This document shows positions 1 through 64,000 of a stretch of DNA of 64,000 bases, in pieces (the first letter of the stretch is position 1; each line of letters starts with the position of its first letter). The DNA lies in assembly GCA_014281115.1 (NCBI GenBank), contig JACONQ010000013.1, forward strand, positions 734,501 through 798,500. The letters run 5' to 3'. The DNA comes from Laburnicola sp. R22_1. Its lineage: Eukaryota > Ascomycota > Dothideomycetes > Pleosporales > Didymosphaeriaceae. The notes below the pieces were generated by a model, which did no database searches, had not been told where the DNA came from, and saw nothing but the letters and a program-made list of their open reading frames with translations. Both the position numbers and the translations under genes were made by a program.

Positions 1-346
1 GCCCGAGTCCATTCCTCCCTCCATTGCTTTGCAGGGCTCCGCGAAGGTCGATTGCGTGGCGCTGTGGTTCTTTTGCATGAAGACGAACTCGACCATGTCG
101 CCCATGTTTGCGGTGATGGATTCGGGGGAGAATCCCAATACGGGTGCCATTCCGGTTTCAACGGGCTTCAATCCACCAACGGTGACCTTGGTGCTGTTAG
201 TCTTTGATTCTGATCTGATGGCTAACGATGGAGCTACTTACGGTATGTACCATGGGGCCGTCTGATGCTTGAGGCGCGAGGCTCATGACTTGCATCTGGG
301 CGGCAGCGAGGCTGGCTGCCAGCGGTAGTGCCCAAATATACTTCAT
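1..346 (-). CDS. Secreted cupredoxin-domain protein, N-terminal part (cut by window edge)
   Basis: The start is the ATG at 346. Exon 1 (346-242, 35 codons) encodes a signal peptide (MKYIWALPLAASLAAAQ). A 55-nt intron (241-187, GTAAGT...CACCAAG with a CTAAC branch point) joins in phase 0 to exon 2 (186 to beyond base 1). Exon 2 reads GDMVEFVFMQKNHSATQST then FAEPC, the blue-copper-like fold opening seen in many fungal extracellular serine-rich or GPI-anchored cupredoxin proteins: a hydrophobic strand, an N-H pair and a following Cys. In that family the His and Cys are candidate copper ligands. The rest of the domain and any Ser-rich or GPI tail lie outside the window, so copper binding and anchoring cannot be judged. 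The role is unknown; an extracellular location is inferred from the signal peptide. Confidence 0.8.
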
Positions 347-1160
347 TATGACTAGAGTTCTGGTTGTCGTGAAAGAACGAAGCGCCTGCACTGCAGACAA
401 AGGTAATTAACTGGGGATGTCGTCGAAGATAAAGATCGAAAGGCACGCGATGAGGTCCGGCTCAATAACAGTGGAGTGAAGCGAAAACCAGAAGGGAAGA
501 GAATGAAATGGTTTGGCACCGGTCCGACACAGTTAAGGGGGATAGATAGAAGAGCAGTAAGTGGAACGGGTCAGGAATACCCACTACCTTTATTCATTGC
601 ATGAAATTAGGAGTCTGGCGCCGCAAACCTACTGCACACGCGCCGAAACATCACCCCCCTTCGGCTTGGCAGAAGCCGGTAAGTGCGCAAGAGCCGCTTG
701 CAAAAATGGACTGATTTTACTGAGGCAAAGACGCATGGTGGGTGTGGCGCTCGTGTCTGACGCCCGTAGTGTACGAGATGGGTTCGAACGTGTCTCGAAA
801 GTGTCGCAGATCCGTCTCGCTTCCCACCCCGCGTACCCCGTTTTAGCCGACACCTTGGACACCAAGCATTTGGCGAGCTCGCGCACGGCGCAGACGAGTG
901 CGTGTGCCTGGACGAAAAGGAACCCGAAGACTGCACCTGCATGAAGCGCTGAGGCAAAAACGAATCTCGCCGCCTCAGCATCCGAAGTCGTGAGGCACGA
1001 GCTGTTTGTTCCCCGTTAGCAACGCTGTGGATACGAGCCCACGTTGTCCACCCCTGATTGGCCCAGCCCCCCACTGGACGGACTACCAACCCTTTCCAGA
1101 CAATCAAACACATCGCACTTTTGCTTTCCTTTTGCTTTCGCACTGTTTCTAGCCTTACCG
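347..1160. other. Intergenic, upstream of the cupredoxin gene and downstream of the SMN gene
   Basis: Open frames on both strands here have no start context, splice structure or recognisable motif. They read as chance frames in GC-balanced DNA. It presumably holds the promoter of the minus-strand cupredoxin gene and the 3' end of the SMN transcript. No repeat was seen. Confidence 0.6.
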
Positions 1161-1932
1161 TCACTGTTGGTTCTGCGACGGCCCATTGTCCGTCACTGCC
1201 TGCTGCTGCCCAGTCACCAAGCCCGTGTAGTAGCCGGCATAATACCACGACATGATCAGATTCTTCATGTTCTCGTCTTCAACTGCCAACAAGTCAGTCA
1301 TGTTTCACGCCAAGTGTTTTGTTCTAGGCGTGTGATTCGGCTGATGTCCATCCGGGGCGCGTCCTTACCTGAACGGAGAAGAGCCTGCGGCATCGAAGCG
1401 AACAGACCCCCTTCATGCGGCATCTCTGTTTCTGTTGGCCTTGCCGTTTCTTGGTGGCCGGGTGTTGTTCGTTCCTGCCTCAGGTCAGGTACCCATTCGC
1501 CTTGGCTGTCAAAGTGTCAAGTCTTACATTTGCATGCGTCCCGCTCAGACCAGCTACTCCTTTGACCTCAACGTGCTCCTCAGACAGGGCGGCTTCGGCA
1601 GGATCCGCGTCATTCTTCGGATCTGCACCAGATTTAGTGTCCTCTGCTTCCATCAGATCCCCATGGTCCCTGTGGCCGTCAGTTGTCATTCAGGCTTAGA
1701 GCTATCGCCCTACTCTCGGAGCTGTTTCAGCTCGTCTGCACTCAAGACATCCTCCAAGCGCCCCCCTGATTTAGAAATGCTATGATATTTCTATTTTCGA
1801 TCAGCGCCCTACTCCCGTTTGCTGGTGAGTTAACAGACTGACCTGGTATTCGGCGACCGCCTCCTCCCAGGAGTTGATCAGGGCCGAGTCGTCCCAAGCA
1901 CTTCGATCGTCCAGGCTGATACCTGGCGCCAT
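1161..1932 (-). CDS. Survival motor neuron (SMN) homologue, snRNP assembly factor
   Basis: Five exons: 1932-1843, 1790-1714, 1669-1528, 1474-1369 and 1282-1161, giving 178 residues. Every junction is GT...AG and keeps the frame. The N-terminus has the Gemin2-binding helix (WDDSALINSWEEAVAEYQ, spliced directly to KYHSI). The C-terminus has the YG-box (MSWYYAGYYTG), the Tyr/Gly zipper used for SMN oligomerisation. The middle is a low-complexity acidic linker and there is no Tudor domain, as in the short SMN of fission yeast. In the known family SMN loads Sm proteins onto spliceosomal snRNA. I chose the ATG at 1932 because it lies twelve residues before the WDDSAL motif and the longer frame above it has no ATG. 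It is head-to-head with the nucleolar RRM gene at 2261. Short split exons make this gene easy to miss automatically. Confidence 0.9.
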
Positions 1933-2260
1933 GGCGTCGCGTTGCAGGTCCGGAAAGCTCGACAGGCAGGTGAGCTGAGCTGGCGACACTTCTGCTGGTC
2001 TCTACACGTATGCCTTATCCGGGGGGTGGACCACAACGTCGATGTCAACTAGGCTGTCGCAAGGGAGAGTCCAATGTCAGTTACCGTGTGGGTGCAGCTG
2101 CAGCTGCCATTCACTCTTTTCGGTTGATGCTCGGCCCACGCTAGCGCTAGCGTGTAAAAAGTGCGTGGCTCGAGCTCCTGCCCTCAACTTTTCCCACAGC
2201 AAACATCCCAACACCAACGCGCGACAAGCTCACCACGCAAAATTCGCCATCGCCGTCAAA
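1933..2260. promoter_or_regulatory. Divergent (bidirectional) promoter, SMN / Nop15-like
   Basis: These 328 bp separate two head-to-head starts (ATG at 1932 on minus, ATG at 2261 on plus). No clear TATA box was seen. Both neighbours act in RNP biogenesis, so co-regulation from this interval is plausible but inferred. Confidence 0.5.
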
Positions 2261-4070
2261 ATGGCTGCTGCAGAATCGCACAACAAGAAGCGCAAGGGTG
2301 CGTATTCCACCAGCCATTGACGTGGCACACGCCGTACTGACCGCTGCCCGCAGTCGCGACCGAGTCGCACCCCAAAGCGAAGAAGGCGCGAAAATCCGAC
2401 GACGGTGCTGCAACGCAGGACGAGCCTACCAAGGCTTCCCAGCTTCCTGCCGAACCTACCTCCTCCCACTCTGCCAAGCCGAAGCGCAAGCGCAAGCAAG
2501 CCGCCGACTTTTTCTCCGACGATGAAACTCCAGCAGAGGTCGAGCCCGCCGTCGAGCCTGCCAAATCGAAGAAGACGAAGAAGAGCAAAGCTGCTGAGCC
2601 AGCCAATGGCGACGAGGTGGACATGGCCGTTGCGCCTGTAGAAGTTGCCGAAGTGAAGGGGAAGTCCAAGAAGGCGAAGAAAGGCAAGAAGCCTACGTCT
2701 GACACGGCGGTTGTCCCCGAGATCGAGGCTGTTGATGTGTCTGTAGAAGCTCCTGAGGCGAAGGATGAGTCTAAGAAGGGAGCGAAGAAAGGAAAAAAAG
2801 TTGCCGCTGACGAGATCGTGGCCGTGCTGGAGACTGTGCCAGAAACCCAGACCACCACGACGAAGAAGTCGAAGAAGAACAAGCAAAAAAAACATGCTAA
2901 CGCATCGGAGACAGAGAAGGTTACCGAGGACGTCTCTGAATTGGTAACCGAGAAGGAGCCCAAGCACGGAAAGAAGTCGAAGAAGGAAGAGCAAGCGCCC
3001 AAGGAAGAGATTGAGGAAGTTGCTGTAGCGGAGGATAGCGCTAACGAGGATGAAGGTCTAGACAATCAGACGGCTGCCCTACTAGCTGGATTCGAGAGTG
3101 ATCGGGACGAGAGCGATCTTGAGAAGGAGGATGAGGACTTCGACGATGACGCCCTACCGAACCTGAGCAAGAAGAAGCGCAAAGAGTTGGAACAGGTCCG
3201 GACTGATGCCGAGCCAGGTGTCATCTATCTTGGGTGAGATTGTCCGGTCATTGCTTCTGTTCTAGACTAACGTCCTTCAGCCGCATTCCCCACGGTTTCT
3301 TCGAACCTCAGATGAAGAAGTACTTCTCCCAGTTTGGCACTGTCACTCGTCTGCGCCTCTCCCGCAACAAGAAGACGGGTGCCTCCAAGCACTATGCCTT
3401 TGTCGAGTTCGCCAACGCCGATGTCGCCAATATCGTTGCTCAAACGATGCATAACTACCTTATGTTCGGTCACATCCTTCAATGCCGTGTCATACCGTCC
3501 GAGCAGGTCCATGCGGAGCTGTTCAAGGGCGCAAATGAACGCTTCAAGGTTGATCCACGAAACAAGAAGGCCGGAAACGCTATGGCTCGAGGTGCTGAGC
3601 GTGAGGTGTGGGAGAAGAGGGTGGAACGTGAGAATAAGAAAAGGACTGGCAAAGCTAAGGGACTAGAGGAGGAGTTCGGCTATGCCCTCAACGCGCCCGC
3701 CGTCAAAGCTGTTGGCTCGGTACCCCAGAACGCACCCGCCGTGGAGGATGGTCCTACACAGCAATTGCTCACTGAGGGAGAGGTGAGCTACCCAAGTTCA
3801 TGTACAGTGTGTATGAACAAAATACTAATATTGCATGTCTAGGATGCCTTGGAGCGCGAGGTCCCTAAGAAGAAGAACAAGAAAAACAAGGGAAAGAAGC
3901 GCAAGTCCGATGTTGTGCCGGAAGCCGCCGCCGAGCCTGAGGTGTCGGCACCGACGTCTAAGGAGGCGAAGGAAGCCGCCGCCGACGCTGTTCCAGATAG
4001 GAAGCGCAAGGCCACTCCGGCTGCGCAGAACGGCACGGGTCCGAAGAAGGCGAAGAAGGCTAAGGCTTGA
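2261..4070 (+). CDS. Nucleolar RRM protein of the Nop15 / NIFK family (60S ribosome biogenesis)
   Basis: Four exons: 2261-2297, 2354-3233, 3281-3782 and 3843-4070, in frame throughout, 548 residues. The first ~295 residues are a highly charged Lys/Glu/Ala-rich region with clusters such as KKAKKGKK and KRKRK, typical nucleolar localisation sequence. A single RRM follows (VIYLGRIPHGFFEPQMKKYF with RNP2 at its start, then KHYAFVEFANADVA as RNP1). Next comes the conserved Nop15/NIFK extension around LQCRVIPSEQVH and LFKGAN, then a basic KKAKKAKA tail. In yeast, Nop15 binds pre-rRNA at ITS2 in pre-60S particles; the same role is inferred. The long acidic/basic N-terminal region makes the protein larger than yeast Nop15 but is usual in filamentous fungi. 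A fully open antisense frame (2256-3065) is a shadow of the Lys-rich coding strand. Confidence 0.88.
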
Positions 4071-4469
4071 AAATGTTTCGTGTACATTCATCCCACGACC
4101 CATTTGTAGTCTAAAGACTGCAAGGATGGCTCATATCATGATGATTCCAGGGACATGATTACGACGAGAAATACGCAGGACCAGTGCGTCCAGAGGTGCG
4201 AAACAAAACTATGTCTCGTGTTCAATAGCGATAACTCTAGTTCGTTATGTAGCAGCTACCGATGAGCGCATAATAGCATTCTGTGTCTATATTACATCCT
4301 GTTAATTGTCGAGTCAAGGGACTTGGCGCACCCTTTGGTGCATGCACGGTAGAACGCTTTCAGGGGCTATCATTTGCTTACTTACTTCGTGACTTGTGAG
4401 AAAATATAATGTGGTAGGTTTCGTTGCATGTGGCCAACACGAGAGGGCGTTGAGCTTTGGATGGTATAA
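4071..4469. other. Intergenic, convergent 3' ends
   Basis: This lies between the stop of the RRM gene and the stop of the minus-strand hydrolase relic. No ORF or repeat is supported. Confidence 0.6.
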
Positions 4470-5402
4470 TCACGACTTCTGGCACTCACTCAACCAAACT
4501 CCCAACTCAACACCTAGCTGCGCTGATTGATCATACATGACAAGATGTCCCACATCCTCAATAACCACCATCTCAGCCGCCCCTAACGCATCGCCCAACT
4601 TCTCAGCAGTCTCCACCCCTACCCACTGATCCTGTGCCCCCCAAAACAATCTTCACCGGCGCCTCGTTCCCAACCTCCTTATACCTCCCCTCCACCTCCT
4701 CTGTACTCCTCCACCCAGCCTGACACAACTGCCTCATAAACCCCTCCTTCCCCGCCTCCCGCAACCACGGCTCCTTCAACACTCATCGTCTCCTTCCCTA
4801 GTTTCCCAACCGCAGCATCGCGAATATAACTCTCCAGAATGCCTTCTCAAACTACGTCTGGTAGTTTGAGAAAGTGGACGGGATCCGCTTTCACAACGTC
4901 AAACCGCGTGTTCCCAAACGGACGAATGGCTACAACATCCATCAGGCAGAGACTCGCGTACGCGCATCCATCCATGCAATAGGTACGCTCTCAGACTCAT
5001 CAATCCCCCCGTGTTCATGTGCTATGACATGCGGTTTCCGGCCTCCCCGGCTTCTTTCCCAAGTCTTGAAGAGCGCAGCCAAGTCAGCGGTTTGGCGGGC
5101 TACATCGGCGTCGAGCGCGCTGACTTCGTCGGCGGGGTGGAACGTTGTGCCTGGGAGGGCTTCTTCGGGGGGCGAGGAGCCGAAGCCGGGGTTGTCGAAG
5201 AGGTACACGTGGTATTCGCGGGAGAGGGAGAGGGCGTAGGGAGTCCAGACGCGGGAGGACCAGGGGGTGCCGTGGAGGAAGGGAGGGGTGGGGAGGTGGG
5301 GAAGCCGAGGGATTGCCATTTTAGGGTGTAGGTGTGGGTTGGGGTGTGGTGGGTGAATGTTTCTGTGGGCGTAATAGTGTTGTTTTTAGGGTTAAAGGGC
5401 AT
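4470..5402 (-). pseudogene. Alpha/beta-hydrolase pseudogene
   Basis: Conserved hydrolase pieces lie in order but in different frames. From the ATG at 5402 one frame reads to LKWQSLGFPTS. A shift near 5290 gives HGTPWSSRVWTPYA (oxyanion-hole HG) and LFDNPGFGSS. Then comes KPHVIAHEHGG, the nucleophile-elbow region. Beyond that the frame shifts again near 4990. Toward 4600-4480 it gives GVETAEKLGDAL, VIEDVGHLVMYD (catalytic His region) and a TGA at 4472-4470. At least three frame breaks are needed and no plausible introns rescue them, so I call it dead. The family would be an epoxide hydrolase or haloalkane-dehalogenase-like enzyme of unknown substrate. A 25-bp minisatellite starts immediately upstream of its 5' end. 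Confidence 0.72.
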
Positions 5403-5460
5403 AGTTAGGGGTGTGGGGTTGTTGGTTGTAGAGAGGTTGATTTTGGGGTGTGGTGTTCCA

Positions 5461-5568
5461 GGGAGGAATGAATATTGGAAGTTCAAGGAGGAATGAATAT
5501 TGGAAGTTCAAGGAGGAATGAATATTGGAAGTTCAAGGAGGAATGAATATTGGAAGTTCAAGGAGGAA
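5461..5568. repeat. 25-bp minisatellite, about 4.3 copies
   Basis: Period 25, unit AGGAGGAATGAATATTGGAA plus GTTCA. Copies start at 5461, 5486, 5511 and 5536, with a partial fifth from 5561. Copies 2-4 are identical and the first differs by one base, so the expansion is recent. It lies just 5' of the hydrolase pseudogene. Confidence 0.95.
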
Positions 5569-5572
5569 CGGC

Positions 5573-5663
5573 GTAGACTTCATAATATCAGGAAGAGAAA
5601 CATCGCAGACCTTTTGGTATACGGTACAACGCCGTAAGGGAAAGCTGTGGTAGACTTTATATA
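5573..5663 (+). repeat. Dispersed 60-bp hairpin repeat, copy A, with flanking duplication
   Basis: The core is 5589-5649, beginning CAGGAAGAGAAACATCGCAG and ending GGGAAAGCTGTG. The left flank (5573-5588) and right flank (from 5650) both read GTAGACTT(C)ATA, an imperfect duplication of about 14-16 bp. A small hairpin TACGG...CCGTA sits at 5630-5646. It is about 95% identical to copy B at 39913-39972 and more distant from the copies at 47906, 57162 and 60803. Confidence 0.8.
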
Positions 5664-6431
5664 CTCTGCAGGACCTACACCTGAGGACTGTTTAGTGGAG
5701 CTTGGAATAGAGAGCTATCTTTGCGAACGGCCGTAAACGTGGGGATCGAATCCTCTTTACCAACGTATCGACGTCATTCTGGTTGCTGATTGGCTACTTC
5801 TAGGGCACGCTCGACCGCTGATTGGATACTTGGTGAGCATGCAAATAGAAGCACTTAACATCATCGGTAAAGACATCAGATCAATAATTTTTCTAGCCGC
5901 AGAACCTGCGAGAGATATCTCCTACAGATAATTAATAGTAAAGGTGGGGTGATGGGAGAATAGGGCGATGGGACGAACCTTGGAAGGCTCCTTCTACTAT
6001 TCTAAAAATTTATTCTTCCAAGGGACAGCCTTCCAACGTAAGAGGAACAAAGTGTCTTAGACAACGAAAGACTGTGATAGTTGAGTATAAGCTCAAGCGG
6101 TACTGAAAACCTTGTGATTGAATCTCTAGCTTGGGTATGTTTCTCGACCGGTGGTAAACTCCCTGTGCCGTGGCGCTGAAAGTGACAGGAGCTTTTGGGG
6201 CTAATACGTGAGATGTCTAGGATTCCCGGTGGTTGAACAGGTAACCTTCAATACGTCACCCTCAACAGCTCAACTATGATAAGTAGCGCAGTAACGCAGT
6301 CAGGTCGGCGGTAGCTGGATGGTCATCGTGCGTATTACTCTTTTATTCTCTACCTTCACATTCCTGTTCTACCATAGGTATTTCGCCACCGGTCCCAATA
6401 CTCTAGGGAACATTTATCACGAAGGCGAAAA
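5664..6431. other. Intergenic, no gene seen
   Basis: Fairly AT-rich sequence with no supported ORF. A short inverted repeat (GGAAGGCT near 5980 and AGCCTTCC near 6030) could be a small hairpin or the ends of a mini-element; I cannot decide. Confidence 0.5.
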
Positions 6432-7682
6432 TTAGACAGCAGGTGCTTTGATGTCAAGTAACATGCAAGCCGTCTTGTCCCTGTTGTCGCACTGGAAAAC
6501 CCGGATGGCGTAAACATACAGGTTCCCGAGAGCTTCCTTATGCTGGATCAGGAAGTACGCAATACCGACACTGTTCGGAGCCCCTGTCAACAATCAGCCC
6601 ACCAGTTTCATCAATCAACCAAGCAGTGAAAAGCTAAGGCATACCCAACAGCGCTTTTGCCTCCTCAGAAGTATCGGTAAGAAACAGAGATCCAGGCCAT
6701 GGCAGCAAAGGCTGGTGCGTGTCCTCTAGTGCGCGCGCAATCGTCACTAAGGTTGGGACATTGGTGATGCTGAGCGAGAAGAAGTAGTTGACGTTCTTGA
6801 GACGGTCTGGGTCGCCATTCGAGGCGAGGGTCCACATTCCCCACGAGATATCAGACGATCTAGAGAGTTTCGGGAGTTGGTCGTCTGGGATGGGAATTCG
6901 GAGCTCTACGCCGGCGTGCTTTGGGCTTTTGCGGTCTTGAGCTATTATGTCTGGTGCATCTGTCAGTCCCTGTACCGAGATGGTATGTACTTAGGCGCTC
7001 GTTGGGTTGATCTCAATCGACTGGCATGACATGAATCGCAAGTTCAGGAGAGGGGGTGAATTACCTCCTTCGGCAGAGTTGATGGGATACCCGAAGCGCG
7101 CACCCGTCACTCGATACTCTTTGCCGCCCTGCTGGTAGTGTTGTTCCTCCAACGGAATGTAGTGTCCATTCACATCCTTCAGTTGTGGATCCCCGTGCGT
7201 CACATACATGAGGCCATTGCGGCCACCCCGAGAGACAACTTTGTCCGAGACTCCAAGTCCCCGCAGCGCATTTCCAATGCCCCAGAAACGGTCGAAGTCC
7301 CCCCACTCTGGGCCCATGAGCTTCTCGGTCTGGTGAGCGTAGTATCCCCAGTCTCGGAACAATTCTGTGAGTAAGAAACCGATTAGCAGACTGGGGAGCT
7401 GAATGGATAGTATAAATACTCACGGGGGAAGTTCGCCCACTCGCTCTTTGCAGATGATCGTGGCGGGTTGAAAAGTCGGCCAGCAGTGCCATCGTCTTTG
7501 AACATGGCATCCACGAGCTGACTACCTTTGCAGTAGTGCGCTTCCCAGAGGGTGTCATCGGCAGCAGGCGGAAGCTGTGGGAGGATAGGCTCGCCGCGTC
7601 CAGCGCGACGATGGCGGGATTCAGCTGGCCCGCAGAACACGAGAGCGAGGCTAACCCATGAAATAGCTATGATGAACCTCAT
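6432..7682 (-). CDS. Secreted protein of unknown function (341 aa)
   Basis: Four exons: 7682-7424, 7364-7065, 6959-6645 and 6583-6432. Three GT...AG introns all preserve phase 1. The N-terminus is a signal peptide (MRFIIAISWVSLALVFCG) followed by RHRRAGRG, a possible Kex2 site. The body is hydrophilic with conserved-looking blocks (WGDFDRFWGIGNALRGLGVS, SRGGRNGLMYVTHGDPQL, ISWGMWTLASNGDPDRL) and ends LLDIKAPAV-stop. I do not recognise an enzyme family; the pattern suggests an uncharacterised secreted protein. No transmembrane segment is seen after the signal. Intron 2 (7064-6960) is 105 nt, the longest in this gene. Stop is TAA at 6434-6432. Confidence 0.8.
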
Positions 7683-9031
7683 ATTGACGGAATGGATTGG
7701 TTGTTTGTTTTTGCGCAGAACAAGCGTACTGATTCAACTGTTGATAGGTTTAGGCCTTCTCAGCGCACTCCAGATGTCGTCTAGCCCCAAAAGTTTCACC
7801 TCTCCACTATAAAAGCGTGGAGGCACGTTTGGAATCTATTAGTAAGCAGGTATAGTGATAGAAATGTGCGAAATACCTAGTGACTACTGCTTTATTTAAA
7901 CAATAATATCCTTTTGTCGAACGCACTGCCCCGCAATACAGAATAAATGTGAAATCAATGAAATATTTGTTCCGACCTAATAAGACCAGCCAGATTACAC
8001 GTTGAACTGTGTGGCTTCTTGAAATGGTATTTTTGCCCCTATTTCACCTCGATATCTTGTCAATGCCACCCTGCGCAATCTCCAGTCGACCACACTACGC
8101 AGCTCTAAGCCCTTTGACATAAACTATATATATACTCAAAATTTAGCTTACTAAAAGACTCTTCATCCCTGGATTTAGAATTCTTCACAATATGTCGGCA
8201 GATGCTTCATTGATTGTCCGGCATTCCTCACTGACGAGCTTGGCCTGGGTAGCTAGCCCAGCTCCCGAGATGTGATAGAAACGATAGAAACGGATATGAA
8301 TAAATAAACAGATGGACATGGCAATTGCCTCTCTCTTCCTGATTAAGAGAGTTAATACCATATATACGTTAGAATACAAAACCATCCACATTAAAAACAA
8401 AACGCAGATTCAACCGAATACAAATCCCCAAAGAAGTACACAAAAAACAAAACAAAGCAAAACAAACCGTGCATCCGCTCCCCTCGCAAGCGCGATCCCC
8501 ATCTCCATCGCCATATCCTCCCCGAGTTCAAACACATCTGTCTGTCGTAAAGTTCCCGAAGCTACGTACGTTCTATGTATGTATATATCTAACCTTGTTC
8601 TGCGCATGCACTACCTGTTTAGTGAGACGCTGGGATGTTATCTGTTACAAACCTTCTTTAGACCACGAATGAATCGCGGAGATGGTAAAACTTGCTACGC
8701 CTAACTGTTTGCGGTTGATTCTGACTGCGCCATTTTACTTAGTATTTTGGCTCGTAAACTTTAGTTGTGCTGGTAAGTCTTATAATGTGTAAAAGGTTGA
8801 GTTGACTGTCATATAAACGGATATAATGAACAAATAAACTCCCAATCTCCATCTCGGGCGACACGAGCGCAAGAACGAATTAATTATATAACACCAGGCC
8901 ACACACCACCCGCACGCCACGAATGAAATGTTTCAAAACCTCAGGCCAATCTGACGTGAGAACCACGGCTGCGACAAAAGTGGGGTGACCTGCCCGGCAC
9001 TCCACATGTCCTCCGAGCGCACTACCCCGCG
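7683..9031. other. Long intergenic region, no gene seen
   Basis: AT-rich patches (for example 7860-8160 and 8680-8900) and only short chance frames. No repeat family was matched within the window. A TATAAAAG at 7808-7815 faces right, but no gene follows. Confidence 0.5.
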
Positions 9032-9309
9032 AAACTGCCTATAGCGGCAATTTTTAGAAACCGTAGATTGCAGCGGGACTGGCGGACATAGATGTGAAAG
9101 CCAGTCGGCAGCTCGGCCGGGTATACTGCGCCGCTCGGCGCCGGTGCACCCGCCGGTATGGTGCTCTGCGAAGAGAAGGCAAACTGCCTATTTAGGCAAT
9201 TCGCGGATAGTGTGGATTGTGGTAGGAAGGTAGGTGGGATCAACAAACCGAACGCAAACTGCCTATTCGGGCAATTCGCGGATGGTGTGGATTGTAGCAG
9301 GAAGGTAGA
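9032..9309 (+). repeat. Direct repeats with palindromic TGCCTA..GGCA cores
   Basis: Two units 75 bp apart start at 9181 and 9256. Each has AACTGCCTA(TTT or TTC)(A or G)GGCAATTCGCGGAT, then GTGTGGATTGT and GGAAGGTA. A diverged third unit lies at about 9032 (AACTGCCTATAGCGGCAATT). The core TGCCTATTTAGGCA is palindromic, with variable centre bases but a conserved stem. Confidence 0.75.
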
Positions 9310-9679
9310 ACGGGGTGCAGGTGCGCTAATCCTCCTCAGGCCACGCGCTCCGCCCGGCGGGGTGGTACGACGTCCAGTACCAGTGTACCACCCTCACGCC
9401 ACGCTCATCGCATCGTACGACGAACCATTTCGGCCGGATTTTCTCTCGCTGTGCTCGAATTTAGGCCATGGAACCCCGAAGGAGAGCAGGGGACCGTGTT
9501 CATAAAGTGCGCTGCTGGGAACGCGTTTGCGTATTCGCTATTTCGTCTGCTTTGCACCTCTCGACCGCATCTTGCTTGTCCTCGTAAAACCTCAAGTTCG
9601 TGTGTATCGCTGAAAGTTTGGAATCCCGTATGCGAAGAAGTGTATATTGGACAAGATGTCTACTTGTTATCGTCGGCCG
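9310..9679. other. Upstream region of the protoglobin gene
   Basis: Contains the presumed promoter. No ORF, TATA box or repeat is supported. Confidence 0.45.
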
Positions 9680-10706
9680 ATGCAGCATTTTGACAGGAGG
9701 GAACTGTACACCAATCTAGAAACGAGGGTGCAGTATTTGCACTCGTTTCTCGACTTTAGTACGCGTATGTATAGCTTCGTGCCTTGCGTCCGCGACCGGG
9801 TTACTGAGATGAGTACTTAGGCGACATCGAAGCTCTCACAACGGGTGCCAAGTACATCAAAGCCCTCATCCCCGCGCTGGTCAACATCGTGTACAAGAAA
9901 TTGCTGCAATACGACATCACAGCGCGCACATTCGAGACGCGATCCACTTCCTATGAGGGACCTGTCGACATGAACTTGAGCGAAAGCTCGCCTCAAATCT
10001 TGCACCGGAAGATGTTTCTGCGCGCATATTTGCTGAAGCTGTGCAGTGATCCCACCAAGATGTAAGTTTTGTTGCAGTCATCGGATTCATGCGACGCAGA
10101 TGCTGACTGCCACACAGGGAGTACTGGGAATATCTGGACAAGGTCGGGATGATGCATGTTGGACAAGGGCGCGCGCACCCTCTGCACGTAGAATACCTTC
10201 ACATCGGCGTCACGCTATCCTTCATACAAGACGCCCTCACAGAAGCCATCCTCTCGCATCCGCGATTAAAGATGGACCGCAAAATCGCTCTCGTCAAGGC
10301 CTTGTCCAAGGTCATCTGGATCCAGAACGACCTCTTCGCCAAGTGGTATGTGTGCGACGGAGACGAGTTCAGCGAAGACCGGCTGGTGCCGGATATCGAG
10401 CCAGAAGGTTATCTGCACGGCAAGAAGATACTGCGCAGCAACAGCGACAGCGAAAGTGAGATCGAAGACGCCGACATGGCGACGGGGACCTGTCCTTTCA
10501 AGAACTTGATGTCGCCTGTAGCGAGTGGCCCACGTGTCAAGGCAAGCAGCCCCTTGAGCCCAAACTTCAAGCGAATGAGCCTAGACGAAAACGAGGCGGA
10601 TGCCGGAGCTGCTGAGAGAGGCCTTTCACCAAGTCCTATCCCGCCAGCGTCACCACCTTCGCTATTGTCGAGCGCGATACCGCGACCGGTGGCCGGCAGC
10701 GCGTAG
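9680..10706 (+). CDS. Fungal protoglobin-domain (globin-sensor fold) protein
   Basis: Three exons: 9680-9764, 9821-10061 and 10118-10706, 304 residues. The start ATG gives MQHFDRRELYTNLETRVQYL, the opening typical of fungal protoglobins. The globin-like domain spans about residues 1-195, with the family blocks DIEALTTGAKYIKALIP, YKKLLQYDITARTFETR, KMFLRAYLLKLCSDP, VGMMHVGQGRAHPLHVEYLH and KVIWIQNDLFAKWYV. By position in the family, the His within MMHVG or PLHVEY is a candidate heme ligand. The C-terminal ~100 residues are Ser/Pro-rich and disordered. Bacterial and archaeal relatives bind O2, CO or NO as sensors; the fungal function is unknown. There is no signal peptide, so a cytosolic location is inferred. 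Confidence 0.88.
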
Positions 10707-12230
10707 ACTAGGCGAGAACGTAGATATATTTTGTAGGATGGGCGCTCGACAGAAAGGGAAAGTCTTCGGTTGACTTTTGGATTGCATATTGAAGGTGTTG
10801 GTTGAGTTTTGCAAGTTGGCCGAATTGGCTTGGGATCGGAAGGTTTCGGAGGACAATCTCCTCGGCAGCATTGGAGGCGAATCGACTTGGCTGTTTTTTG
10901 CTTTCAAATCCTGAATACAATATTATTATTATTATTGGCAATGTAATGTGTCATCGCACGCGCAGGTTGCCACTTGCAAGTGACTCACAAGCTACGTCGG
11001 GCGGCCAGGCGACAGCCGTCACGTGTGTGTGTGTCTACGAATGCTGCCATGGTGTTGAGATTCGCCATGTTTCACAGGCGGCCGTGTGGCTTGCGCAGGC
11101 CAGTGGCAGGTGGAGCCGAGGAGGGATCGGCCCAGAGGCGACGTGGAACTGTTCCAACAGTGCAGGACCCCTCCACGGCGGCGGGCGGGCGGGCAGGCGA
11201 CGAGTCTCGAGGTGATACGTCGCCCTGGAGTTGGAAAGTGTTTGGTATGCGCTGGAAAGGATGCCGTTGCTACCACCCCAGCGACAGCGTGACATGTCGT
11301 AGGGAGACGTCTCCAGGCGCATCTACGTACGTGGTTGATAGCTGTTGGGGTGAGAGTGAGAATGGAAGCTAACCCTGACGAGGATCCACCCCATGACGCT
11401 GCACGGAAGCTTGAGCGAGGGGGAGCTTTTTAACTTTTGTTGAGCTCCGTGGCACACGCAGTTCCGTATGTACATGTGCACATGCAGGCATCCGCGACTT
11501 CATTCACAACAAAGCAAATAGTTTCGCCAAGCGGCCTTCCGTTGTGCTTCAGATTGAAAGTACTATGGATCGTATTAACTTCGTAACCGGGGGGTGCCGC
11601 CGGCGCGCCGCCCCTGATTGGCGCTGAGTCGCTGACGCATGTTCCCGGCCGCTCCTGCTCCGTGCGCAAGATTGGCGCCCGGACGGGCTTAGCGCGGCCC
11701 TAGGCCGCTGCGCCGTCACGCCGGGTCCAGAGCGCTCAGGAAGGTGCGGCACCCCAACTCCCGCCGCCCGCTCTTGCCCTCGCTCACAACATCACCAACT
11801 CGCCGCCCTCCCACCACACGTCGCTCCCCCACCACACCACAAAGACGCGGTTTTCTCGTGCTGCAGCCTGCTGCGCGGCCGTCTCTTTTGCCACCACCAT
11901 TCTGCCGACTGTATTTCGCCCCCGTGCGCCTGTTTTCTCTCACCTGGCCCGGCTCGGCCCATCTTCGCGGACGCCTTTGCACCGCTCCCTACACACGTCA
12001 CCACCACCACCCTAGCCTTTCTCTTCGTCCACTCCTTCGCGCACCTTTTATACACGTACCCTTTGTAATTTTCTGCACTTTTTGCGTCGGTAATCCTGCT
12101 GTGCTCTCTGCCCAGCTAACCTTTCGCCTGCGACGTCATTCTGCCGCCCGTCAGCTCCTGTACTTCGATGCGCCAGACCTTCGCCACGACAGATGAGCAC
12201 TGTTTGCACTAAACTTCCCCTTCCACCACC
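10707..12230. other. Intergenic, with a short (ATT)n tract
   Basis: A microsatellite of about five ATT units lies at 10919-10937. The stretch 11700-12200 is C/T-rich on the plus strand, a usual look for a fungal promoter and 5' leader ahead of the gene at 12231. Several open frames here are shadows without motifs. Confidence 0.55.
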
Positions 12231-14156
12231 ATGCAGTCCATGTTCCGCCTCCCATGGAGCACGGAGTCGCCTGGCGATAAGATCATGGAGAAGTCTGCAC
12301 TGCACAAGTCAAGACCAATGCCCGTCGTCGAGCTGCCCTCTTTCGTGAACAAGATCAAGCGGAAACGGACTGACAGCCCTGAACCGGCACCGGCGCAGTG
12401 TACGCATGTAGTGAAGAAGTGGAAGGATGCTCACGGGGAGGTCAGGCCCGCAGCTGTTGCGCCTGGCCACCTCAACCGTGTCAACCTGGTCGATGGAGTG
12501 CTTGTTGAGCCCTCGAGGCTTCCAGATTCTCAAGAAACGCCAAAACCCGCAGCTGCAGAAGTCCTGGAGGCGCGTCCGAAGGCGCAGCAGTCAAGAAAAG
12601 AAGGCGCGAGCAAGAGCAAGGTATCCAAGGGCCAGAAACCGACTGTCAAATCTGAAGCTTCCTCTACCGACATTCTTAAGCCTGCCATGGCTCTAAGCTT
12701 AACAGCCCTGCAACAGTCGATTGAGGCCCAAGTCAACTACGAAATCCTGCTCAAGCACAACGAACTGCGCCTGATCGAGCAAGAGCTGGCAAAGTGTCAA
12801 GTATCGTTGGAGCAGCTGAGGCGCTGTTCATTGATTCCTTTCCCGGGTGCCGAGGGTCTCGATGAGAGTCTTAGCACAGGCACGGGACCTGCTCTTCAAC
12901 CGCCATCTGGCTACACGGAACCTCAGTATGCCGCCCCCTGGGGAGTCACCGATGGTCCGTACACTCGTCATTACGCCAAATGGTTGATTCCGGATGCGAA
13001 ATTCGACTCCATGTCTGAACGCGCCTTTGCGCAGCAAACTCAAGGTTACTTTGGTACGGGTGAAGGCCGAGCGACGCGTGGCAGCTTTGTCGATTTCGGT
13101 TCAACCGGCAAGGCGCGCACGTCGCGAACTTCAACTGGAACGTTGAAGCTTCAGGTCCTTGGTGAAAATCCAGCACCCGCACCAAAGATTGACCCCTTGC
13201 TGCACAAGCGTTCCACCGACGGACAATGGGTGAGACTTTTCTGTGCACAGTGTGGCCACAGCAACTTTTCCAATACCCAAGGCTTCTTGAACCACTGCCG
13301 GATAAAGCACAGTCAGGTCTTCAAGAGCCACGACGCGGCCGCTATCGCATGCGGTGTCCCAGTCGATCTCAATGAAGCGGGGAATCCAGTCGCAGCTACT
13401 GAACCAACAGCTACCCCAGTCGCAACACCAGCGGTTGCATTTCCATCAACTACCACCTCTGGATTCGTGCACCCGCTAATACGCGCTAATCCTTCTGAGA
13501 TGGCCAAGGAAGTGCACCGCGACTTCAACACGCCACGGAACGAAGCTCCATCGTCTGTGCCCTCTCCCCAGTCCAACATGACACAGTCACCCTCGACGCC
13601 GCACCTCACTGCTTTGTTGCAGAAACGTGGTTTCAATGGCGACCTGAAGGCACTGGTTGACATTGCATCCACGAAGGTGGACACGGATGCCATGGAAACA
13701 TCAGACGACGACCTCGCCGACAGTGACGCGCAGCCGCTCGTTGTTGCCAAGCCGACCCACCTGGTGCGTCTGCCTGTCAGCGCGCCCAACGCCGCGCCCG
13801 CAAGCAAGGCTCCATCCGCCCGACCAGGCAGCAAGAAGGGACATTCAAGTGGTCATGCACGTCTTCCGATATCCCTGCCTACGGCCGTTGCCCACGGCCG
13901 GGGTCCCCACATGGCCATCTCACCGGTAGAACTCAGCCCCAATACATTTGAGTCTAACCCCGGGCTAGTGAGCGATCACGATGATGATGACGACGAGGAC
14001 GGCGACGATGCGCACAGCCAGCCAGACTTTACTATGAACGACGACGTGGTCGTCGAAGATGCTAGCGATGTCGAGGGCGTACGAGAGCGTACGGGGTCCC
14101 GCCAGGGTCTGGACAGTTGCTGCTTTGCCAAGGGAGAAGGAAGTCGTAAGCATTAG
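12231..14156 (+). CDS. Ahc1-like C2H2 zinc-finger protein (putative ADA/SAGA-type HAT complex subunit)
   Basis: A single uninterrupted frame of 641 residues. The N-terminal third is basic and Pro/Ala/Lys-rich. Around residues 160-205 is a conserved helix pair reading SIEAQVNYEILLKHNELRL and LAKCQVSLEQLRRCSLIP. Next come YAAPWGVTDGPYTRHYAKWL and, near residue 337, a C2H2 finger (CAQCGHSN...GFLNHCRIKH) followed by FKSHDAAAIACG. The C-terminal half is low-complexity with an Asp-rich run near 13975-14000. This arrangement matches fungal proteins annotated as AHC1-like zinc finger. In yeast Ahc1 is a structural subunit of the ADA histone acetyltransferase complex; that role is transferred by similarity only. 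A nuclear location is inferred from basic clusters such as KIKRKR. Confidence 0.78.
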   Translation: MQSMFRLPWSTESPGDKIMEKSALHKSRPMPVVELPSFVNKIKRKRTDSPEPAPAQCTHVVKKWKDAHGEVRPAAVAPGHLNRVNLVDGVLVEPSRLPDSQETPKPAAAEVLEARPKAQQSRKEGASKSKVSKGQKPTVKSEASSTDILKPAMALSLTALQQSIEAQVNYEILLKHNELRLIEQELAKCQVSLEQLRRCSLIPFPGAEGLDESLSTGTGPALQPPSGYTEPQYAAPWGVTDGPYTRHYAKWLIPDAKFDSMSERAFAQQTQGYFGTGEGRATRGSFVDFGSTGKARTSRTSTGTLKLQVLGENPAPAPKIDPLLHKRSTDGQWVRLFCAQCGHSNFSNTQGFLNHCRIKHSQVFKSHDAAAIACGVPVDLNEAGNPVAATEPTATPVATPAVAFPSTTTSGFVHPLIRANPSEMAKEVHRDFNTPRNEAPSSVPSPQSNMTQSPSTPHLTALLQKRGFNGDLKALVDIASTKVDTDAMETSDDDLADSDAQPLVVAKPTHLVRLPVSAPNAAPASKAPSARPGSKKGHSSGHARLPISLPTAVAHGRGPHMAISPVELSPNTFESNPGLVSDHDDDDDEDGDDAHSQPDFTMNDDVVVEDASDVEGVRERTGSRQGLDSCCFAKGEGSRKH

Positions 14157-15256
14157 ACATTGGGCACCCGTTGAGTCTGGTCGTTGCTCGTCTATCTGAA
14201 ATGATTGTGTTTCTGCTTCCTTATTCCCTTGCTCCCTGCTCTCTCCTACTTTCCCCCTGTTTGCAATAGACCTACCTACCCGCCTCTCTTCCTTGTTTTT
14301 CTTCTTCTCCTTTTTGCTATACCATAAAATATGTACGGATGGGCGGTCGATCAGGCAGTTACTGGGTTGCGGGATATACACGGATTGCCAGCAATGGAAG
14401 GTACGGGCGGGTTTTGCGGGTCGGCCTTTTTCCCTCTCTCTCTTTTCATTTTTTTGGCCATTTGTCTGTCTTACCCTCTGTGTCTGTGTGTGCTTTTCCT
14501 GTCTCATCATCATGGCCTGCTTGCTTGCTGTCTTTTTTTTCTGTTTGGAATCTCTTCTCAAACTCATGAATGCGCGTCTGGCACTATGCTATGGTGTCTT
14601 TTTGGGCGCTGGGTTCGTCTGTGTATTATTGTCTGTATGGATGAGTTTGGATATCAGAGGCAGATGGATGGAGATGGAGATGGAGATTGGCTGGGTTGGG
14701 TTGGGGCAGTGCGCCCTGAAGGGAGATGATGGCGGATGCAAAAGTTAAACGCGGGCGGCTGGGCCTGCTGTATATATTTTAATGCTAGCGATGGGATTGG
14801 ATTGGATTTGTCCTCACTTTGGATGATGGAGGTTGTCTTTTGTGATTTGAAGTGATGTACGAAGTGCCTGCTACTGGGGAGGTTGTGCCTGATGGTGCTT
14901 TTATCTGGGGACATGCTGGTTTGTGATTGGTGTAGGGAGGGGAGGGAGATGCGCAAGAGGTTGTTGCTTTGGAGATATGATGCTCTCAATTCCTAATTCT
15001 CTCTATTCGCCGTTGCTCTCTGTGCAGAAAGAACTTGAATTTATCAAACCCACGCCATGCCATGCCACGCCCACCTGGGCAGGCACCCAACGCCAAACAC
15101 CACCACCCCAGAAGCTCCCAAACTTCACATGCCCCTACGCTTCTATCCCTCGGCCCTCCCACATCCCACATCCCATCCCGCAAACCTCCTACCCCACCAT
15201 CTCAATAACCTACCCGCACACACACGTCAGCCAACTCAATCCACACACACCCTTCT
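14157..15256. other. Intergenic between Ahc1-like and Kish genes
   Basis: T-rich 3' flank of the Ahc1-like gene followed by unremarkable sequence. The open frames here carry no motif or signal. Confidence 0.55.
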
Positions 15257-15533
15257 TCAAAAAGGCATAATACGTACCGCCATAACAACCAACGCAATGC
15301 TCACATACGGGCTCAATCGCTCGCCTATCCGCGCGGCGCGCCAGAAGGGGAGCACAAAGTAGTTTTCGCGGTTGCGGTCCATGATGGCGGGGAAGGTTTG
15401 GTGGGCGTACGTCGAGGTGCAGATGGTGAGGAGGAGGACGGCGATCAGGGATTGGAAGTTGAAGAGGGCGGTCTAGGAGGGGGGGTTAGTTGGGGGGCTG
15501 GGACTGGAGGAGGGGAGGGACGGGGCGGACCAT
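15257..15533 (-). CDS. Kish / TMEM167-like secretory-pathway membrane protein (72 aa)
   Basis: The start ATG (15533-15531) is an exon of just three coding bases. A 58-nt intron (15530-15473, weak donor GTCCGC, branch CTAAC, acceptor CCTAG) leads to exon 2 (15472 onward). Exon 2 reads TALFNFQSLIAVLLLTICTS, then FWRAARIGERLSPYVSIALV. The FNFQSL block, the first TM helix, the ARIGERxSPYV motif and the second hydrophobic segment are diagnostic of Kish, a Golgi/early secretory pathway protein. Reading through to the TGA at 15259-15257 gives 72 residues, the usual family length. A GTACGT at 15277 could instead be a donor to a further tiny exon, so the last six residues are uncertain. Confidence 0.82.
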
Positions 15534-16245
15534 GTTGGGGTTGAGGTTGGGGTTGTGGGTGCTTTGGAGGGTGGTGATGGTACGTGGGTGGCGCAGCGTG
15601 TGTGCGTATACGGATGGAGGCGGAGGGAGGTCGTGAGGACGGGGTGGAGCGTCGGGTCGTGTCGTGGCTTGTCGTGTCGTGTGGTGTTGTGGTTGTGTGT
15701 CTTGTGTCGGTGGCGCGCTGGACTGACTGGGTTCGGAATCGGAATGTCGGTCGGCTGGAAAATTATATACCCAGCACAACCTGGCTTGAGCATCTATTCA
15801 CCTGGATGATTATACCTGCCGTGGAATGTGGCTATGATTGGTACGGAAATTCTCGTCGCAGTAATGAAGTCAATATGTACAACTACGGTCAACTTTAGCC
15901 AAGACAAAATGCTCAAGGCCAGGTTGGACGGCACCTAGCGTAGCGTACCCGTCCGTGCGTGATGATCGTCATCGTCCCGGCGGCTTTACCAACGCAGCGC
16001 AGCTTCGCACACCGACCCTGAGTCGAGCTATCACTTTCCTTCTAGCAAATATATCCTCTTTCTCACAGCGCGTGCGTGCGTGCTCCCTCTGGACAGTGTG
16101 TACAATACAGCTTTTGGCGTTGGACGACGCAAACACGGCGACGGCGAAGACCAGGCGCACACAACAACGACAACGGCGACGACGACTCAGCGACGCGAAA
16201 CACCAAGACCACAAGAAGACATAGACAAGAGGGAGCGGTACAAAG
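15534..16245. other. Divergent intergenic region Kish / TAF13
   Basis: 712 bp between two head-to-head starts. No clear TATA box, repeat or further exon was identified; a 5' UTR intron for either gene is possible. Confidence 0.5.
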
Positions 16246-17023
16246 ATGACCGAGCCGCGCATGAGACTGCGCCAGAAGGGCCAGCAGTTCAACCCCCAAG
16301 AGCGTAAGTAGCAAGTTTCACTTCCGTCGTTCGTCTTTTGTACATTCACTTTTACTTGCTCTTTCCTGCCCTGTTGCGCTGGCGAGGTCACCCCGCCGCC
16401 CGCCCGCCTACGCTGTACATATCTCTCTTGCTCTCTGCGCTCGCCCTCCAACAAACCAAACCAAACCAAAACACCACCACCACCACCTCAACCACACGTC
16501 CGGGCACACGCACACACACAATGGCGACCCGCCCCCGCGACCCCCGCACCTCCCACCGCATCCTCCCGCGCGTCCCCAAACCACGCAACACACCCCCACC
16601 CCCGCTGAACACTCCACAGTAGAATCCTTCCTCACCGCCTACGGCGACACGGCCCCGCCCCTCGCCAGCACCATCCGCTGTCTCGACGAAATCATAACCG
16701 ACTACATCATCGAAACATGCCACGAAGCCGCCGCCGTCGCCTCCCACGCCCGCCGCCAGAAAATCAAACTCGACGACTTCAAGTTCATGCTCAGGCGCGA
16801 CACGGCTAAGCTCGGCAGGGTGAGCGAGCTGCTCGAGACGGATAAGGAGCTGAAGAGGAAGAGGAAGGCGTTTGATACGGATGAGGGGGCTGTGGTGGAG
16901 GGTGTGGAGGAGGTGCCTAAGGCGAAGGTGGGGGAGAAGGAGAGGGATGCGGGTGCGGCGGATGGGGAGAGGAAGAAGAAGAAGAAGAAGAAGGAGAGGA
17001 GGGGGGATGAGGACGGTGCCTAA
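16246..17023 (+). CDS. TAF13: Transcription initiation factor TFIID subunit 13 (TAF13)
   Basis: Exon 1 is 16246-16303 (19 codons plus one base), intron 16304-16619, exon 2 16620-17023; 153 residues. The spliced junction NPQE|L leads into ESFLTAYGDTAPPLASTIR, then LDEIITDYIIETCHEAA, KIKLDDFKFMLRRD and KLGRVSELLETDKELKRKRK. This is the TAF13 histone fold, which pairs with TAF11 inside TFIID. The 316-nt intron is long for this genome and C-rich near its 3' end; it contains an ATG-starting frame that is not coding for TAF13. The C-terminus is a strongly basic KKKKKKKERR tail. A nuclear role in RNA polymerase II preinitiation is inferred from the family. Confidence 0.9.
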
Positions 17024-17654
17024 GTGAGGGAGGGCGGAGTGGTGTGCGTCTTGCTCTCTTTGATTGCGTGGGTCAAGCAAGCGAGGTCAAAAATACACGC
17101 GGCGGCAGAGGCATAGCGAGGCAGTTGGCGACTTTCACGGACAGCGGGCATTTCGTATGAATGGACAGGGAGACAGGACCGACAAACTTCCGGTTCAGAC
17201 ATCCGCCCACTACGCTCCACGGTGCATAACACAGCACACAAGCAGTAATTATGGGCGGATAGTGTCATGGCGTTCTACAACGGATTAGGAAGCATAAGGC
17301 GTTCACTGGGAAAGGATGCATTGGGCCGGCGTCGGCATCATTCAGGTGGTCTACTTCATTGAGCTAATCGAACTTTTGACCACAAAGGCGGTATCCGCGT
17401 TGGGTATCCTGGCTAACTCGCCACACTCAAGGCCTGTCTATCGTGATTCATCCGTCGTGCCTCATTTAGCTCTCCCCATCATGCATTTCCCCTGACGCCT
17501 GCTCGACGCCTTTCTTTGGGATAAATCAACCGCGCTCTCATTCGTCGCCTCGGCATTGCTCTCACAGTTAACACCACTACAAAATGCACTCGTCAGACCA
17601 GGAGCAACAACAGCAGAAGGTAAGGCAGCGTCAAGAGTATCAGTTCTGGGCTGT
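17024..17654. other. Intergenic, convergent 3' ends of TAF13 and eIF3f
   Basis: No supported gene. A short plus-strand frame starting at 17584 is Gln-rich and runs into the antisense of eIF3f; it was not accepted as coding. Confidence 0.55.
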
Positions 17655-18710
17655 TCATGCCTCCTGTCTTTGCTGCCTGCCTCCACGTCCACCGCGTCCA
17701 CCACCACGTCCTCCACGCCCGCCACCTCCACCTTCTTGCCTTTCGCCGTCGCGTTGGTTGCCATCGCCTGCGAGTGCGTCGCCGGTCCCAAGTGTGAGTG
17801 CTGCCGTAGCGAGGCGGTTGGAGAGGTCGATTTGAGTGCGGATGGTGTTGGCCAGATAGGATACCACGAGGACGTCCTGGATGTGGTTGTTGAAGTCGCG
17901 CTCGATATCTGCGGCGTCGACCTTGGGTGCCAAGCTCAAAGCGTTCATCAGGTACTGGCCCAGCGCGGATGACGGCTCGGCCTCTTCGTCCAAAACGTTG
18001 TTAACGTAAGTTGATACGCGGTCGAGCATTTCGAGAACGTGCTGTACGGCGCGCTCTAGTGCCTCGAGATCTGTGATGGTGGGCTGCGACCTGTCCTCGC
18101 GGTCCTTGGCCGAGGTAATCAGCTCCAGCCCCGACTTCTCTGCCTCGCCGTACTTGAGTTCGTGAGGCACAGGGATGAACAAGCACGAGTCGGCCGCGCG
18201 CTCTGCCGTAACGCCAATGGGCGCACTGATATATGTTCTGCTCTCGATGTCCTCGCCGGGTATGGTGCTGACCGTCAGGTGAACGGCGGGGTGTGGCCAG
18301 GTGCCGTCGCCCTGCTGGCCGTAGAAGTTCTGGATGAGCGCAGAGAAGGTGTTGAGATCGCTGCTCGTTGCGTACCAGCCGACAAGGACCTCCCTAGGGT
18401 TCGCGCGGAGGTGCAGGGCGAGCATCTGCTTCTGGTAGTCCATGTCGACCTCGACTTGCTCGGCGGTTTCCGTGTGCGGGACGGCATAGCAGTTGCGGAT
18501 CTCGATTTCGGTGCCGTCTTCGCTGCGCGTGCCGAGCAGCGTGCCGATGACGCGGTCCTGGTCGGCGGGGCGGCGGGTGGCATGGTCGAGGATGGAGAAG
18601 ATGGCCTGGGGTTGGACGGCGACGTTCAGCGGGGCCGTCGATGGCTGGGCGCCCACGGGGGCAGGGCCGAGCGGGCGCGCAAGATGGAGGAACGACTCCT
18701 TGTCTGCCAT
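17655..18710 (-). CDS. Translation initiation factor eIF3 subunit f (MPN domain) with RGG tail
   Basis: An intronless 351-residue frame from the ATG at 18710 to TGA at 17657-17655. An MPN domain begins near residue 29 ([49 protein letters not shown]). As expected for eIF3f, it lacks the catalytic zinc-binding JAMM histidines. The C-terminal half is helical ([53 protein letters not shown]). Unusually, the last ~25 residues are an RGG box ([16 protein letters not shown]), a likely RNA-binding or arginine-methylation segment. An upstream in-frame extension to 19310 exists but overlaps the divergent Utp25 gene, so I chose [10 protein letters not shown] as start. The protein acts in the cytosol in the 43S preinitiation complex. 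Confidence 0.93.
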
Positions 18711-18966
18711 GATGGCGGCAGCGGTGTGGTGTGGTGTGGATAAGAGGGTGGGAGTGCGCAAGGCGAGCCGTCGTGGCGTGTCGAAGCGGAGGGTTTGCAA
18801 TCCATGGTGGGGCGCGACAATTTCGCTGGGGCCAAGATTTCGGTGCGGCTCGCCTGCGCACGGCCCATGTGAATTTCGTAGGCCGGCTGCGAAGATTCGA
18901 ACGCACATTGCGATGCGCACTATGTGGTAATACACGACGCCAAACTTTGAAAACACGCCAGGAATC
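18711..18966. promoter_or_regulatory. Divergent promoter, eIF3f / Utp25
   Basis: 256 bp between the ATG at 18710 (minus) and the ATG at 18967 (plus). No TATA box was seen. A translation factor and a ribosome-assembly factor share it, so growth-linked co-expression is plausible but inferred. Confidence 0.55.
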
Positions 18967-21263
18967 ATGGCCCCGTTCAGAGGACGAGGAGGCATGCGCG
19001 GGCGAGGCCGCGGCCGTGGTGGGAACTCGAGAGGGGGCGCACGAGGCGGCTTCCGAGGCAGCTCGAGAGGCTCAAGAGGCGCAAGAGGCGGAAAGAGGGA
19101 CGGGTTTGTAGCTGCAAGAGTGAAAGATGCAGTCGTAGACGAGTAAGAATGCGCCAATTCGTGAGCGACGGGGATGCTGATGATCGTAGAAATGAGCACT
19201 TCTCTACACCTTCCGAACCTGCGAGCGTCTCGGATGCAAGCGACGACTCCCAAATCGAAGAAGAGGAAGAAGAAGAAGAAGAAGTGCAGCCCAGCGCGAA
19301 AGCGTACCATTTTCTACTGGCCTCATTCGCGAAGCACCGCGAACCGAATACAGTTCGCGAAGAACCACGGAGGAAGCGGCGGAAGCTCAGCCACAGTCGG
19401 TCCTCTCCCCGGGAAGACCGAAGAATGCCAGGTCAAGAGCACGAAGAGAGCCGGTCTGAGAACGATGACAAAAAAGAACAGGTTGTCGGGGATTTGGAAA
19501 ACGCGTTGCTCAACGAGGCTGAAGAGAGCCTCGAGCTGAATACATCGGACGAGGAAAATGAAGAAGCCAATCAAGTCGCTGAGCATGCGTCTGGCGACCC
19601 TTTCGGCGATCACTTCGATCATCCAGACGAGAACGAGTTGACGATGCGGATAAAAGCTATGTCAGCAAATCAATGGACGACGAAGAAATTGGAATCCACC
19701 GGTGGAGGTCGAAGTCTACTACAAATAGCAGGCATAGAAGAGCAAGCAGTGGTGAGACCAAAACTAAAGAGCGTCCGAGATGTGACATTGAAGCCGCGAC
19801 TTGCCAGCAACGCGGCGAAGGCGCTTGGAGACTTCACGGACGTTGAACAAGCCATAGCGCCTTCCATTTTCCATTACCAGGACGTGCTTTTCGGAGCGCG
19901 GACCGTCCAGAACGCTGGGCGTATTCGAGACATATGCTGTCTGCATGCGCTCAATCACATCCTCAAGACGAGAGATCGTGTGCTGAAGAACAACGCCAAG
20001 CTAGCAGCAGCATCCGAAGATAACGATGCTGAGTATCGCGACCAGGGCTTTACCCGGCCCAAGATACTGTTCCTGCTCGAGACCAAGGAGGCATGTGTAC
20101 GTGTCATCAGCTCCATCACCAAACTCTACGATTTTGAACAACAAGAGAATAAAAAGCGATTCCTGGACCAGTTTTCGGCGCCAGAACATACCTTTTCTGA
20201 CGACAAGCCGGATGACTTCCGCGAGCTGTTTGAGGGCAACGACGAGAACGAGTTTCGGATAGGCGTGAAGCTCGCACGAAAAACGATGAAATTCTTCTCA
20301 AACTTCTACAGCTCGGACATCATCTTCGCGTCTACGCTCGGGCTACGGCGCGCAATAGAGTCCGAGAATGAAAGGAAGAAAGACTACGATTTCTTGTCAT
20401 CCATCGAGATGGTGGTCATGGAGCAGGCGGATGCGACTCTGATGCAGAATTGGGAGCACGTAGAGTTCGTGTTCGAGCATCTCAACCTGCAACCGAAAGA
20501 CGCTCACGGCTGTGACTTCTCACGAGTGCGTTCGTGGTACCTCGATGGCCATGCTGCCCACATACGACAAATCATCGTGCTCTCGGCCTACCTCGCGCCC
20601 AAGATCAACACGTTATACAACAAGCACATGCGCAACTTTGCCGGGCGTCTAAAATACACGCCCGACTACACATCCGGCATCATCGAAACGCTCCCCTACG
20701 GCATCAAGCAGACCTTCTCCCGCTTCGACTCGCCCTCGTACCTCACCGACCCCGACGCGCGCTTCAAATTCTTCACCACCACCGTCCTCCCCCAAATCAC
20801 GCGCCTGCCCAAACCCCCACAAGGCGGGCCCGGCATCCTCGTCTTCATCCCCTCCTACCTCGACTTCGTCCGCGTCCGCAACTCCCTCGTCGACACGGAC
20901 CTCGCCTACGCGTCCATCAGCGAATACACGGACCCGACTGACGTCCGCAGGGCGCGCTCGCACTTTATGAGCGGCCGGCATGCGCTCCTTTTGTACACGG
21001 GGCGCGCGCACCACTTCCATCGGTACAATATCCGCGGCGTGAAGAGGGTGGTGTTCTACGGGGTGCCTGAGAATCCGCGGTTTTATGATGAGGTGGTGGG
21101 GTTTGTGGGGAGGGCGGTGGAGAGGGGCGAGGTTGGGAGGGTGGAGGCGGGGGTCAGGGTGTGTTTTTCGAAGTGGGAGAGGTTGGAGTTGGAGAGGGTA
21201 GTGGGGGGGAAGAGGGTGGGGAGGATGGTGGGGGAGAGGGGGGATGTTTTTGATTTTTTGTGA
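18967..21263 (+). CDS. UTP25: U3 snoRNP-associated protein Utp25 (degenerate DEAD-box-like, 18S rRNA processing)
   Basis: Exon 1 is 18967-19142, a 47-nt intron (GTAAGA...ATCGTAG) follows, and exon 2 is 19190-21263; 749 residues. Exon 1 is an Arg/Gly-rich RGG segment ([20 protein letters not shown]). An acidic Glu run follows, then the Utp25 core: [84 protein letters not shown] and [16 protein letters not shown]. The fold resembles DEAD-box helicases without a working ATP site, matching family knowledge. Utp25 joins the SSU processome with the U3 snoRNP. The RGG exon is easily missed because of the intron, and a downstream in-frame ATG at 19149 lies inside the intron. Confidence 0.9.
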
Positions 21264-22815
21264 GGGCGGGCGCGGCTGGGGTTGTTGTTTGGGGAGTGGG
21301 TGATGTGCATCCATCTGAAGGTTTATCAACGCAGCTTCGATGAGCAGAGTTGGAAATCATATCTTTCTGCTTGGCACGATCGAAAGCGCTCTCTGAGCGG
21401 ATTCTTTGTTCATTGGCGGAATGTAGCACAAGAATAGTAAAATACTACACAGCCTCCTTCACCTGTCTTGTATATCGTGAGTGTAGCGTGTATAGTAAGC
21501 TGCGCTGAGATGTGTGACGTTGCATTTGATAGTAGGCTTGGAAGACTGGGTTGTTTAGCTCGGATAACAAACGTGAGATGCTAGGCTATTAGGTGTGGTG
21601 TAAGCGTTATGTGGAGTTTTGTATAGCGCGAAAGAGGGTATCGAGTAAGGATGGGGTTGTTTCTTTTGGGGTGGGTGGGTGGGGGGTAGATAGGGACAAG
21701 TGATTCGTTTAGGTGTATGTAGAGGGGGGATGTGTGGGTAGGGAGTTGGGGGTTGACGGTTGTGAGCTGGAGTTGGGTTTTGGGGTTGGCTGAGAAAGAA
21801 AGGGTGGGATTGGGGGAGATAGTATGCGGAGCATGGTAGAAGGCGAGTCTAGCATATTGTGGCTGTTGAGGAGTGTATGGCGAGCCGAAAAGGCGCATTC
21901 CATGGGTTGGTTTCATACGATGGTGATGGTTATGCAAATGGTTTAGGATCGTATGTACTTGTTCTGGCTGCTGGGAGTGATCCACACTGTGAATTCCACG
22001 GAAGCTGGTTTACCCTGGCGGAAACAAATACATGCACAAGAGGATCGCAATAATAGGATATCGTAGTTGACGTAATTGTGATTGTAGCAGACAAAGATGA
22101 ATGAATAAAATATCTTAATCATGTACGGGTGGGTTGCTAGTCAGCTAGAATAGCTCATACAAAGGTGGATTGTACAAATCGCAATGATCTACATTCTATT
22201 AATTATTGCTACGATTGATATGGTAGGAAACTCCCTCATTGCAGTGGCATGGTCCCGGTCGTTGCACAAACATGTACTCGTGCACATAAGCTTACTCAGA
22301 CCCTCGTTCACATCCTCTCAAACAATCGTTGTCAAGAGGCTGTGCTGCCTCCCAAGACTCGAATCAAGTAGCTACTTGAATTCGAGGCACTCAAATGGTA
22401 CGACCGCATATAGTTGGCTAGAGATGATTTATGCGGCACATGCGTGGTAGGTGGTACAAGAAGGGATGGACGGGTGGCCTTGTTCTTGGTAGGTGAGTAC
22501 TTGTGTTCTATTTATTATGCGTCGGTTGGTGTATCGTATATGAGGTGTGGAGGCCTGATGCAAATTTGCTGGATGGCGATTTGTGCAAAGGAGAATCGAC
22601 TGATTCTTCATATCGACTGTGTAGCATGATCGGAGACAACGCATACCGCCATGGACGTTTTAAAAACAGAGCAGATGATCATTGCCCCCCATTTCGAACA
22701 TAAAAGGATGCTCAAATCACTCCATCTCAAGCCCAAATCTCAACATCATCACTCCTCAAGAACAAACTCCTTCGCTGCACCAGCCGTTTGTACCAAACGC
22801 CTCAATCTCTCCAAA
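21264..22815. other. Intergenic, start of the accessory region
   Basis: 1.55 kb with no supported gene. The 134-residue minus-strand frame at 21581-21985 is His/Pro/Thr-rich without motif and is read as chance. An AT-bearing box CATAAAAGG at 22699-22707 is a possible TATA element for the small secreted protein gene at 22816. Confidence 0.45.
22699..22707 (+). promoter_or_regulatory. Possible TATA box of the small Cys-rich protein gene
   Basis: CATAAAAGG lies about 110 bp before the ATG at 22816. The position and sequence fit a fungal TATA element, but it is a weak single-motif call. Confidence 0.35.
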
Positions 22816-23103
22816 ATGAAGCTCCCAGCTCTCCTCAACCTCCTGCTTCTCGCCACCGCCGCCACCAGCGCGGCAGTCACTCCAGAGCAGCCCGCCACCA
22901 ACGACATCGTCGCCCACTTCCCCGCCGACATCATGCCCTGATCCGAGCTCGTGGATCGTGCCTGCAACTGTGGCAAGGCATTCACTTGCAGGAAGAGTGT
23001 GACTGAGTGCTGCAAGGCTACTCGTGGATATGTGTATTGCAAGACGGATATTGGTAGATGCAAGTGTGGTACTCAGTGCAATCCGTTCCAGTGCAAGTGG
23101 TAG
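22816..23103 (+). pseudogene. Small cysteine-rich secreted protein with an in-frame premature TGA
   Basis: The frame from the ATG at 22816 encodes a signal peptide (MKLPALLNLLLLATAATSAA) and a short propeptide, then meets TGA at 22939-22941. The same frame continues without another stop to TAG at 23101-23103. The downstream part holds ten cysteines in a compact pattern (C-x-C, C, CC, C, C-x-C, C, C) in about 50 residues, the look of a disulfide-rich effector or antimicrobial peptide. As written only a 41-residue product without cysteines would form. No intron can remove the TGA: the bases around it lack a GT...AG pair of sensible size. A CGA-to-TGA change (C to T) is the simplest explanation. 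Function is unknown and I make no activity claim. Confidence 0.7.
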
Positions 23104-23698
23104 GTTGGGCGGGAGGTTAGTCAATTGGATTTAGGATGAAAGAGGAGGACGGTCGTTTGTTTTGCTTTTTGGTATGTTGTGTGGGCTGTGGGATGTTTGG
23201 GGGATTTGGGGGTGGGACATTCATTACCTTAGGTAAGATGTGTGGGGAGGAGATGAGTTGGAGTTGGAGCAATTCACGGGGGGTAGTATAGGAGAAGAAA
23301 ACAAAACCACATTCGTTTCTTGAGCATCCGTACAATGCTTGTGTGATTCTATCTTTGAAACCAGTAAGGCTTGCATCCAGCGGTGAGCATGTTGGAGTGT
23401 CATTTACTGAAAAAGTAGCCCAATGATTGATTTTACGTATGCAGCAGTGAAAATGTGCTCCGCGATTTCCCCTGTGGTCATATGTCCTGCTGATTAATAC
23501 CCCAACATACTAGAAGTGTTGATAGTTGTACCTAAAGCGCGTGTTATGCTTTTAGACCAGAAACGCATCACATCTAGCACGCATCGTTGGAACACTGGCA
23601 ACATTGCTGGAAACCTAACTATGTGACCATGGTTGAATTTATCTTAATATCCTGGGTATAGATACGTTATATAATGATAATTTCTTTGCTTGCCAATT
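23104..23698. other. Intergenic, AT-leaning
   Basis: No supported ORF or repeat between the Cys-rich pseudogene and the minus-strand remnant that follows. Confidence 0.5.
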
Positions 23699-24406
23699 TC
23701 AACTGTCCAACGAAAGAATATTGCCAACAATTCGGAAGATCGGGCGATCATCTCTCGCGGATTTAGCAATCTCGAGAACAGGGCGTAATATTATTGCCCA
23801 CCCTCCCAAGTCATACTTAACTTTACGACTATTCCCTGGGATGAATATATGGTCACCGTCCATGGCCTCGAATGGGGTGATGAGCAGTACTGAGCGTCGT
23901 CTCTTGCCTTTGCGCTTCTCGATCCACACTCTATGTTGGTGTAGCACTTTCTCCATCTCTAACTGTAGAGCCCTATTCAATCTCTGCCTCGAGTCCGGTG
24001 TTTCTTGACTGTCCGTATGGGTCGGGAGTATTACGTCTTCAACGACTCTCTGAATCGCTGCCTAGAGTTTTGGTGTCTTCGGGTCTTCCTCAAAGCAAGG
24101 ATTATTTATGTCTTGCATTTCATTAAGTGTCTCTTGTTCTAAATCTCTTACTGCGCTTTTGTTTACTTGGCGAAGTCTTTTAAAATCCATCTTTATACTC
24201 TGGTGTATTATATGCCCACCACAAACCGCATTAAATATAAGCCAGGAAAAGGATTGACGAAGTCGATTCAACACCCATTTATGCGTAGGGAGACCCACCT
24301 ATTCAGGCGTTGGGGGATTAACCTTTAGAAGTTGTGCTGATAGTGCGCTGGAAGCAAAAACAATGCGTTTGAAAAAAGACCCCGCTTTGCTTCTAGAAGA
24401 GGCGTT
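23699..24406 (-). pseudogene. Coding remnant, candidate 3' part of the split HET-domain gene
   Basis: One minus-strand frame stays open from 24406 to the TGA/stop at 23699 apart from two TAG codons (24301-24299 and 24064-24062). Both would be Trp or Gln if TGG or CAG were mutated. It reads FKRIVFASSALSAQLLKVNP, GLPTHKWVLNRLRQSFSWLI, then GDHIFIPGNSRKVKY and GGWAIILRPV, ending RIVGNILSLDS. The GDxIFIP...LRPV...RIVGNI block resembles the variable C-terminal region of many fungal HET proteins. It lies on the same strand as, and downstream of, the HET half at 38302-39163, with the transposon nest between. Joining the two is inference; it could be an independent dead gene. Confidence 0.42.
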
Positions 24407-24757
24407 CTATATTTGGTAAATTCCCCCCTTGACAACTAAGCCCTAATAATAAGGAAGCTTAATTAAGCTCGCTTGTGATAATGCCTTAGTTGTGCTTGCG
24501 CCCTAATAGCGTGGATTTGCCACCTGATAAAGGCGTCTTGGTGCGGATCTTCTCTTATCCCAGGATGGTACCCATGAATGGCCCGTTCCATGTTGCGTGA
24601 AGATTGAACCAAACGATAACACCTGTTTAATGAGTTTAAACAAGTACCCTTTCTCTACGTAATCCATAGCGAAATCTTAGTAAACTTCTATTTAGTATTT
24701 GTGGTAGTCGACACGATGTGACGCAATTAGTTGCACGCTATTGGATTTGGAGCCAGT

Positions 24758-24985
24758 GTATTTAGAAGTGTATTTAGCAGTGATTTTAGGAGTGGGTTTA
24801 GCAGTGATTTTAGGAGTGGGTTTAGGAGTAGGTTTAGGAGTGGGTTTAGGAGTGGGTTTAGGAGTAGGTTTAGGAGTAGGTTTAGGAGTGCGTTTTAGAG
24901 TGCGTCTAAATGTGTGTGTAGGAATGTCTATAGAAATGTCTGTGGAAATGTCTGTGGAAGTCACTGTAGAAGTGTCTGTAGAAGT
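24758..24985. repeat. 12-bp minisatellite (GGTTTAGGAGTR)n with degenerate edge, next to the copia insertion
   Basis: About ten tandem 12-mers from 24758 to 24900 (TTTAGGAGTGGG / TTTAGGAGTAGG variants), then looser AATGTCTGTGG-type units to 24985. On the minus strand the array stays open and encodes [11 protein letters not shown], then a Thr/Ser/Asp-rich stretch. It continues, in the same frame across the target site, from the HET remnant on the far side of the transposon. It may therefore be a coding minisatellite inside that gene. The unit looks telomere-like on the plus strand but is 12 bp and imperfect. Confidence 0.75.
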
Positions 24986-24998
24986 GTTTACCGTATAA

Positions 24999-25003
24999 GA
25001 AAT
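24999..25003. repeat. Left target-site duplication (GAAAT) of the copia element
   Basis: GAAAT abuts the TG of the 5' LTR and is repeated at 38297-38301 directly after the CA of the 3' LTR. Confidence 0.9.
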
Positions 25004-25155
25004 TGTTAGTGTGGAGTACGATATCACATGATACCACCAACCTGATGTAGACTAGTTGCTGATCACGATTCTGCTACTTAAGCAGTTTCTCTGTTCAGCT
25101 TGTTACAATCAACTCAGTCTCTTATTCCTAATTGCTACCCTACTTATCCCTTACA
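25004..25155 (+). repeat. Copia 5' LTR
   Basis: 152 bp, TGTTAGTGTGG...CCCTTACA. It matches the 3' LTR at 150 of 152 positions by eye; the differences are T/C at the GAT(T/C)CTG and TCT(T/C)ATT sites. Confidence 0.95.
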
Positions 25156-25264
25156 GTTATAAGCCCGGCCTACGCTTAATTCAACTGCAGTTCACACTCT
25201 ACCTACTTACTACACACGCGCTTTCCACAACAGAGATTAACTCGACGAGCTCTAGTTTGCCACA

Positions 25265-28136
25265 ATAAGCAACAAAGAGGACAAGCTGATCATTAAGGAG
25301 ACGATTATCCTTAACAAGCTAAGCGATTAGTCAAAGTAGATCTTTCTGCGAAAGAGGACCGCTAAGGCATACAAGATCTAGGACTATTGTAACCCAGATT
25401 TAACAGTAGATACTATCAAGAAAATCTACAATAAGAAACCTAAGGAGCGACTACTACGCTTATTTAAAAAGGACAACACACCCAACAAAGCTTTAAGCAT
25501 TGTCTAGGGCGACGATAATATTGAACCAGACGAACTCACGAAATCTAAACAAGAGGACTATACCTTCTGGCATAGGTTCTACGCAACAAAGCTAGCAGCC
25601 TAGCAGAAGAAGGAGAACGCTCTTAACAACCTAACACAGGAGATTGCAAGGACAATCGCTAGCAGGCATATCCTAGTTATTAAGGATGCTAAAACACCCT
25701 ACAAATAACTCATACAACTTAAGAAGATATTCTGTATGTTAGTAGCAGAACGCAAGTATAAGTTGCTCAAGCAGTACGACAAGATCAAGAAGGTTCCACA
25801 ACAACAGAAGATGAATGCTTAGTATAAGAGCTACATCACTATCCTTCGCAACATGATCAAACTAAAACTACCTAAAGTCCAGGACTATTAAGCACAGCAG
25901 GACTTTCTTCGAGCAATTAGGGGAATTAATAAGTCCTTTGTCACGCACAAAATTTAGGAGATCACGCGAGCTGAGATAAACGGAACCCTGTATATGGATC
26001 CTGTTGCACTAGTAGAGAACTATCGACAGTTCCAACGCACCTTAAACCCTGTAGCGTTAGCACTTAGAACATACGCCGTTTTAGGACGCCCTAGTCTAAA
26101 CACTAATAGCAACACCCAGAAACATATAGTCACTTGCATCTATAGGGAACAGCACTTATTTAAACAGTGCTCCTATGTGGTTCCTTCTCTCCAACCCACT
26201 AGATAGAGGCCCGACCCAGCCATCTTAGCCAAGTTTAATAGAGTTAGGAAACTAGGCAAAGGCAACCCTTTAAGCGCAGCTCTGTTCAGAGCTAAGAAGA
26301 AAGCTAGTAAAAAGGCAGCTACTGCCAACAAGAATAATTTCTTAATAGACACTAGTTACCCTTCATCAAATGCTTAAAACTTAACAGGAGCAGTTATGCA
26401 CTAGCAAGGCAGCCAGAACGCAGCTTAGGTTGTTACTCCACTTAGTACAGCTGCTGTTTAACAGCCTCCACCGCCATTAATCAACAAGTAAATACTGGAT
26501 CCTGGCTCCAATCTACATGTCACAAACCATCGACCAAAGACTTGGGAGAAGATCCGAGATAGACACCTAGATAATATCCTACTAGCCAGCACGCAAGCCC
26601 TACAGATACATAAGTAGGGAAATGTTAAGCTGTTTATTAATACTCTAACTAGCGAACGTCGAGTGACTATAATATGGGTAGCACTTATTCCCACGTTCTT
26701 TACATTAGTAGTGTCACTCTCACGCTATCAATTAGTTAGTATTAAGTTCGACTTAGGACGTAGCTGTCTCTATCTAAGGAGCGCTTTAATGGACATATTC
26801 TGCACACTTGATAAGCAGGGTGGCCATTAGGTTATAGACTCTAACAAGGCAACATGTCCGAACGCATTAGAGTTGTACACATTCGCGATTCAATTGAAGT
26901 TAGCTAAGCCAAGCTGTATAGAGCGCAAGCCTCTATAAGTCACCCCTACAGAAGCTTATTAGATGCTAGCTTATGCAGGACGACGCGCGGTTAAACACCT
27001 AAAGCAGGCAGTGGATAGTATTAAGCTCATCACTGGCCCCCAAGCTCCACAATAGAGGGAATGTGAAAAGTGCATCAACTCTAAGCTTTCTAAGATTATT
27101 AGTTAACGCCCTTAACGCGAGCCTGCGACACGCCCCTTTAAACGTATTAGCATCGACCTTATACAACTTAGGAAGATAGGTGAAGCTTGCTATAATAGGG
27201 ACAAGTGGCTCTTACACGCTGTGTGTCAACATAGCAGATACCATTTAGGGAAGACTCTTTATAATAAGAAGAAGGAGACTCTAACGCGCTTAGTTTAACA
27301 GATACTAGCGCTTATACAGACCTAGTTTAACGCGATTGTTGTATACGTTCGCTGTGACAACAAAAAGGGTTATGCTAATCTCTAGAAGGTCTTTCAAGAC
27401 CTGGGTATCACAGCTGAGCGACGTGCTGTTGGTGCAGAAGAGATGACTGGCCTTCCTAAGAAGGCTGGTAACCTTATTATCACTGCGGCAAGAGCTTTGC
27501 GGATTGAAGCAAATTTGCCTAAGGAACTGGCTAACGAGTTATGCCTAACAGCTATTTACATCCTCAATTAATTGCCAACAGAGGTTCTTAACTAGAAGAC
27601 GCCCTACAAATATGTACGCAAGGTAAAGCCGTCTCTTACACACATAGACGTTATCGGTGCCAAAGCCCTATTCCGTAATACTAAGGTGGCCAAAGGTGAC
27701 AAGCTCAAGTCAAGGTCAATTACTGGGTGGCTAGTTGGATACGAAGGAACGAATATCTTCCGTGTATGGGTTCCTGGGGCTGACAGTGTTGTTCGAACAC
27801 GTGATGTTGTCTTCGTACGAGACCAACGCTACTCGGCTCTACAACTTGAGCCTATAACAGAGGAGATACGACGCGTAGTCAGAGTCCTTGATATCAATTC
27901 ATCGGACGAGGAGGAAGATCCCGTTATCGAGCAGATCCATCGTGATATAACACATCGTCAACATACAGTTAAGGATGATGTTAAGGATTAAGAAGAAGAG
28001 GCTACTGGGCTAGATAATGCCAAAGAGCAGATTCAACAGGAGGCCTATGAAGGATTACTCACACCCTAAGAGACACTAGTACCTAGCACTCATAATTGTT
28101 CTTAACCAAAAGGCTAGAGAGAGATTGCTTCTAGAG
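25265..28136 (+). pseudogene. Copia polyprotein, GAG and integrase part, with many in-frame stops
   Basis: A single frame (codon starts congruent to 25265) runs 2.8 kb to the LINE insertion. The GAG part is Lys-rich (KLSD-stop-SK-stop-IFLRKRTAK, where both stops fit Trp). A basic linker near 26230-26330 (AKKKASKKAATANK) follows. The integrase region carries a Cys pair (CEKCINSK, near 27065), RISIDLI (first Asp, near 27150), VYVRCDN (second Asp, near 27340) and the VGAEEMTG block (Glu, near 27430). It ends with the typical GWLVGYEGTN segment near 27725. Stops are TAG or TAA; I saw no TGA in the frame. Trp codons survive in places, so the damage is partial. No protein can be made without readthrough. 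Confidence 0.85.
28121..28136. repeat. Left target-site duplication of the LINE
   Basis: The 16-bp GAGATTGCTTCTAGAG is repeated exactly at 34360-34375. Joining across it restores the copia reading frame. Confidence 0.88.
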
Positions 28137-28899
28137 TAGTAGTAGTAGTATTGATTAACGTCCAGGAACGCAATGTTCTAGCCTCCCATGGGGCATGGGG
28201 ACGCGCCAAGCAACCGTTTTGGAGCCAGCCAAAATAGTGAAGGCGTTTCTTGCTGTGAAGCTATCGCCATCTCTTGCAGCGGCTCGTAAGAGTCCGCCCC
28301 CCTCCATGCGGGGGCTAAATCTTTGTCTTCTTGTCTATAGGCTAAGGTATTAGGGTGTATCTATTATACATATAAACTAAAACTAAAGTAGGGGCAGCTT
28401 CGGCTGCCCTAAAACTGTATTAAAAAGTGCTAAGACTTTAGCGTGTAACTAGTAAGAATAGGTAAGGAGAGTAGCTAGAAAAGGAAGGGAGGGATAAGAA
28501 GAGTGGAGAGTAGGTAGGGAGTTGCCGCGTGTAGCAAGTTAACAGGGGAGAGACACGCCTGCTAGGAGCTCTAACAGAGTTAGCGCTAAAGGAGCTGTCT
28601 ATATAGTGTAAGTTAAGCCTAAGAATAAAAGGTAGCTTTTTGTTACTAAGTGTTAATCTTCTAAAGGGTTAATAAGTTTAAGTAAAAGTTAGAAATCTTT
28701 TGGCTCAAGTGCCTTTAGGTATTCCACGCCCTCCCTAGTAGTGCTGGGGGGGCACGCTGGCTGTTTTGGCTAGTAGCGGAACTTTCGAACTGATCGTGGG
28801 CAGTGTACAATGTGGTTAGGCGCCAGGTCTGCCCCGCAGGGGCATTCTGTGACAGCGTCTTTGTGCCTAAACTTCTTATAGTACTAGGCGTAGTGTCTG

Positions 28900-29591
28900 T
28901 AGCAGGTGCGCATAGACAACAGCTTAGTAAGCGTTAGTTATTAGAAGGTCAGCTCCTTTAGCTATTTCGCAGAGCGGTAAGTGAGGTCCTACTGTATGTA
29001 CTATTTAGACAACTTAGGCGAGCGGGCGCGCCACCAGTCCATCTCAGCGCTCCTAGTGTAGGCGCGAACGTCTAACTTAAGGCCTAAGACCATAGGCTCA
29101 GCTGCTATACTGTATAGAGGTCAAGGGGACTTTGCTGCGTCGTCGGCTAGCTAGTCCACCAATTCATTCCCTTCTATTTCGCAGTGACCTAGGGCCCACC
29201 AGACAGCGATGTCCAAGTTCTCCATTGTCTCCTAGCACCTAACAAACGCCCACTGCAAGGAGGGGGACAGGTTGCCTCTTATACACTATATAACAGAAGT
29301 GTTGTTAATGCACATATATATGCGTCTCAGCCAGTAGGCAGGCGTATTAAGCGTATAGGCAAGTCCTCGCCACGCGCTAACAGCTTTGGCATCAAAAACG
29401 TGGGACCTAGGGTTAAGGGAGCCGTTGCCCTGCAGGGTGAGGGCCTGCCCTTCGTATACAGCGTAGCCGTACGTGACGTGCTTAACGCTGTCAATCCATT
29501 GTTCGGAGCCGTCTAAGAAGACGGTGATAGCGGTTAGCGGGAGGAGAGCCCACCACTCCTTAAAGTGACGGGCGGCGTCCTTCTTGGCCAC
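28900..29591 (-). pseudogene. LINE RNase H domain and C-terminal zinc region
   Basis: The open part (29591-29286) reads ITVFLDGSEQW, GYAVYEGQAL and YMCINNTSVI. Beyond a stop the same frame continues AVWWALGHCEIEGNELVD (the catalytic WxxGHxxIxGNE motif) and, near 28870, TECPCGADLAPNHIVHC. The Asp/Glu/His pattern fits RNase H. It is broken by TAG codons. Confidence 0.75.
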
Positions 29592-29951
29592 TCGGCCTAT
29601 AGGGTCGGCGCGGCTCCCGCGGGAGTAGTGGGGGGCGCGGAACTCCAGTTAGGGTACTAGGTCAAAGATCTGTGCGAGTTGCTATACCTTCAAGCGGGCT
29701 CTCTGTAGGAGGCCTGCGCCTCAGCCTCTTCTAACTATAGGCAGGAGGGTTCTAGCAGTTAGCGGGTGCTTATTATTAATTGTTAGTAGGTGTGCTGCAA
29801 AGCGAAGCTTGCATGTCTCAAGTGCCACTACCGCTAAAAGGAGACCTGCGTCCCTAAAGACGGCGGTGGTGGGTGTGGTCTAATAGGCCAGTACGACGGC
29901 TCTACATGCCTGCTTAAGGACTTTGTCGAGTGCGTTAATATGCCAGCCCAG

Positions 29952-30480
29952 TTAGGTGCTTACCACAGCGCTTCTCGATTGGCACGTGATTCTAGAGGGC
30001 TTTGTCCTGCCTCCGTACCAGGCCTCCGCGCCGTACAGGAGCCATGGGAGGACGCAGGCAATCACCGCCTTGCGGAGGGACCCTGGTAGGGGGCCGTGTT
30101 TGATCCAAGCCAGGCTGCGGATGTGATGTGCGACCACCCTTGTCTTGGCGGCACAAGTCGCGACGTGGGCCTTAAAGGTCAGCTTCCTATCAAACCACAC
30201 GCCCAGCCAGCGCAAGGCCCTATTCTCACTTGTGGGGAGAATAGGGTGTATGGTAAGGTTCTCGTCAACAGTACAGGGAGGAGCGTAGTCTCCTTTCTGC
30301 TGTGTAAGGTGGATTATTTCGAGCTTGTCTAGTAAGAAAGCGATCTTATTGTCCGCGCCATATCCGTTAATCTTGCAGACATCTTTAGCGAGTTGTTCAA
30401 CGTTAAGGTTAAGGCTGTGCGAGGCTCTGTATAGGCAGATATTATTAGCATATCCAAATTGCAGTGTGGTGTCCTAGAGG
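29952..30480 (-). pseudogene. LINE reverse transcriptase, C-terminal part
   Basis: Plus-strand order reversed, it reads FGYANNICLYRASHSLNLNV (the YADD box degraded to YANN) and KINGYGADNKIAFLLDKLEI. It then reads ALRWLGVWFDRKLTFKAHV (at 30215-29952) and VLPWLLYGAEAWYGGRTKPS. These are standard fungal LINE RT and thumb blocks. The N-terminal RT fingers extend to about 31500 with scattered stops. Confidence 0.8.
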
Positions 30481-31839
30481 AGGAGTTCCGCCAGGTACAG
30501 CATGTAGATAACTAGTGAAAGGGGCGAGCCCTATAGGGTGCTACAAGCCACTAGGTGGCGGCTAGATTAGTGTTAGCCATAGCAAACAAGTATATGTTAG
30601 TTCGTAAGAATATTACGCATAAGCATAAGGACTTTTTAGTGCCAGCCTTGTTCTTTTATTTAGTGTAGCAGTCAGTTAACAAGGAGGGCGTCAAAGGCCC
30701 TAAGCACGTCTATAGTAACCATAGTAACGTGCTGGCCTTTGCTAAAGGCCAGTTCCACTTTATAGGTAAAGGCGGCAATCAAGTCCATGGCTAACCTTTT
30801 TAGCAGAGCCCCCCTATATTAGGGGCTTAGTACGCTATGCAGCACAGCTAAGTGGGCTATACGCCGGGCGACAATCCTTTCAAATCCCTTGCCAAGGCAG
30901 AGTAGCATAGCGAGGGGTCTCATAGAGCCTAGGACCGTGTCGTCCTTCTTGCCGAGCTTCTTAATAAACACGATCTCCCCGTCCGTCCAGGCGGCAGGAT
31001 AGTAATTGAGTTCAAGTAGGTCGCGGTAGATATCGCAGACGTACTATCCAATATAGTTCCAGCATGCTGTAAGCAGCCGGACAGTTATGCCATCAGCGCC
31101 TAGTGAGGTGCTGGAGACCCCAATTACGCAGCGCTCCGTCTCTTCGATAGACAGGTACGTGTCCCAAGGGATAATATGGTTCTCTTATAGGGAGGGCGGT
31201 TCCAGCAGGTTGTCCTCCACCATGAATCTGCAGAGCAGTGCTTGTCAAAGCATCTTAGCCTTATCTTTGTCTTTAGTCGCCTCTATGCCTCTAAAGACCA
31301 TTAGCGCCTGGGTTCTAGTAGGTTCTAGCTTATACCAATTAATAATTTAGAAGAGTTCCTAGTTATCTTCTACGTTGTCTATAGTGTGTCGCCAGTATTC
31401 CTTCTTTGCCTTACAGACTATCGCTAGGAAAGTGCGCGTCTCCTTAGAAGGGCCCTAGCTAGTGTGGCTGTCTAGCGAGTTTAAGTGTGCCTAATAAGCT
31501 TGTTTGCAGGCGTCTATCCACTAGGGCGCCAAATGGCCTGTGCCTCTTTTCTTCCTGCCTACTATCTTTAGGGCGTTAGTAAGAACTTCTTCTAAGATAG
31601 CGACGCGCCTATCAACATACTCGCAGGTCCATGGCCTGTCTAAGCTAGGAGCGCCCTTTATCCCATTAGCGACAGCGTTAACAAATAACAGGAGCTTCGT
31701 AGTAGGGACCCTATATTAGAACTAGTTGAGCAGCTCCTATCCTCTGCCAGGTATTGTAGTAACTAGCATATTGTGGTCTAAGCCGCAGTTTATGTCCAAC
31801 CGTACAGCTGTGGTAGCAAAGGGGATATTACAGAAAGAG

Positions 31840-32480
31840 AGGTCTATAACGTGTCCTGCCTAGTAGGTAGGGACTCTAGGCTCGCCAATATAATCTATGC
31901 CACTGTCTATAGCCTATTAGGCCAGTTTAGCGCCGCCCTGTGTAGTCGTAACACCAGGTTCGAACATGTCGTGTTTAGCGTTAAGGTCGCCCCCAGCAAG
32001 GCACCTGTTAGGCAGGGTGAGGTGGGTAATGTAGTCGAGAACGGGCGTAGTCTGTGGCGCCCAGTAGGCATTAAGTATTAAGATTCCGTTAACGTCAATC
32101 CACTGCATATCCTAGTCATAAAGTAGAGTACGTAGTGTAATTTTCAATCAGTTGCCCTTATAGGTAAAGATAAGGACTTAGGGGCATTCTGCCTCCCAGG
32201 TCTTCCGACTGTCCCAGCCGTCCACTAGTGGGTGGAGGTTATAGCCAGGGTGGTTTAAAGTGCGTGTGCCTGGCCAGGTAGTCAGCTCTTGCATACAAAT
32301 AATGTTAATACCCTCTATAAAAGCGATCTCAAGGGCGGCTATATATGCTAGGCCGCTTCTGCTAACATTTGTTTAGCATACTTTAATATTAGAGTCCCTA
32401 CATAAAGTAAATCTGCGGCGGTTGTTCCTTATTAACTTAAGGATTCGTCCATAGTCTAGTCCTCCTATAAGGAGGACTAG
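31840..32480 (-). pseudogene. LINE AP-like endonuclease domain
   Basis: The open segment 32108-31917 reads ILNAYWAP, YITHLTLPNRC, then AGGDLNAKHDMFEPG, the GDxNAKH endonuclease motif, followed by AIDSGIDYIGEP beyond a stop. This domain nicks target DNA for target-primed reverse transcription. Confidence 0.72.
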
Positions 32481-32905
32481 GTGTGATCTTCTTGTCTCGC
32501 GCTTCTAGCAGAGAGCGCGGCGAGGTTTAGGCTGCCGCTAATAGGCGCAAAGGATCGCATAGGCCTACTTAATAAGCGTGGGGCCGCTTATCGTAAGGCG
32601 GTGTCAGGGTACGGGGTCGAGCGTCGAGGTCCTCTTAGGGGATGATGGCTTAGGGCCATCAGTTCCTGCTCTGGCTAATCTGGTAGTGTCAGCACAGGTT
32701 TAGTTTAAGTGTCTATCTAGACGTTAGCCCTGGCGGGGGCGGCGTTATTGCTATTAAAAGGGGCTTCTTCTCTAGTGTTGTCTTCTCCACTAGGGGAGGT
32801 GTCTTAGCCCTAGGTAGTAAGCTCGAATTAAGGCTATAGGTTGTATAGCTAGTCAAAGGCCTTCTGTCCAGCGCGTCTTAGTGTCGCCAGTTCGCGGCAA
32901 GTTGG

Positions 32906-33625
32906 TCAGATAATGCGATTATTCACCCGCCTGGGTTTCACTAAGCAGGTAGGGTCGTCTGCGGCGTGTGGGCCGCGGCAGTTAGGGCATTGTTGCTTAT
33001 AAGCGCAGTTGTCTCCTATTAGGCCTTTGTGCTCGCTAGGTTTCTTTCCGCAGTTGCGGCAGCGGGGTGCGCGTGTGCATCGTGCCGCGTTGCAGTAGCC
33101 CTGGCAGCCAGGGTTATAGCGTTCTATAGCCCGCTTCTTAATTATCTCGCGGGATAGGTCGCTGGCACCAAAGAGGCGGAAAGCCGCCGCAGGCTTTTCA
33201 AAGGACACTATCCAGGTAGTATGTCCAAATTAATTAGGGCTATGTCAGGAGGGGCGGCAGTTAGTAGGGTGTTGTTTTGTCTGCGTGTAAGCCTCTTCCA
33301 CTACCATCTGGAGGGAGTAGGGCACGTCTTCCCCTAGCAGCGAGCGGTAGCTGCTAGGTACTCCAGGTACGGCGTAGTTAACCCATCGCATGGGCAACTC
33401 AGCGCTGTCAGCTTCAATGGATCTCATCATTGATTCCTTCTTTTCCTGTTCCATAAGTTGCTGTCGTATGTCGTTGGAGGCTGGGGTGATAGCCCACCCC
33501 GTGCGGGTCCTTGTGGCCGTAGGGATAGCGCTGAGGTCGAGCCCTATAGCGGCGCAGATAGCCGTTCGTACAGCGAAGGCAGAGGTTTGACCTAGCCAGT
33601 TGGCCGGGTTTGCGACTGTGAGCAA
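32906..33625 (-). pseudogene. LINE GAG-like ORF with zinc knuckles
   Basis: Frame 33208-32906 has three Cys-rich knuckles (GYCNAARCTRAPRCRNCGK, then NCAYKQQCPNCRGPHAADDP with a further Cys), typical of Tad-type ORF1. The preceding frame 33625-33245 is the matching upstream part of ORF1. Stops separate the two. Confidence 0.7.
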
Positions 33626-34359
33626 GATCTATAGGTCTACTGCCTATCTAGGTGTAGTTTGCCGCTTGGCCGCAGTTGTGAATTTCCTACTGCTAGCTGT
33701 AGTCGTGTATCCGCTGTTTCTATAGGAGGCGGATGCCACACTTGCCCATGTCCTCTAAGGCTAGGCGGCAAGATTGCTGTCGCTGTCTGTGGTGTAGGCG
33801 GTGGTTGTTAAGTCGTAGCCAGTCCTAACTACATTAGGACAAAGGCTTAGCGTAGCTGAATTTTTTAGTGTCTGTATAAGGCGGTTGCAGAGGGTAGAGG
33901 CAGCCACCAGCTCCTCTAGGCGCTTAAGATTAGCGATGCAGTGGTCGATAGCTTTGGCCATAGCTATTGCGACTTTCTCCTAGGTCTCTGCCGCCTTGCG
34001 CGCAGCCGTAAGGTGGGAGTTAAGGGCGTTAGCTGCTGTATCTATAGCAGCTTCTAGGCGGATAGGCACGCCTCCACCAAAGGAAAGGCGTCTAGGAGGG
34101 CGGACATTAGTCTGTTAGCGCTTCCTAGAGGGGTGCTGGATGTTAGTCTGCCGCGCAGACTCAGGGTCTGGGGGGCGAGTCACTGTAGAGGCCCCTGGAG
34201 GGGGCCTCTAAGGCGTCTCCATCGCTATCATCAACCCACCGCACGCGTGCGGTGCCTGGGGATGGCTAGGAGTCGGATTTCAGATGAAACTGAGATAAAC
34301 GAGATAAAGATTTAGCAATTTTACCACTTTCTCAAAATTCCAAAAGTTGGTGAAGGTGT

Positions 34360-34375
34360 GAGATTGCTTCTAGAG
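34360..34375. repeat. Right target-site duplication of the LINE
   Basis: Exact copy of 28121-28136 (GAGATTGCTTCTAGAG). Confidence 0.88.
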
Positions 34376-35175
34376 ATACTGCGCCAAACTGCTATTAGAA
34401 TAACGCTCCAAGACGGATAAACCCTAATATTACTGCAGACAATATCGTTCTAGGGTCCTGTCGTCGGGGAGATGGTAGAGGAGACGATACGCCTAGGGAC
34501 CATTTCAGTACGCACGCTTCTCTGTACTGGCAAACGTTTGCTACGGCAATCGTGCAACTGCCCCCAAATGAAGAGTTGAAGGTTCACCGTGATCAACTGC
34601 CGCCGCCACCAAAGAACTGGGCTGAGGTCAAATCCCGCCCTAATGCTGATAAGTGGTTCGCTGCTGCAGACAAGGAGATTAAGGAGCAGCTTCACAAAGG
34701 TGTATTTAAGAAGGTGAAAGATGACGTGAAGGAGCACCCAGATGCTGAGACCCTGCCGCTAATGTGGGTTTTCACGTACAAGTTCGATGCTAATGGCTAC
34801 TTAACTAGCTACAAAGCTCGACTAGTCGTGAGAGGAGATTTGCAGACAACTTGGGATGATACCTACGCAGCTACCCTCGCAGCTCGAACGCTCCGCTTCC
34901 TTATCGCTATTATGTGCGCCTTTAGACTCCTTGCCTACCAGTACGACGTCAAGAATGCTTTCCTCAACGCGTACCTGGCCCAACTCTGTTACGTCTGGAC
35001 TCTAGATGGGTTCCAAGACAGACTAGGCAATATGATGCGACTACGCCGAGCACTGTATGGGCTTAAGGATGCCCCAGCGCTGTGGCACAAACACCTAAAG
35101 AAGACCCTTGTTAATATAGGCTTCACTCAAGTCAAGGGTATCCCTTGCCTATTCACTAATAGCAAGCTAATACTA
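34376..35175 (+). pseudogene. Copia reverse transcriptase, first part (unusually clean)
   Basis: The frame resumes exactly after the LINE. One early TAG lies near 34400, then about 210 codons are open. It reads WAEVKSRPNADKWFAAADKE, PLMWVFTYKFDANGYLTSYK, ARLVVRGDLQ, YQYDVKNAFLNAYL and RALYGLKDAPALWHKHL, all conserved copia RT blocks. All Trp codons here are intact TGG, unlike most of the element. The frame stops where the Fot1-like element inserts, just before the catalytic YVD box. Confidence 0.88.
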
Positions 35176-35271
35176 AGCTCGGCTATATAGTTATTGATCA
35201 CATAGGGTTCCTGATCACCCCACCGAAACGCGCACCCTGAACAAAACACGCGATATCTCTCAACAACGCTC
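35176..35271 (+). repeat. Left terminal inverted repeat of the Fot1-like element
   Basis: Begins AGCTCGGCTATATAG and contains AACGCGCACCCTGAA. It ends six bases before the transposase ATG. Confidence 0.93.
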
Positions 35272-35277
35272 ATCAAA

Positions 35278-36858
35278 ATGGACGCCCGTGAGCTAGCTAT
35301 ACAATCAGCTATCAGCGATTTCAACGCAGGTCTTTATTCTAGCCAACGCGCAGCTGCAAAGGCGTACAATATCCCTCAATCTACGCTATCAACGCGACTC
35401 CGTGGCGCAACAACGAGCGCGCTCAGCTATCAACACCAGCAGCGATTGACTCCTCTACAAGAGGATTTCCTTGTTGAATGGATCCTTGAAGAAGACGCAC
35501 GCGGCTATCCTCCTCCACACGCTCGCGCGCGAGAGATGGCGAATCGAATTCTGCGCATAAACGGCGACAATCAGCCTGTCGGCAAGCTCTGGCTCTCACA
35601 CTTTATTAAGCGCCAGCCACGCGTCGCCTCAGTAGTAGGCCGGAAGCTTAACGCCCAGAGAGCTAAGGCAGCTACGCTAGAACAGCTCCGCGCGTTCCTA
35701 GAGCTCTATAAGCAGACTCAACAGCGACTCAATATACAGACGGAGAATACGTACAATATGGATAAGACTGGCATTGCGCTAGGTGTATGTACTAACACCA
35801 GAGTCCTTGCTAGGGCATTAAAGAAGAAGGCTTACATTAAGTCGCCAGAGAATCGCGAGTGGGTCTCAATAATTGAGTGCGTATCGGCAACAGGGCGGAA
35901 GCTGCGCTGCGTAGTTATCTTCAAGGGCCAGAGCCTGCAGACTACCTGGTTCCCAGCCAAATCAATACCCGACTGGCTCTATACAACCTCCGAGAATGGA
36001 TGGACGTCAAATGCGATAGGTGTTAAGTGGCTGCAGCGCATATTCATCCCTGAGACGGCGCCAGCTGACGGCCAGTACCGCCTGCTTATTCTTGACGGCC
36101 ATGGCAGCCATATTGATATTGAGTTCCTCTGGCTCTGTAAACAGCATCGAATTGAGCTCCTATACCTACCTGCGCACTCCTCTCACGTCCTACAGCCTCT
36201 AGATCTCGCTCCTTTCTCGGTAATTAAGTCTAGTTACCGACGCCAGATCCAGGAGCTCGCATCGCTCGACGACGCCGCGCCTGTCAAGAAGGAGCGCTTT
36301 ATTGCCTGCTACTATCAAGCTAGGGAGGAAGGCTTCACAGAGCGTGTGATTCGAGCTGGTTGGCAGGCTGCTGGTATCTGCCCATTCAACATTAATCACG
36401 TGCTTAGCTCGTCGCAGGTCTCTCAGAGGCCTACAACGCCTACGCCTCAGCAGCAACCTCAGCAGCAGCCTCAGAGCTTCCTCTCTACCACTCAAGGCCC
36501 TCGGGATCTCTACTTGGCGCAGCGCGACGTCCAGAGCCTCGAAAACCTAGGTCGTAGGACCCGGCTCCTCCTACAAAAAGCAGGTAAGGCGCTAGCAGCT
36601 GCGAATGCTAGAGCTGCAGGGCTAGAATCAGAGAAAAGACGCCTTGAGTATCATCTACAGACTACTAGCTCTCACCAGCCACGAAAGCGCGTTCAGATAG
36701 ACCCAAATCAACGCTTTGCAGAGGTAGAGACTATTATGAAGGGTATGCGCGCAGCTGAGGCTTTAGCAGCTCAGCAACGTAAATATACTATATTAAGCGC
36801 TTCAGAAAGGGCTGTAGTAGCTACAGCAGCTGTAGCGCTTGAATCTATGTGTACTTAA
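35278..36858 (+). CDS. Fot1/pogo family transposase (DDE, CENP-B HTH)
   Basis: A single intact 526-residue frame. The N-terminus is a CENP-B-type helix-turn-helix DNA-binding region (SSQRAAAKAYNIPQSTLSTRL and LQEDFLVEWILEEDARGYPP, FIKRQPRVASVVGRKLNAQR). The catalytic triad is visible: YNMDKTGIALG (first Asp, near residue 163), LLILDGHGSHIDIEFLWLC (second Asp) and HSSHVLQPLDLAPFSVIKSS (third Asp). The C-terminus has a Gln-rich linker and a coiled segment (RLLLQKAGKALAAANARAAG). Length and motif spacing fit functional Fot1-like transposases. It would cut at the 96-bp inverted repeats and insert at TA. All Trp codons are intact and no stop is present, in contrast with the elements around it. Confidence 0.95.
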   Translation: MDARELAIQSAISDFNAGLYSSQRAAAKAYNIPQSTLSTRLRGATTSALSYQHQQRLTPLQEDFLVEWILEEDARGYPPPHARAREMANRILRINGDNQPVGKLWLSHFIKRQPRVASVVGRKLNAQRAKAATLEQLRAFLELYKQTQQRLNIQTENTYNMDKTGIALGVCTNTRVLARALKKKAYIKSPENREWVSIIECVSATGRKLRCVVIFKGQSLQTTWFPAKSIPDWLYTTSENGWTSNAIGVKWLQRIFIPETAPADGQYRLLILDGHGSHIDIEFLWLCKQHRIELLYLPAHSSHVLQPLDLAPFSVIKSSYRRQIQELASLDDAAPVKKERFIACYYQAREEGFTERVIRAGWQAAGICPFNINHVLSSSQVSQRPTTPTPQQQPQQQPQSFLSTTQGPRDLYLAQRDVQSLENLGRRTRLLLQKAGKALAAANARAAGLESEKRRLEYHLQTTSSHQPRKRVQIDPNQRFAEVETIMKGMRAAEALAAQQRKYTILSASERAVVATAAVALESMCT

Positions 36859-36870
36859 TGGCAATTATAA

Positions 36871-36966
36871 GAGCGTTGTTGAGAGATATCGCGTGTTTTA
36901 TTCAGGGTGCGCGTTTCGGTGGGGTGATCAGGAACCCTATGTGATCAATAGCTATATAGCCGAGCT
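36871..36966 (-). repeat. Right terminal inverted repeat of the Fot1-like element
   Basis: The reverse complement matches 35176-35271 at 94 of 96 positions. Confidence 0.93.
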
Positions 36967-36968
36967 TA

Positions 36969-38045
36969 TTCTATTACGTAGATAATATCGTCGTCCTTTT
37001 CCGCAAAGGCGATCAACAATATTATCAACAGTTTCAACGCGAGTTCACGAAACAATACAAGACACGAAGCTTGGGAGAACTACGCTAGTTCCTAGGGATA
37101 CGCATTATTAGAGACTATGCAAAAGGCAAAGTCTAGATGATCCAAGACTCCTACATCGCAAAAGTCTGCCACGACCACAATCTCCTTCAGGGCAGCCAAC
37201 ACCCTAAGGTCCCTCTGCGCGAGTCTTATCTCCCCCCAAGTACAGATGAACCTAACGCGGAGCGCACCCGCCTATATCAGATCCTAGTTAGATGCCTTGG
37301 CTTTATCTCATATTTCACCCGGCCTAACGTGGCAAAAGCGCACTCGATACTTACCCGCCATCTAAACAATCCAAGCCAAAAGCATCTTGCTGCTGTTAAG
37401 TCTGTGTGGCAATACTTATACGACTTCCAATTCTAGGCAATTAGAGCAACAACAGCACGCTCTAAGAACGCTAACTACATTAGTTAAATTGACAATAAGG
37501 AAGCTAAGGAGTTGTTGTTCTTTAGTGCCTCTGATGCCGCGTTTGCTAACGATCCTAATACTGCTCGAAGCTCATTCGCCTATGTGTTTAAGCTCTACGG
37601 TATGGTTATTGATTAGAAGGCAAAAATCATGAGATCTGTTACCAAATCAACTACTAAGGCCGAACTGTTTGCCCTGTCAACTGCTAGCACTAAGTTATCC
37701 TGGTGGATGAACACCTTTGAAGCTATTAGGTTTAATCCAGAGGTTCGACCTACGTTGTACTATAATAACCAGCAAACAGTCTCTATCGCCAACAAGGACG
37801 AAGAAAAGCTTAACACGAAGCTTAGACATATCAAAGTACATTAGATGTGGATCCGCAAGCAAGTTGAAGCCGGGAACATTAACGTTACCTGGATAGGAAC
37901 TGCTGATATGCCCGCTAATAGATTGACAAAGTCTCTCTCTAATAGTAGCAAGCACGAGCGATTCTTGCAGCAATTGGGAATGACCAATATCCGCCAACAA
38001 GTTATTAGTTTAGAGGATAAGTTTGTCACATCTGTCGTTACCTAA
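36969..38045 (+). pseudogene. Copia reverse transcriptase C-terminal part and RNase H
   Basis: It continues the polyprotein frame after the Fot1-like element: FYYVDNIVVLFRKGD (RT catalytic box), a stop where homologues have Trp before FLGIRIIRD, and QDSYIAKVCHDHNL. RNase H follows, with FSASDAAFANDPNTARSSFA, KSTTKAELFALSTASTKLSW and WIGTADMPANRLTK. Stops at 37087-37089, 37135-37137, 37434-37436, near 37486, at 37614-37616 and 37842-37844 are TAG or TAA. The natural end is TAA at 38043-38045. Confidence 0.87.
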
Positions 38046-38144
38046 TAGAGTTCTTTCTAGGGAGGTGCCCTAGAGGCCCTCTGTTCACTCATTTTGCTTT
38101 GTTATACTTTACAGCACTCCGCTACCTTTGTGCTGTGGGAGGTG

Positions 38145-38296
38145 TGTTAGTGTGGAGTACGATATCACATGATACCACCAACCTGATGTAGACTAGTTGC
38201 TGATCACGATCCTGCTACTTAAGCAGTTTCTCTGTTCAGCTTGTTACAATCAACTCAGTCTCTCATTCCTAATTGCTACCCTACTTATCCCTTACA
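38145..38296 (+). repeat. Copia 3' LTR
   Basis: 152 bp, same ends as the 5' LTR. It is followed by the GAAAT target duplication at 38297-38301 and preceded by a purine-rich GTGGGAGGTG. Confidence 0.95.
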
Positions 38297-38301
38297 GAAA
38301 T

Positions 38302-39163
38302 GCATATAGTAGTATTGTGTTTGCGCAAAGAAAAATCCTTTCTATCCGATGAATCTAAATCGAACCTGAATAGGCTGCGTCGGCGAGAGGTGGTGTTGGA
38401 TGTGCGCTTAGTGAGTACAGGGCAGATACTATAGAGAGCAAAAAGTTGATCGCTGGGGTCTGAGTAGTCGCTGAGATGGCACTTGTGGAGTAGTTGCAGG
38501 ATGTTGTACTGGTCTAACTGCAGGTCGACATACTATATCGATGCATAGAGATCCATATTAAGACTCGACCTCGCTATTGCTTTTAAGCCAGATTTGAGTA
38601 GACGCCATGCTATTTTGTGGGTTCTATAGTGTACGACCACATTATGGGGTAAAGTGACTTTCTAAATAATCTATCGCCGTTCGAACCACGGTCTTGATGT
38701 GAAGTGGATGATTAAATCGAGGTTTCGCCTTTCTCCTCGTTTCTAAGCCATGCTCTGCCTTTGGCTGCGCATTCGAACACGTCTTTTATATGCGCGACCT
38801 GCTCCGCTTTCTCCTCCTCGTCTTGTTAATTGATACAGATTGCGTCTAGCCACAAGCGTCTTGCCCCATCGGATTTCCTCAAGTGCCTTAATAATGAGTC
38901 CACAATGGGCATGATATTTAAGGTCTTCCCAACACAAGTCATCTGTGCTGAAAAATTAGACTGGCCCCATGTGTAGGATACAGCTTTGTACGCAGAATTG
39001 CGAGGATCGTTATGTTTATTGATGCTGTATTTGATTCTTCGCGTCGATAGGTTTGCGGAGAGGGAGCGGTGAAATTTGCGGCGGCGTGTAAAACGAGGAT
39101 GCGGATTTCTGTCGTTGAATCGATGGGACTGTATTCATACAGCTCATCGATAGCATTTGCCAT
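38302..39163 (-). pseudogene. HET-domain (heterokaryon incompatibility) gene, 5' part, cut by the copia insertion
   Basis: The start ATG at 39163 gives MANAIDELYEYSPIDSTTEI and IRILVLHAA. After one frameshift near 39050 the HET core reads YKAVSYTWGQ, RLWLDAICIN-stop-QDEEEKAEQV, IKDVFECAAKGRAWL, SRPWFERR-stop-II and FALYSI. YxAVSYTWG, LWLDAICINQ and SRPWFxRRW are signature blocks of the fungal HET family, which mediates non-self recognition and programmed cell death on incompatible fusion. Internal stops lie where Gln or Trp is expected (CAA to TAA, TGG to TAG), a RIP-like pattern. The coding sequence runs straight into the copia target site. Its frame continues on the other side of the element into the TPKP repeat. 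It is dead on three counts: frameshift, stops and insertion. Confidence 0.85.
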
Positions 39164-39899
39164 GATGATAGCCGTGTTGAGTATGTGGAAGGAAAGAAGC
39201 GGTGAAGCGAAGAAGAGAAGTGGGAAAAGAGGGGTTTGTGTAAGGCTGTGCGGATGTCGAAACGCAAATAATCTACAATCCACATGTGTCTCTGCTTATT
39301 GTGACAGCGCAACCATTGTTAACTGGACACATCTATTCCAGGGTAAAACATCTCCGGTTTTCTTGCCTTAAGCGTGCCACAAAACTTCCCCGGTGAATGA
39401 AACTATTCGAAATGCCGGTTTGACGATTTGTTAAGAGCGGTGCGATCTGTTAAGTGCGTCTGTTAGTTCTTTCGGTAGCTGCAGTGAAGAGGAACCACCT
39501 GTTAGAGCTTTTGTTGGCTTGACAATGCAGCTTTGATCGACCTTAGCTGGACAATACATATCGAGTTCAGCGCGAAATGTTCCTGGCTTGACTGTACTAT
39601 ATACTTGATCCCATGCCTTAATGCTGGTCGACCGCCTAGCTACCTTGCGGAGTGAAGGCTTCTCGACAGTATTAGAATTGCCAGTCCGAAGTGCACTAAG
39701 GGCCGGACGCACGCAGCGACCCTTGATCGATGGATGTCAAACACCTATGGTGGGCGCAGAGCGCTAAGCAGAAGGTTGGTATTGTTCAAGGTCCGAAGCG
39801 TTATTTGCAAAGTCGAGTCTCAAGCTTGTGGTGAAAGTATCCTCGATGCTTGTATCTGGGCAGTGTCACTATCCTTTTCTCGCGCAGATTAGGTAAATT

Positions 39900-39985
39900 A
39901 AGAAATGTCGAGACAGCTTTCCCTTACAGCGTTGTACCGTATACCAAAAGGTCTGCGATGTTTCTCTTCCTGAAGAAATGTCGAG
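39900..39985 (-). repeat. Dispersed 60-bp hairpin repeat, copy B, with perfect 13-bp duplication
   Basis: The core is 39913-39972. Both sides carry AAGAAATGTCGAG exactly (39900-39912 and 39973-39985), the clearest insertion scar in the family. On the minus strand it reads CAGGAAGAGAAACATCGCAG then CTTTTGGTATACGGTACAAC, nearly identical to copy A. Confidence 0.85.
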
Positions 39986-40282
39986 TAAACAGTAAAGTGC
40001 GGATACGCCTGCCTGTCTTACCCTACTACTGACTTTAGTAGCGATCGGTCTTCCCTGTGCTTGCGGTATTGCTCCTTCCTTCGCCGAAGACAGTCCTTGC
40101 GTCGACATCCATGCGATAGCCATGAAGTTCGCTTACCCAACTCCAAGGTGAGGGAAAATGGCGGGGTTCCGAAGTGAAAGCTGGTGTGAAGCAATCCCCA
40201 AGCCGGGCCCGCCGGTCGGGCCTGCACACCAACATTACTTGGTGGAGTAAAGGAAACTTACATATTCCCCACGCCTCCCTCG

Positions 40283-40290
40283 ATATAAAA
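40283..40290 (+). promoter_or_regulatory. TATA-like box of the gene at 40353
   Basis: ATATAAAA about 65 bp upstream of the ATG, in a C-rich promoter context. Confidence 0.4.
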
Positions 40291-40352
40291 TACCACACCA
40301 CGCTCCGATCCAATCAACCACGGCGCTTCCTCATCCGCATCGGGCAGTCACA

Positions 40353-41750
40353 ATGCGTGATACGCAGGGGCTCGGATGTTCCCCACGCCATGACCGGCAA
40401 CCTTCTCCAGCATTTTCAGACACTTCAGAGCTGACCATGCTGTCACGCTCGCCATCCCCGCCGCCTGGGTTCCCAGGGCGGCTTCTACGCACACGTGCGA
40501 CTGCGCCGATGCAGGCAACTTCGACGGAGTCTTGCGATGGTCCAGAGCGCGGTTCAAACGGTCGCTTTCTTCCACGGCTTCGCAAGCGCGCTGAGCCTTC
40601 TCTCGTTTATGGGTGAGGTACTGTCATTCCATATGTTCCTGAAGTATTAACGTGACGTAGGCCGCGAAAGAAGCCGTGTGTCACAGCGAAGAGCCTCGGA
40701 GAAGCAGCTACACCTAAGAATGCACCAAACAGCCATCTCAGCAGACGCACGTGCAAAACCCTCCTCAACACATCCATCAAAGACGCAGGCGGTGCTGGAG
40801 ATCTTGGCATTCTTCCCAAGGAGACCCGTCAACAAATTTTCGCGTACGTCCTCCAGATTGACCAGCCCGTCCGCATTAAGGAATGTTGCGGCCCGACCTC
40901 CACACGCCGCGAACGAGCCGCGTGCAAGAAGCATGGAGACCGTGACGTGAAGATCGGGAAGAACAACGGACTGGTCCCCTACGCCGGCACCCGCGACGCG
41001 AAGAAGGTATATGGCCAGTTCAGTATCCTTTGTGTGTCGCGCTTGGTGAACGAGGAGGCGGCATGGGTCCTGTACAATCAAGGTACCGTCCGGATCAAGG
41101 CTCTTCCGTCCCTGCAGCCCTACCTGAGCGGTAAGAACTGCAGGTACTTCCGTCTCCCCAGCCTCCCGACTAACGAGCACGCGAAGCGCATGTGGATGAC
41201 CGCCGGACGCTTCCGCAATGTTTGTTTCGAACTTCCGCAAGCGATCGTCTCCACGGGAAACCCAGTGGAGTATACATACCACCTTTGCGAAGCCGTATCT
41301 CTTTTGTTGAAGGCTTGGGATCTGCAGCTGGAGAAGCCATCGTCCTCTCGGCCCTGCACCGTCGAAGTGCAGCTGAACTCTCTTTACACCGGCATTATCC
41401 CGTTCAACTGCAAACATTACAGTGAGATGGCTATGGTATGGATGTTTACCCACGCTCCCGTTATGCAGTTTACGGAACTGAAGGAGATTGGAGAAGAAGC
41501 CGGCCGCAACATCGAGCGCCTAGTCGACATTATCGGACGCCATCGTAGGCTATCCGAGTGGAAAATCGTAGCGGAGTCTCCTCGAGAGCGCAACGAAGAC
41601 GGTAAAAATGATGAGGAGGAGGAGGAGGAGGAGGAGGAGGAGGACGCAGAGGACGGAGCGCTTGCCAGGCTGTGTGACCTTCGGGAGCTTTGCCGGTCGA
41701 ACAATGTCGAGTTCGAGACTACTGTCCCACAGCCCACACCCAAGGCTTAG
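40353..41750 (+). CDS. F-box-like hypothetical protein (449 aa) with Glu run
   Basis: Exon 1 is 40353-40612, a 48-nt intron (GTGAGG...GACGTAG) follows, and exon 2 is 40661-41750. The junction restores the codon GG|G and the frame VYG|PRKKPC. The N-terminal ~110 residues are Ser/Pro/Arg-rich and disordered. Then GILPKETRQQIFAYVLQ matches the weak F-box opening (LPxExRxxIYxYVL) common in large fungal families, followed by SILCVSRLVNEEAAWVLYNQ, typical of those proteins. A run of ten Glu lies at 41615-41643, and the protein ends QPTPKA. F-box proteins recruit substrates to SCF ubiquitin ligases; here only the short motif is visible, so the role is tentative. Confidence 0.75.
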
Positions 41751-42719
41751 GCGAACGTGTAACACAAAGGGTGAGCTGATTCTTACGGAGTTATCGGTTT
41801 CTTATTCATGATCCAGTTATCTTTATTGGTATTGTTCTTGGGATGTAGGCTGCGTACGTGCGGATATTGGCGGATTGCATGTGCTTGCAAGGCTCGACAT
41901 CCATTCGATATGGCACGATGCTTGGACGGTTAATTTTTTCAATATCATCTCTTGGTTCGATTGAATTGCATACCGCCTATATGATTGAAACCTTTGTAAT
42001 GATATTGGGGAGCAATAGCATTACTGACTCTGTGCGCCAGCGGACTTGAAGCGGACTGGACAGGCAGCTGTGAAGGGAACTGCTAAAGAATTGACGCCTC
42101 TTAGGTATGGGCGTAGAAAGGCGCGACACGGTCACGTTCATAAGCAATTGACCAAAGCATGTCTGCTTGTCGACCAAATATGGTCGCTGTAGTCGTGGGG
42201 TCGCGGGTGTATCGGAGGGAACGCGATAGTAGCTGTGAGCGCGTCTGCGTGCGTGTCTGCGTGCGCGTCCACCTAGCCGTTTTGGGCGAAATTCACGTGA
42301 GGATCTGTGTCCTACTAGTAAGGTTCTAGTAAACTCCTCTAGCGCTTCTAATATATTAAGGTTAGAGTCTATATCTACTAAAAAAAAGAGAATAATAAGA
42401 AATATTTATAATAGTATAGTGTGTTAAATTAATCTACCCAGGGATAGAATAATAAAGCCTCAGGCTTTTATTTTAAATAATAATAAAAAAGTAGAGCCTT
42501 TTACTTAGTAAATAAAAACAGTGTAGAAAATAGCTATAAAAAAGTGTATTTAAACTTACCGATAATAGGGCACGAACAGCTCAAGGTCGCGTTTCTAAAG
42601 TTTAATTGCAAGTGCATTTCCACTACAGCAACTCCGGACCTTGTGCTCCCTCTTCTACTTGCATTATCCCAATCCATCCCTTCAGCCTGCTCGACAGCAC
42701 CGCTCCGTTTGTTCACACG
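41751..42719. other. Intergenic with an AT-rich island
   Basis: Apart from the island at 42310-42545 and a GTGCGTGTCTGCGTGC stretch near 42246, there is nothing to annotate. Confidence 0.5.
42310..42545. repeat. AT-rich island, probable decayed repeat
   Basis: About 235 bp dominated by A and T (for example TATTTATAATAGTATAGTG and TTTAAATAATAATAAAA) between GC-balanced flanks. Abrupt edges and CTAG/TTAG-rich content resemble RIP-decayed repeats. No element ends were found. Confidence 0.45.
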
Positions 42720-43382
42720 ATGTCGGCAGCAGCTCCCGATAAGCCTCATGTCCTAATACTATCCCTTGATGTCAACTCATCATTTGACCAACTCTACCGA
42801 CGAACTTTGGGCAAGCTGAGCACCGTAGCCGCCCTCGACCATGCCACAAAACCGGAGTCAGCACTACAAGACTTAGCGGATCAGCCCCCGCAGGCGGTTC
42901 TAGTCACCGACAGCAGCATCACGCAGCATCGTGATGTTTATGCTAAACTTCTTGACTATGTTCGCGGCGGTGGCATACTTGTTTTCATGGGCAACTTCAG
43001 CTCGTCGATTAGACCAAAGGATCTGGATAAGCTCCGCAGAGAAGCAGGCCTGCCATGGACGAACACGGAGTACCTGCGCACCACTGTTCACCGCAACGAT
43101 ACCAAAGCGACATCATCACATATCTCCCTACCCTCCAGTTACAGCCAGAAAGCTGTCTTCCTTGCCAATGTATCCATTAATGATGCATGGTACCTGCCAA
43201 ACAATTCCTCGAGAACGGAGTCTCTTGTTTTCTACCCCAAACGGATTCAGGACCTACAGCAAACACCAATCGCTCTCACCAATATAGGAAGGGGTAAGCT
43301 CGGATATGTGGGTGATGTAAATGGAGAAGAAGGCTCGGACGCAGTTGTACTAGCTATGTGCGGATTGCGTGACGTTGCATAA
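42720..43382 (+). CDS. Hypothetical protein (220 aa), possible ThuA/GATase-like fold
   Basis: A single frame from the ATG at 42720 (MSAAAPDKPHVLILSLDVN) to TAA at 43380-43382. The pattern is PHVLILSLDV (strand), QAVLVTDSSIT, KLLDYVRGGGILVFMGNFSS (helix then strand-Gly turn), SQKAVFLANV and GKLGYVGDVNGEEGSDAVVL. It suggests a Rossmann-like alpha/beta protein of the ThuA or class I glutamine amidotransferase-like type, in which a GGGxLVxxG turn is common. No catalytic Cys is evident in the turn. The longer frame beginning at 42606 lacks support and was not used. Function is unknown. Confidence 0.7.
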   Translation: MSAAAPDKPHVLILSLDVNSSFDQLYRRTLGKLSTVAALDHATKPESALQDLADQPPQAVLVTDSSITQHRDVYAKLLDYVRGGGILVFMGNFSSSIRPKDLDKLRREAGLPWTNTEYLRTTVHRNDTKATSSHISLPSSYSQKAVFLANVSINDAWYLPNNSSRTESLVFYPKRIQDLQQTPIALTNIGRGKLGYVGDVNGEEGSDAVVLAMCGLRDVA

Positions 43383-43879
43383 CGGGTGTGGGCTTCAGTT
43401 CTGTGCATTCAGCAAGGCAATTCGAAGGGATTCGTTATTAGTAACATTCATAAAATTTGTTCAATGCTGTCTCACTCCGTGTTTTCCCATCCCGGGCAAT
43501 TTATGGAGTTATTGGGTCCAAAATAGCCGAGGACTGCCGTCGTGACTCTTCCTTGATGGCGGCAAGGGCAGGACGGATGAGGTATTAACCAGGACAGATT
43601 GATGTGGAGAAGTAGCAGGCTTGCGGATAAGGAGGACGGCGGGGGGCTCGAGAACGGTGCGGCGGCAGCTAGACGTGCGGAGAGCGACAATGCGGCCTAT
43701 AGCGTGCTGTCAGCGGCGGTCGCACCTGTACAGGAGTCGCAAGCTGGTGCCGGATACATCCCGAGATGCTCTGCGGCGTGGGGACGGTGGTGGTGAGGTT
43801 CGCTTTGTGGATGGGCAGGCGCTCTCCAACTTCCAGAGGGCTCTTAGGGCGCCTCTGCTAAAGCCCCACCGACCCTGCG
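43383..43879. other. Region upstream of the P450 fragment
   Basis: Several overlapping frames here do not match the expected upstream P450 regions (I-helix, ExxR). They appear scrambled or unrelated. Confidence 0.4.
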
Positions 43880-44209
43880 CTGTACCCGGAGCCTGGAAGG
43901 TTTGAGCCGGAGAGACATCTGGCGAGTGGGCGAGCGGCTACGGATATGGGGCGCGAGTGGCCGTTTTGGGGGAATTCGAAATTGGCTTGGTAGGTTTTTG
44001 GGATTCGTTGATGTGTATACACACTTGGACTGATAGGATGGTTGTTTAGCCCTGGGAGGTTCCATGTGAGTAATGTGGCGAAGCTGATTGCGGTGTACTT
44101 TGTTATGAAGTTGGACTGTGAGGTTGAAGAGGGGGAGAAGCTGGGGTTTGAGTTTCGGGAGGCGGAGGTGCCGAATCCGGGGGCGAAGGTGGTGGTTAGG
44201 AGGGCGTGA
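43880..44209 (+). pseudogene. Cytochrome P450, 3' fragment with heme-binding region
   Basis: Frame 43880-43989 reads LYPEPGRFEPERHLASGR and WPFWGNSKLA. A 60-nt intron (43990-44049, GTAGGT...GTTTAG) splices TG|C to restore the heme-ligand Cys in ACPGRFHVSN. Exon two then runs AKLIAVYFVMKLDCEVE to the TGA at 44207-44209. This is the PERF-like and heme-loop end of a fungal P450. The ExxR and I-helix regions are not found upstream in any frame, so the gene is truncated. One residue seems missing in the FGxGxxxCPG spacing. Confidence 0.6.
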
Positions 44210-44500
44210 GGTTGGAGGGCGTCCATCGTGTGTACAACCAGTCTACTGGGAGCTCGTATGCTATCGTCTACGCTGTAACGCAGTCTCAAATTATTGAGAC
44301 TTACAAGAACATGCGTGGCAAAGTGTACGATGCAAGTCCTCAAAAGCACAAAATAAATAACGTAACTGCAAAATCAGTATACACGTCTAAGGATAAATAG
44401 TTGATCCACCCAACCCACCCGCCAATCCCACCCACCCCTCCAGCGTTCTCAACCTTCCAGCAAACCCAACCACCGCCCTCCCCTTCCCTCCCAACCACAC

Positions 44501-46607
44501 TCACCCCCTCCCCAAAACCAACATCTCCCCCTCCGTCCCACTATCACTCGTAACATACATCCTCCCAAACCCATCCCGCACAATCCCCACCGGCCTAAAA
44601 CACTGCGTAGTCGAGCAATGCTCCACCTCCGGATTCCACAGCACATCCCTATACCCCTCCGCATCACTCTCCGCAATCTTACTCTTCGGCGCAAAAACCC
44701 CATCCTCCCCCTCGGTAAACGGCACCTGCACGACCTTATACCCCGTCGACACATTACGATTCCACGACCCATGAAACGTAACGTACAAGTTCGCAAAGTC
44801 CGCATCGAAGACGGCGCCCAAGGGCGCGGAATGCGCTTGGAGCGCGAGTTTCGCGGGCGCGCTGTGCGTCTTGCATGTCGCGTCGGAAAACGAGGTGTTG
44901 GGCGAGAGGACGAATTGGTCGCCGATGGTGAAGGCGTGGTCGGTGATGGCGGCGGGTTTCCACACGGTGTAGCACGTGGGGTAGCCGTACCACTGCGTGT
45001 TTTCTTTCGAAGGGTCGCCGAGGAAGTTTATTTCGTCGGCGGGGTTGTCGAAGTGGATGTCTACGGCGTGGCCGTCGACTGTGCGGTGGATCTGGTCGGA
45101 TGCGTTTTCTACTTCCCACAGTCTGGGTGCTGGTCAGCTTTGGCTGGGGTGAGTAGCGATGTGGAAGGAGACGTACCCTCCGTTGGCATCGAATGCTAAG
45201 CCTACGCCGTTTCGTAGCCCGTAACCCATTTGGTAGCCCCCCGTGGCGTATTTGTAGCCTGCGGTGGGTGTCTTGGTCACGTCGAAGACTTTGACACAGC
45301 TCCGGCCAACTTCCATGTTTCCCGAATCGTAGTCGAAATTGTCGTTGGAGCCATGAGACACGATGAGCAGGTTAGGGTATTTCGGAGGAAACGCCAACGT
45401 CCGTGTTACGTGGCCCCTGTTATCCATTCCCGAAACAACAATTCTTGACGACTTCCCCACAGTCGTAGTAGCAGCATCGTAGTTCCAAGCATACACCTGA
45501 GTGGCCGAGCTTGCATACAATGTCTTCCCGTCCTGGCTGAGGACGATGCCATGGTTGAGGTTTCGCTGTGCAATCACGGTCTTCTGGGAGGTTAAGCAGC
45601 CGTCCGATCCAATCGTATGCGCAGTGATGCCAAGCCCGTTTTGAACGACAAGGAGATGACCGGCGGTGTCGAATATCAATCCCCTGGGTTGCACCAAGTT
45701 CCCGGCGACCTTGACCGCTTTCCACCCATCAACAGTCAGTACAGGCGAGTGGAATTTGGACACCCCAGCACATGAGGTAGGAATCCCAGTTTGAACCGGG
45801 CCAGATGTTGAGGATGGAACGATGCTGGTTTTCATTGTCGAACTGGGAACCGGTACACTTGTAGTCGCCGGCGGCGCATCCGGGATCAGATTTGCAGCGA
45901 CCAGCTTCTCAAAGTCAGTATTCTTGCCCTGAGACAGGTCAAGCGTCCAGTGCCCGAAAGAAGAATGCACGTTAAAGGCGGAAGTATTCTTGGAAGGCTG
46001 GATGGGAACTCGGCTTGTGAGAGCGTGTGCGAAGGGTAGTGCCGGATTCGTGGTATCCAGCGAAACCGTCGTCCCCTCTGTATCTTGCCACTGAGAGCAT
46101 CCTCGACACCGCACATTCAAAGTCCAGTGCGTATCATTGTAGCCCGTTCCCTTGAGGTATGAGTATTCCGCGCCGGCATACGGTTGTGGCATGCTCAACC
46201 CACTAAACTTGTGAGATAAGAGCTTTCATCCTATCAGAGATACTTACAATGCCATTCGTGAAGAATATATGACGGTGTTTGCGGCCTTGTTGACCCATCC
46301 AATGGTGAGTGGGACATAAGGCATTGTTCCACCCCATGAGAAACCAACCCATCCATTTGCGATCGGCGAGACGATCTGAAGGACGGTATCGAAAGACGAA
46401 GATGTAGTGTTGGGTAGCGCAACGCCAATCATAACTCCATTACCACCAGTCCAACTTGAGTAACATATCGAAGTGGTTGCGTCGCAGTACCGCCTGGATG
46501 TCTGACCAAGCACTAGACGGGCTCAGCATTCGATTCGCAAACACGGTTGAACACGTACCTGAGCCTATGAGCGCGAGCGCTCCCGCCAGTGACGTTTGAG
46601 TCTTCAT
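44501..46607 (-). CDS. Secreted AA8-AA12 PQQ-dependent sugar dehydrogenase with cytochrome b domain
   Basis: Four exons: 46607-46559, 46512-46248, 46202-45177 and 45122-44501; 653 residues, all junctions in frame. A signal peptide (MKTQTSLAGALALIGSVLGQ) leads into an AA8 cytochrome b domain (YCDATTSICYSSWTG, VGFSWGGTMPYVPLTIGW, YSSRMAF|GLSMPQP). A Pro/Ser/Thr linker (about residues 225-255) follows, then a six-bladed AA12 domain: GWKAVKVAGNLVQPRGLIFD, NLNHGIVLSQDGKTLYASSA, RNGVGLAFDANGG|LWEVENA, FHGSWNRN and CFRPVGIVRDGFGRMYVTSD. It resembles the basidiomycete PQQ-dependent pyranose dehydrogenase. Electrons from oxidised sugars may pass via the cytochrome to LPMOs. A Met in GLSMPQP and a His downstream are candidate heme ligands. 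No CBM1 was seen, though a GTGAGT at the stop could be a donor to an extra exon. Confidence 0.88.
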
Positions 46608-48356
46608 AATGAACGAAGTTGGGTGTGTCCGACGAGAAACTCACCTTGATAGCAGGTACATCCCAATTTTATTGCTCAGCCCTTACCGTGAGTACAAGGC
46701 ACCCGAGGTGCCTCTCTGGAAATTTAATTTGCGGCCACAAGCGACAATACATACGACGGTCAAGAGGGACAAGGGAGTATAAGCGCTCGCACCAATCCCC
46801 ACCACGCGATTGCATATCATCGCGCCGCCTTGGATCATCATGCGCACATCTGAGCGCGAGATAGGAAACATTCGACGCGTTCATCTCTTTGTGGGGTTGC
46901 TGGAAGTGTGGGGGATGGCTGTGGAGGTGCGCGTTTCACGCAGCGCGGGTTCCCTCGTAATGGTACTTGTCCAGTTTCGTTTGATACCAAAAGGTCGTAG
47001 GGCTTCCTACCCACCAAACGCTCTATTCGGAAGCGGAATTAGGTCGAATGATCATGGGAAGATGCAATCACTAGGAAATAGTCCATCCTCTAAAGCCAGC
47101 GGCTCGTGATCGTGACACCCCAGACCCCGCGAAAGAGCCTCTTCTTCCCCGCCAGCGACCCCCTGCCCAGAAAAAAACAGCTCCCATCACCGGTCCGCAC
47201 AACCTCCAGAAATCTCCCACAAATGAAGACCCCAGATGATCAATTCATAAAGCCTGCCGCCGTACCCAGGATGGCGTGTTCATGGTGCGGATCGGCCACG
47301 TTCCTGCAAGCCGTCCAAATTAATGGGGCCGAAAAATCTTCGTATTGACGACTTTACCCTGGGAACGTCAACCCAAGATGAATTGCCGATGGAGCTCCCG
47401 CTCTTCCGGTGCAATGGGAGTTGCGCTCTGCGTGTTTTCTTTTGATGGTCCATCGGGCCGGTCGCCGGTGTGCAGAGATAAGAGGATCTATTCTGAGGCG
47501 AAGTCAATCGCGTCGTATATGCGACTACGTCCCAGCCATCGCTTTCGTAGTTGATGGTTGCGCGACTTATCAGCTTTGTGAGAGATCCTTGGCATATAAT
47601 AATTTCTCATTTGGGGGAACGGTTGCTAAGTGTGATGAGGCAGAGACGGTGGAGTGAGTGACTTGCGGAGAGCAAAACACGAGGGAAGGAACGACCCCTT
47701 GATGCACCGACCACTATAATACACCAGCGTGCAAGTTAAAGTTGGAGCATCAGTTCGATGCTTTCAACGTAGCAGTTTCTCGCTATATATAATCAGCCAA
47801 GTATTTGTGAGAAGGAGAGCTCGAAATGTTAATAACAAAATGCCATTTCACTCGAGCTAACACGACAGATTCTTCCAGACCAAGACCATACGCATACACA
47901 TTCTCCACTATGATCAAGAAGACTTCGCGCACTCTCGGTACACGGTATAACGCTGTGAGGGAAAGCAGTGACATTCCCAACTAATGATACTATAACCTTC
48001 ACATCCCAGACCTCTCCACACGCGCCCATACATTACTTGAGAAAAGACACCCCTAAAGCCCTACCGAGAAGCCCTTCACCACGGCAGCACCAGAACTCCA
48101 CATCCCTACAGATAATAACCCGCCAGCAGCGCCCCCCACCGACCCATAGACAAGCAACCCTTATTGCCAGCAACGAGCACACACGTCTATGTCTGTGGTC
48201 GCCCGGCGGTAACGAAAGTGGGGTATCAACGCCACGCGCGCGCCCCCAATGTGGCACGTAGCACCTCGGACGACAAAAACGACAGAAAGGAAGAAGGCGA
48301 GATAAACGAGAAGACCAAATAGACAAGGCGGTGGCAGAGGAGAAAACAGAGAAGAG
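46608..48356. other. Intergenic with one hairpin-repeat copy
   Basis: 1.75 kb. Adjoining frames around 47106-47420 (TPRKSLFFPASDPLPRKK, then in another frame LRIDDFTLGTSTQDELPM) look more protein-like than chance but need a frameshift. I cannot name a family, so they are left unassigned. Confidence 0.45.
47906..47970 (+). repeat. Dispersed hairpin repeat, copy D
   Basis: 65 bp starting CACTATGATCAAGAAGAC and ending GAGGGAAAGCAGTG, identical by eye to copy C (57162-57226). It is flanked by ACATTCTC on the left and ACATTCCC on the right (7 of 8 identical). Confidence 0.85.
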
Positions 48357-49228
48357 CTAAACAGCATTCATCTTCCCCATTTCCACCTCCACCTGCTCCG
48401 TCTTGATCCTCTCACCCTCGGCATCCCGTCCACTCCTCATATTCCAAACGCTCGCGCCAACGAGCCCACACCCCACTACGAGGAACGCGACCATGAGCCC
48501 TCTCCCTGCCATCTCGACGGCACACTGTGCGCCGTAATCGCTCCACACCACCTCCGCGCCAGGCACGGTTTTCAACTCGCAGGACCACCTCTCGAGATCG
48601 AAGGTCCCTCTGTTGTAGCGCATGCCGTCGTCGGACGAGGGCCGGTCGGCCTTGTTCGTGATGTAGCGCACGTTGAAGTGCGAGGAGGACTTGTGGGTTA
48701 CGAAGAGGGAGACGAGGGCCAGGAGGATGAGGATGGCGTTGACGGTGTGGAGAAACATTACGTTGCGGCGGAAGGCGTAGGCTTGGGTCTGGGGAGGGTT
48801 AGCTTTTTCGCTGGGCGGTGGGTACGGAGGTGGTATGCTACCTTTTTGCCCTTCTTCCAGTCCGTGATGACGAAAGCGAGGTGTGCGACTCCGACGAAGA
48901 TAGAAATGGCGCCGGCTACGAGGGCGAGTTTCGCGGGCGTCGTGTACAGCATCCGCGGGAGCGCTGCCATGATGACACCTTGCGGTTCGTCGGTCACGAA
49001 CTCGAAGCCTGTGTCGCGGTTGTCCTCGATGAAGTTGATAGTCATTACCTTTAGCCCGATGATGGATGCCGCGACTAGGATGAGCAGCGTGAGGAAGAAG
49101 GCATAGACGGCCCGGGCGACATGGTAGCGCTTTTCCGTGCAGACTGGCTTGTTGAAGACGGGCTTTTGGCCGAACTTTGCGGATATCTTGCCCAAGACTG
49201 AAGGCATCTTGAGCTGCGGCTTCTTCAT
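48357..49228 (-). CDS. Four-transmembrane hypothetical protein (272 aa)
   Basis: Exon 1 is 49228-48842, a 53-nt intron (GTAGCA...CTAAC...CCCCAG) follows, and exon 2 is 48788-48357. The start MKKPQLKMPSVLGKISAKF is cytosolic and basic. Four hydrophobic helices follow: YAFFLTLLILVAASIIGL, LALVAGAISIFVGVAHLAFV, FLHTVNAILILLALVSLFV and GLMVAFLVVGCGLVGASVW. The TM3-TM4 loop contains a Cys in WSCELKTV and another in YGAQCAV, possibly paired outside the cell. Tetraspan proteins of this size in fungi include cortical and pH-sensing families, but I see no diagnostic motif. Confidence 0.78.
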
Positions 49229-50304
49229 TGTGCCCAACTTGCTCTTCAAGACTCAAATATCACGGCGTCCGACGAGGTTCCAGATGGCAGATGCAGATTA
49301 GAAACGATAGTAAGAATAGAGTTCACATTCGCCCACGAAAATAGAAGAAAAGAATGGAGGTAAGAATATGAAAGTAAGGACAGCACTCGTAGATAGCGAA
49401 GGGACGTAGCGAACCGGACGGCGCTTTCGAGGTACGTGGCACACGAATATAATTACTATTCTCCTGATTCGGTAAGAAAATGTCATCATAGCATGCGTGG
49501 CTAAGGTTCGGCAACTGTCATGCTCGAACACGGTAGGTAGTGAGGACGAGCAGGCGAGATGGCGGCTCTCAATGCTGTGGTAGCGGCATAGGGCTGACTC
49601 GTGTCCCTTGCTTTAACGTCTAGACTGGGAATTGGCCTTTAGGGTCAGCTTGGCAATGCGATGGATGGTGTTGCGCGAGCGGAGTGGTCGAGCTGGTGAT
49701 GTGCGACGGGGGGCGTCAGAGGTTCGTTACGCGCACTGGCCAGGGGTCGTTTGCTTGAAGAGGGTGCAGGTCGCAGTATGGAGAGCGCACAGTGCCGAGG
49801 GAATTCTCTTCGTCAAGCGGCTGGATAAAAGAAGGTCGGATCGAGACCTCCATGCCATAAGAGGCTGCGATATGAAGCTGAAGCAGGAGGGCGAGGACGA
49901 GGCGACGCAGGAGACATGGTGCTTGACACTGATGTCGTTGCAGTGTCTTGTTTCTGGTGATGCAGAAGATGGCAGCTGTGCATGGGAGTTGCGAGAGTGA
50001 ACGGTACACGATACCTGTCACCTGTAGACGATATGCGTCCCTTTGAGAGAGGGTGGAGGTGGTGGCTTGGGTGGTGGGTGGAGAGAGTTGAGGTGGGAAG
50101 GAAGGCTGGATGGTCGGCCCAATGCGGCAGTGGCATCAGGCACCAGGCCCAGGCACGACGGGCTGCCCCGGGCGCCAACACGCGCCCCCGGCACCCGTGG
50201 TGGGCTCGCGTCGCCGTGCAGTCTGGACAACCGCAACACTTGTGCATAGCGGCACCAAACCTCCATCACGACGGCATCGCTGCAGCGACTCCACGCGCGC
50301 TGAC
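49229..50304. other. Divergent intergenic region
   Basis: No gene supported. The open frames at 49632-50000 and 49982-50794 are shadows or non-coding. It holds the promoters of the four-TM gene (minus) and Rtt106 (plus). Confidence 0.5.
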
Positions 50305-51758
50305 ATGGCCGCCGCGCATCCCCACGAAATTGACCGCGCATTCGCCGCCAACCACGACCTGCGCAAGCGCGTGCACGCCGCCATTGGTAGGCCACTCCAT
50401 CTGGCACATGTCTGCCGTCTGCCGTCTGCCGCGTAGACTGACGGAATCGTGCAGACCAGAATCCCGCACAGAGCACGCTTTTCCGCGACATCTCGACGTA
50501 TATCCTGAACCAAGCATCGCAGCCATCAAACGAGCCAGCGTCGAAGAAGCGCAAACTCGAAGACAGCAATGGCGCGCTGAATGGCGCAGCAGCACCGTCG
50601 AGCCTGACCAGCCCAGCCGTCAAGGCATGGCGGTCCTATCCCGGCGTCAGCTTCTCCATGCCGCAAAGAAAGAAGTACACGCTAGAGCTGGTGGACAGGA
50701 AAGACGGCGGCATACGGGCCGTGGGCGCCGATGGCAGCGTCGAGTTTGGAATAGCATGGAAAGATGTTGGTGCGCTTCCCAGACACAGACGTGAAAGTCG
50801 GAGCTGACTCGGTGACAGACCAGATCTTCTGCCTGCCAGTTCCCGAAAAGGCGAAACGCCAGCACAATTTTGTCGTCCTCCCCGTACATGGCCATGGCGT
50901 GAACCCCCTACCCGATCATCTGCAAAGCTCCCCGCCGGAGCCCATAGTATGGATGTTCGAAGAGGCAACTGGCAAGAACATTGTCGAAGGCGAAGATCCT
51001 GGGCCTGGGCCCATGGCCGAGGCGATCCATCACTGTCTGATACAAGCTGGCACGGGCAAGGCCGTCATCTTCCCCGAGCCAGAGCAGTTTGAAAGCGCCA
51101 TACCGCAGAGCCACCGAAAGGGCGAGAAGGCGTATCACGTCAAGGGTCACCGGGGCAGCAAAGAGGGTGCGCATCGCTCTTCCACGCATCCCAGTGCAAT
51201 TGGTTAACATGTATAGGCTACTTATTCTTTACCTCAGTCGGGATCCTGTGGGGTTTCAAGAAACCCCTGGCCTACTTCGATTTTGCCTCCGTGAACGCAG
51301 TTTCCTACACCGCCGTCCTCCGCAATACCTTCAACCTCGTCATCACCACGCAGACGGGCGACATCGAGTTCGGCATGCTCGACCAGGCCGACTACGGCGG
51401 CATCAACGACTACGTGCAGAAACACAGCCTGCAAGACGCGAGTATGGCGGCTACCAGGAGGGCACAGAAGCTGAACGTCAATCCGCCGGCCGACAAGGCA
51501 AACGGCACCAATGGGGCTGCTGTGGAACAGGACGATGGCTTGACGGAACTTGCAAAAGCCGAGCAGCAACTACAAGATATGGAAGACGAGGAGGAGGAGG
51601 ACTACGATCCTGGCAGTGACGGCGAGAGCGAGGGCAGTGGCTCGGATAGTGAAGACGAAGGCGGAGGGGAATACGGAGAGGGCGAAGGCGAAGAGTACGA
51701 AGAGGGCTTTGAGGAGGGCGAGGGTGAAGACATGGAAGGCCAGGAAGGGCATTATTGA
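50305..51758 (+). CDS. RTT106: Histone chaperone Rtt106
   Basis: Four exons: 50305-50386, 50455-50769, 50819-51166 and 51217-51758, 428 residues. All introns are 49-68 nt with GT...AG. The double PH-like core is clear: [109 protein letters not shown] ~75-residue acidic Glu/Asp/Gly tail ([14 protein letters not shown]) follows, as expected for histone contact. Rtt106 binds H3-H4 acetylated at K56 and acts in nucleosome assembly and heterochromatin. The N-terminal [11 protein letters not shown] region matches the dimerisation segment. The nuclear location is inferred. Confidence 0.9.
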
Positions 51759-53297
51759 GTTTATGGCGGAAAAGTGGTTGCTCACCAGGTGGTTAAGTTG
51801 CTATAAGCTGTGGCTATGCTGTTACGATATCCCACAATGTATCCTGTGGAAACACCCATCTACAACATATCTTGAACATTTCACAATTTGGTCCCTTTTC
51901 GTCTTATCTTAATCATCATACAGCAACATGAAGGAAGCGAGCAAGTTATCTACACCTCCCCATCACCCATACCATGCTATATATCTCCCTAAACCAACTC
52001 CCTCCTCTCCTTCCCTCCACCATCTTTTCTCCTCACTCCGTCTCGCGTTCCCCCATCCCCAGCACTTCTCTTCTCCCACCCACTACCTACGCCCTCCGAA
52101 ACACCCACCCTCATTCTTGCTATAACCGGCTAAAGACGTACTCACCCCCCTACTACGCAAGCTAAGCGCACTCACCGCATTCTTACCCGCGATCTGATCT
52201 GATAAAAGCCCGGCCCCCAAGCATGTGTTACTACGCCCTCTCTTATCCCTTGTGTAGTGCATACATGGCATGGACTTGGAAGACGTACACCCAAGGACGT
52301 GCTAATAAAGATGTACAGAGGTAGTGCACTGGTGATATCCGAGGCGTGTCGGGTGTCGCGTTCCATCCTCGGCTTATTAGCGATGCGAAGGAGGTGCCGC
52401 GAGTGAATACATAGCAAGGCATTGGCGAGATGGATCCGTCCAATAATGACCTCCCACTAACGGACATTCTCTTCTGCGCTGTGGTTCTTTATGCCCGCAC
52501 GCCTAGACGCTGCGTGAGAAGTATTGAAGTCTTTCGATGGACTGATTCATGTCCGTGGAGCTCAAGCGCGCGAAGTACACGAGATATGCCAGCCATCTGG
52601 ACTTTTCAAAAGCCTACTGTAGCCTTGCCAGCACCGTGGCATTCCCATGGCATTATATCCGCAGGACCTCGACAGCATCAATGCGGCTGTAGCAAAGCCA
52701 CAACATGACCTCATCACGCATCGTCTCGCTTATCGACATAACCTTAATTCGGACCCTGCGCCGATCCCCACGGCTGCCGATCACTCCCACTCACCACTCA
52801 AAACTCACCACCTAGAACGTCACTTCGCGTACCCCCGCGGACACGGAGCAAACCTTCCCCAAGACCACCTCGCCCTGTGGAGTCTTGCACGGCTGACGCA
52901 CGCGAGAGCTCCGCAGACGCATACACACTGGGCGATCCCGTGGTGAGGTCATTCACGCGTCGGAAGCTGAGACAATCGTAGTACTTGGCCATGGCTTGCG
53001 CAATTCATAGCCGCAAGGGGCTTTTGCTTCGAGGCGTCAATGAACGCCACTGTCGTCGTCGGCGGGGCATTTTCGAACTCGGGCAATTCATGGTCGACTA
53101 CTTCATAGCGCGAGACTATTTTTCTCCTTTCCTCTCGCGTGGTCCTGTTTACGTTTTTCTCGTCGGCGTCTACTCATATTCTCTGTCGGCCAGTTCGCAG
53201 TTGAGGCGTAACTGTGCATGAAGCGCTAGTTCTTTGTTGCTGCAACCTACGTACTGCTACAGTACTACTACATCAGCGGCGCCATCTGAACAACAAC
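51759..53297. other. Intergenic, no gene seen
   Basis: 1.5 kb with C/T-rich tracts (51950-52125) and short frames lacking motifs. Contains the promoter of the aquaporin gene. Confidence 0.5.
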
Positions 53298-54447
53298 ATG
53301 GCAGGCAACATCCCCCCACTGCACAAGAAGGACGGGGCTCCCAAAAGCGCAAACGGCCACATACCAGAATCCATATCTCACCGTACAAAGGGCAACACCA
53401 ATGGCACTCAAGACAACGAACAGAAATCAATACTCCCATGGTTAACTAACAAATGGCGCAGCGAGCTCGTGGCAGCCGCAGCGGAATTCGCGGGCACGTT
53501 CATGTTTCTGTTCTTTGCGTACGGCGGCACGCAAGTCTCTAATACGGCGGCCACGTTTGCTGATGCGGCGTCGGCGGGGCTGGATGAGGGGAGTATTACG
53601 CAGGCACCGAATACGAGCGTGTTGTTGTTTATCAGCTTGATATTTGGGTTCAGCTTGATGGTGAATGTATGGGTGTTCTTTCGGGTCAGTGGTGGATTGC
53701 TCAATCCGGCTGTACGTCCATCCATCGCAACTACCACGAGACGACGAATGCCCCATACAACAACAAACACTAACACTCGGCGATAGGTCACACTAGGCCT
53801 CTACCTAGTCGGCGCCCTCACAGCAACCCGAGCAATCCTCTGCTTCATCTCGCAAATGCTCGCCGGCATAGCCTCCGCAGCCGTCGTCTCCGCCATCCTC
53901 CCCGGCCCCCTAAGCGTCAGCACCACCCTCCGTCGGCGTCAGCCCCGCCCAAGGCGTCTTCCTCGAGATGTTCCTCACCTCCCTCCTCGTCTTCACCATC
54001 TTCATGCTCGCCGCAGAAAAGCACAAATCCACATTCCTCGCCCCCGTCGGCATCGGCCTCGCCGTCTTCGTCGCCGAGCTCGTCGGCGTCCTCTTCACCG
54101 GCGGCTCGCTGAACCCCACCCGCTCCTTCGGGCCCTGCGTCGTAACGCGCAACTTCCCAGGGTACCATTACATCTACTGGTTTGGTCCGCTCATGGGAAC
54201 GTTGCTTGCGTGGGGCATGTATAGGATTGTGAAGCTGGTCGAGTATCAGACTGTTAATCCGGGGCAGGACTTTGACGACCACGAGGCTGCGCTGTTTCAC
54301 CCGCCGGATGATCCCGAGAGTAAGGAGCAGGTGCAGAGGCCGAATGTGGCGGCTATTGCGGCGAATGAGGTGGTTGAAGAGGCGGTTAGGGTGGCGAGTA
54401 GGGAGAGTGGGGGGCAGGAGGAGAGGTTCGATGGGATGGAAGAGTAG
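53298..54447 (+). CDS. Aquaporin / MIP-family channel with an apparent one-base frameshift
   Basis: Exon 1 is 53298-53711, a 75-nt intron (GTACGT...CGATAG, branch CTAAC) follows, and exon 2 starts at 53787. Exon 1 has a soluble N-terminus, TM1 (FAGTFMFLFFAYGGTQVS), TM2 and the first pore motif SGGLLNPA. Exon 2 gives TM3-4 (LGLYLVGALTATRAILCF). The frame breaks at about 53930-53931, in CACCCTCCGTCGG: the upstream frame turns into Arg/Pro-rich nonsense ending at 54224. The shifted frame continues perfectly as VSPAQGVFLEMFLTSLLVFT, GIGLAVFVAELVGVLFTGGS, LNPTRSFGPCVV and YIYWFGPLMG, to TAG at 54445-54447. One surplus C explains it; a sequencing error or a null allele are both possible. The second pore motif is NPT instead of NPA, with the conserved Arg present. 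Confidence 0.8.
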
Positions 54448-54896
54448 TTTGGGAGGGGGGAAGTTACGTATCCGGGGAGGTTTTCGAGGGAGGATCTGAC
54501 GTATTCTGGTCGGTGGCATGTGGGTTCGGCTGGATATGCGTCGCCTGATATGTCGGATCTGGGGCGGACTAGCCACACCGGACATCGAAGACCGTACGGT
54601 AGTCGTCTCCACTACTTTTCTGCTCAAGATGCAAATTCTCCCGATTTCTTTCCTCGGCATAGCAGCGCGTACACGTTTGGATAGGAAAAGCGGGGCGTTG
54701 ACGTCTGCAGCGTTGTATTCCTTTGTAGCATCTCCGTCACGGTCTCTCCCAGCGGCGCACTTTCACGATGATGCCCATAAAACACATCTGCGTACAAGAC
54801 GAACGTAATGACAGCCTTTAATGCCTATTCTCGGTAATAATGCCAAACCATTCTCTTTCTCTCCATGCTGCTTCCTGTTCACCAAAAAGCACGACA
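54448..54896. other. Intergenic, convergent 3' ends
   Basis: No supported gene or repeat. Confidence 0.5.
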
Positions 54897-55750
54897 TCAC
54901 CTCGCACAAAGACACATCCGCATCTCCCCACCCCTCAACAACCCCCTCCTCACCTCGCCCAACCGCGCCTCCATCTTATACACCACAAACCAAACCAAAC
55001 AATGCGCGATGAGCACCGCGGAGACGAAGATGAAAATGACGAGGGCGAGGAGTACTACGGTGGTTTGGACGAGCGGGAAGCGCGGTGCTTCTTTCGTTGC
55101 TTTTGGGGGTAGAGGCTGAGCGAGCGGTGGCATCGCCTGTGGAGGGTGCGTGGACTGAGATTCGGAACGCGGGGGGAAAGGCGCGGCGTCGAGCGGGAGT
55201 TCGGTGACGGGGACGTGACCGAGGTACTGGGGTGCGTCGTCGCCGTCGTTGGCTCCTTTCGGCGGTGTGGTGTCGTCCGTGGTCGTTCCCGCTCGCTCTT
55301 TTCCTTTCCCCGTTGCGCTGATAACGTCGTCATCGCCGAGTATCAGGTATGGGTCTCGTACGGTCTTGGCTCGTGTGGGGAATGGTGAGTCCCATGGCTT
55401 TCTGCTTTCGCGTCTTTGGTAGAGGGTGGGTGGTCGACTGGAGGGAGTGGAGGTTGGGGTTTCGCCGGCGCCATCGTAGGCTGTGGTGGGTTTCTGGGGT
55501 GGGGGCAGGGGGGTGCGGATGCGTTAGTATTGGACGAGGAGGATAAGGAGGGCGGTTAGGAGGATGCTAGTTAAGAGGAGGAGGAGGAGCATGGGTCGTG
55601 GACGGAGCGGAGTGCGTAGGAAGTCGGGTTGGGCGTGGAGTAGGGAGGCTCTTTGGTGCGGTGTAGTGTAGTGCGGAATCGGCGTGTAGGGTATGTCCGC
55701 CCGGATGGGGAACAGGCGCAGGTGTATAAGGATGGGTGTCTTCTGAGCGC
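54897..55750 (-). CDS. Two-transmembrane hypothetical protein (5' end not resolved)
   Basis: Exon 55750-55536 follows an acceptor (CTGGCAG) and ends in a Leu-rich TM helix (MLLLLLLTSILLTALLILL). A 42-nt intron (55535-55494, GTCCAATACTAAC...CCCCAG with a perfect TACTAAC branch point) leads to exon 55493-54897. That exon encodes a ~120-residue hydrophilic region (KPTTAYDGAGETPTSTPSSR, SRKPWDSPFPTRAKTVRDPY, LILGDDDVI) and a second TM helix (VLLALVIFIFVSAVLIAHCL) with a short tail ending CLCAR. The frame is continuous and codon use looks coding. A first exon should lie upstream of 55770 but I cannot place it; the ATG inside the first TM is an alternative start. No family recognised. Confidence 0.55.
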
Positions 55751-55770
55751 CTGCCAGTATCAATAACAAG

Positions 55771-56582
55771 TACTTATTGACAGAGGTTGTAGGGTTTAGA
55801 AAGAAAGAAATAGGCGCTCTTTCCCCCTTCCTCCTAGGCGCATCGTACTTTCCTTAGGAGATCAGATCATCCACCCAGCCCAGCCTAGTTTCTTGTCCCG
55901 CTTTGGGTGTCCAGATGCATGACACGCGCGTCCTCGCCGAGTAACCGACACGTGCAAATCAGCATATCGTCTTTCCTCGGCACATGTCTCACCCAGTCCC
56001 GTCCCGCTCCCGCCATCTTCCAAGGTCGAGGACAGAAACCTAGGTTAGGTATCTTTTATTGGTATTGGAGTGAAGTCATTTGAAATCGAAAATTCGAACT
56101 AGGTCTAGCAATCGGTGTTTTTCTCGTATCGTCTTGATTAGCAATATTTTACATTAGGAACAGATGGCTTAGCGGATTCTGTGGATGGGCAACACTAAGG
56201 TCTAAGTTCCTCGCATCAGTGGTAGAAATCAGGCTTAGTAACGTGTAGGCTCTTGGGTATGCGGAAGTAAGACTGGGTTTGATCGTCCTTACTGATTACG
56301 TACTAGACGTATACATGTCCAGTCGACATAGAAGCTAGATATTCGCGTGTCTTTTTTGAGTAGCTTGCAAAGTCTCTCGTGTCTAGTTTCGAATATTGGT
56401 AGACTCATCCGCTAGATGGAAGAAACGCCAACACAGACTGGACAAGCTTGCAAGGCGAGGAATTCGAGACTAATCCATAAGCTGTAATAGCTGTGGCTAT
56501 ACAGTAGGGGCCCACCCATATCACTTGCCCCCCGTACAGTGGCTCTCGCTTCACCAATTGCCCTTTTACCGGGGTTTGCACC
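55771..56582. other. Intergenic, no gene seen
   Basis: Might hold the missing first exon of the two-TM gene (an ATG frame of 11 codons lies near 55918 on the minus strand), but this is unproven. No repeat seen. Confidence 0.4.
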
Positions 56583-57675
56583 GTGAGGCCCAGCGTTGCA
56601 GTGAAGACCCTATCGGCCGCGGGGTCAGTATCTCCATCGAAATTCATACTAAAGCCTGCTGATGGTCAAAGAAGTCGGGCAAAAATCATTGTAGCCGTCA
56701 TGGGGATCACGGGTGTCGGAAAATCCACGTTCATCCAGCTCCTCGCTGACAACAAAACGAAGGTGAAAGCTGGTCATAACTTAGACTCATGTGAGCTAGC
56801 ATTCTGCATTCCAATGTCTTTCCGCTGATTCTTATTTCACTAGGCACTACAGCCGTTCAAAAAGTCGCATGTACACTACCCAACGGAAAGAAGATTACTA
56901 CCTTATGGTGGACACACCTGGATTCGACGATGCCAAGCGCACTGACTCTGAAATTCTTCGAGATGTCATTACCTGGTTGAACTAGACGCACAAGTCTCAA
57001 AAAATTACCCGGTGTCGTGTACTTGCATCGCATACTAGATCCGAGGGTCGGGCTCAACGAGCTCTACAGCGCTAATGATCAGAGAGGAGTGGTTCTGGAT
57101 ACTACAGTTTTGGACATAATGGACAAGATACAGAGAGTCGAGAAGAAGATCTAATCTCGAACACTATGATCAAGAAGACTTCGCGCACTCTCGGTACACG
57201 GTATAACGCTGTGAGGGAAAGCAGTGGGTGTGCTAAAGAACGCAGTGGAATCTCGAACACTAAATTTTGGAAATCGATGATCGATCAAGAAAGGAAGGTG
57301 ATGCGGCATGACAGGAAAGAACATACGGCACGGAAAATAGTTGAGTACCTAATCGAGAAGAGACAACAGACCACACCGAACAAACACAATGCGTTGGTCG
57401 AGGTAGGACCGAAACACTATCAGAGTGAAACAGACACGGCCGTGATCTCTGAATCTGAAGGCGTCAAAGACTCGTCGAATGAAAAGATCATCGAGAAGGC
57501 AAAAGCACGTCAAGATCTCACCCCGGGTAAAGATTCTGGCACAACAAACTTGCATGGAAACATGCTATCGACGGGAATTCATCCCGGAACATCCGAGGTG
57601 GAGAGACGTCATATCAATAGTGGTCAACTGGGGCCTGAAACACGATCCACGACGGCAATGTGTCATTCCAATTGA
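56583..57675 (+). pseudogene. AIG1-like P-loop GTPase pseudogene
   Basis: Exon 1 has the G1 motif in IIVAVMGITGVGKSTFIQLL and ends LDSC at a GTGAGC donor (56789). The acceptor CACTAG (56845) rejoins TTAVQKVACTLPNGKKIT. A one-base shift at about 56902 then moves to LMVDTPGFDDAKRTDSEILR (G3 motif DTPG). A TAG at 56983-56985 and a further shift precede LPGVVYLHRI-like sequence. Downstream, FWKSMIDQERKVMRHDRKEH and ARKIVEYLIEKRQQTT match the C-terminal part of fungal AIG1-type G-domain proteins. Hairpin-repeat copy C sits inside it (57162-57226). Such GTPases are expanded in fungi with unknown roles. This copy is clearly inactive. Confidence 0.7.
57162..57226 (+). repeat. Dispersed hairpin repeat, copy C, inside the GTPase pseudogene
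   Basis: 65 bp matching copy D. A 14-bp direct repeat AATCTCGAACACTA is found at 57153-57166 and 57249-57262, spanning the copy, but its left edge overlaps the repeat and the 8-bp flanks do not match. The insertion scar is therefore unclear. Confidence 0.8.
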
Positions 57676-59198
57676 CCCCGCGGTGTCAAATATCACCATT
57701 AATACCTCTACAGGGGTGTTACCAGTTGCAGCAGGATCTGTTGTGGAGATACAGTATGTCAGATTGAAGACTGTGGTTCATGTAAACATTTACGTAGACG
57801 ATAAAGTTAGGACAGATGGAGGAGGCTTGGGAGCTTACCTTTTCTCAATAGTCGTGTAGAGAATTAATGTCTTGTTAATTAAACGCGGACGGTACAAGAC
57901 GGTAGCTGAAGAGTAAGTAGAGAGAGCCAGAGATTTCACAATGTTCCTCATATGGACTAGCGCGAGATTAGATCGGAAAATGACGCTAGTCTACGCTAGT
58001 GTATGGCCACTTTTCCGTCATCCTCTCTCCAATCCTACGCGACCTGTCCGTCGTGCAAGAGCTGCGATAGACATTCATTTTTTTTGAGACGATTGCAAAA
58101 GCCATGAGGTGCACGCCGTGACCTCACTGCCTCTAGCAGACGTCGTGCGCGCCAACCACTCTAGAGCCTCGCAATCCTCTTCGCCATACTGGAGCACAAC
58201 AACAATAACCCGCGCTGGCTTCGCGAATTCATGCATGCGGATGTGTAGAAACAGGATCACTCAAAGGCACTGCGATTACCCTTCCTGGGTACTAATCGCA
58301 TTTCAAGTATCCTCCAAGAGCGAACCTCGGCTGGCAATTGAGCAGACACGGGTGGCCTTCCACCCGAGAGACACTCGCTCTGCTGCTGGTTGCTACACTG
58401 TGTAAGCCTTTTGAACGTGGAGGGGTCGGGTGCTTACCTTGGGCACAGTTTGGAGAATCATACACAACCTCGGCAACCACGCGTAGCCTGTTTCCAAATT
58501 TCCGAATTTCATCACATAGGCATGCACGGACACGGTCATGCGAGACTGTACAGACCAGAGCCTCATGTTCTAAACCGGATATCGGCAGCCACCGCCATCC
58601 GTGGCTGAAACGTGTGAGACTGAGACCAGCGTTTTGGATCGGCGGCTTAACGTCGGAGATCCAGATGTCTGGTTTGCTCAGCATCGTTCGGCTCGTCATC
58701 CTGGTGTTTGTTTCTATGGCGACCTCTCATAGATCGGGAAAAGAATCTTCTTCCCAGGCTATCGTTGTCGGTATCGGTGACGATGACTGCTGTGATTTCA
58801 TACCAAGCCAGGCATTGACTACGTCTCCTCTAAAATTAACTCGACAATCGGCACTGTGCGCTTGGCGTTTGGGGTTGGCGTCGGCATACACTGTACACCT
58901 GAGAATAGATCATTCACACGATATCGGCTCTTTATGGCATTCTCTCCAGTATAAATGAGCCTTAGACTGCTCCATGCTACACATCATCATTACGGAACAA
59001 CCATCTATTTTCATCAACACGTCACTCACTCTAGTGTCTTATTTTTACTACTAATTCCATTTTTTATATCTCCAGCCCAGTGCCATCTACGATTTGTTCC
59101 ACTTTGCCTCATCAACAGTTCGCAGGGCAAATCCATTCTTTGCTACATCGCTATCACACACCTCAAGAACTTCTTCGAACAACTCTCTAGAAAGCAAG
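57676..59198. other. Intergenic and 5' leader of the KEP-like gene
   Basis: No firm gene. A frame from 58664 (MSGLLSIVRLVILVFVSMAT...) has a signal-like start and about 98 residues but no other support. A TATA box lies at 58949-58957. Confidence 0.4.
58949..58957 (+). promoter_or_regulatory. Possible TATA box of the Kex2-repeat gene
   Basis: GTATAAATG about 240 bp before the ATG at 59199, consistent with a long fungal 5' leader; single-motif evidence. Confidence 0.4.
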
Positions 59199-59915
59199 AT
59201 GCGTTTCACCGTTGCCACCATCGCGGCCATGGCCCTCATCCTCTCCGCCTCTGCGGCGCCCGCTTCTACTCAATCCTCTAGCGAAAAAGCTCCCGCTCGG
59301 CGCAATGACAACTCTGGAGCAAACGTGGGTAGCGCCTCTGGCCGCCGCAGCTCCATGAATTTGGCCAGGGCTCCTAGAACAGTCCCTCGCAACGCCGTAG
59401 AGACTGTCTCCTTCGGTCTTTCTACTTCGAAGCGTCAGGCCGCCGTGCCAAAGAACGACGCAAAAAAGACCGACACTAGCGACAGTTCCGATACCTCCAG
59501 CTCAGACAGCTCTACCAGCTGTGACAGCACCAGCAGCGATAGCGACTGTCCCGCAGACGCGACGAAGTCCGCTGTGAAGCCAGCCCGAAAGTTGCGCCTC
59601 AAGCGTAGCCAGGTGTCCACCAAGGGGCAAGCTCGCCGCGATAGCGACTCTGATAGCAACGGCTTCAGCGATAGCGGTATCGACAACGACAGCGACAGCG
59701 ATGACGAAGATCGCGCGCGAGCAGTCCAAAACTTCCGTCAGAAGCGTCGTCAGCTATCCAGCAAGGCCAAGGCCAACAAGAAGAGAGATTCCGACAGCGA
59801 CAGCGACAGCAACAGCATCGATAGTGCCGACAGCGACAGTGAAAGCGAGAACGCAAGTCGCGCCCGGGGATCATTCACCAAGCGCCGAGTCACCAGGCGT
59901 CAGCTCCGTGCCTAA
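59199..59915 (+). CDS. Secreted Kex2-processed, Ser/Asp-repeat protein (238 aa)
   Basis: The ATG at 59199 gives a signal peptide (MRFTVATIAAMALILSASAA). The mature part has regularly spaced dibasic sites (KRQAAV, KLRLKRSQ, ARRDSDSDS, KRRQLSS, KKRDSDSDS, TKRRVTRRQL) separating Ser/Asp-rich blocks such as SDSSDTSSSDSS and DNDSDSDDED. Three blocks share the pattern K/R-R-S/Q-x2-S-x-K-x-x-A-x-R/K-R-D-S-D-S-D-S, indicating internal duplication. This layout fits fungal Kex2-processed repeat proteins, which are cleaved in the Golgi into several peptides. There are only two Cys, both in the Ser block. The calcium- or metal-binding look of the (SD)n tracts is a guess. Function unknown. Confidence 0.78.
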   Translation: MRFTVATIAAMALILSASAAPASTQSSSEKAPARRNDNSGANVGSASGRRSSMNLARAPRTVPRNAVETVSFGLSTSKRQAAVPKNDAKKTDTSDSSDTSSSDSSTSCDSTSSDSDCPADATKSAVKPARKLRLKRSQVSTKGQARRDSDSDSNGFSDSGIDNDSDSDDEDRARAVQNFRQKRRQLSSKAKANKKRDSDSDSDSNSIDSADSDSESENASRARGSFTKRRVTRRQLRA

Positions 59916-61340
59916 GTGGCTACTATCTACGAGGAAGGAGACTGCTCAGGAGTAGGCTGAGGCGTACTGGAGATGGATTTGATGTTGATTGGGTGTTACG
60001 CATTTTCCTTGTTTTGCATTGCTTTTTTTGTATATACCTGGGTCCAGGTTGGCCTTTTCGAGCGTATCCCGCATATGAATAGAGTGGCATTGATGAATTG
60101 GTGGTTTTTCAAATCAATGATAATTCTTAAACAAAGTGCTCTCAGGTGAAGTCTACTTCTCTTCTATAGATGAGCGGCGTTTCTAACGCGAGTTCATTAC
60201 GTACGTTGGGTATGATATGAGTGTAGAATTGTTCCTCGTGTTTACGATTGTGGAATAGCCGCGCCGTCTCTCCGCAGCATAGAGACTACACCAGTGATAT
60301 TTTCATTCGTTCATATCCGTTTATAGTCGGCTTAATCTTTTACAAATTATGAGTTAGAAGAACGCAGCAAGTTACTTCGAAGTTTTCTATCTTAGGTAGC
60401 TCTCTTCACAGTATTCCCATAGATCTCATGTTTACACTGATTACTATTGGTCAGTTTGTTGACTGTTTGCATCAAATAATTGAGACCCTGTTAAGAAGTC
60501 TTGTCATAGAAAGGCATGTAGATAGCTCTATAGAGCCACATTCTACACCCGTACCATGAATTTTACGAAGGAAAATAAGGTAGGTATGACGAGTTCAAAA
60601 TTTGACGAAGTGTACCCAAGGTACCGCAGGCAACCGCGCGTCACGTGATTGTCTTCAACTTTGGTACCTGTGGACGGACCATGGTACACCGTAATCGGCA
60701 TGAGGAGCCGATTTACACGTGCTAGCAAATAGGGTCCCTAAACAGCCGCTAAAAACTAGTCTCACTACTTTACCTTGTTACAAAGTGTTTTTCTAGCACC
60801 CCCACAGCTTCCTATCACAGTGTTATACCGTGTACCCAACGTGCGCGAAGTCTTCTACATAGTATTCAAGGTACGTATTGAGCAACAAATGCCTTCCGCT
60901 CGGATGCAGCCTTATATAATAACATAAACTAGCAGCATCACGACTACCGGGAGCGACCTTCGGTCCACAGTCATTTACCCCGAATGGCTGCTTCTTATAC
61001 CTTGTTTATGGTTAGCTTGAGTGCAAGGGCACGGACCACTGCTAGTGCCCTCAAGCTGTATTCACCATACCATGGTAAGGTACGCAGACTCCTCTTAGTC
61101 ATACAGAGGAATATAAAATCTCTCCCGCATCAAATTTCGACTCTACCTCACTTACTTCTATCAACTTCTACCTGCAGTGGAAGAAAAGCTCTCTCGCTCC
61201 GATACACCTACACCCGATCAAAGACAAGGTATCCTATTGGGAAGGCCACCTCTCCAGTCTTTTTCCACATTCACAGTCTCTTTTAACCCTTCAAAGAGAT
61301 CCGGGCGACTCAATTTTAGCTTCGTATCTCGTCGACATCT
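59916..61340. other. Intergenic with one hairpin-repeat copy
   Basis: AT-rich 3' flank then unremarkable sequence. TATATAATAACATAAAC near 60913 and ATATAAAAT near 61112 are TATA-like. No other gene supported. Confidence 0.45.
60803..60863 (-). repeat. Dispersed hairpin repeat, copy E (diverged)
   Basis: On the plus strand CACAGCTTCCTATCACAGTG then TTATACCGTGTACCCAACGT and GCGCGAAGTCTTCTACATAG. It aligns over its whole length with the reverse complement of copies C and D, with a 2-nt gap and several substitutions. The stem bases CACGG...CTGTG on the minus strand are kept. Confidence 0.75.
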
Positions 61341-62657
61341 ATGTACTCGCACGCGAGCAACACGCAGAATCTATTGGGCGCAAGGCAGGGTATACCTCAC
61401 CGCCTGGAAGAGATGGTCGGACATGATCGCGCGCCGGAAAGGAAAACCCCACAACAAGCATGCTGCATATCGCCTGCTATCGAAGGTTGGGACGATTATA
61501 CACCTGCGCTATTTTGCCTTAAATGCGGCACTGTCTTCGAGGAAGGTGGTCGTTTTGGTACTATTGGATCTGGCGAAGACGTACGTGCTACCTACCAGGG
61601 CTTCATGCAGTGGCACGACAACATGGCTAAAAACATGCAGTCCACCCAATCTTCAGTCCCGATCTGCCAGCGCTGCGGTGAAGGTCACCACTCATCCGAC
61701 TGCCCTGTCCCCCTACCTACCTTCCATAAATTCATGGACCTCGCATTGGAGCTACGCGAGCGCATCTACGGATTTGCACTTACATGCCGTCAACCAATTA
61801 TCCCTCATCTCTGCGACGACTTCCACGACCAGGTCAAATTCCACGATGACAACCAAGAAGAACACAATGCGATCAGCAACCTCCTAGGTATCACCCGAGT
61901 CTCCAAACAAATCCGCGGCGAGTCCCTCCCCTTGTTTTACTCAGCAAACACTTTTGCAATCGGCAAAGACACAACAACCTACTTCTCGCGGCTCGCTCAC
62001 CTCGACCGCTTGCGCCTCATCCGGCACGTCTGCTTCAGCATCCCCGTACCCAGCGATATTAGCGCAGCTGGAAGCCTTCTTCGCCAAATGAACCAATACA
62101 TCAAAGAATCCGACGCATACGAGGAATATGTCGGCAACGCGGACATAGGCCGTAATTACATGACTCTGACCCAACACCCACAGTACTTCATCGGAGGCAT
62201 CAGCGATCTAAACACCATCATCACCCTCCGCAAACTCACCACCCCGCTCACCAACGCCGGATCCACTTACACATCTAAACTCGTTCTCTTTGTTCCCAAC
62301 ACGGAGCGCTTCACGTGCAAGTTGAAATGGTTCTCCAGCGTCATGCACGGTCTCGGGGTTCAGATCCACTATGTGGGGAACAATACCCTGGATGATAGCA
62401 CCCGCAGTTATGCGTCTACCACCTGGCACCAGAAGTTCCAGAAGAAGGACTTCAAGGAAGAGGATAGAATGGTTGTTCAGTATGATGACAACGGCCAGAC
62501 GGAGGCGTATCGCCGTGCGTTGGAGATGTGCCCGGAGTTGGAGAAACGGCCGCGTCCGAAAGTTTGGTCCTATATGCGGACGGATTGTCGGAGGGACACG
62601 GCGCGCTGGTTCGATTATGTTCCTGAAGGTGGGGGTATTCCTGCTTCCTACGTGTAG
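61341..62657 (+). CDS. F-box-like/zinc-knuckle hypothetical protein (438 aa)
   Basis: A single frame from the ATG at 61341 to TAG at 62655-62657. Early Cys pairs (ALFCLKCGTVFEEG) and a CCHC-type knuckle (ICQRCGEGHHSSDCP, near residue 109) precede FMDLALELRERIYGFAL. That last segment is the short LxLELRERIY motif of a very large fungal family related to F-box proteins, followed by LLGITRVSKQIRGESLPLFY. The knuckle plus this motif is less usual. The rest has no transmembrane helix or enzyme motif, and ends VPEGGGIPASYV. A spliced upstream exon cannot be excluded because the frame above 61341 is also open in parts. Role unknown. Confidence 0.72.
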   Translation: MYSHASNTQNLLGARQGIPHRLEEMVGHDRAPERKTPQQACCISPAIEGWDDYTPALFCLKCGTVFEEGGRFGTIGSGEDVRATYQGFMQWHDNMAKNMQSTQSSVPICQRCGEGHHSSDCPVPLPTFHKFMDLALELRERIYGFALTCRQPIIPHLCDDFHDQVKFHDDNQEEHNAISNLLGITRVSKQIRGESLPLFYSANTFAIGKDTTTYFSRLAHLDRLRLIRHVCFSIPVPSDISAAGSLLRQMNQYIKESDAYEEYVGNADIGRNYMTLTQHPQYFIGGISDLNTIITLRKLTTPLTNAGSTYTSKLVLFVPNTERFTCKLKWFSSVMHGLGVQIHYVGNNTLDDSTRSYASTTWHQKFQKKDFKEEDRMVVQYDDNGQTEAYRRALEMCPELEKRPRPKVWSYMRTDCRRDTARWFDYVPEGGGIPASYV

Positions 62658-64000
62658 GAAGCGCTTGGGAAGTGGACCGCGGAAGATGTGCCCTGACGTT
62701 GGAGGATCCTCGACGATGGAAAGCGCAAGGAATTGCGTGCGGTTATGCAAGTATTCGGTCAGTTCACGACCTATCTGGGAAAGTCACGGCGAAGTCAGGC
62801 ATCTTTGGCTGTCTTTCCTCTGTTCGATATTTCTTTAAAGTCTTGACCACGGGCCATCTACTCGGTGGAATGTTGGCTGAACTGTATATTATTATGTAAG
62901 AATGCCACTGTACCTTCGGTAAATCTGTGATGCTTGATGCTCCTGAGTTTTGGTCACCCATCCGCCATCCGCCATAGGTCAACCCTCATCCGTTATCCGT
63001 CATCTGTCATCGTGACTAAGTCATGTCTGTCATCCAATCTAAATCTCTCCTACCAGAAATTATTCCCCACAGCACTAGCCAACAGGCAGTAAAACGGACC
63101 TTGCTCACAATCACCGCCTACGCCGTGATAACGCGTTCTCACTCCTGAGGGTTCGATATATATATGCTCAAGTCGGTATGATTTGCTCATGGCGTTTCGG
63201 GAACTGCTACTGGCATCCCTGGTATACAACAATCCATCCGCCGTCTCTAACAGAAACACATAAGAAATTCCACACCAGATGGGTGAGTATTTCGCAATCT
63301 TAAGGCAACTGGAAAGGTTAGACACTTCATGTGACGATTCTGCATGTTGAGAGACATACCTAAGCCTTCTTTGACGGTACACGTGCTCCGTATGCAAGTT
63401 TGTATCGCAGTGTTGATCGGCTTATTGATACAAATGCATGCCGTATCCCTAGGCTGGCACTGAATTTGGGCTCTGAGATTTATCTCGAGACATGTTGTCT
63501 TTGTGAGTTCAGTAAATAGTCTGTTGCAATACATGCATGAGCGGTATACTCACTGCGCATATTGGCAGGTCGTCTTGCGCATTCACTGGCTGCGCAACAC
63601 TCAAAAGAGCCAGGCCCACACTAAGGATTTCCCGGCACCGCATTCTGGCTTACGGCTGACGCAGAACAGAAGTGGGACGGGAATTGCGCCTCTGGGCACT
63701 AATTCAAAGGATCCTCAAAGGGTACCGACATTCAAACAATAATTGGATGGAGAACCCACAATTTACATGAGTCCCGCCGCAGGATATACGTTGCGTCTTC
63801 CAGTGGCGGTCATCATAGTTTGGTGGTCTTTCTTTCGATCGGTTGCCTGCGGAGGTCAAGAACTCGGTCTTCGGACTCAAATGGCTACCAATAGCATTCG
63901 AATTCTCTACCTAAGGATAAAGATACAGTAGATATCTGATCTCACCTTGGACCCTTTTGTGGCTTGACGGACTTAACTTTGTTTATGTGTCAGTGAGCGT
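62658..64000. other. Intergenic to window end, no gene supported
   Basis: Minus-strand frames at 63050-63534 lack motifs and start context. A run of CCATCCGCCATCCGCC and GTCATC repeats near 62960-63030 is low-complexity. Nothing else seen. Confidence 0.45.

Follow-up and report, generated by a model that had tools for sequence, protein, structure and literature searches.

This study revealed that a short repeat present in five copies (A to E) in the window, that is, the whole 64,000-nucleotide stretch of Laburnicola sp. R22_1 DNA that was analysed, represents one end of a longer mobile element. The element has a fixed end and a variable end, is bordered by target-site duplications (TSDs), occurs in hundreds of copies and exists in two full-length forms. 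The five units very probably stem from a non-autonomous non-LTR retroposon, as 5'-truncated copies that retain only the tail. Its RNA would correspond to the strand opposite the one on which the repeat was originally described, and it would be mobilised in trans by a LINE-type enzyme.

Borders, abundance and forms of the element

All five copies were found at the positions given in the preliminary description. The size of 60-65 bp assigned to the unit was not supported: with the TSDs taken as borders, D measures 82 nt and E 237 nt, and the repeat corresponds to the fixed end of a longer retroposon, with copies that break off at many lengths. TSDs are present around all five copies (Table 1), those of A, C and E being imperfect. 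The perfect 13-bp duplication noted around B and the imperfect one around A were both recovered; around D, the reported 7-of-8-bp match is replaced by a TSD of 14/14. The near-identity of A and B amounts to a single C vs T difference across their common 60 nt. C and D, which had been called identical, are indeed alike at 65 of 65 nt; the first five letters of both (CACTA), however, lie inside the TSDs.

Table 1. Coordinates of the five copies in the window, their TSDs and the stem-loop of their tails
Feature	Position	Presumed RNA sense	Remarks
Copy A	5589-5649	-	61-nt tail-only copy, A subfamily
TSD of A	5573-5588 and 5650-5665		16 nt, 12/16, imperfect
Stem-loop in A	5604-5623	-	same place as in D
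Copy B	39913-39972	+	60-nt tail-only copy, A subfamily
TSD of B	39900-39912 and 39973-39985		13/13
Stem-loop in B	39938-39957	+	same place as in D
Copy C	47911-47970	-	60-nt tail-only copy, C subfamily
TSD of C	47898-47910 and 47971-47983		11/13, imperfect
Stem-loop in C	47926-47944	-	same place as in D
Copy D	57167-57248	-	82-nt tail copy, C subfamily
TSD of D	57153-57166 and 57249-57262		14/14
Stem-loop in D	57182-57200	-	near presumed RNA 3' end; 7-bp stem, 5-nt loop
Copy E	60625-60861	+	237 nt, extends far into element body
TSD of E	60612-60624 and 60862-60874		11/13, imperfect
Stem-loop in E	60829-60847	+	same place as in D

The proposed check for further copies in the genome returned hundreds of matches. 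With up to 2 mismatches, the core motif matched 191 + 207 = 398 times in the 63.9-Mb genome, and its reversed-pattern control 0 + 2 times; the A-type motif, with up to 3 mismatches, matched 157 + 165 times (control, 1 + 0). The best forty short copies are 90-100% identical across 65 nt.

A TSD-like repeat (score of at least 10) was found around 40 of 61 fetched copies and around none of 120 shifted controls, the other 21 copies having no TSD at this threshold. In this scoring, A and C fell below the threshold of 10 and the TSD of E was missed. The fixed end adjoins the TSD, and it is the opposite end that varies. Exact TSDs of 10-15 nt enclose inserts of 60 to 1240 nt in 35 copies, with the short form covering 60-499 bp and the long form 1240 bp; 29 of these inserts measure 60-261 nt, in a sample biased by the choice of loci with 65-nt and 123-nt queries. 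The full short form spans about 376-499 bp and the full long form about 1.2-1.3 kb (1.24-1.31 kb in the three copies examined), and both have the same two types of end; full-length forms with TSDs are found at loci L043, L050, L054 and L037. When the hits of a long-copy query were merged into 41 copies, both ends were present in 22, the tail alone in 15, the head alone in 3 and neither end in one. Copies shorter than about 45 nt also exist: of the 100 exact matches listed for tail nt ~10-30, between 9 and 35 are shorter or broken, the upper bound counting those with no match at 0-1 mismatch over the next 15 nt among the matches listed, and the lower bound allowing for 26 rows with 2-3 mismatches outside that listing. 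Among the fetched loci, 39 joined queries revealed no paralogous empty site, the sole row being a locus matching itself.

The suggestion that a small mobile sequence inserts with target duplications of variable length, in a manner nearer to a SINE than to a MITE, agrees with these TSDs, and the reported lack of an A tail and of a tRNA box was borne out. The element is SINE-like in being short, dispersed and devoid of reverse transcriptase, with cut-down copies that share one fixed end; that the short-form copies (376-499 nt) contain no reverse-transcriptase frame was judged from their length. The long form differs from a LINE, as it has neither endonuclease nor reverse transcriptase and contains one frame of ~185 codons without a Pfam match. 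No tRNA or 5S head was found (ARAGORN, 0 genes in 7 loci). Rfam gave no match in the L092, L093 and L037 elements, three matches far below the cutoff in the L043 element and none above the cutoff in the window; with no Rfam match over the cutoff and no tRNA, an origin from a ribozyme or small RNA was rejected. A Pol III B box (up to 2 mismatches, RNA sense) was absent from L043, L050 and L037, and L054 has one match with 2 mismatches. Matches resembling an A box (0-1 mismatch) occur on both strands of all 4 full-length copies, as expected of a loose motif.

RNA strand and tail structure

Taken together, a fixed end, a variable end and TSDs are characteristic of target-primed reverse transcription of the LINE type. 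The mobile RNA would then be opposite to the originally described strand, the fixed end would form its 3' tail and the copies would be 5'-truncated. Relative to this mobile RNA, the originally described strand is probably the antisense. According to the proposed mechanism, the RNA would end in a short stem-loop followed by ...CTTCTTGATC or a subfamily variant of it. A LINE-type enzyme supplied in trans would bind this 3' tail, presumably recognising the stem-loop, and would then nick the target; reverse transcription would be primed at the nick and would often halt after 60-260 nt, and a staggered cut of the second strand would generate the TSDs of 10-15 bp.

The hairpin reported previously does form, with 187 of 220 alignment cells paired on the originally described strand and 169 of 220 on the opposite one, and the replacement of G-C by A-U in its outer pair was confirmed. 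A second stem-loop lies close to the fixed end. It is paired in 293 of 323 cells (91%) in the presumed RNA sense and in 218 of 323 (67%) on the originally described strand, in an alignment of related sequences that had been fitted to the structure by hand. One of its pairs is G-C in 27 of 44 tails and A-U in 14 of 44, and the subfamilies mostly retain the stem, with loop letters that vary. As one arm is common to both, the two stem-loops are mutually exclusive. Folding of single sequences was no better than that of shuffles, with mean z values of 0.02 and -0.30 for the two strands (54 tails).

With regard to the partner LINE, no LINE-like RVT_1 match, defined as one spanning ~750-790 nt among the 150 scored of 662 candidates, was seen by eye within a few kb of the tails listed. 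One of 31 RNase H matches lies 2.1 kb from a listed tail, in the wrong orientation.

The long-form frame and alternative readings

The single frame of the long form is antisense to the presumed RNA, which is odd for the proposed model, and a TATA-like box lies upstream of it on the originally described strand. At least 156 matches to this frame were obtained, with stops in each row among the matches listed. Two of the three long copies examined are strongly altered, in a pattern like that of repeat-induced mutation. The absence of TGA among the stops was rejected as a sign of coding, because this codon is uncommon in every one of the six frames of these two copies and because, in both, frame -0 has fewer stops (8) than frame +0 (12). 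No protein relatives of the frame were found in Pfam or in the protein collection, and the search of solved structures gave nothing credible (best E 0.21). HAL1-type half-LINEs are longer than a SINE and have a single frame and no reverse transcriptase, the frame being in sense with the mobile RNA. The long form resembles them in its length, its one frame and its lack of reverse transcriptase, and differs in that its frame is antisense and that LINE kinship was not found. We consider, tentatively and with some doubt, a LINE-mobilised retroposon of ~1.3 kb with its own antisense protein gene and a TATA-like promoter beside the tail, in which one strand would serve as the mobile template and the other would make protein; the numerous short forms would be gene-less derivatives. 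If the antisense frame was expressed, this would be an arrangement that we cannot match to any named retroposon.

The oddity of the frame would disappear if the originally described + strand were the template and the fixed end its 5' end, with copying that starts at random internal points and always runs through to that end; the frame would then be in sense. This improbable reading would fit the frame and the TATA-like box lying on that strand, the better pairing of the previously reported hairpin there and the similar base preferences at both target junctions (0.49 and 0.56 bits), which are near equal and hence no proof of polarity. However, LINE-type priming fixes the 3' end of the RNA rather than its 5' end. 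Moreover, in the three long copies examined the TATA-like box is located 229-241 nt downstream of the fixed end, which an mRNA started at this promoter would therefore not include, and the second stem-loop reaches 91% pairing in the opposite sense only.

It is far less probable that a 60-bp unit moves by itself, as a very small MITE-like DNA element or an introner. Such a unit could explain the inserts near 60 nt (60, 60 and 63) and the 6 of 35 at 81-83 nt, but not insert lengths that span 60-1240 nt while one end stays fixed, nor the 9 or more per 100 listed exact tail matches that lack the next 15 nt. A MITE was rejected because exact TSDs differ in length (10-15 nt) and the ends, by eye, are not terminal inverted repeats, and an introner because, also by eye, neither strand shows GT...AG at the borders set by the TSDs. 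Finally, some core positions are invariant or almost so across 44 tails, which would suit an old conserved or regulatory sequence that does not move; this is contradicted by the TSDs of 40 of the 61 copies and by flanks that are unrelated save at a few duplicated loci, and its probability is negligible.

Relation to known retroposons

The proposed retroposon resembles LINEs in general in its TSDs and 5' truncation. Among LINEs, the Tad1 clade is mainly fungal. Stringent LINEs and their SINEs have a common 3' stem-loop tail that is recognised by the LINE protein, and such pairs are reported for the CR1, Tad1 and RTE clades (PMC4176376, available part). Like the ZfL2 and UnaL2 pairs described there, the element has no A run in its tail, and it has a putative stem-loop near the presumed 3' end; unlike them, its partner LINE was not found here and its loop letters vary between subfamilies (PMC4176376, available part).

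In fungi, a LINE/SINE insertion has been described whose TSD measures 14 bp, and the element is similar to Mg-SINE, MGL and WEIRD of Magnaporthe in being fungal, in its presumed mobilisation by a LINE and in a 14-bp TSD, as well as in a reverse transcriptase that would leave the template at non-random points; it differs from these elements, as the available part of the source presents them, in its long form with an antisense frame (PMC2104539). Mg-SINE has ca. 100 copies, as compared with 398 core matches here (PMC5063351, available part). The AfuSINE families of Aspergillus fumigatus are comparable in size range (140-493 bp) and have TSDs of 4-14 bp, and the 3' end of one of them resembles a Tad1 LINE; they carry a tRNA or 5S head together with features of a Pol III promoter, whereas no head and no B box were found here (PMC5063351, available part). 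No report of this retroposon family was found among the papers listed, as judged by titles and the starts of abstracts, which is not proof of absence.

An unnamed 60-bp repeat has thereby become a defined family with known ends, and annotators could mark hundreds of tail fragments. Given that the subfamilies mostly keep the stem and vary the loop, they could serve to test, in a fungus, what tail structures are required by a LINE enzyme. The best forty short copies are closely alike, whereas two of the three long copies examined are heavily altered, which may bear on the survival of small retroposons in such fungi.

Copies in the window and across the genome

A search of the window recovered all five repeats of the preliminary description (copies A to E), and no sixth copy was found there at the sensitivity used. 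Copies C and D are, as reported, identical over 65 nt, and the close likeness of A and B was borne out, with one difference between them. When target-site duplications (TSDs) are taken as the borders, D and E exceed the proposed unit of 60-65 bp. The CACTA at the left, common to C and D, is part of their TSDs and not of the element. TSDs are exact only in B, for which a perfect 13-bp duplication had been claimed, and in D, for which only 7 of 8 bp had been noted; that of A is imperfect, as described. The automatic scan passed B and D (D is locus L002), scored A and C under its threshold and missed E, so that the TSDs of these three were identified by reading.

Window copies, longer copies and other features (window coordinates unless a contig, C, is named; L, genomic copy locus)
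Feature	Position	Length	TSD	Description
Copy A		61 nt	12/16	
Copy B		60 nt	13/13	
Copy C		60 nt	11/13	
Copy D		82 nt	14/14	
Copy E		237 nt	11/13	
L054		376-377 nt	directly after second end	short form; second end ...CTCCTGCCCAGGAGGG
L043		449 nt	directly after second end	short form; second end ...CTCCTGCCCAGGAGGG
L050		497-499 nt	directly after second end	short form; second end ...CTCCTGCCCAGGAGGG with changes
L037		1240 nt	11 nt	long form; ends of same kinds as short form
L092, L093		~1.31 kb each		long copies
L001	C22:146983		none found	tail copy, then directly GGGGTTAGGG-like sequence
L057	C21:998972			element continues, middle changed
Tandem repeat	5462-5568	25-bp unit		perfect, 4.3 copies; ends a few bases before TSD of copy A
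Direct repeats	25004-25156, 38145-38297	153 nt		99% alike, 13 kb apart; RVT_2 frame between
DNA transposon	35174-36968			107-nt inverted repeats (94%); 526-aa frame with DDE_1 and HTH_Tnp_Tc5 domains

A mobile unit supposes further copies, and hundreds of motif matches were found in the genome (63,931,793 bases, 26 contigs), in which the window occupies positions 734501-798500 of contig C5. The 65-nt query yielded 274 first candidates, the best 40 of which were scored, all at E <= 1.5e-17. When as many as 2 mismatches were allowed, an 18-nt core gave 191+207 matches, versus 0+2 for the reversed pattern; an A-type pattern, allowed as many as 3, gave 157+165, versus 1+0 for its control. These two sets may overlap. 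Loci L004 and L005 belong to 1.66 kb that are 99.94% identical between contigs C14 and C16, with several further match pairs in reversed order, which suggests that the 116-kb C16 duplicates part of C14.

The window also encodes the host protein eIF3f, whose closest match is from Trematosphaeria pertusa (92% identity over 90%); several further Pleosporales fungi follow among the named hits. The 153-nt direct repeats, with an RVT_2 frame of Copia type between them, may be the two ends of an LTR retrotransposon of some age. Inside this interval sits the DNA transposon, which is pogo/Fot1-like.

A constant end, a variable end and the strand of the RNA

In the orientation of the preliminary description, the first 30 loci share a constant left end, the right end is variable, and many copies run on into a common body. 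TSDs were scored in 61 distinct copies out of 72 profile hits, kept if they reached the left end and position 50. Direct repeats scoring at least 10 between the fixed end and a downstream place were present in 40 of the 61; none of 120 controls, made by moving the left flank 150 or 300 nt, reached this score. Exact TSDs of 10-15 nt were found in 35 copies, with inserts of 60, 60, 63, 81, 81, 82, 82, 83, 83, 96, 96, 102, 118 and so on to 499 and 1240 nt. Twenty-nine of these fall at 60-261 nt, shorter copies being under-sampled because the loci were picked with 65-nt and 123-nt queries. Tail positions ~10-30 gave 148 matches with up to 1 mismatch; among the 100 exact ones listed, 35 (L057 being one) have no counterpart among the matches listed for an extension of 15 nt (<=1 mismatch). 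The number really cut is 9 to 35 of the 100, the lower bound arising because 26 of the 126 longer matches, with 2-3 mismatches, fall outside those listed. Insert lengths are variable and some tail matches are cut; there is therefore no fixed 60-bp unit. The tiny units are ordinary 5'-truncated retroposon ends.

LINE-type target-primed reverse transcription begins at the RNA 3' end and leaves truncations at the 5' end (PMC4176376; PMC2104539). On this basis the fixed end is the 3' end of an RNA from the strand opposite to that described. Given retroposition, we regard this strand as very probably that of the mobile RNA, mainly from the truncation polarity. On it, a stem-loop is found ~14-15 nt from the end. 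C types have CGUGUAC-loop-GUGCGCG, and A-type tails have a longer version that contains one mismatch. In 44 aligned distinct tails it pairs in 293/323 cells, versus 218/323 on the reported strand. Of its pairs, one is G-C in 27 sequences and A-U in 14, and another is unpaired in 16 of the 44. Several points weigh against this evidence: a gap was shifted by hand to suit the structure, and the small hairpin of the preliminary description also scores well, pairing in 187/220 cells on its own strand versus 169/220 on the other. For both hairpins, 0/1000 shuffles paired as often as the real alignment, a result that kinship between sequences can produce even where there is no structure. Single tails fold no better than shuffles, and base preferences are about as strong at one border as at the other, favouring neither side. 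Across the alignment the stem is largely kept and the loops vary by subfamily (CGAGA, AAAA, CCAAC and GGAAC types); these differences might reflect several partner LINEs.

Six of the 35 exact-TSD inserts end at 81-83 nt (L002, L009, L010, L012, L018, L030), and in five of them the presumed RNA begins at CACTGC or at most 2 letters off. It begins there or within one letter in L014 (60 nt) and copy C, at CACAGC in A and one letter further on in B. CACTGC is thus a common 5' end of the independent insertions L002, L009, L010, L012, L018, L014 and copy C, 60 and 81-83 nt from the 3' end. Some stopping places may be preferred, and enzyme pausing or RNA cleavage could be responsible. For a Magnaporthe LINE enzyme, template switching at non-random sites is reported (PMC2104539).

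Full-length forms and the presumed antisense frame

Of the 41 copies merged from a search with L037 (best 40 of 820 candidates scored), 22 keep both ends, 15 keep the tail end only and one keeps neither. The other three have the head end only; one of these begins at nt 37 and another has an opposite-strand tail piece nearby. L092 and L093 are heavily changed, in a pattern like that of repeat-induced point mutation (GC 0.38 and 0.35; TA/AT 1.82 and 1.57). L037 and L043 are less altered (GC 0.53 and 0.54; TA/AT 1.15 and 1.29); the whole window has a GC of 0.52 and a TA/AT of 0.92. The TSD scan range ends before the far ends of L092 and L093, and neither has a TSD call.

The long form carries, on the reported strand, a frame of ~185 codons preceded by a TATA-like box, which is 229-241 nt away from the fixed end. 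At least 156 matches to it were found in the genome (best 150 of 274 candidates scored), with stops in every row listed. Changes relative to L037 at codon positions 1/2/3 number 79/61/93 in L092 and 82/59/98 in L093 (of 169 each), and all seven gaps within the frame are multiples of three. This bias and these gaps point to past selection on the frame, as judged from three sequences in a diverged alignment. However, L092 and L093 have fewer stops in the opposite frame -0 than in this one, and L037 has equal numbers in both. No relatives were found in Pfam, the protein collection or solved structures. The frame could be a host gene that was captured, or it could belong to the element itself.

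Relation to SINEs

In its behaviour the element resembles a SINE whose tail is of the stringent type. In agreement with the reported lack of a tRNA box, no tRNA, 5S or 7SL head was found in the copies examined and no Pol III B box in the four full-length copies scanned. In all four, the presumed RNA contains runs of four or more T, which stop Pol III. Since these searches yielded neither a small-RNA head nor the Pol III boxes, the element is not classed as a SINE in the strict sense. No partner LINE was seen among the matches listed when LINE domains were compared by eye with tail coordinates, and no report of the family was found among the open-licence papers listed. The interest lies in the family itself, its two full-length forms and its antisense frame, rather than in the tiny units.
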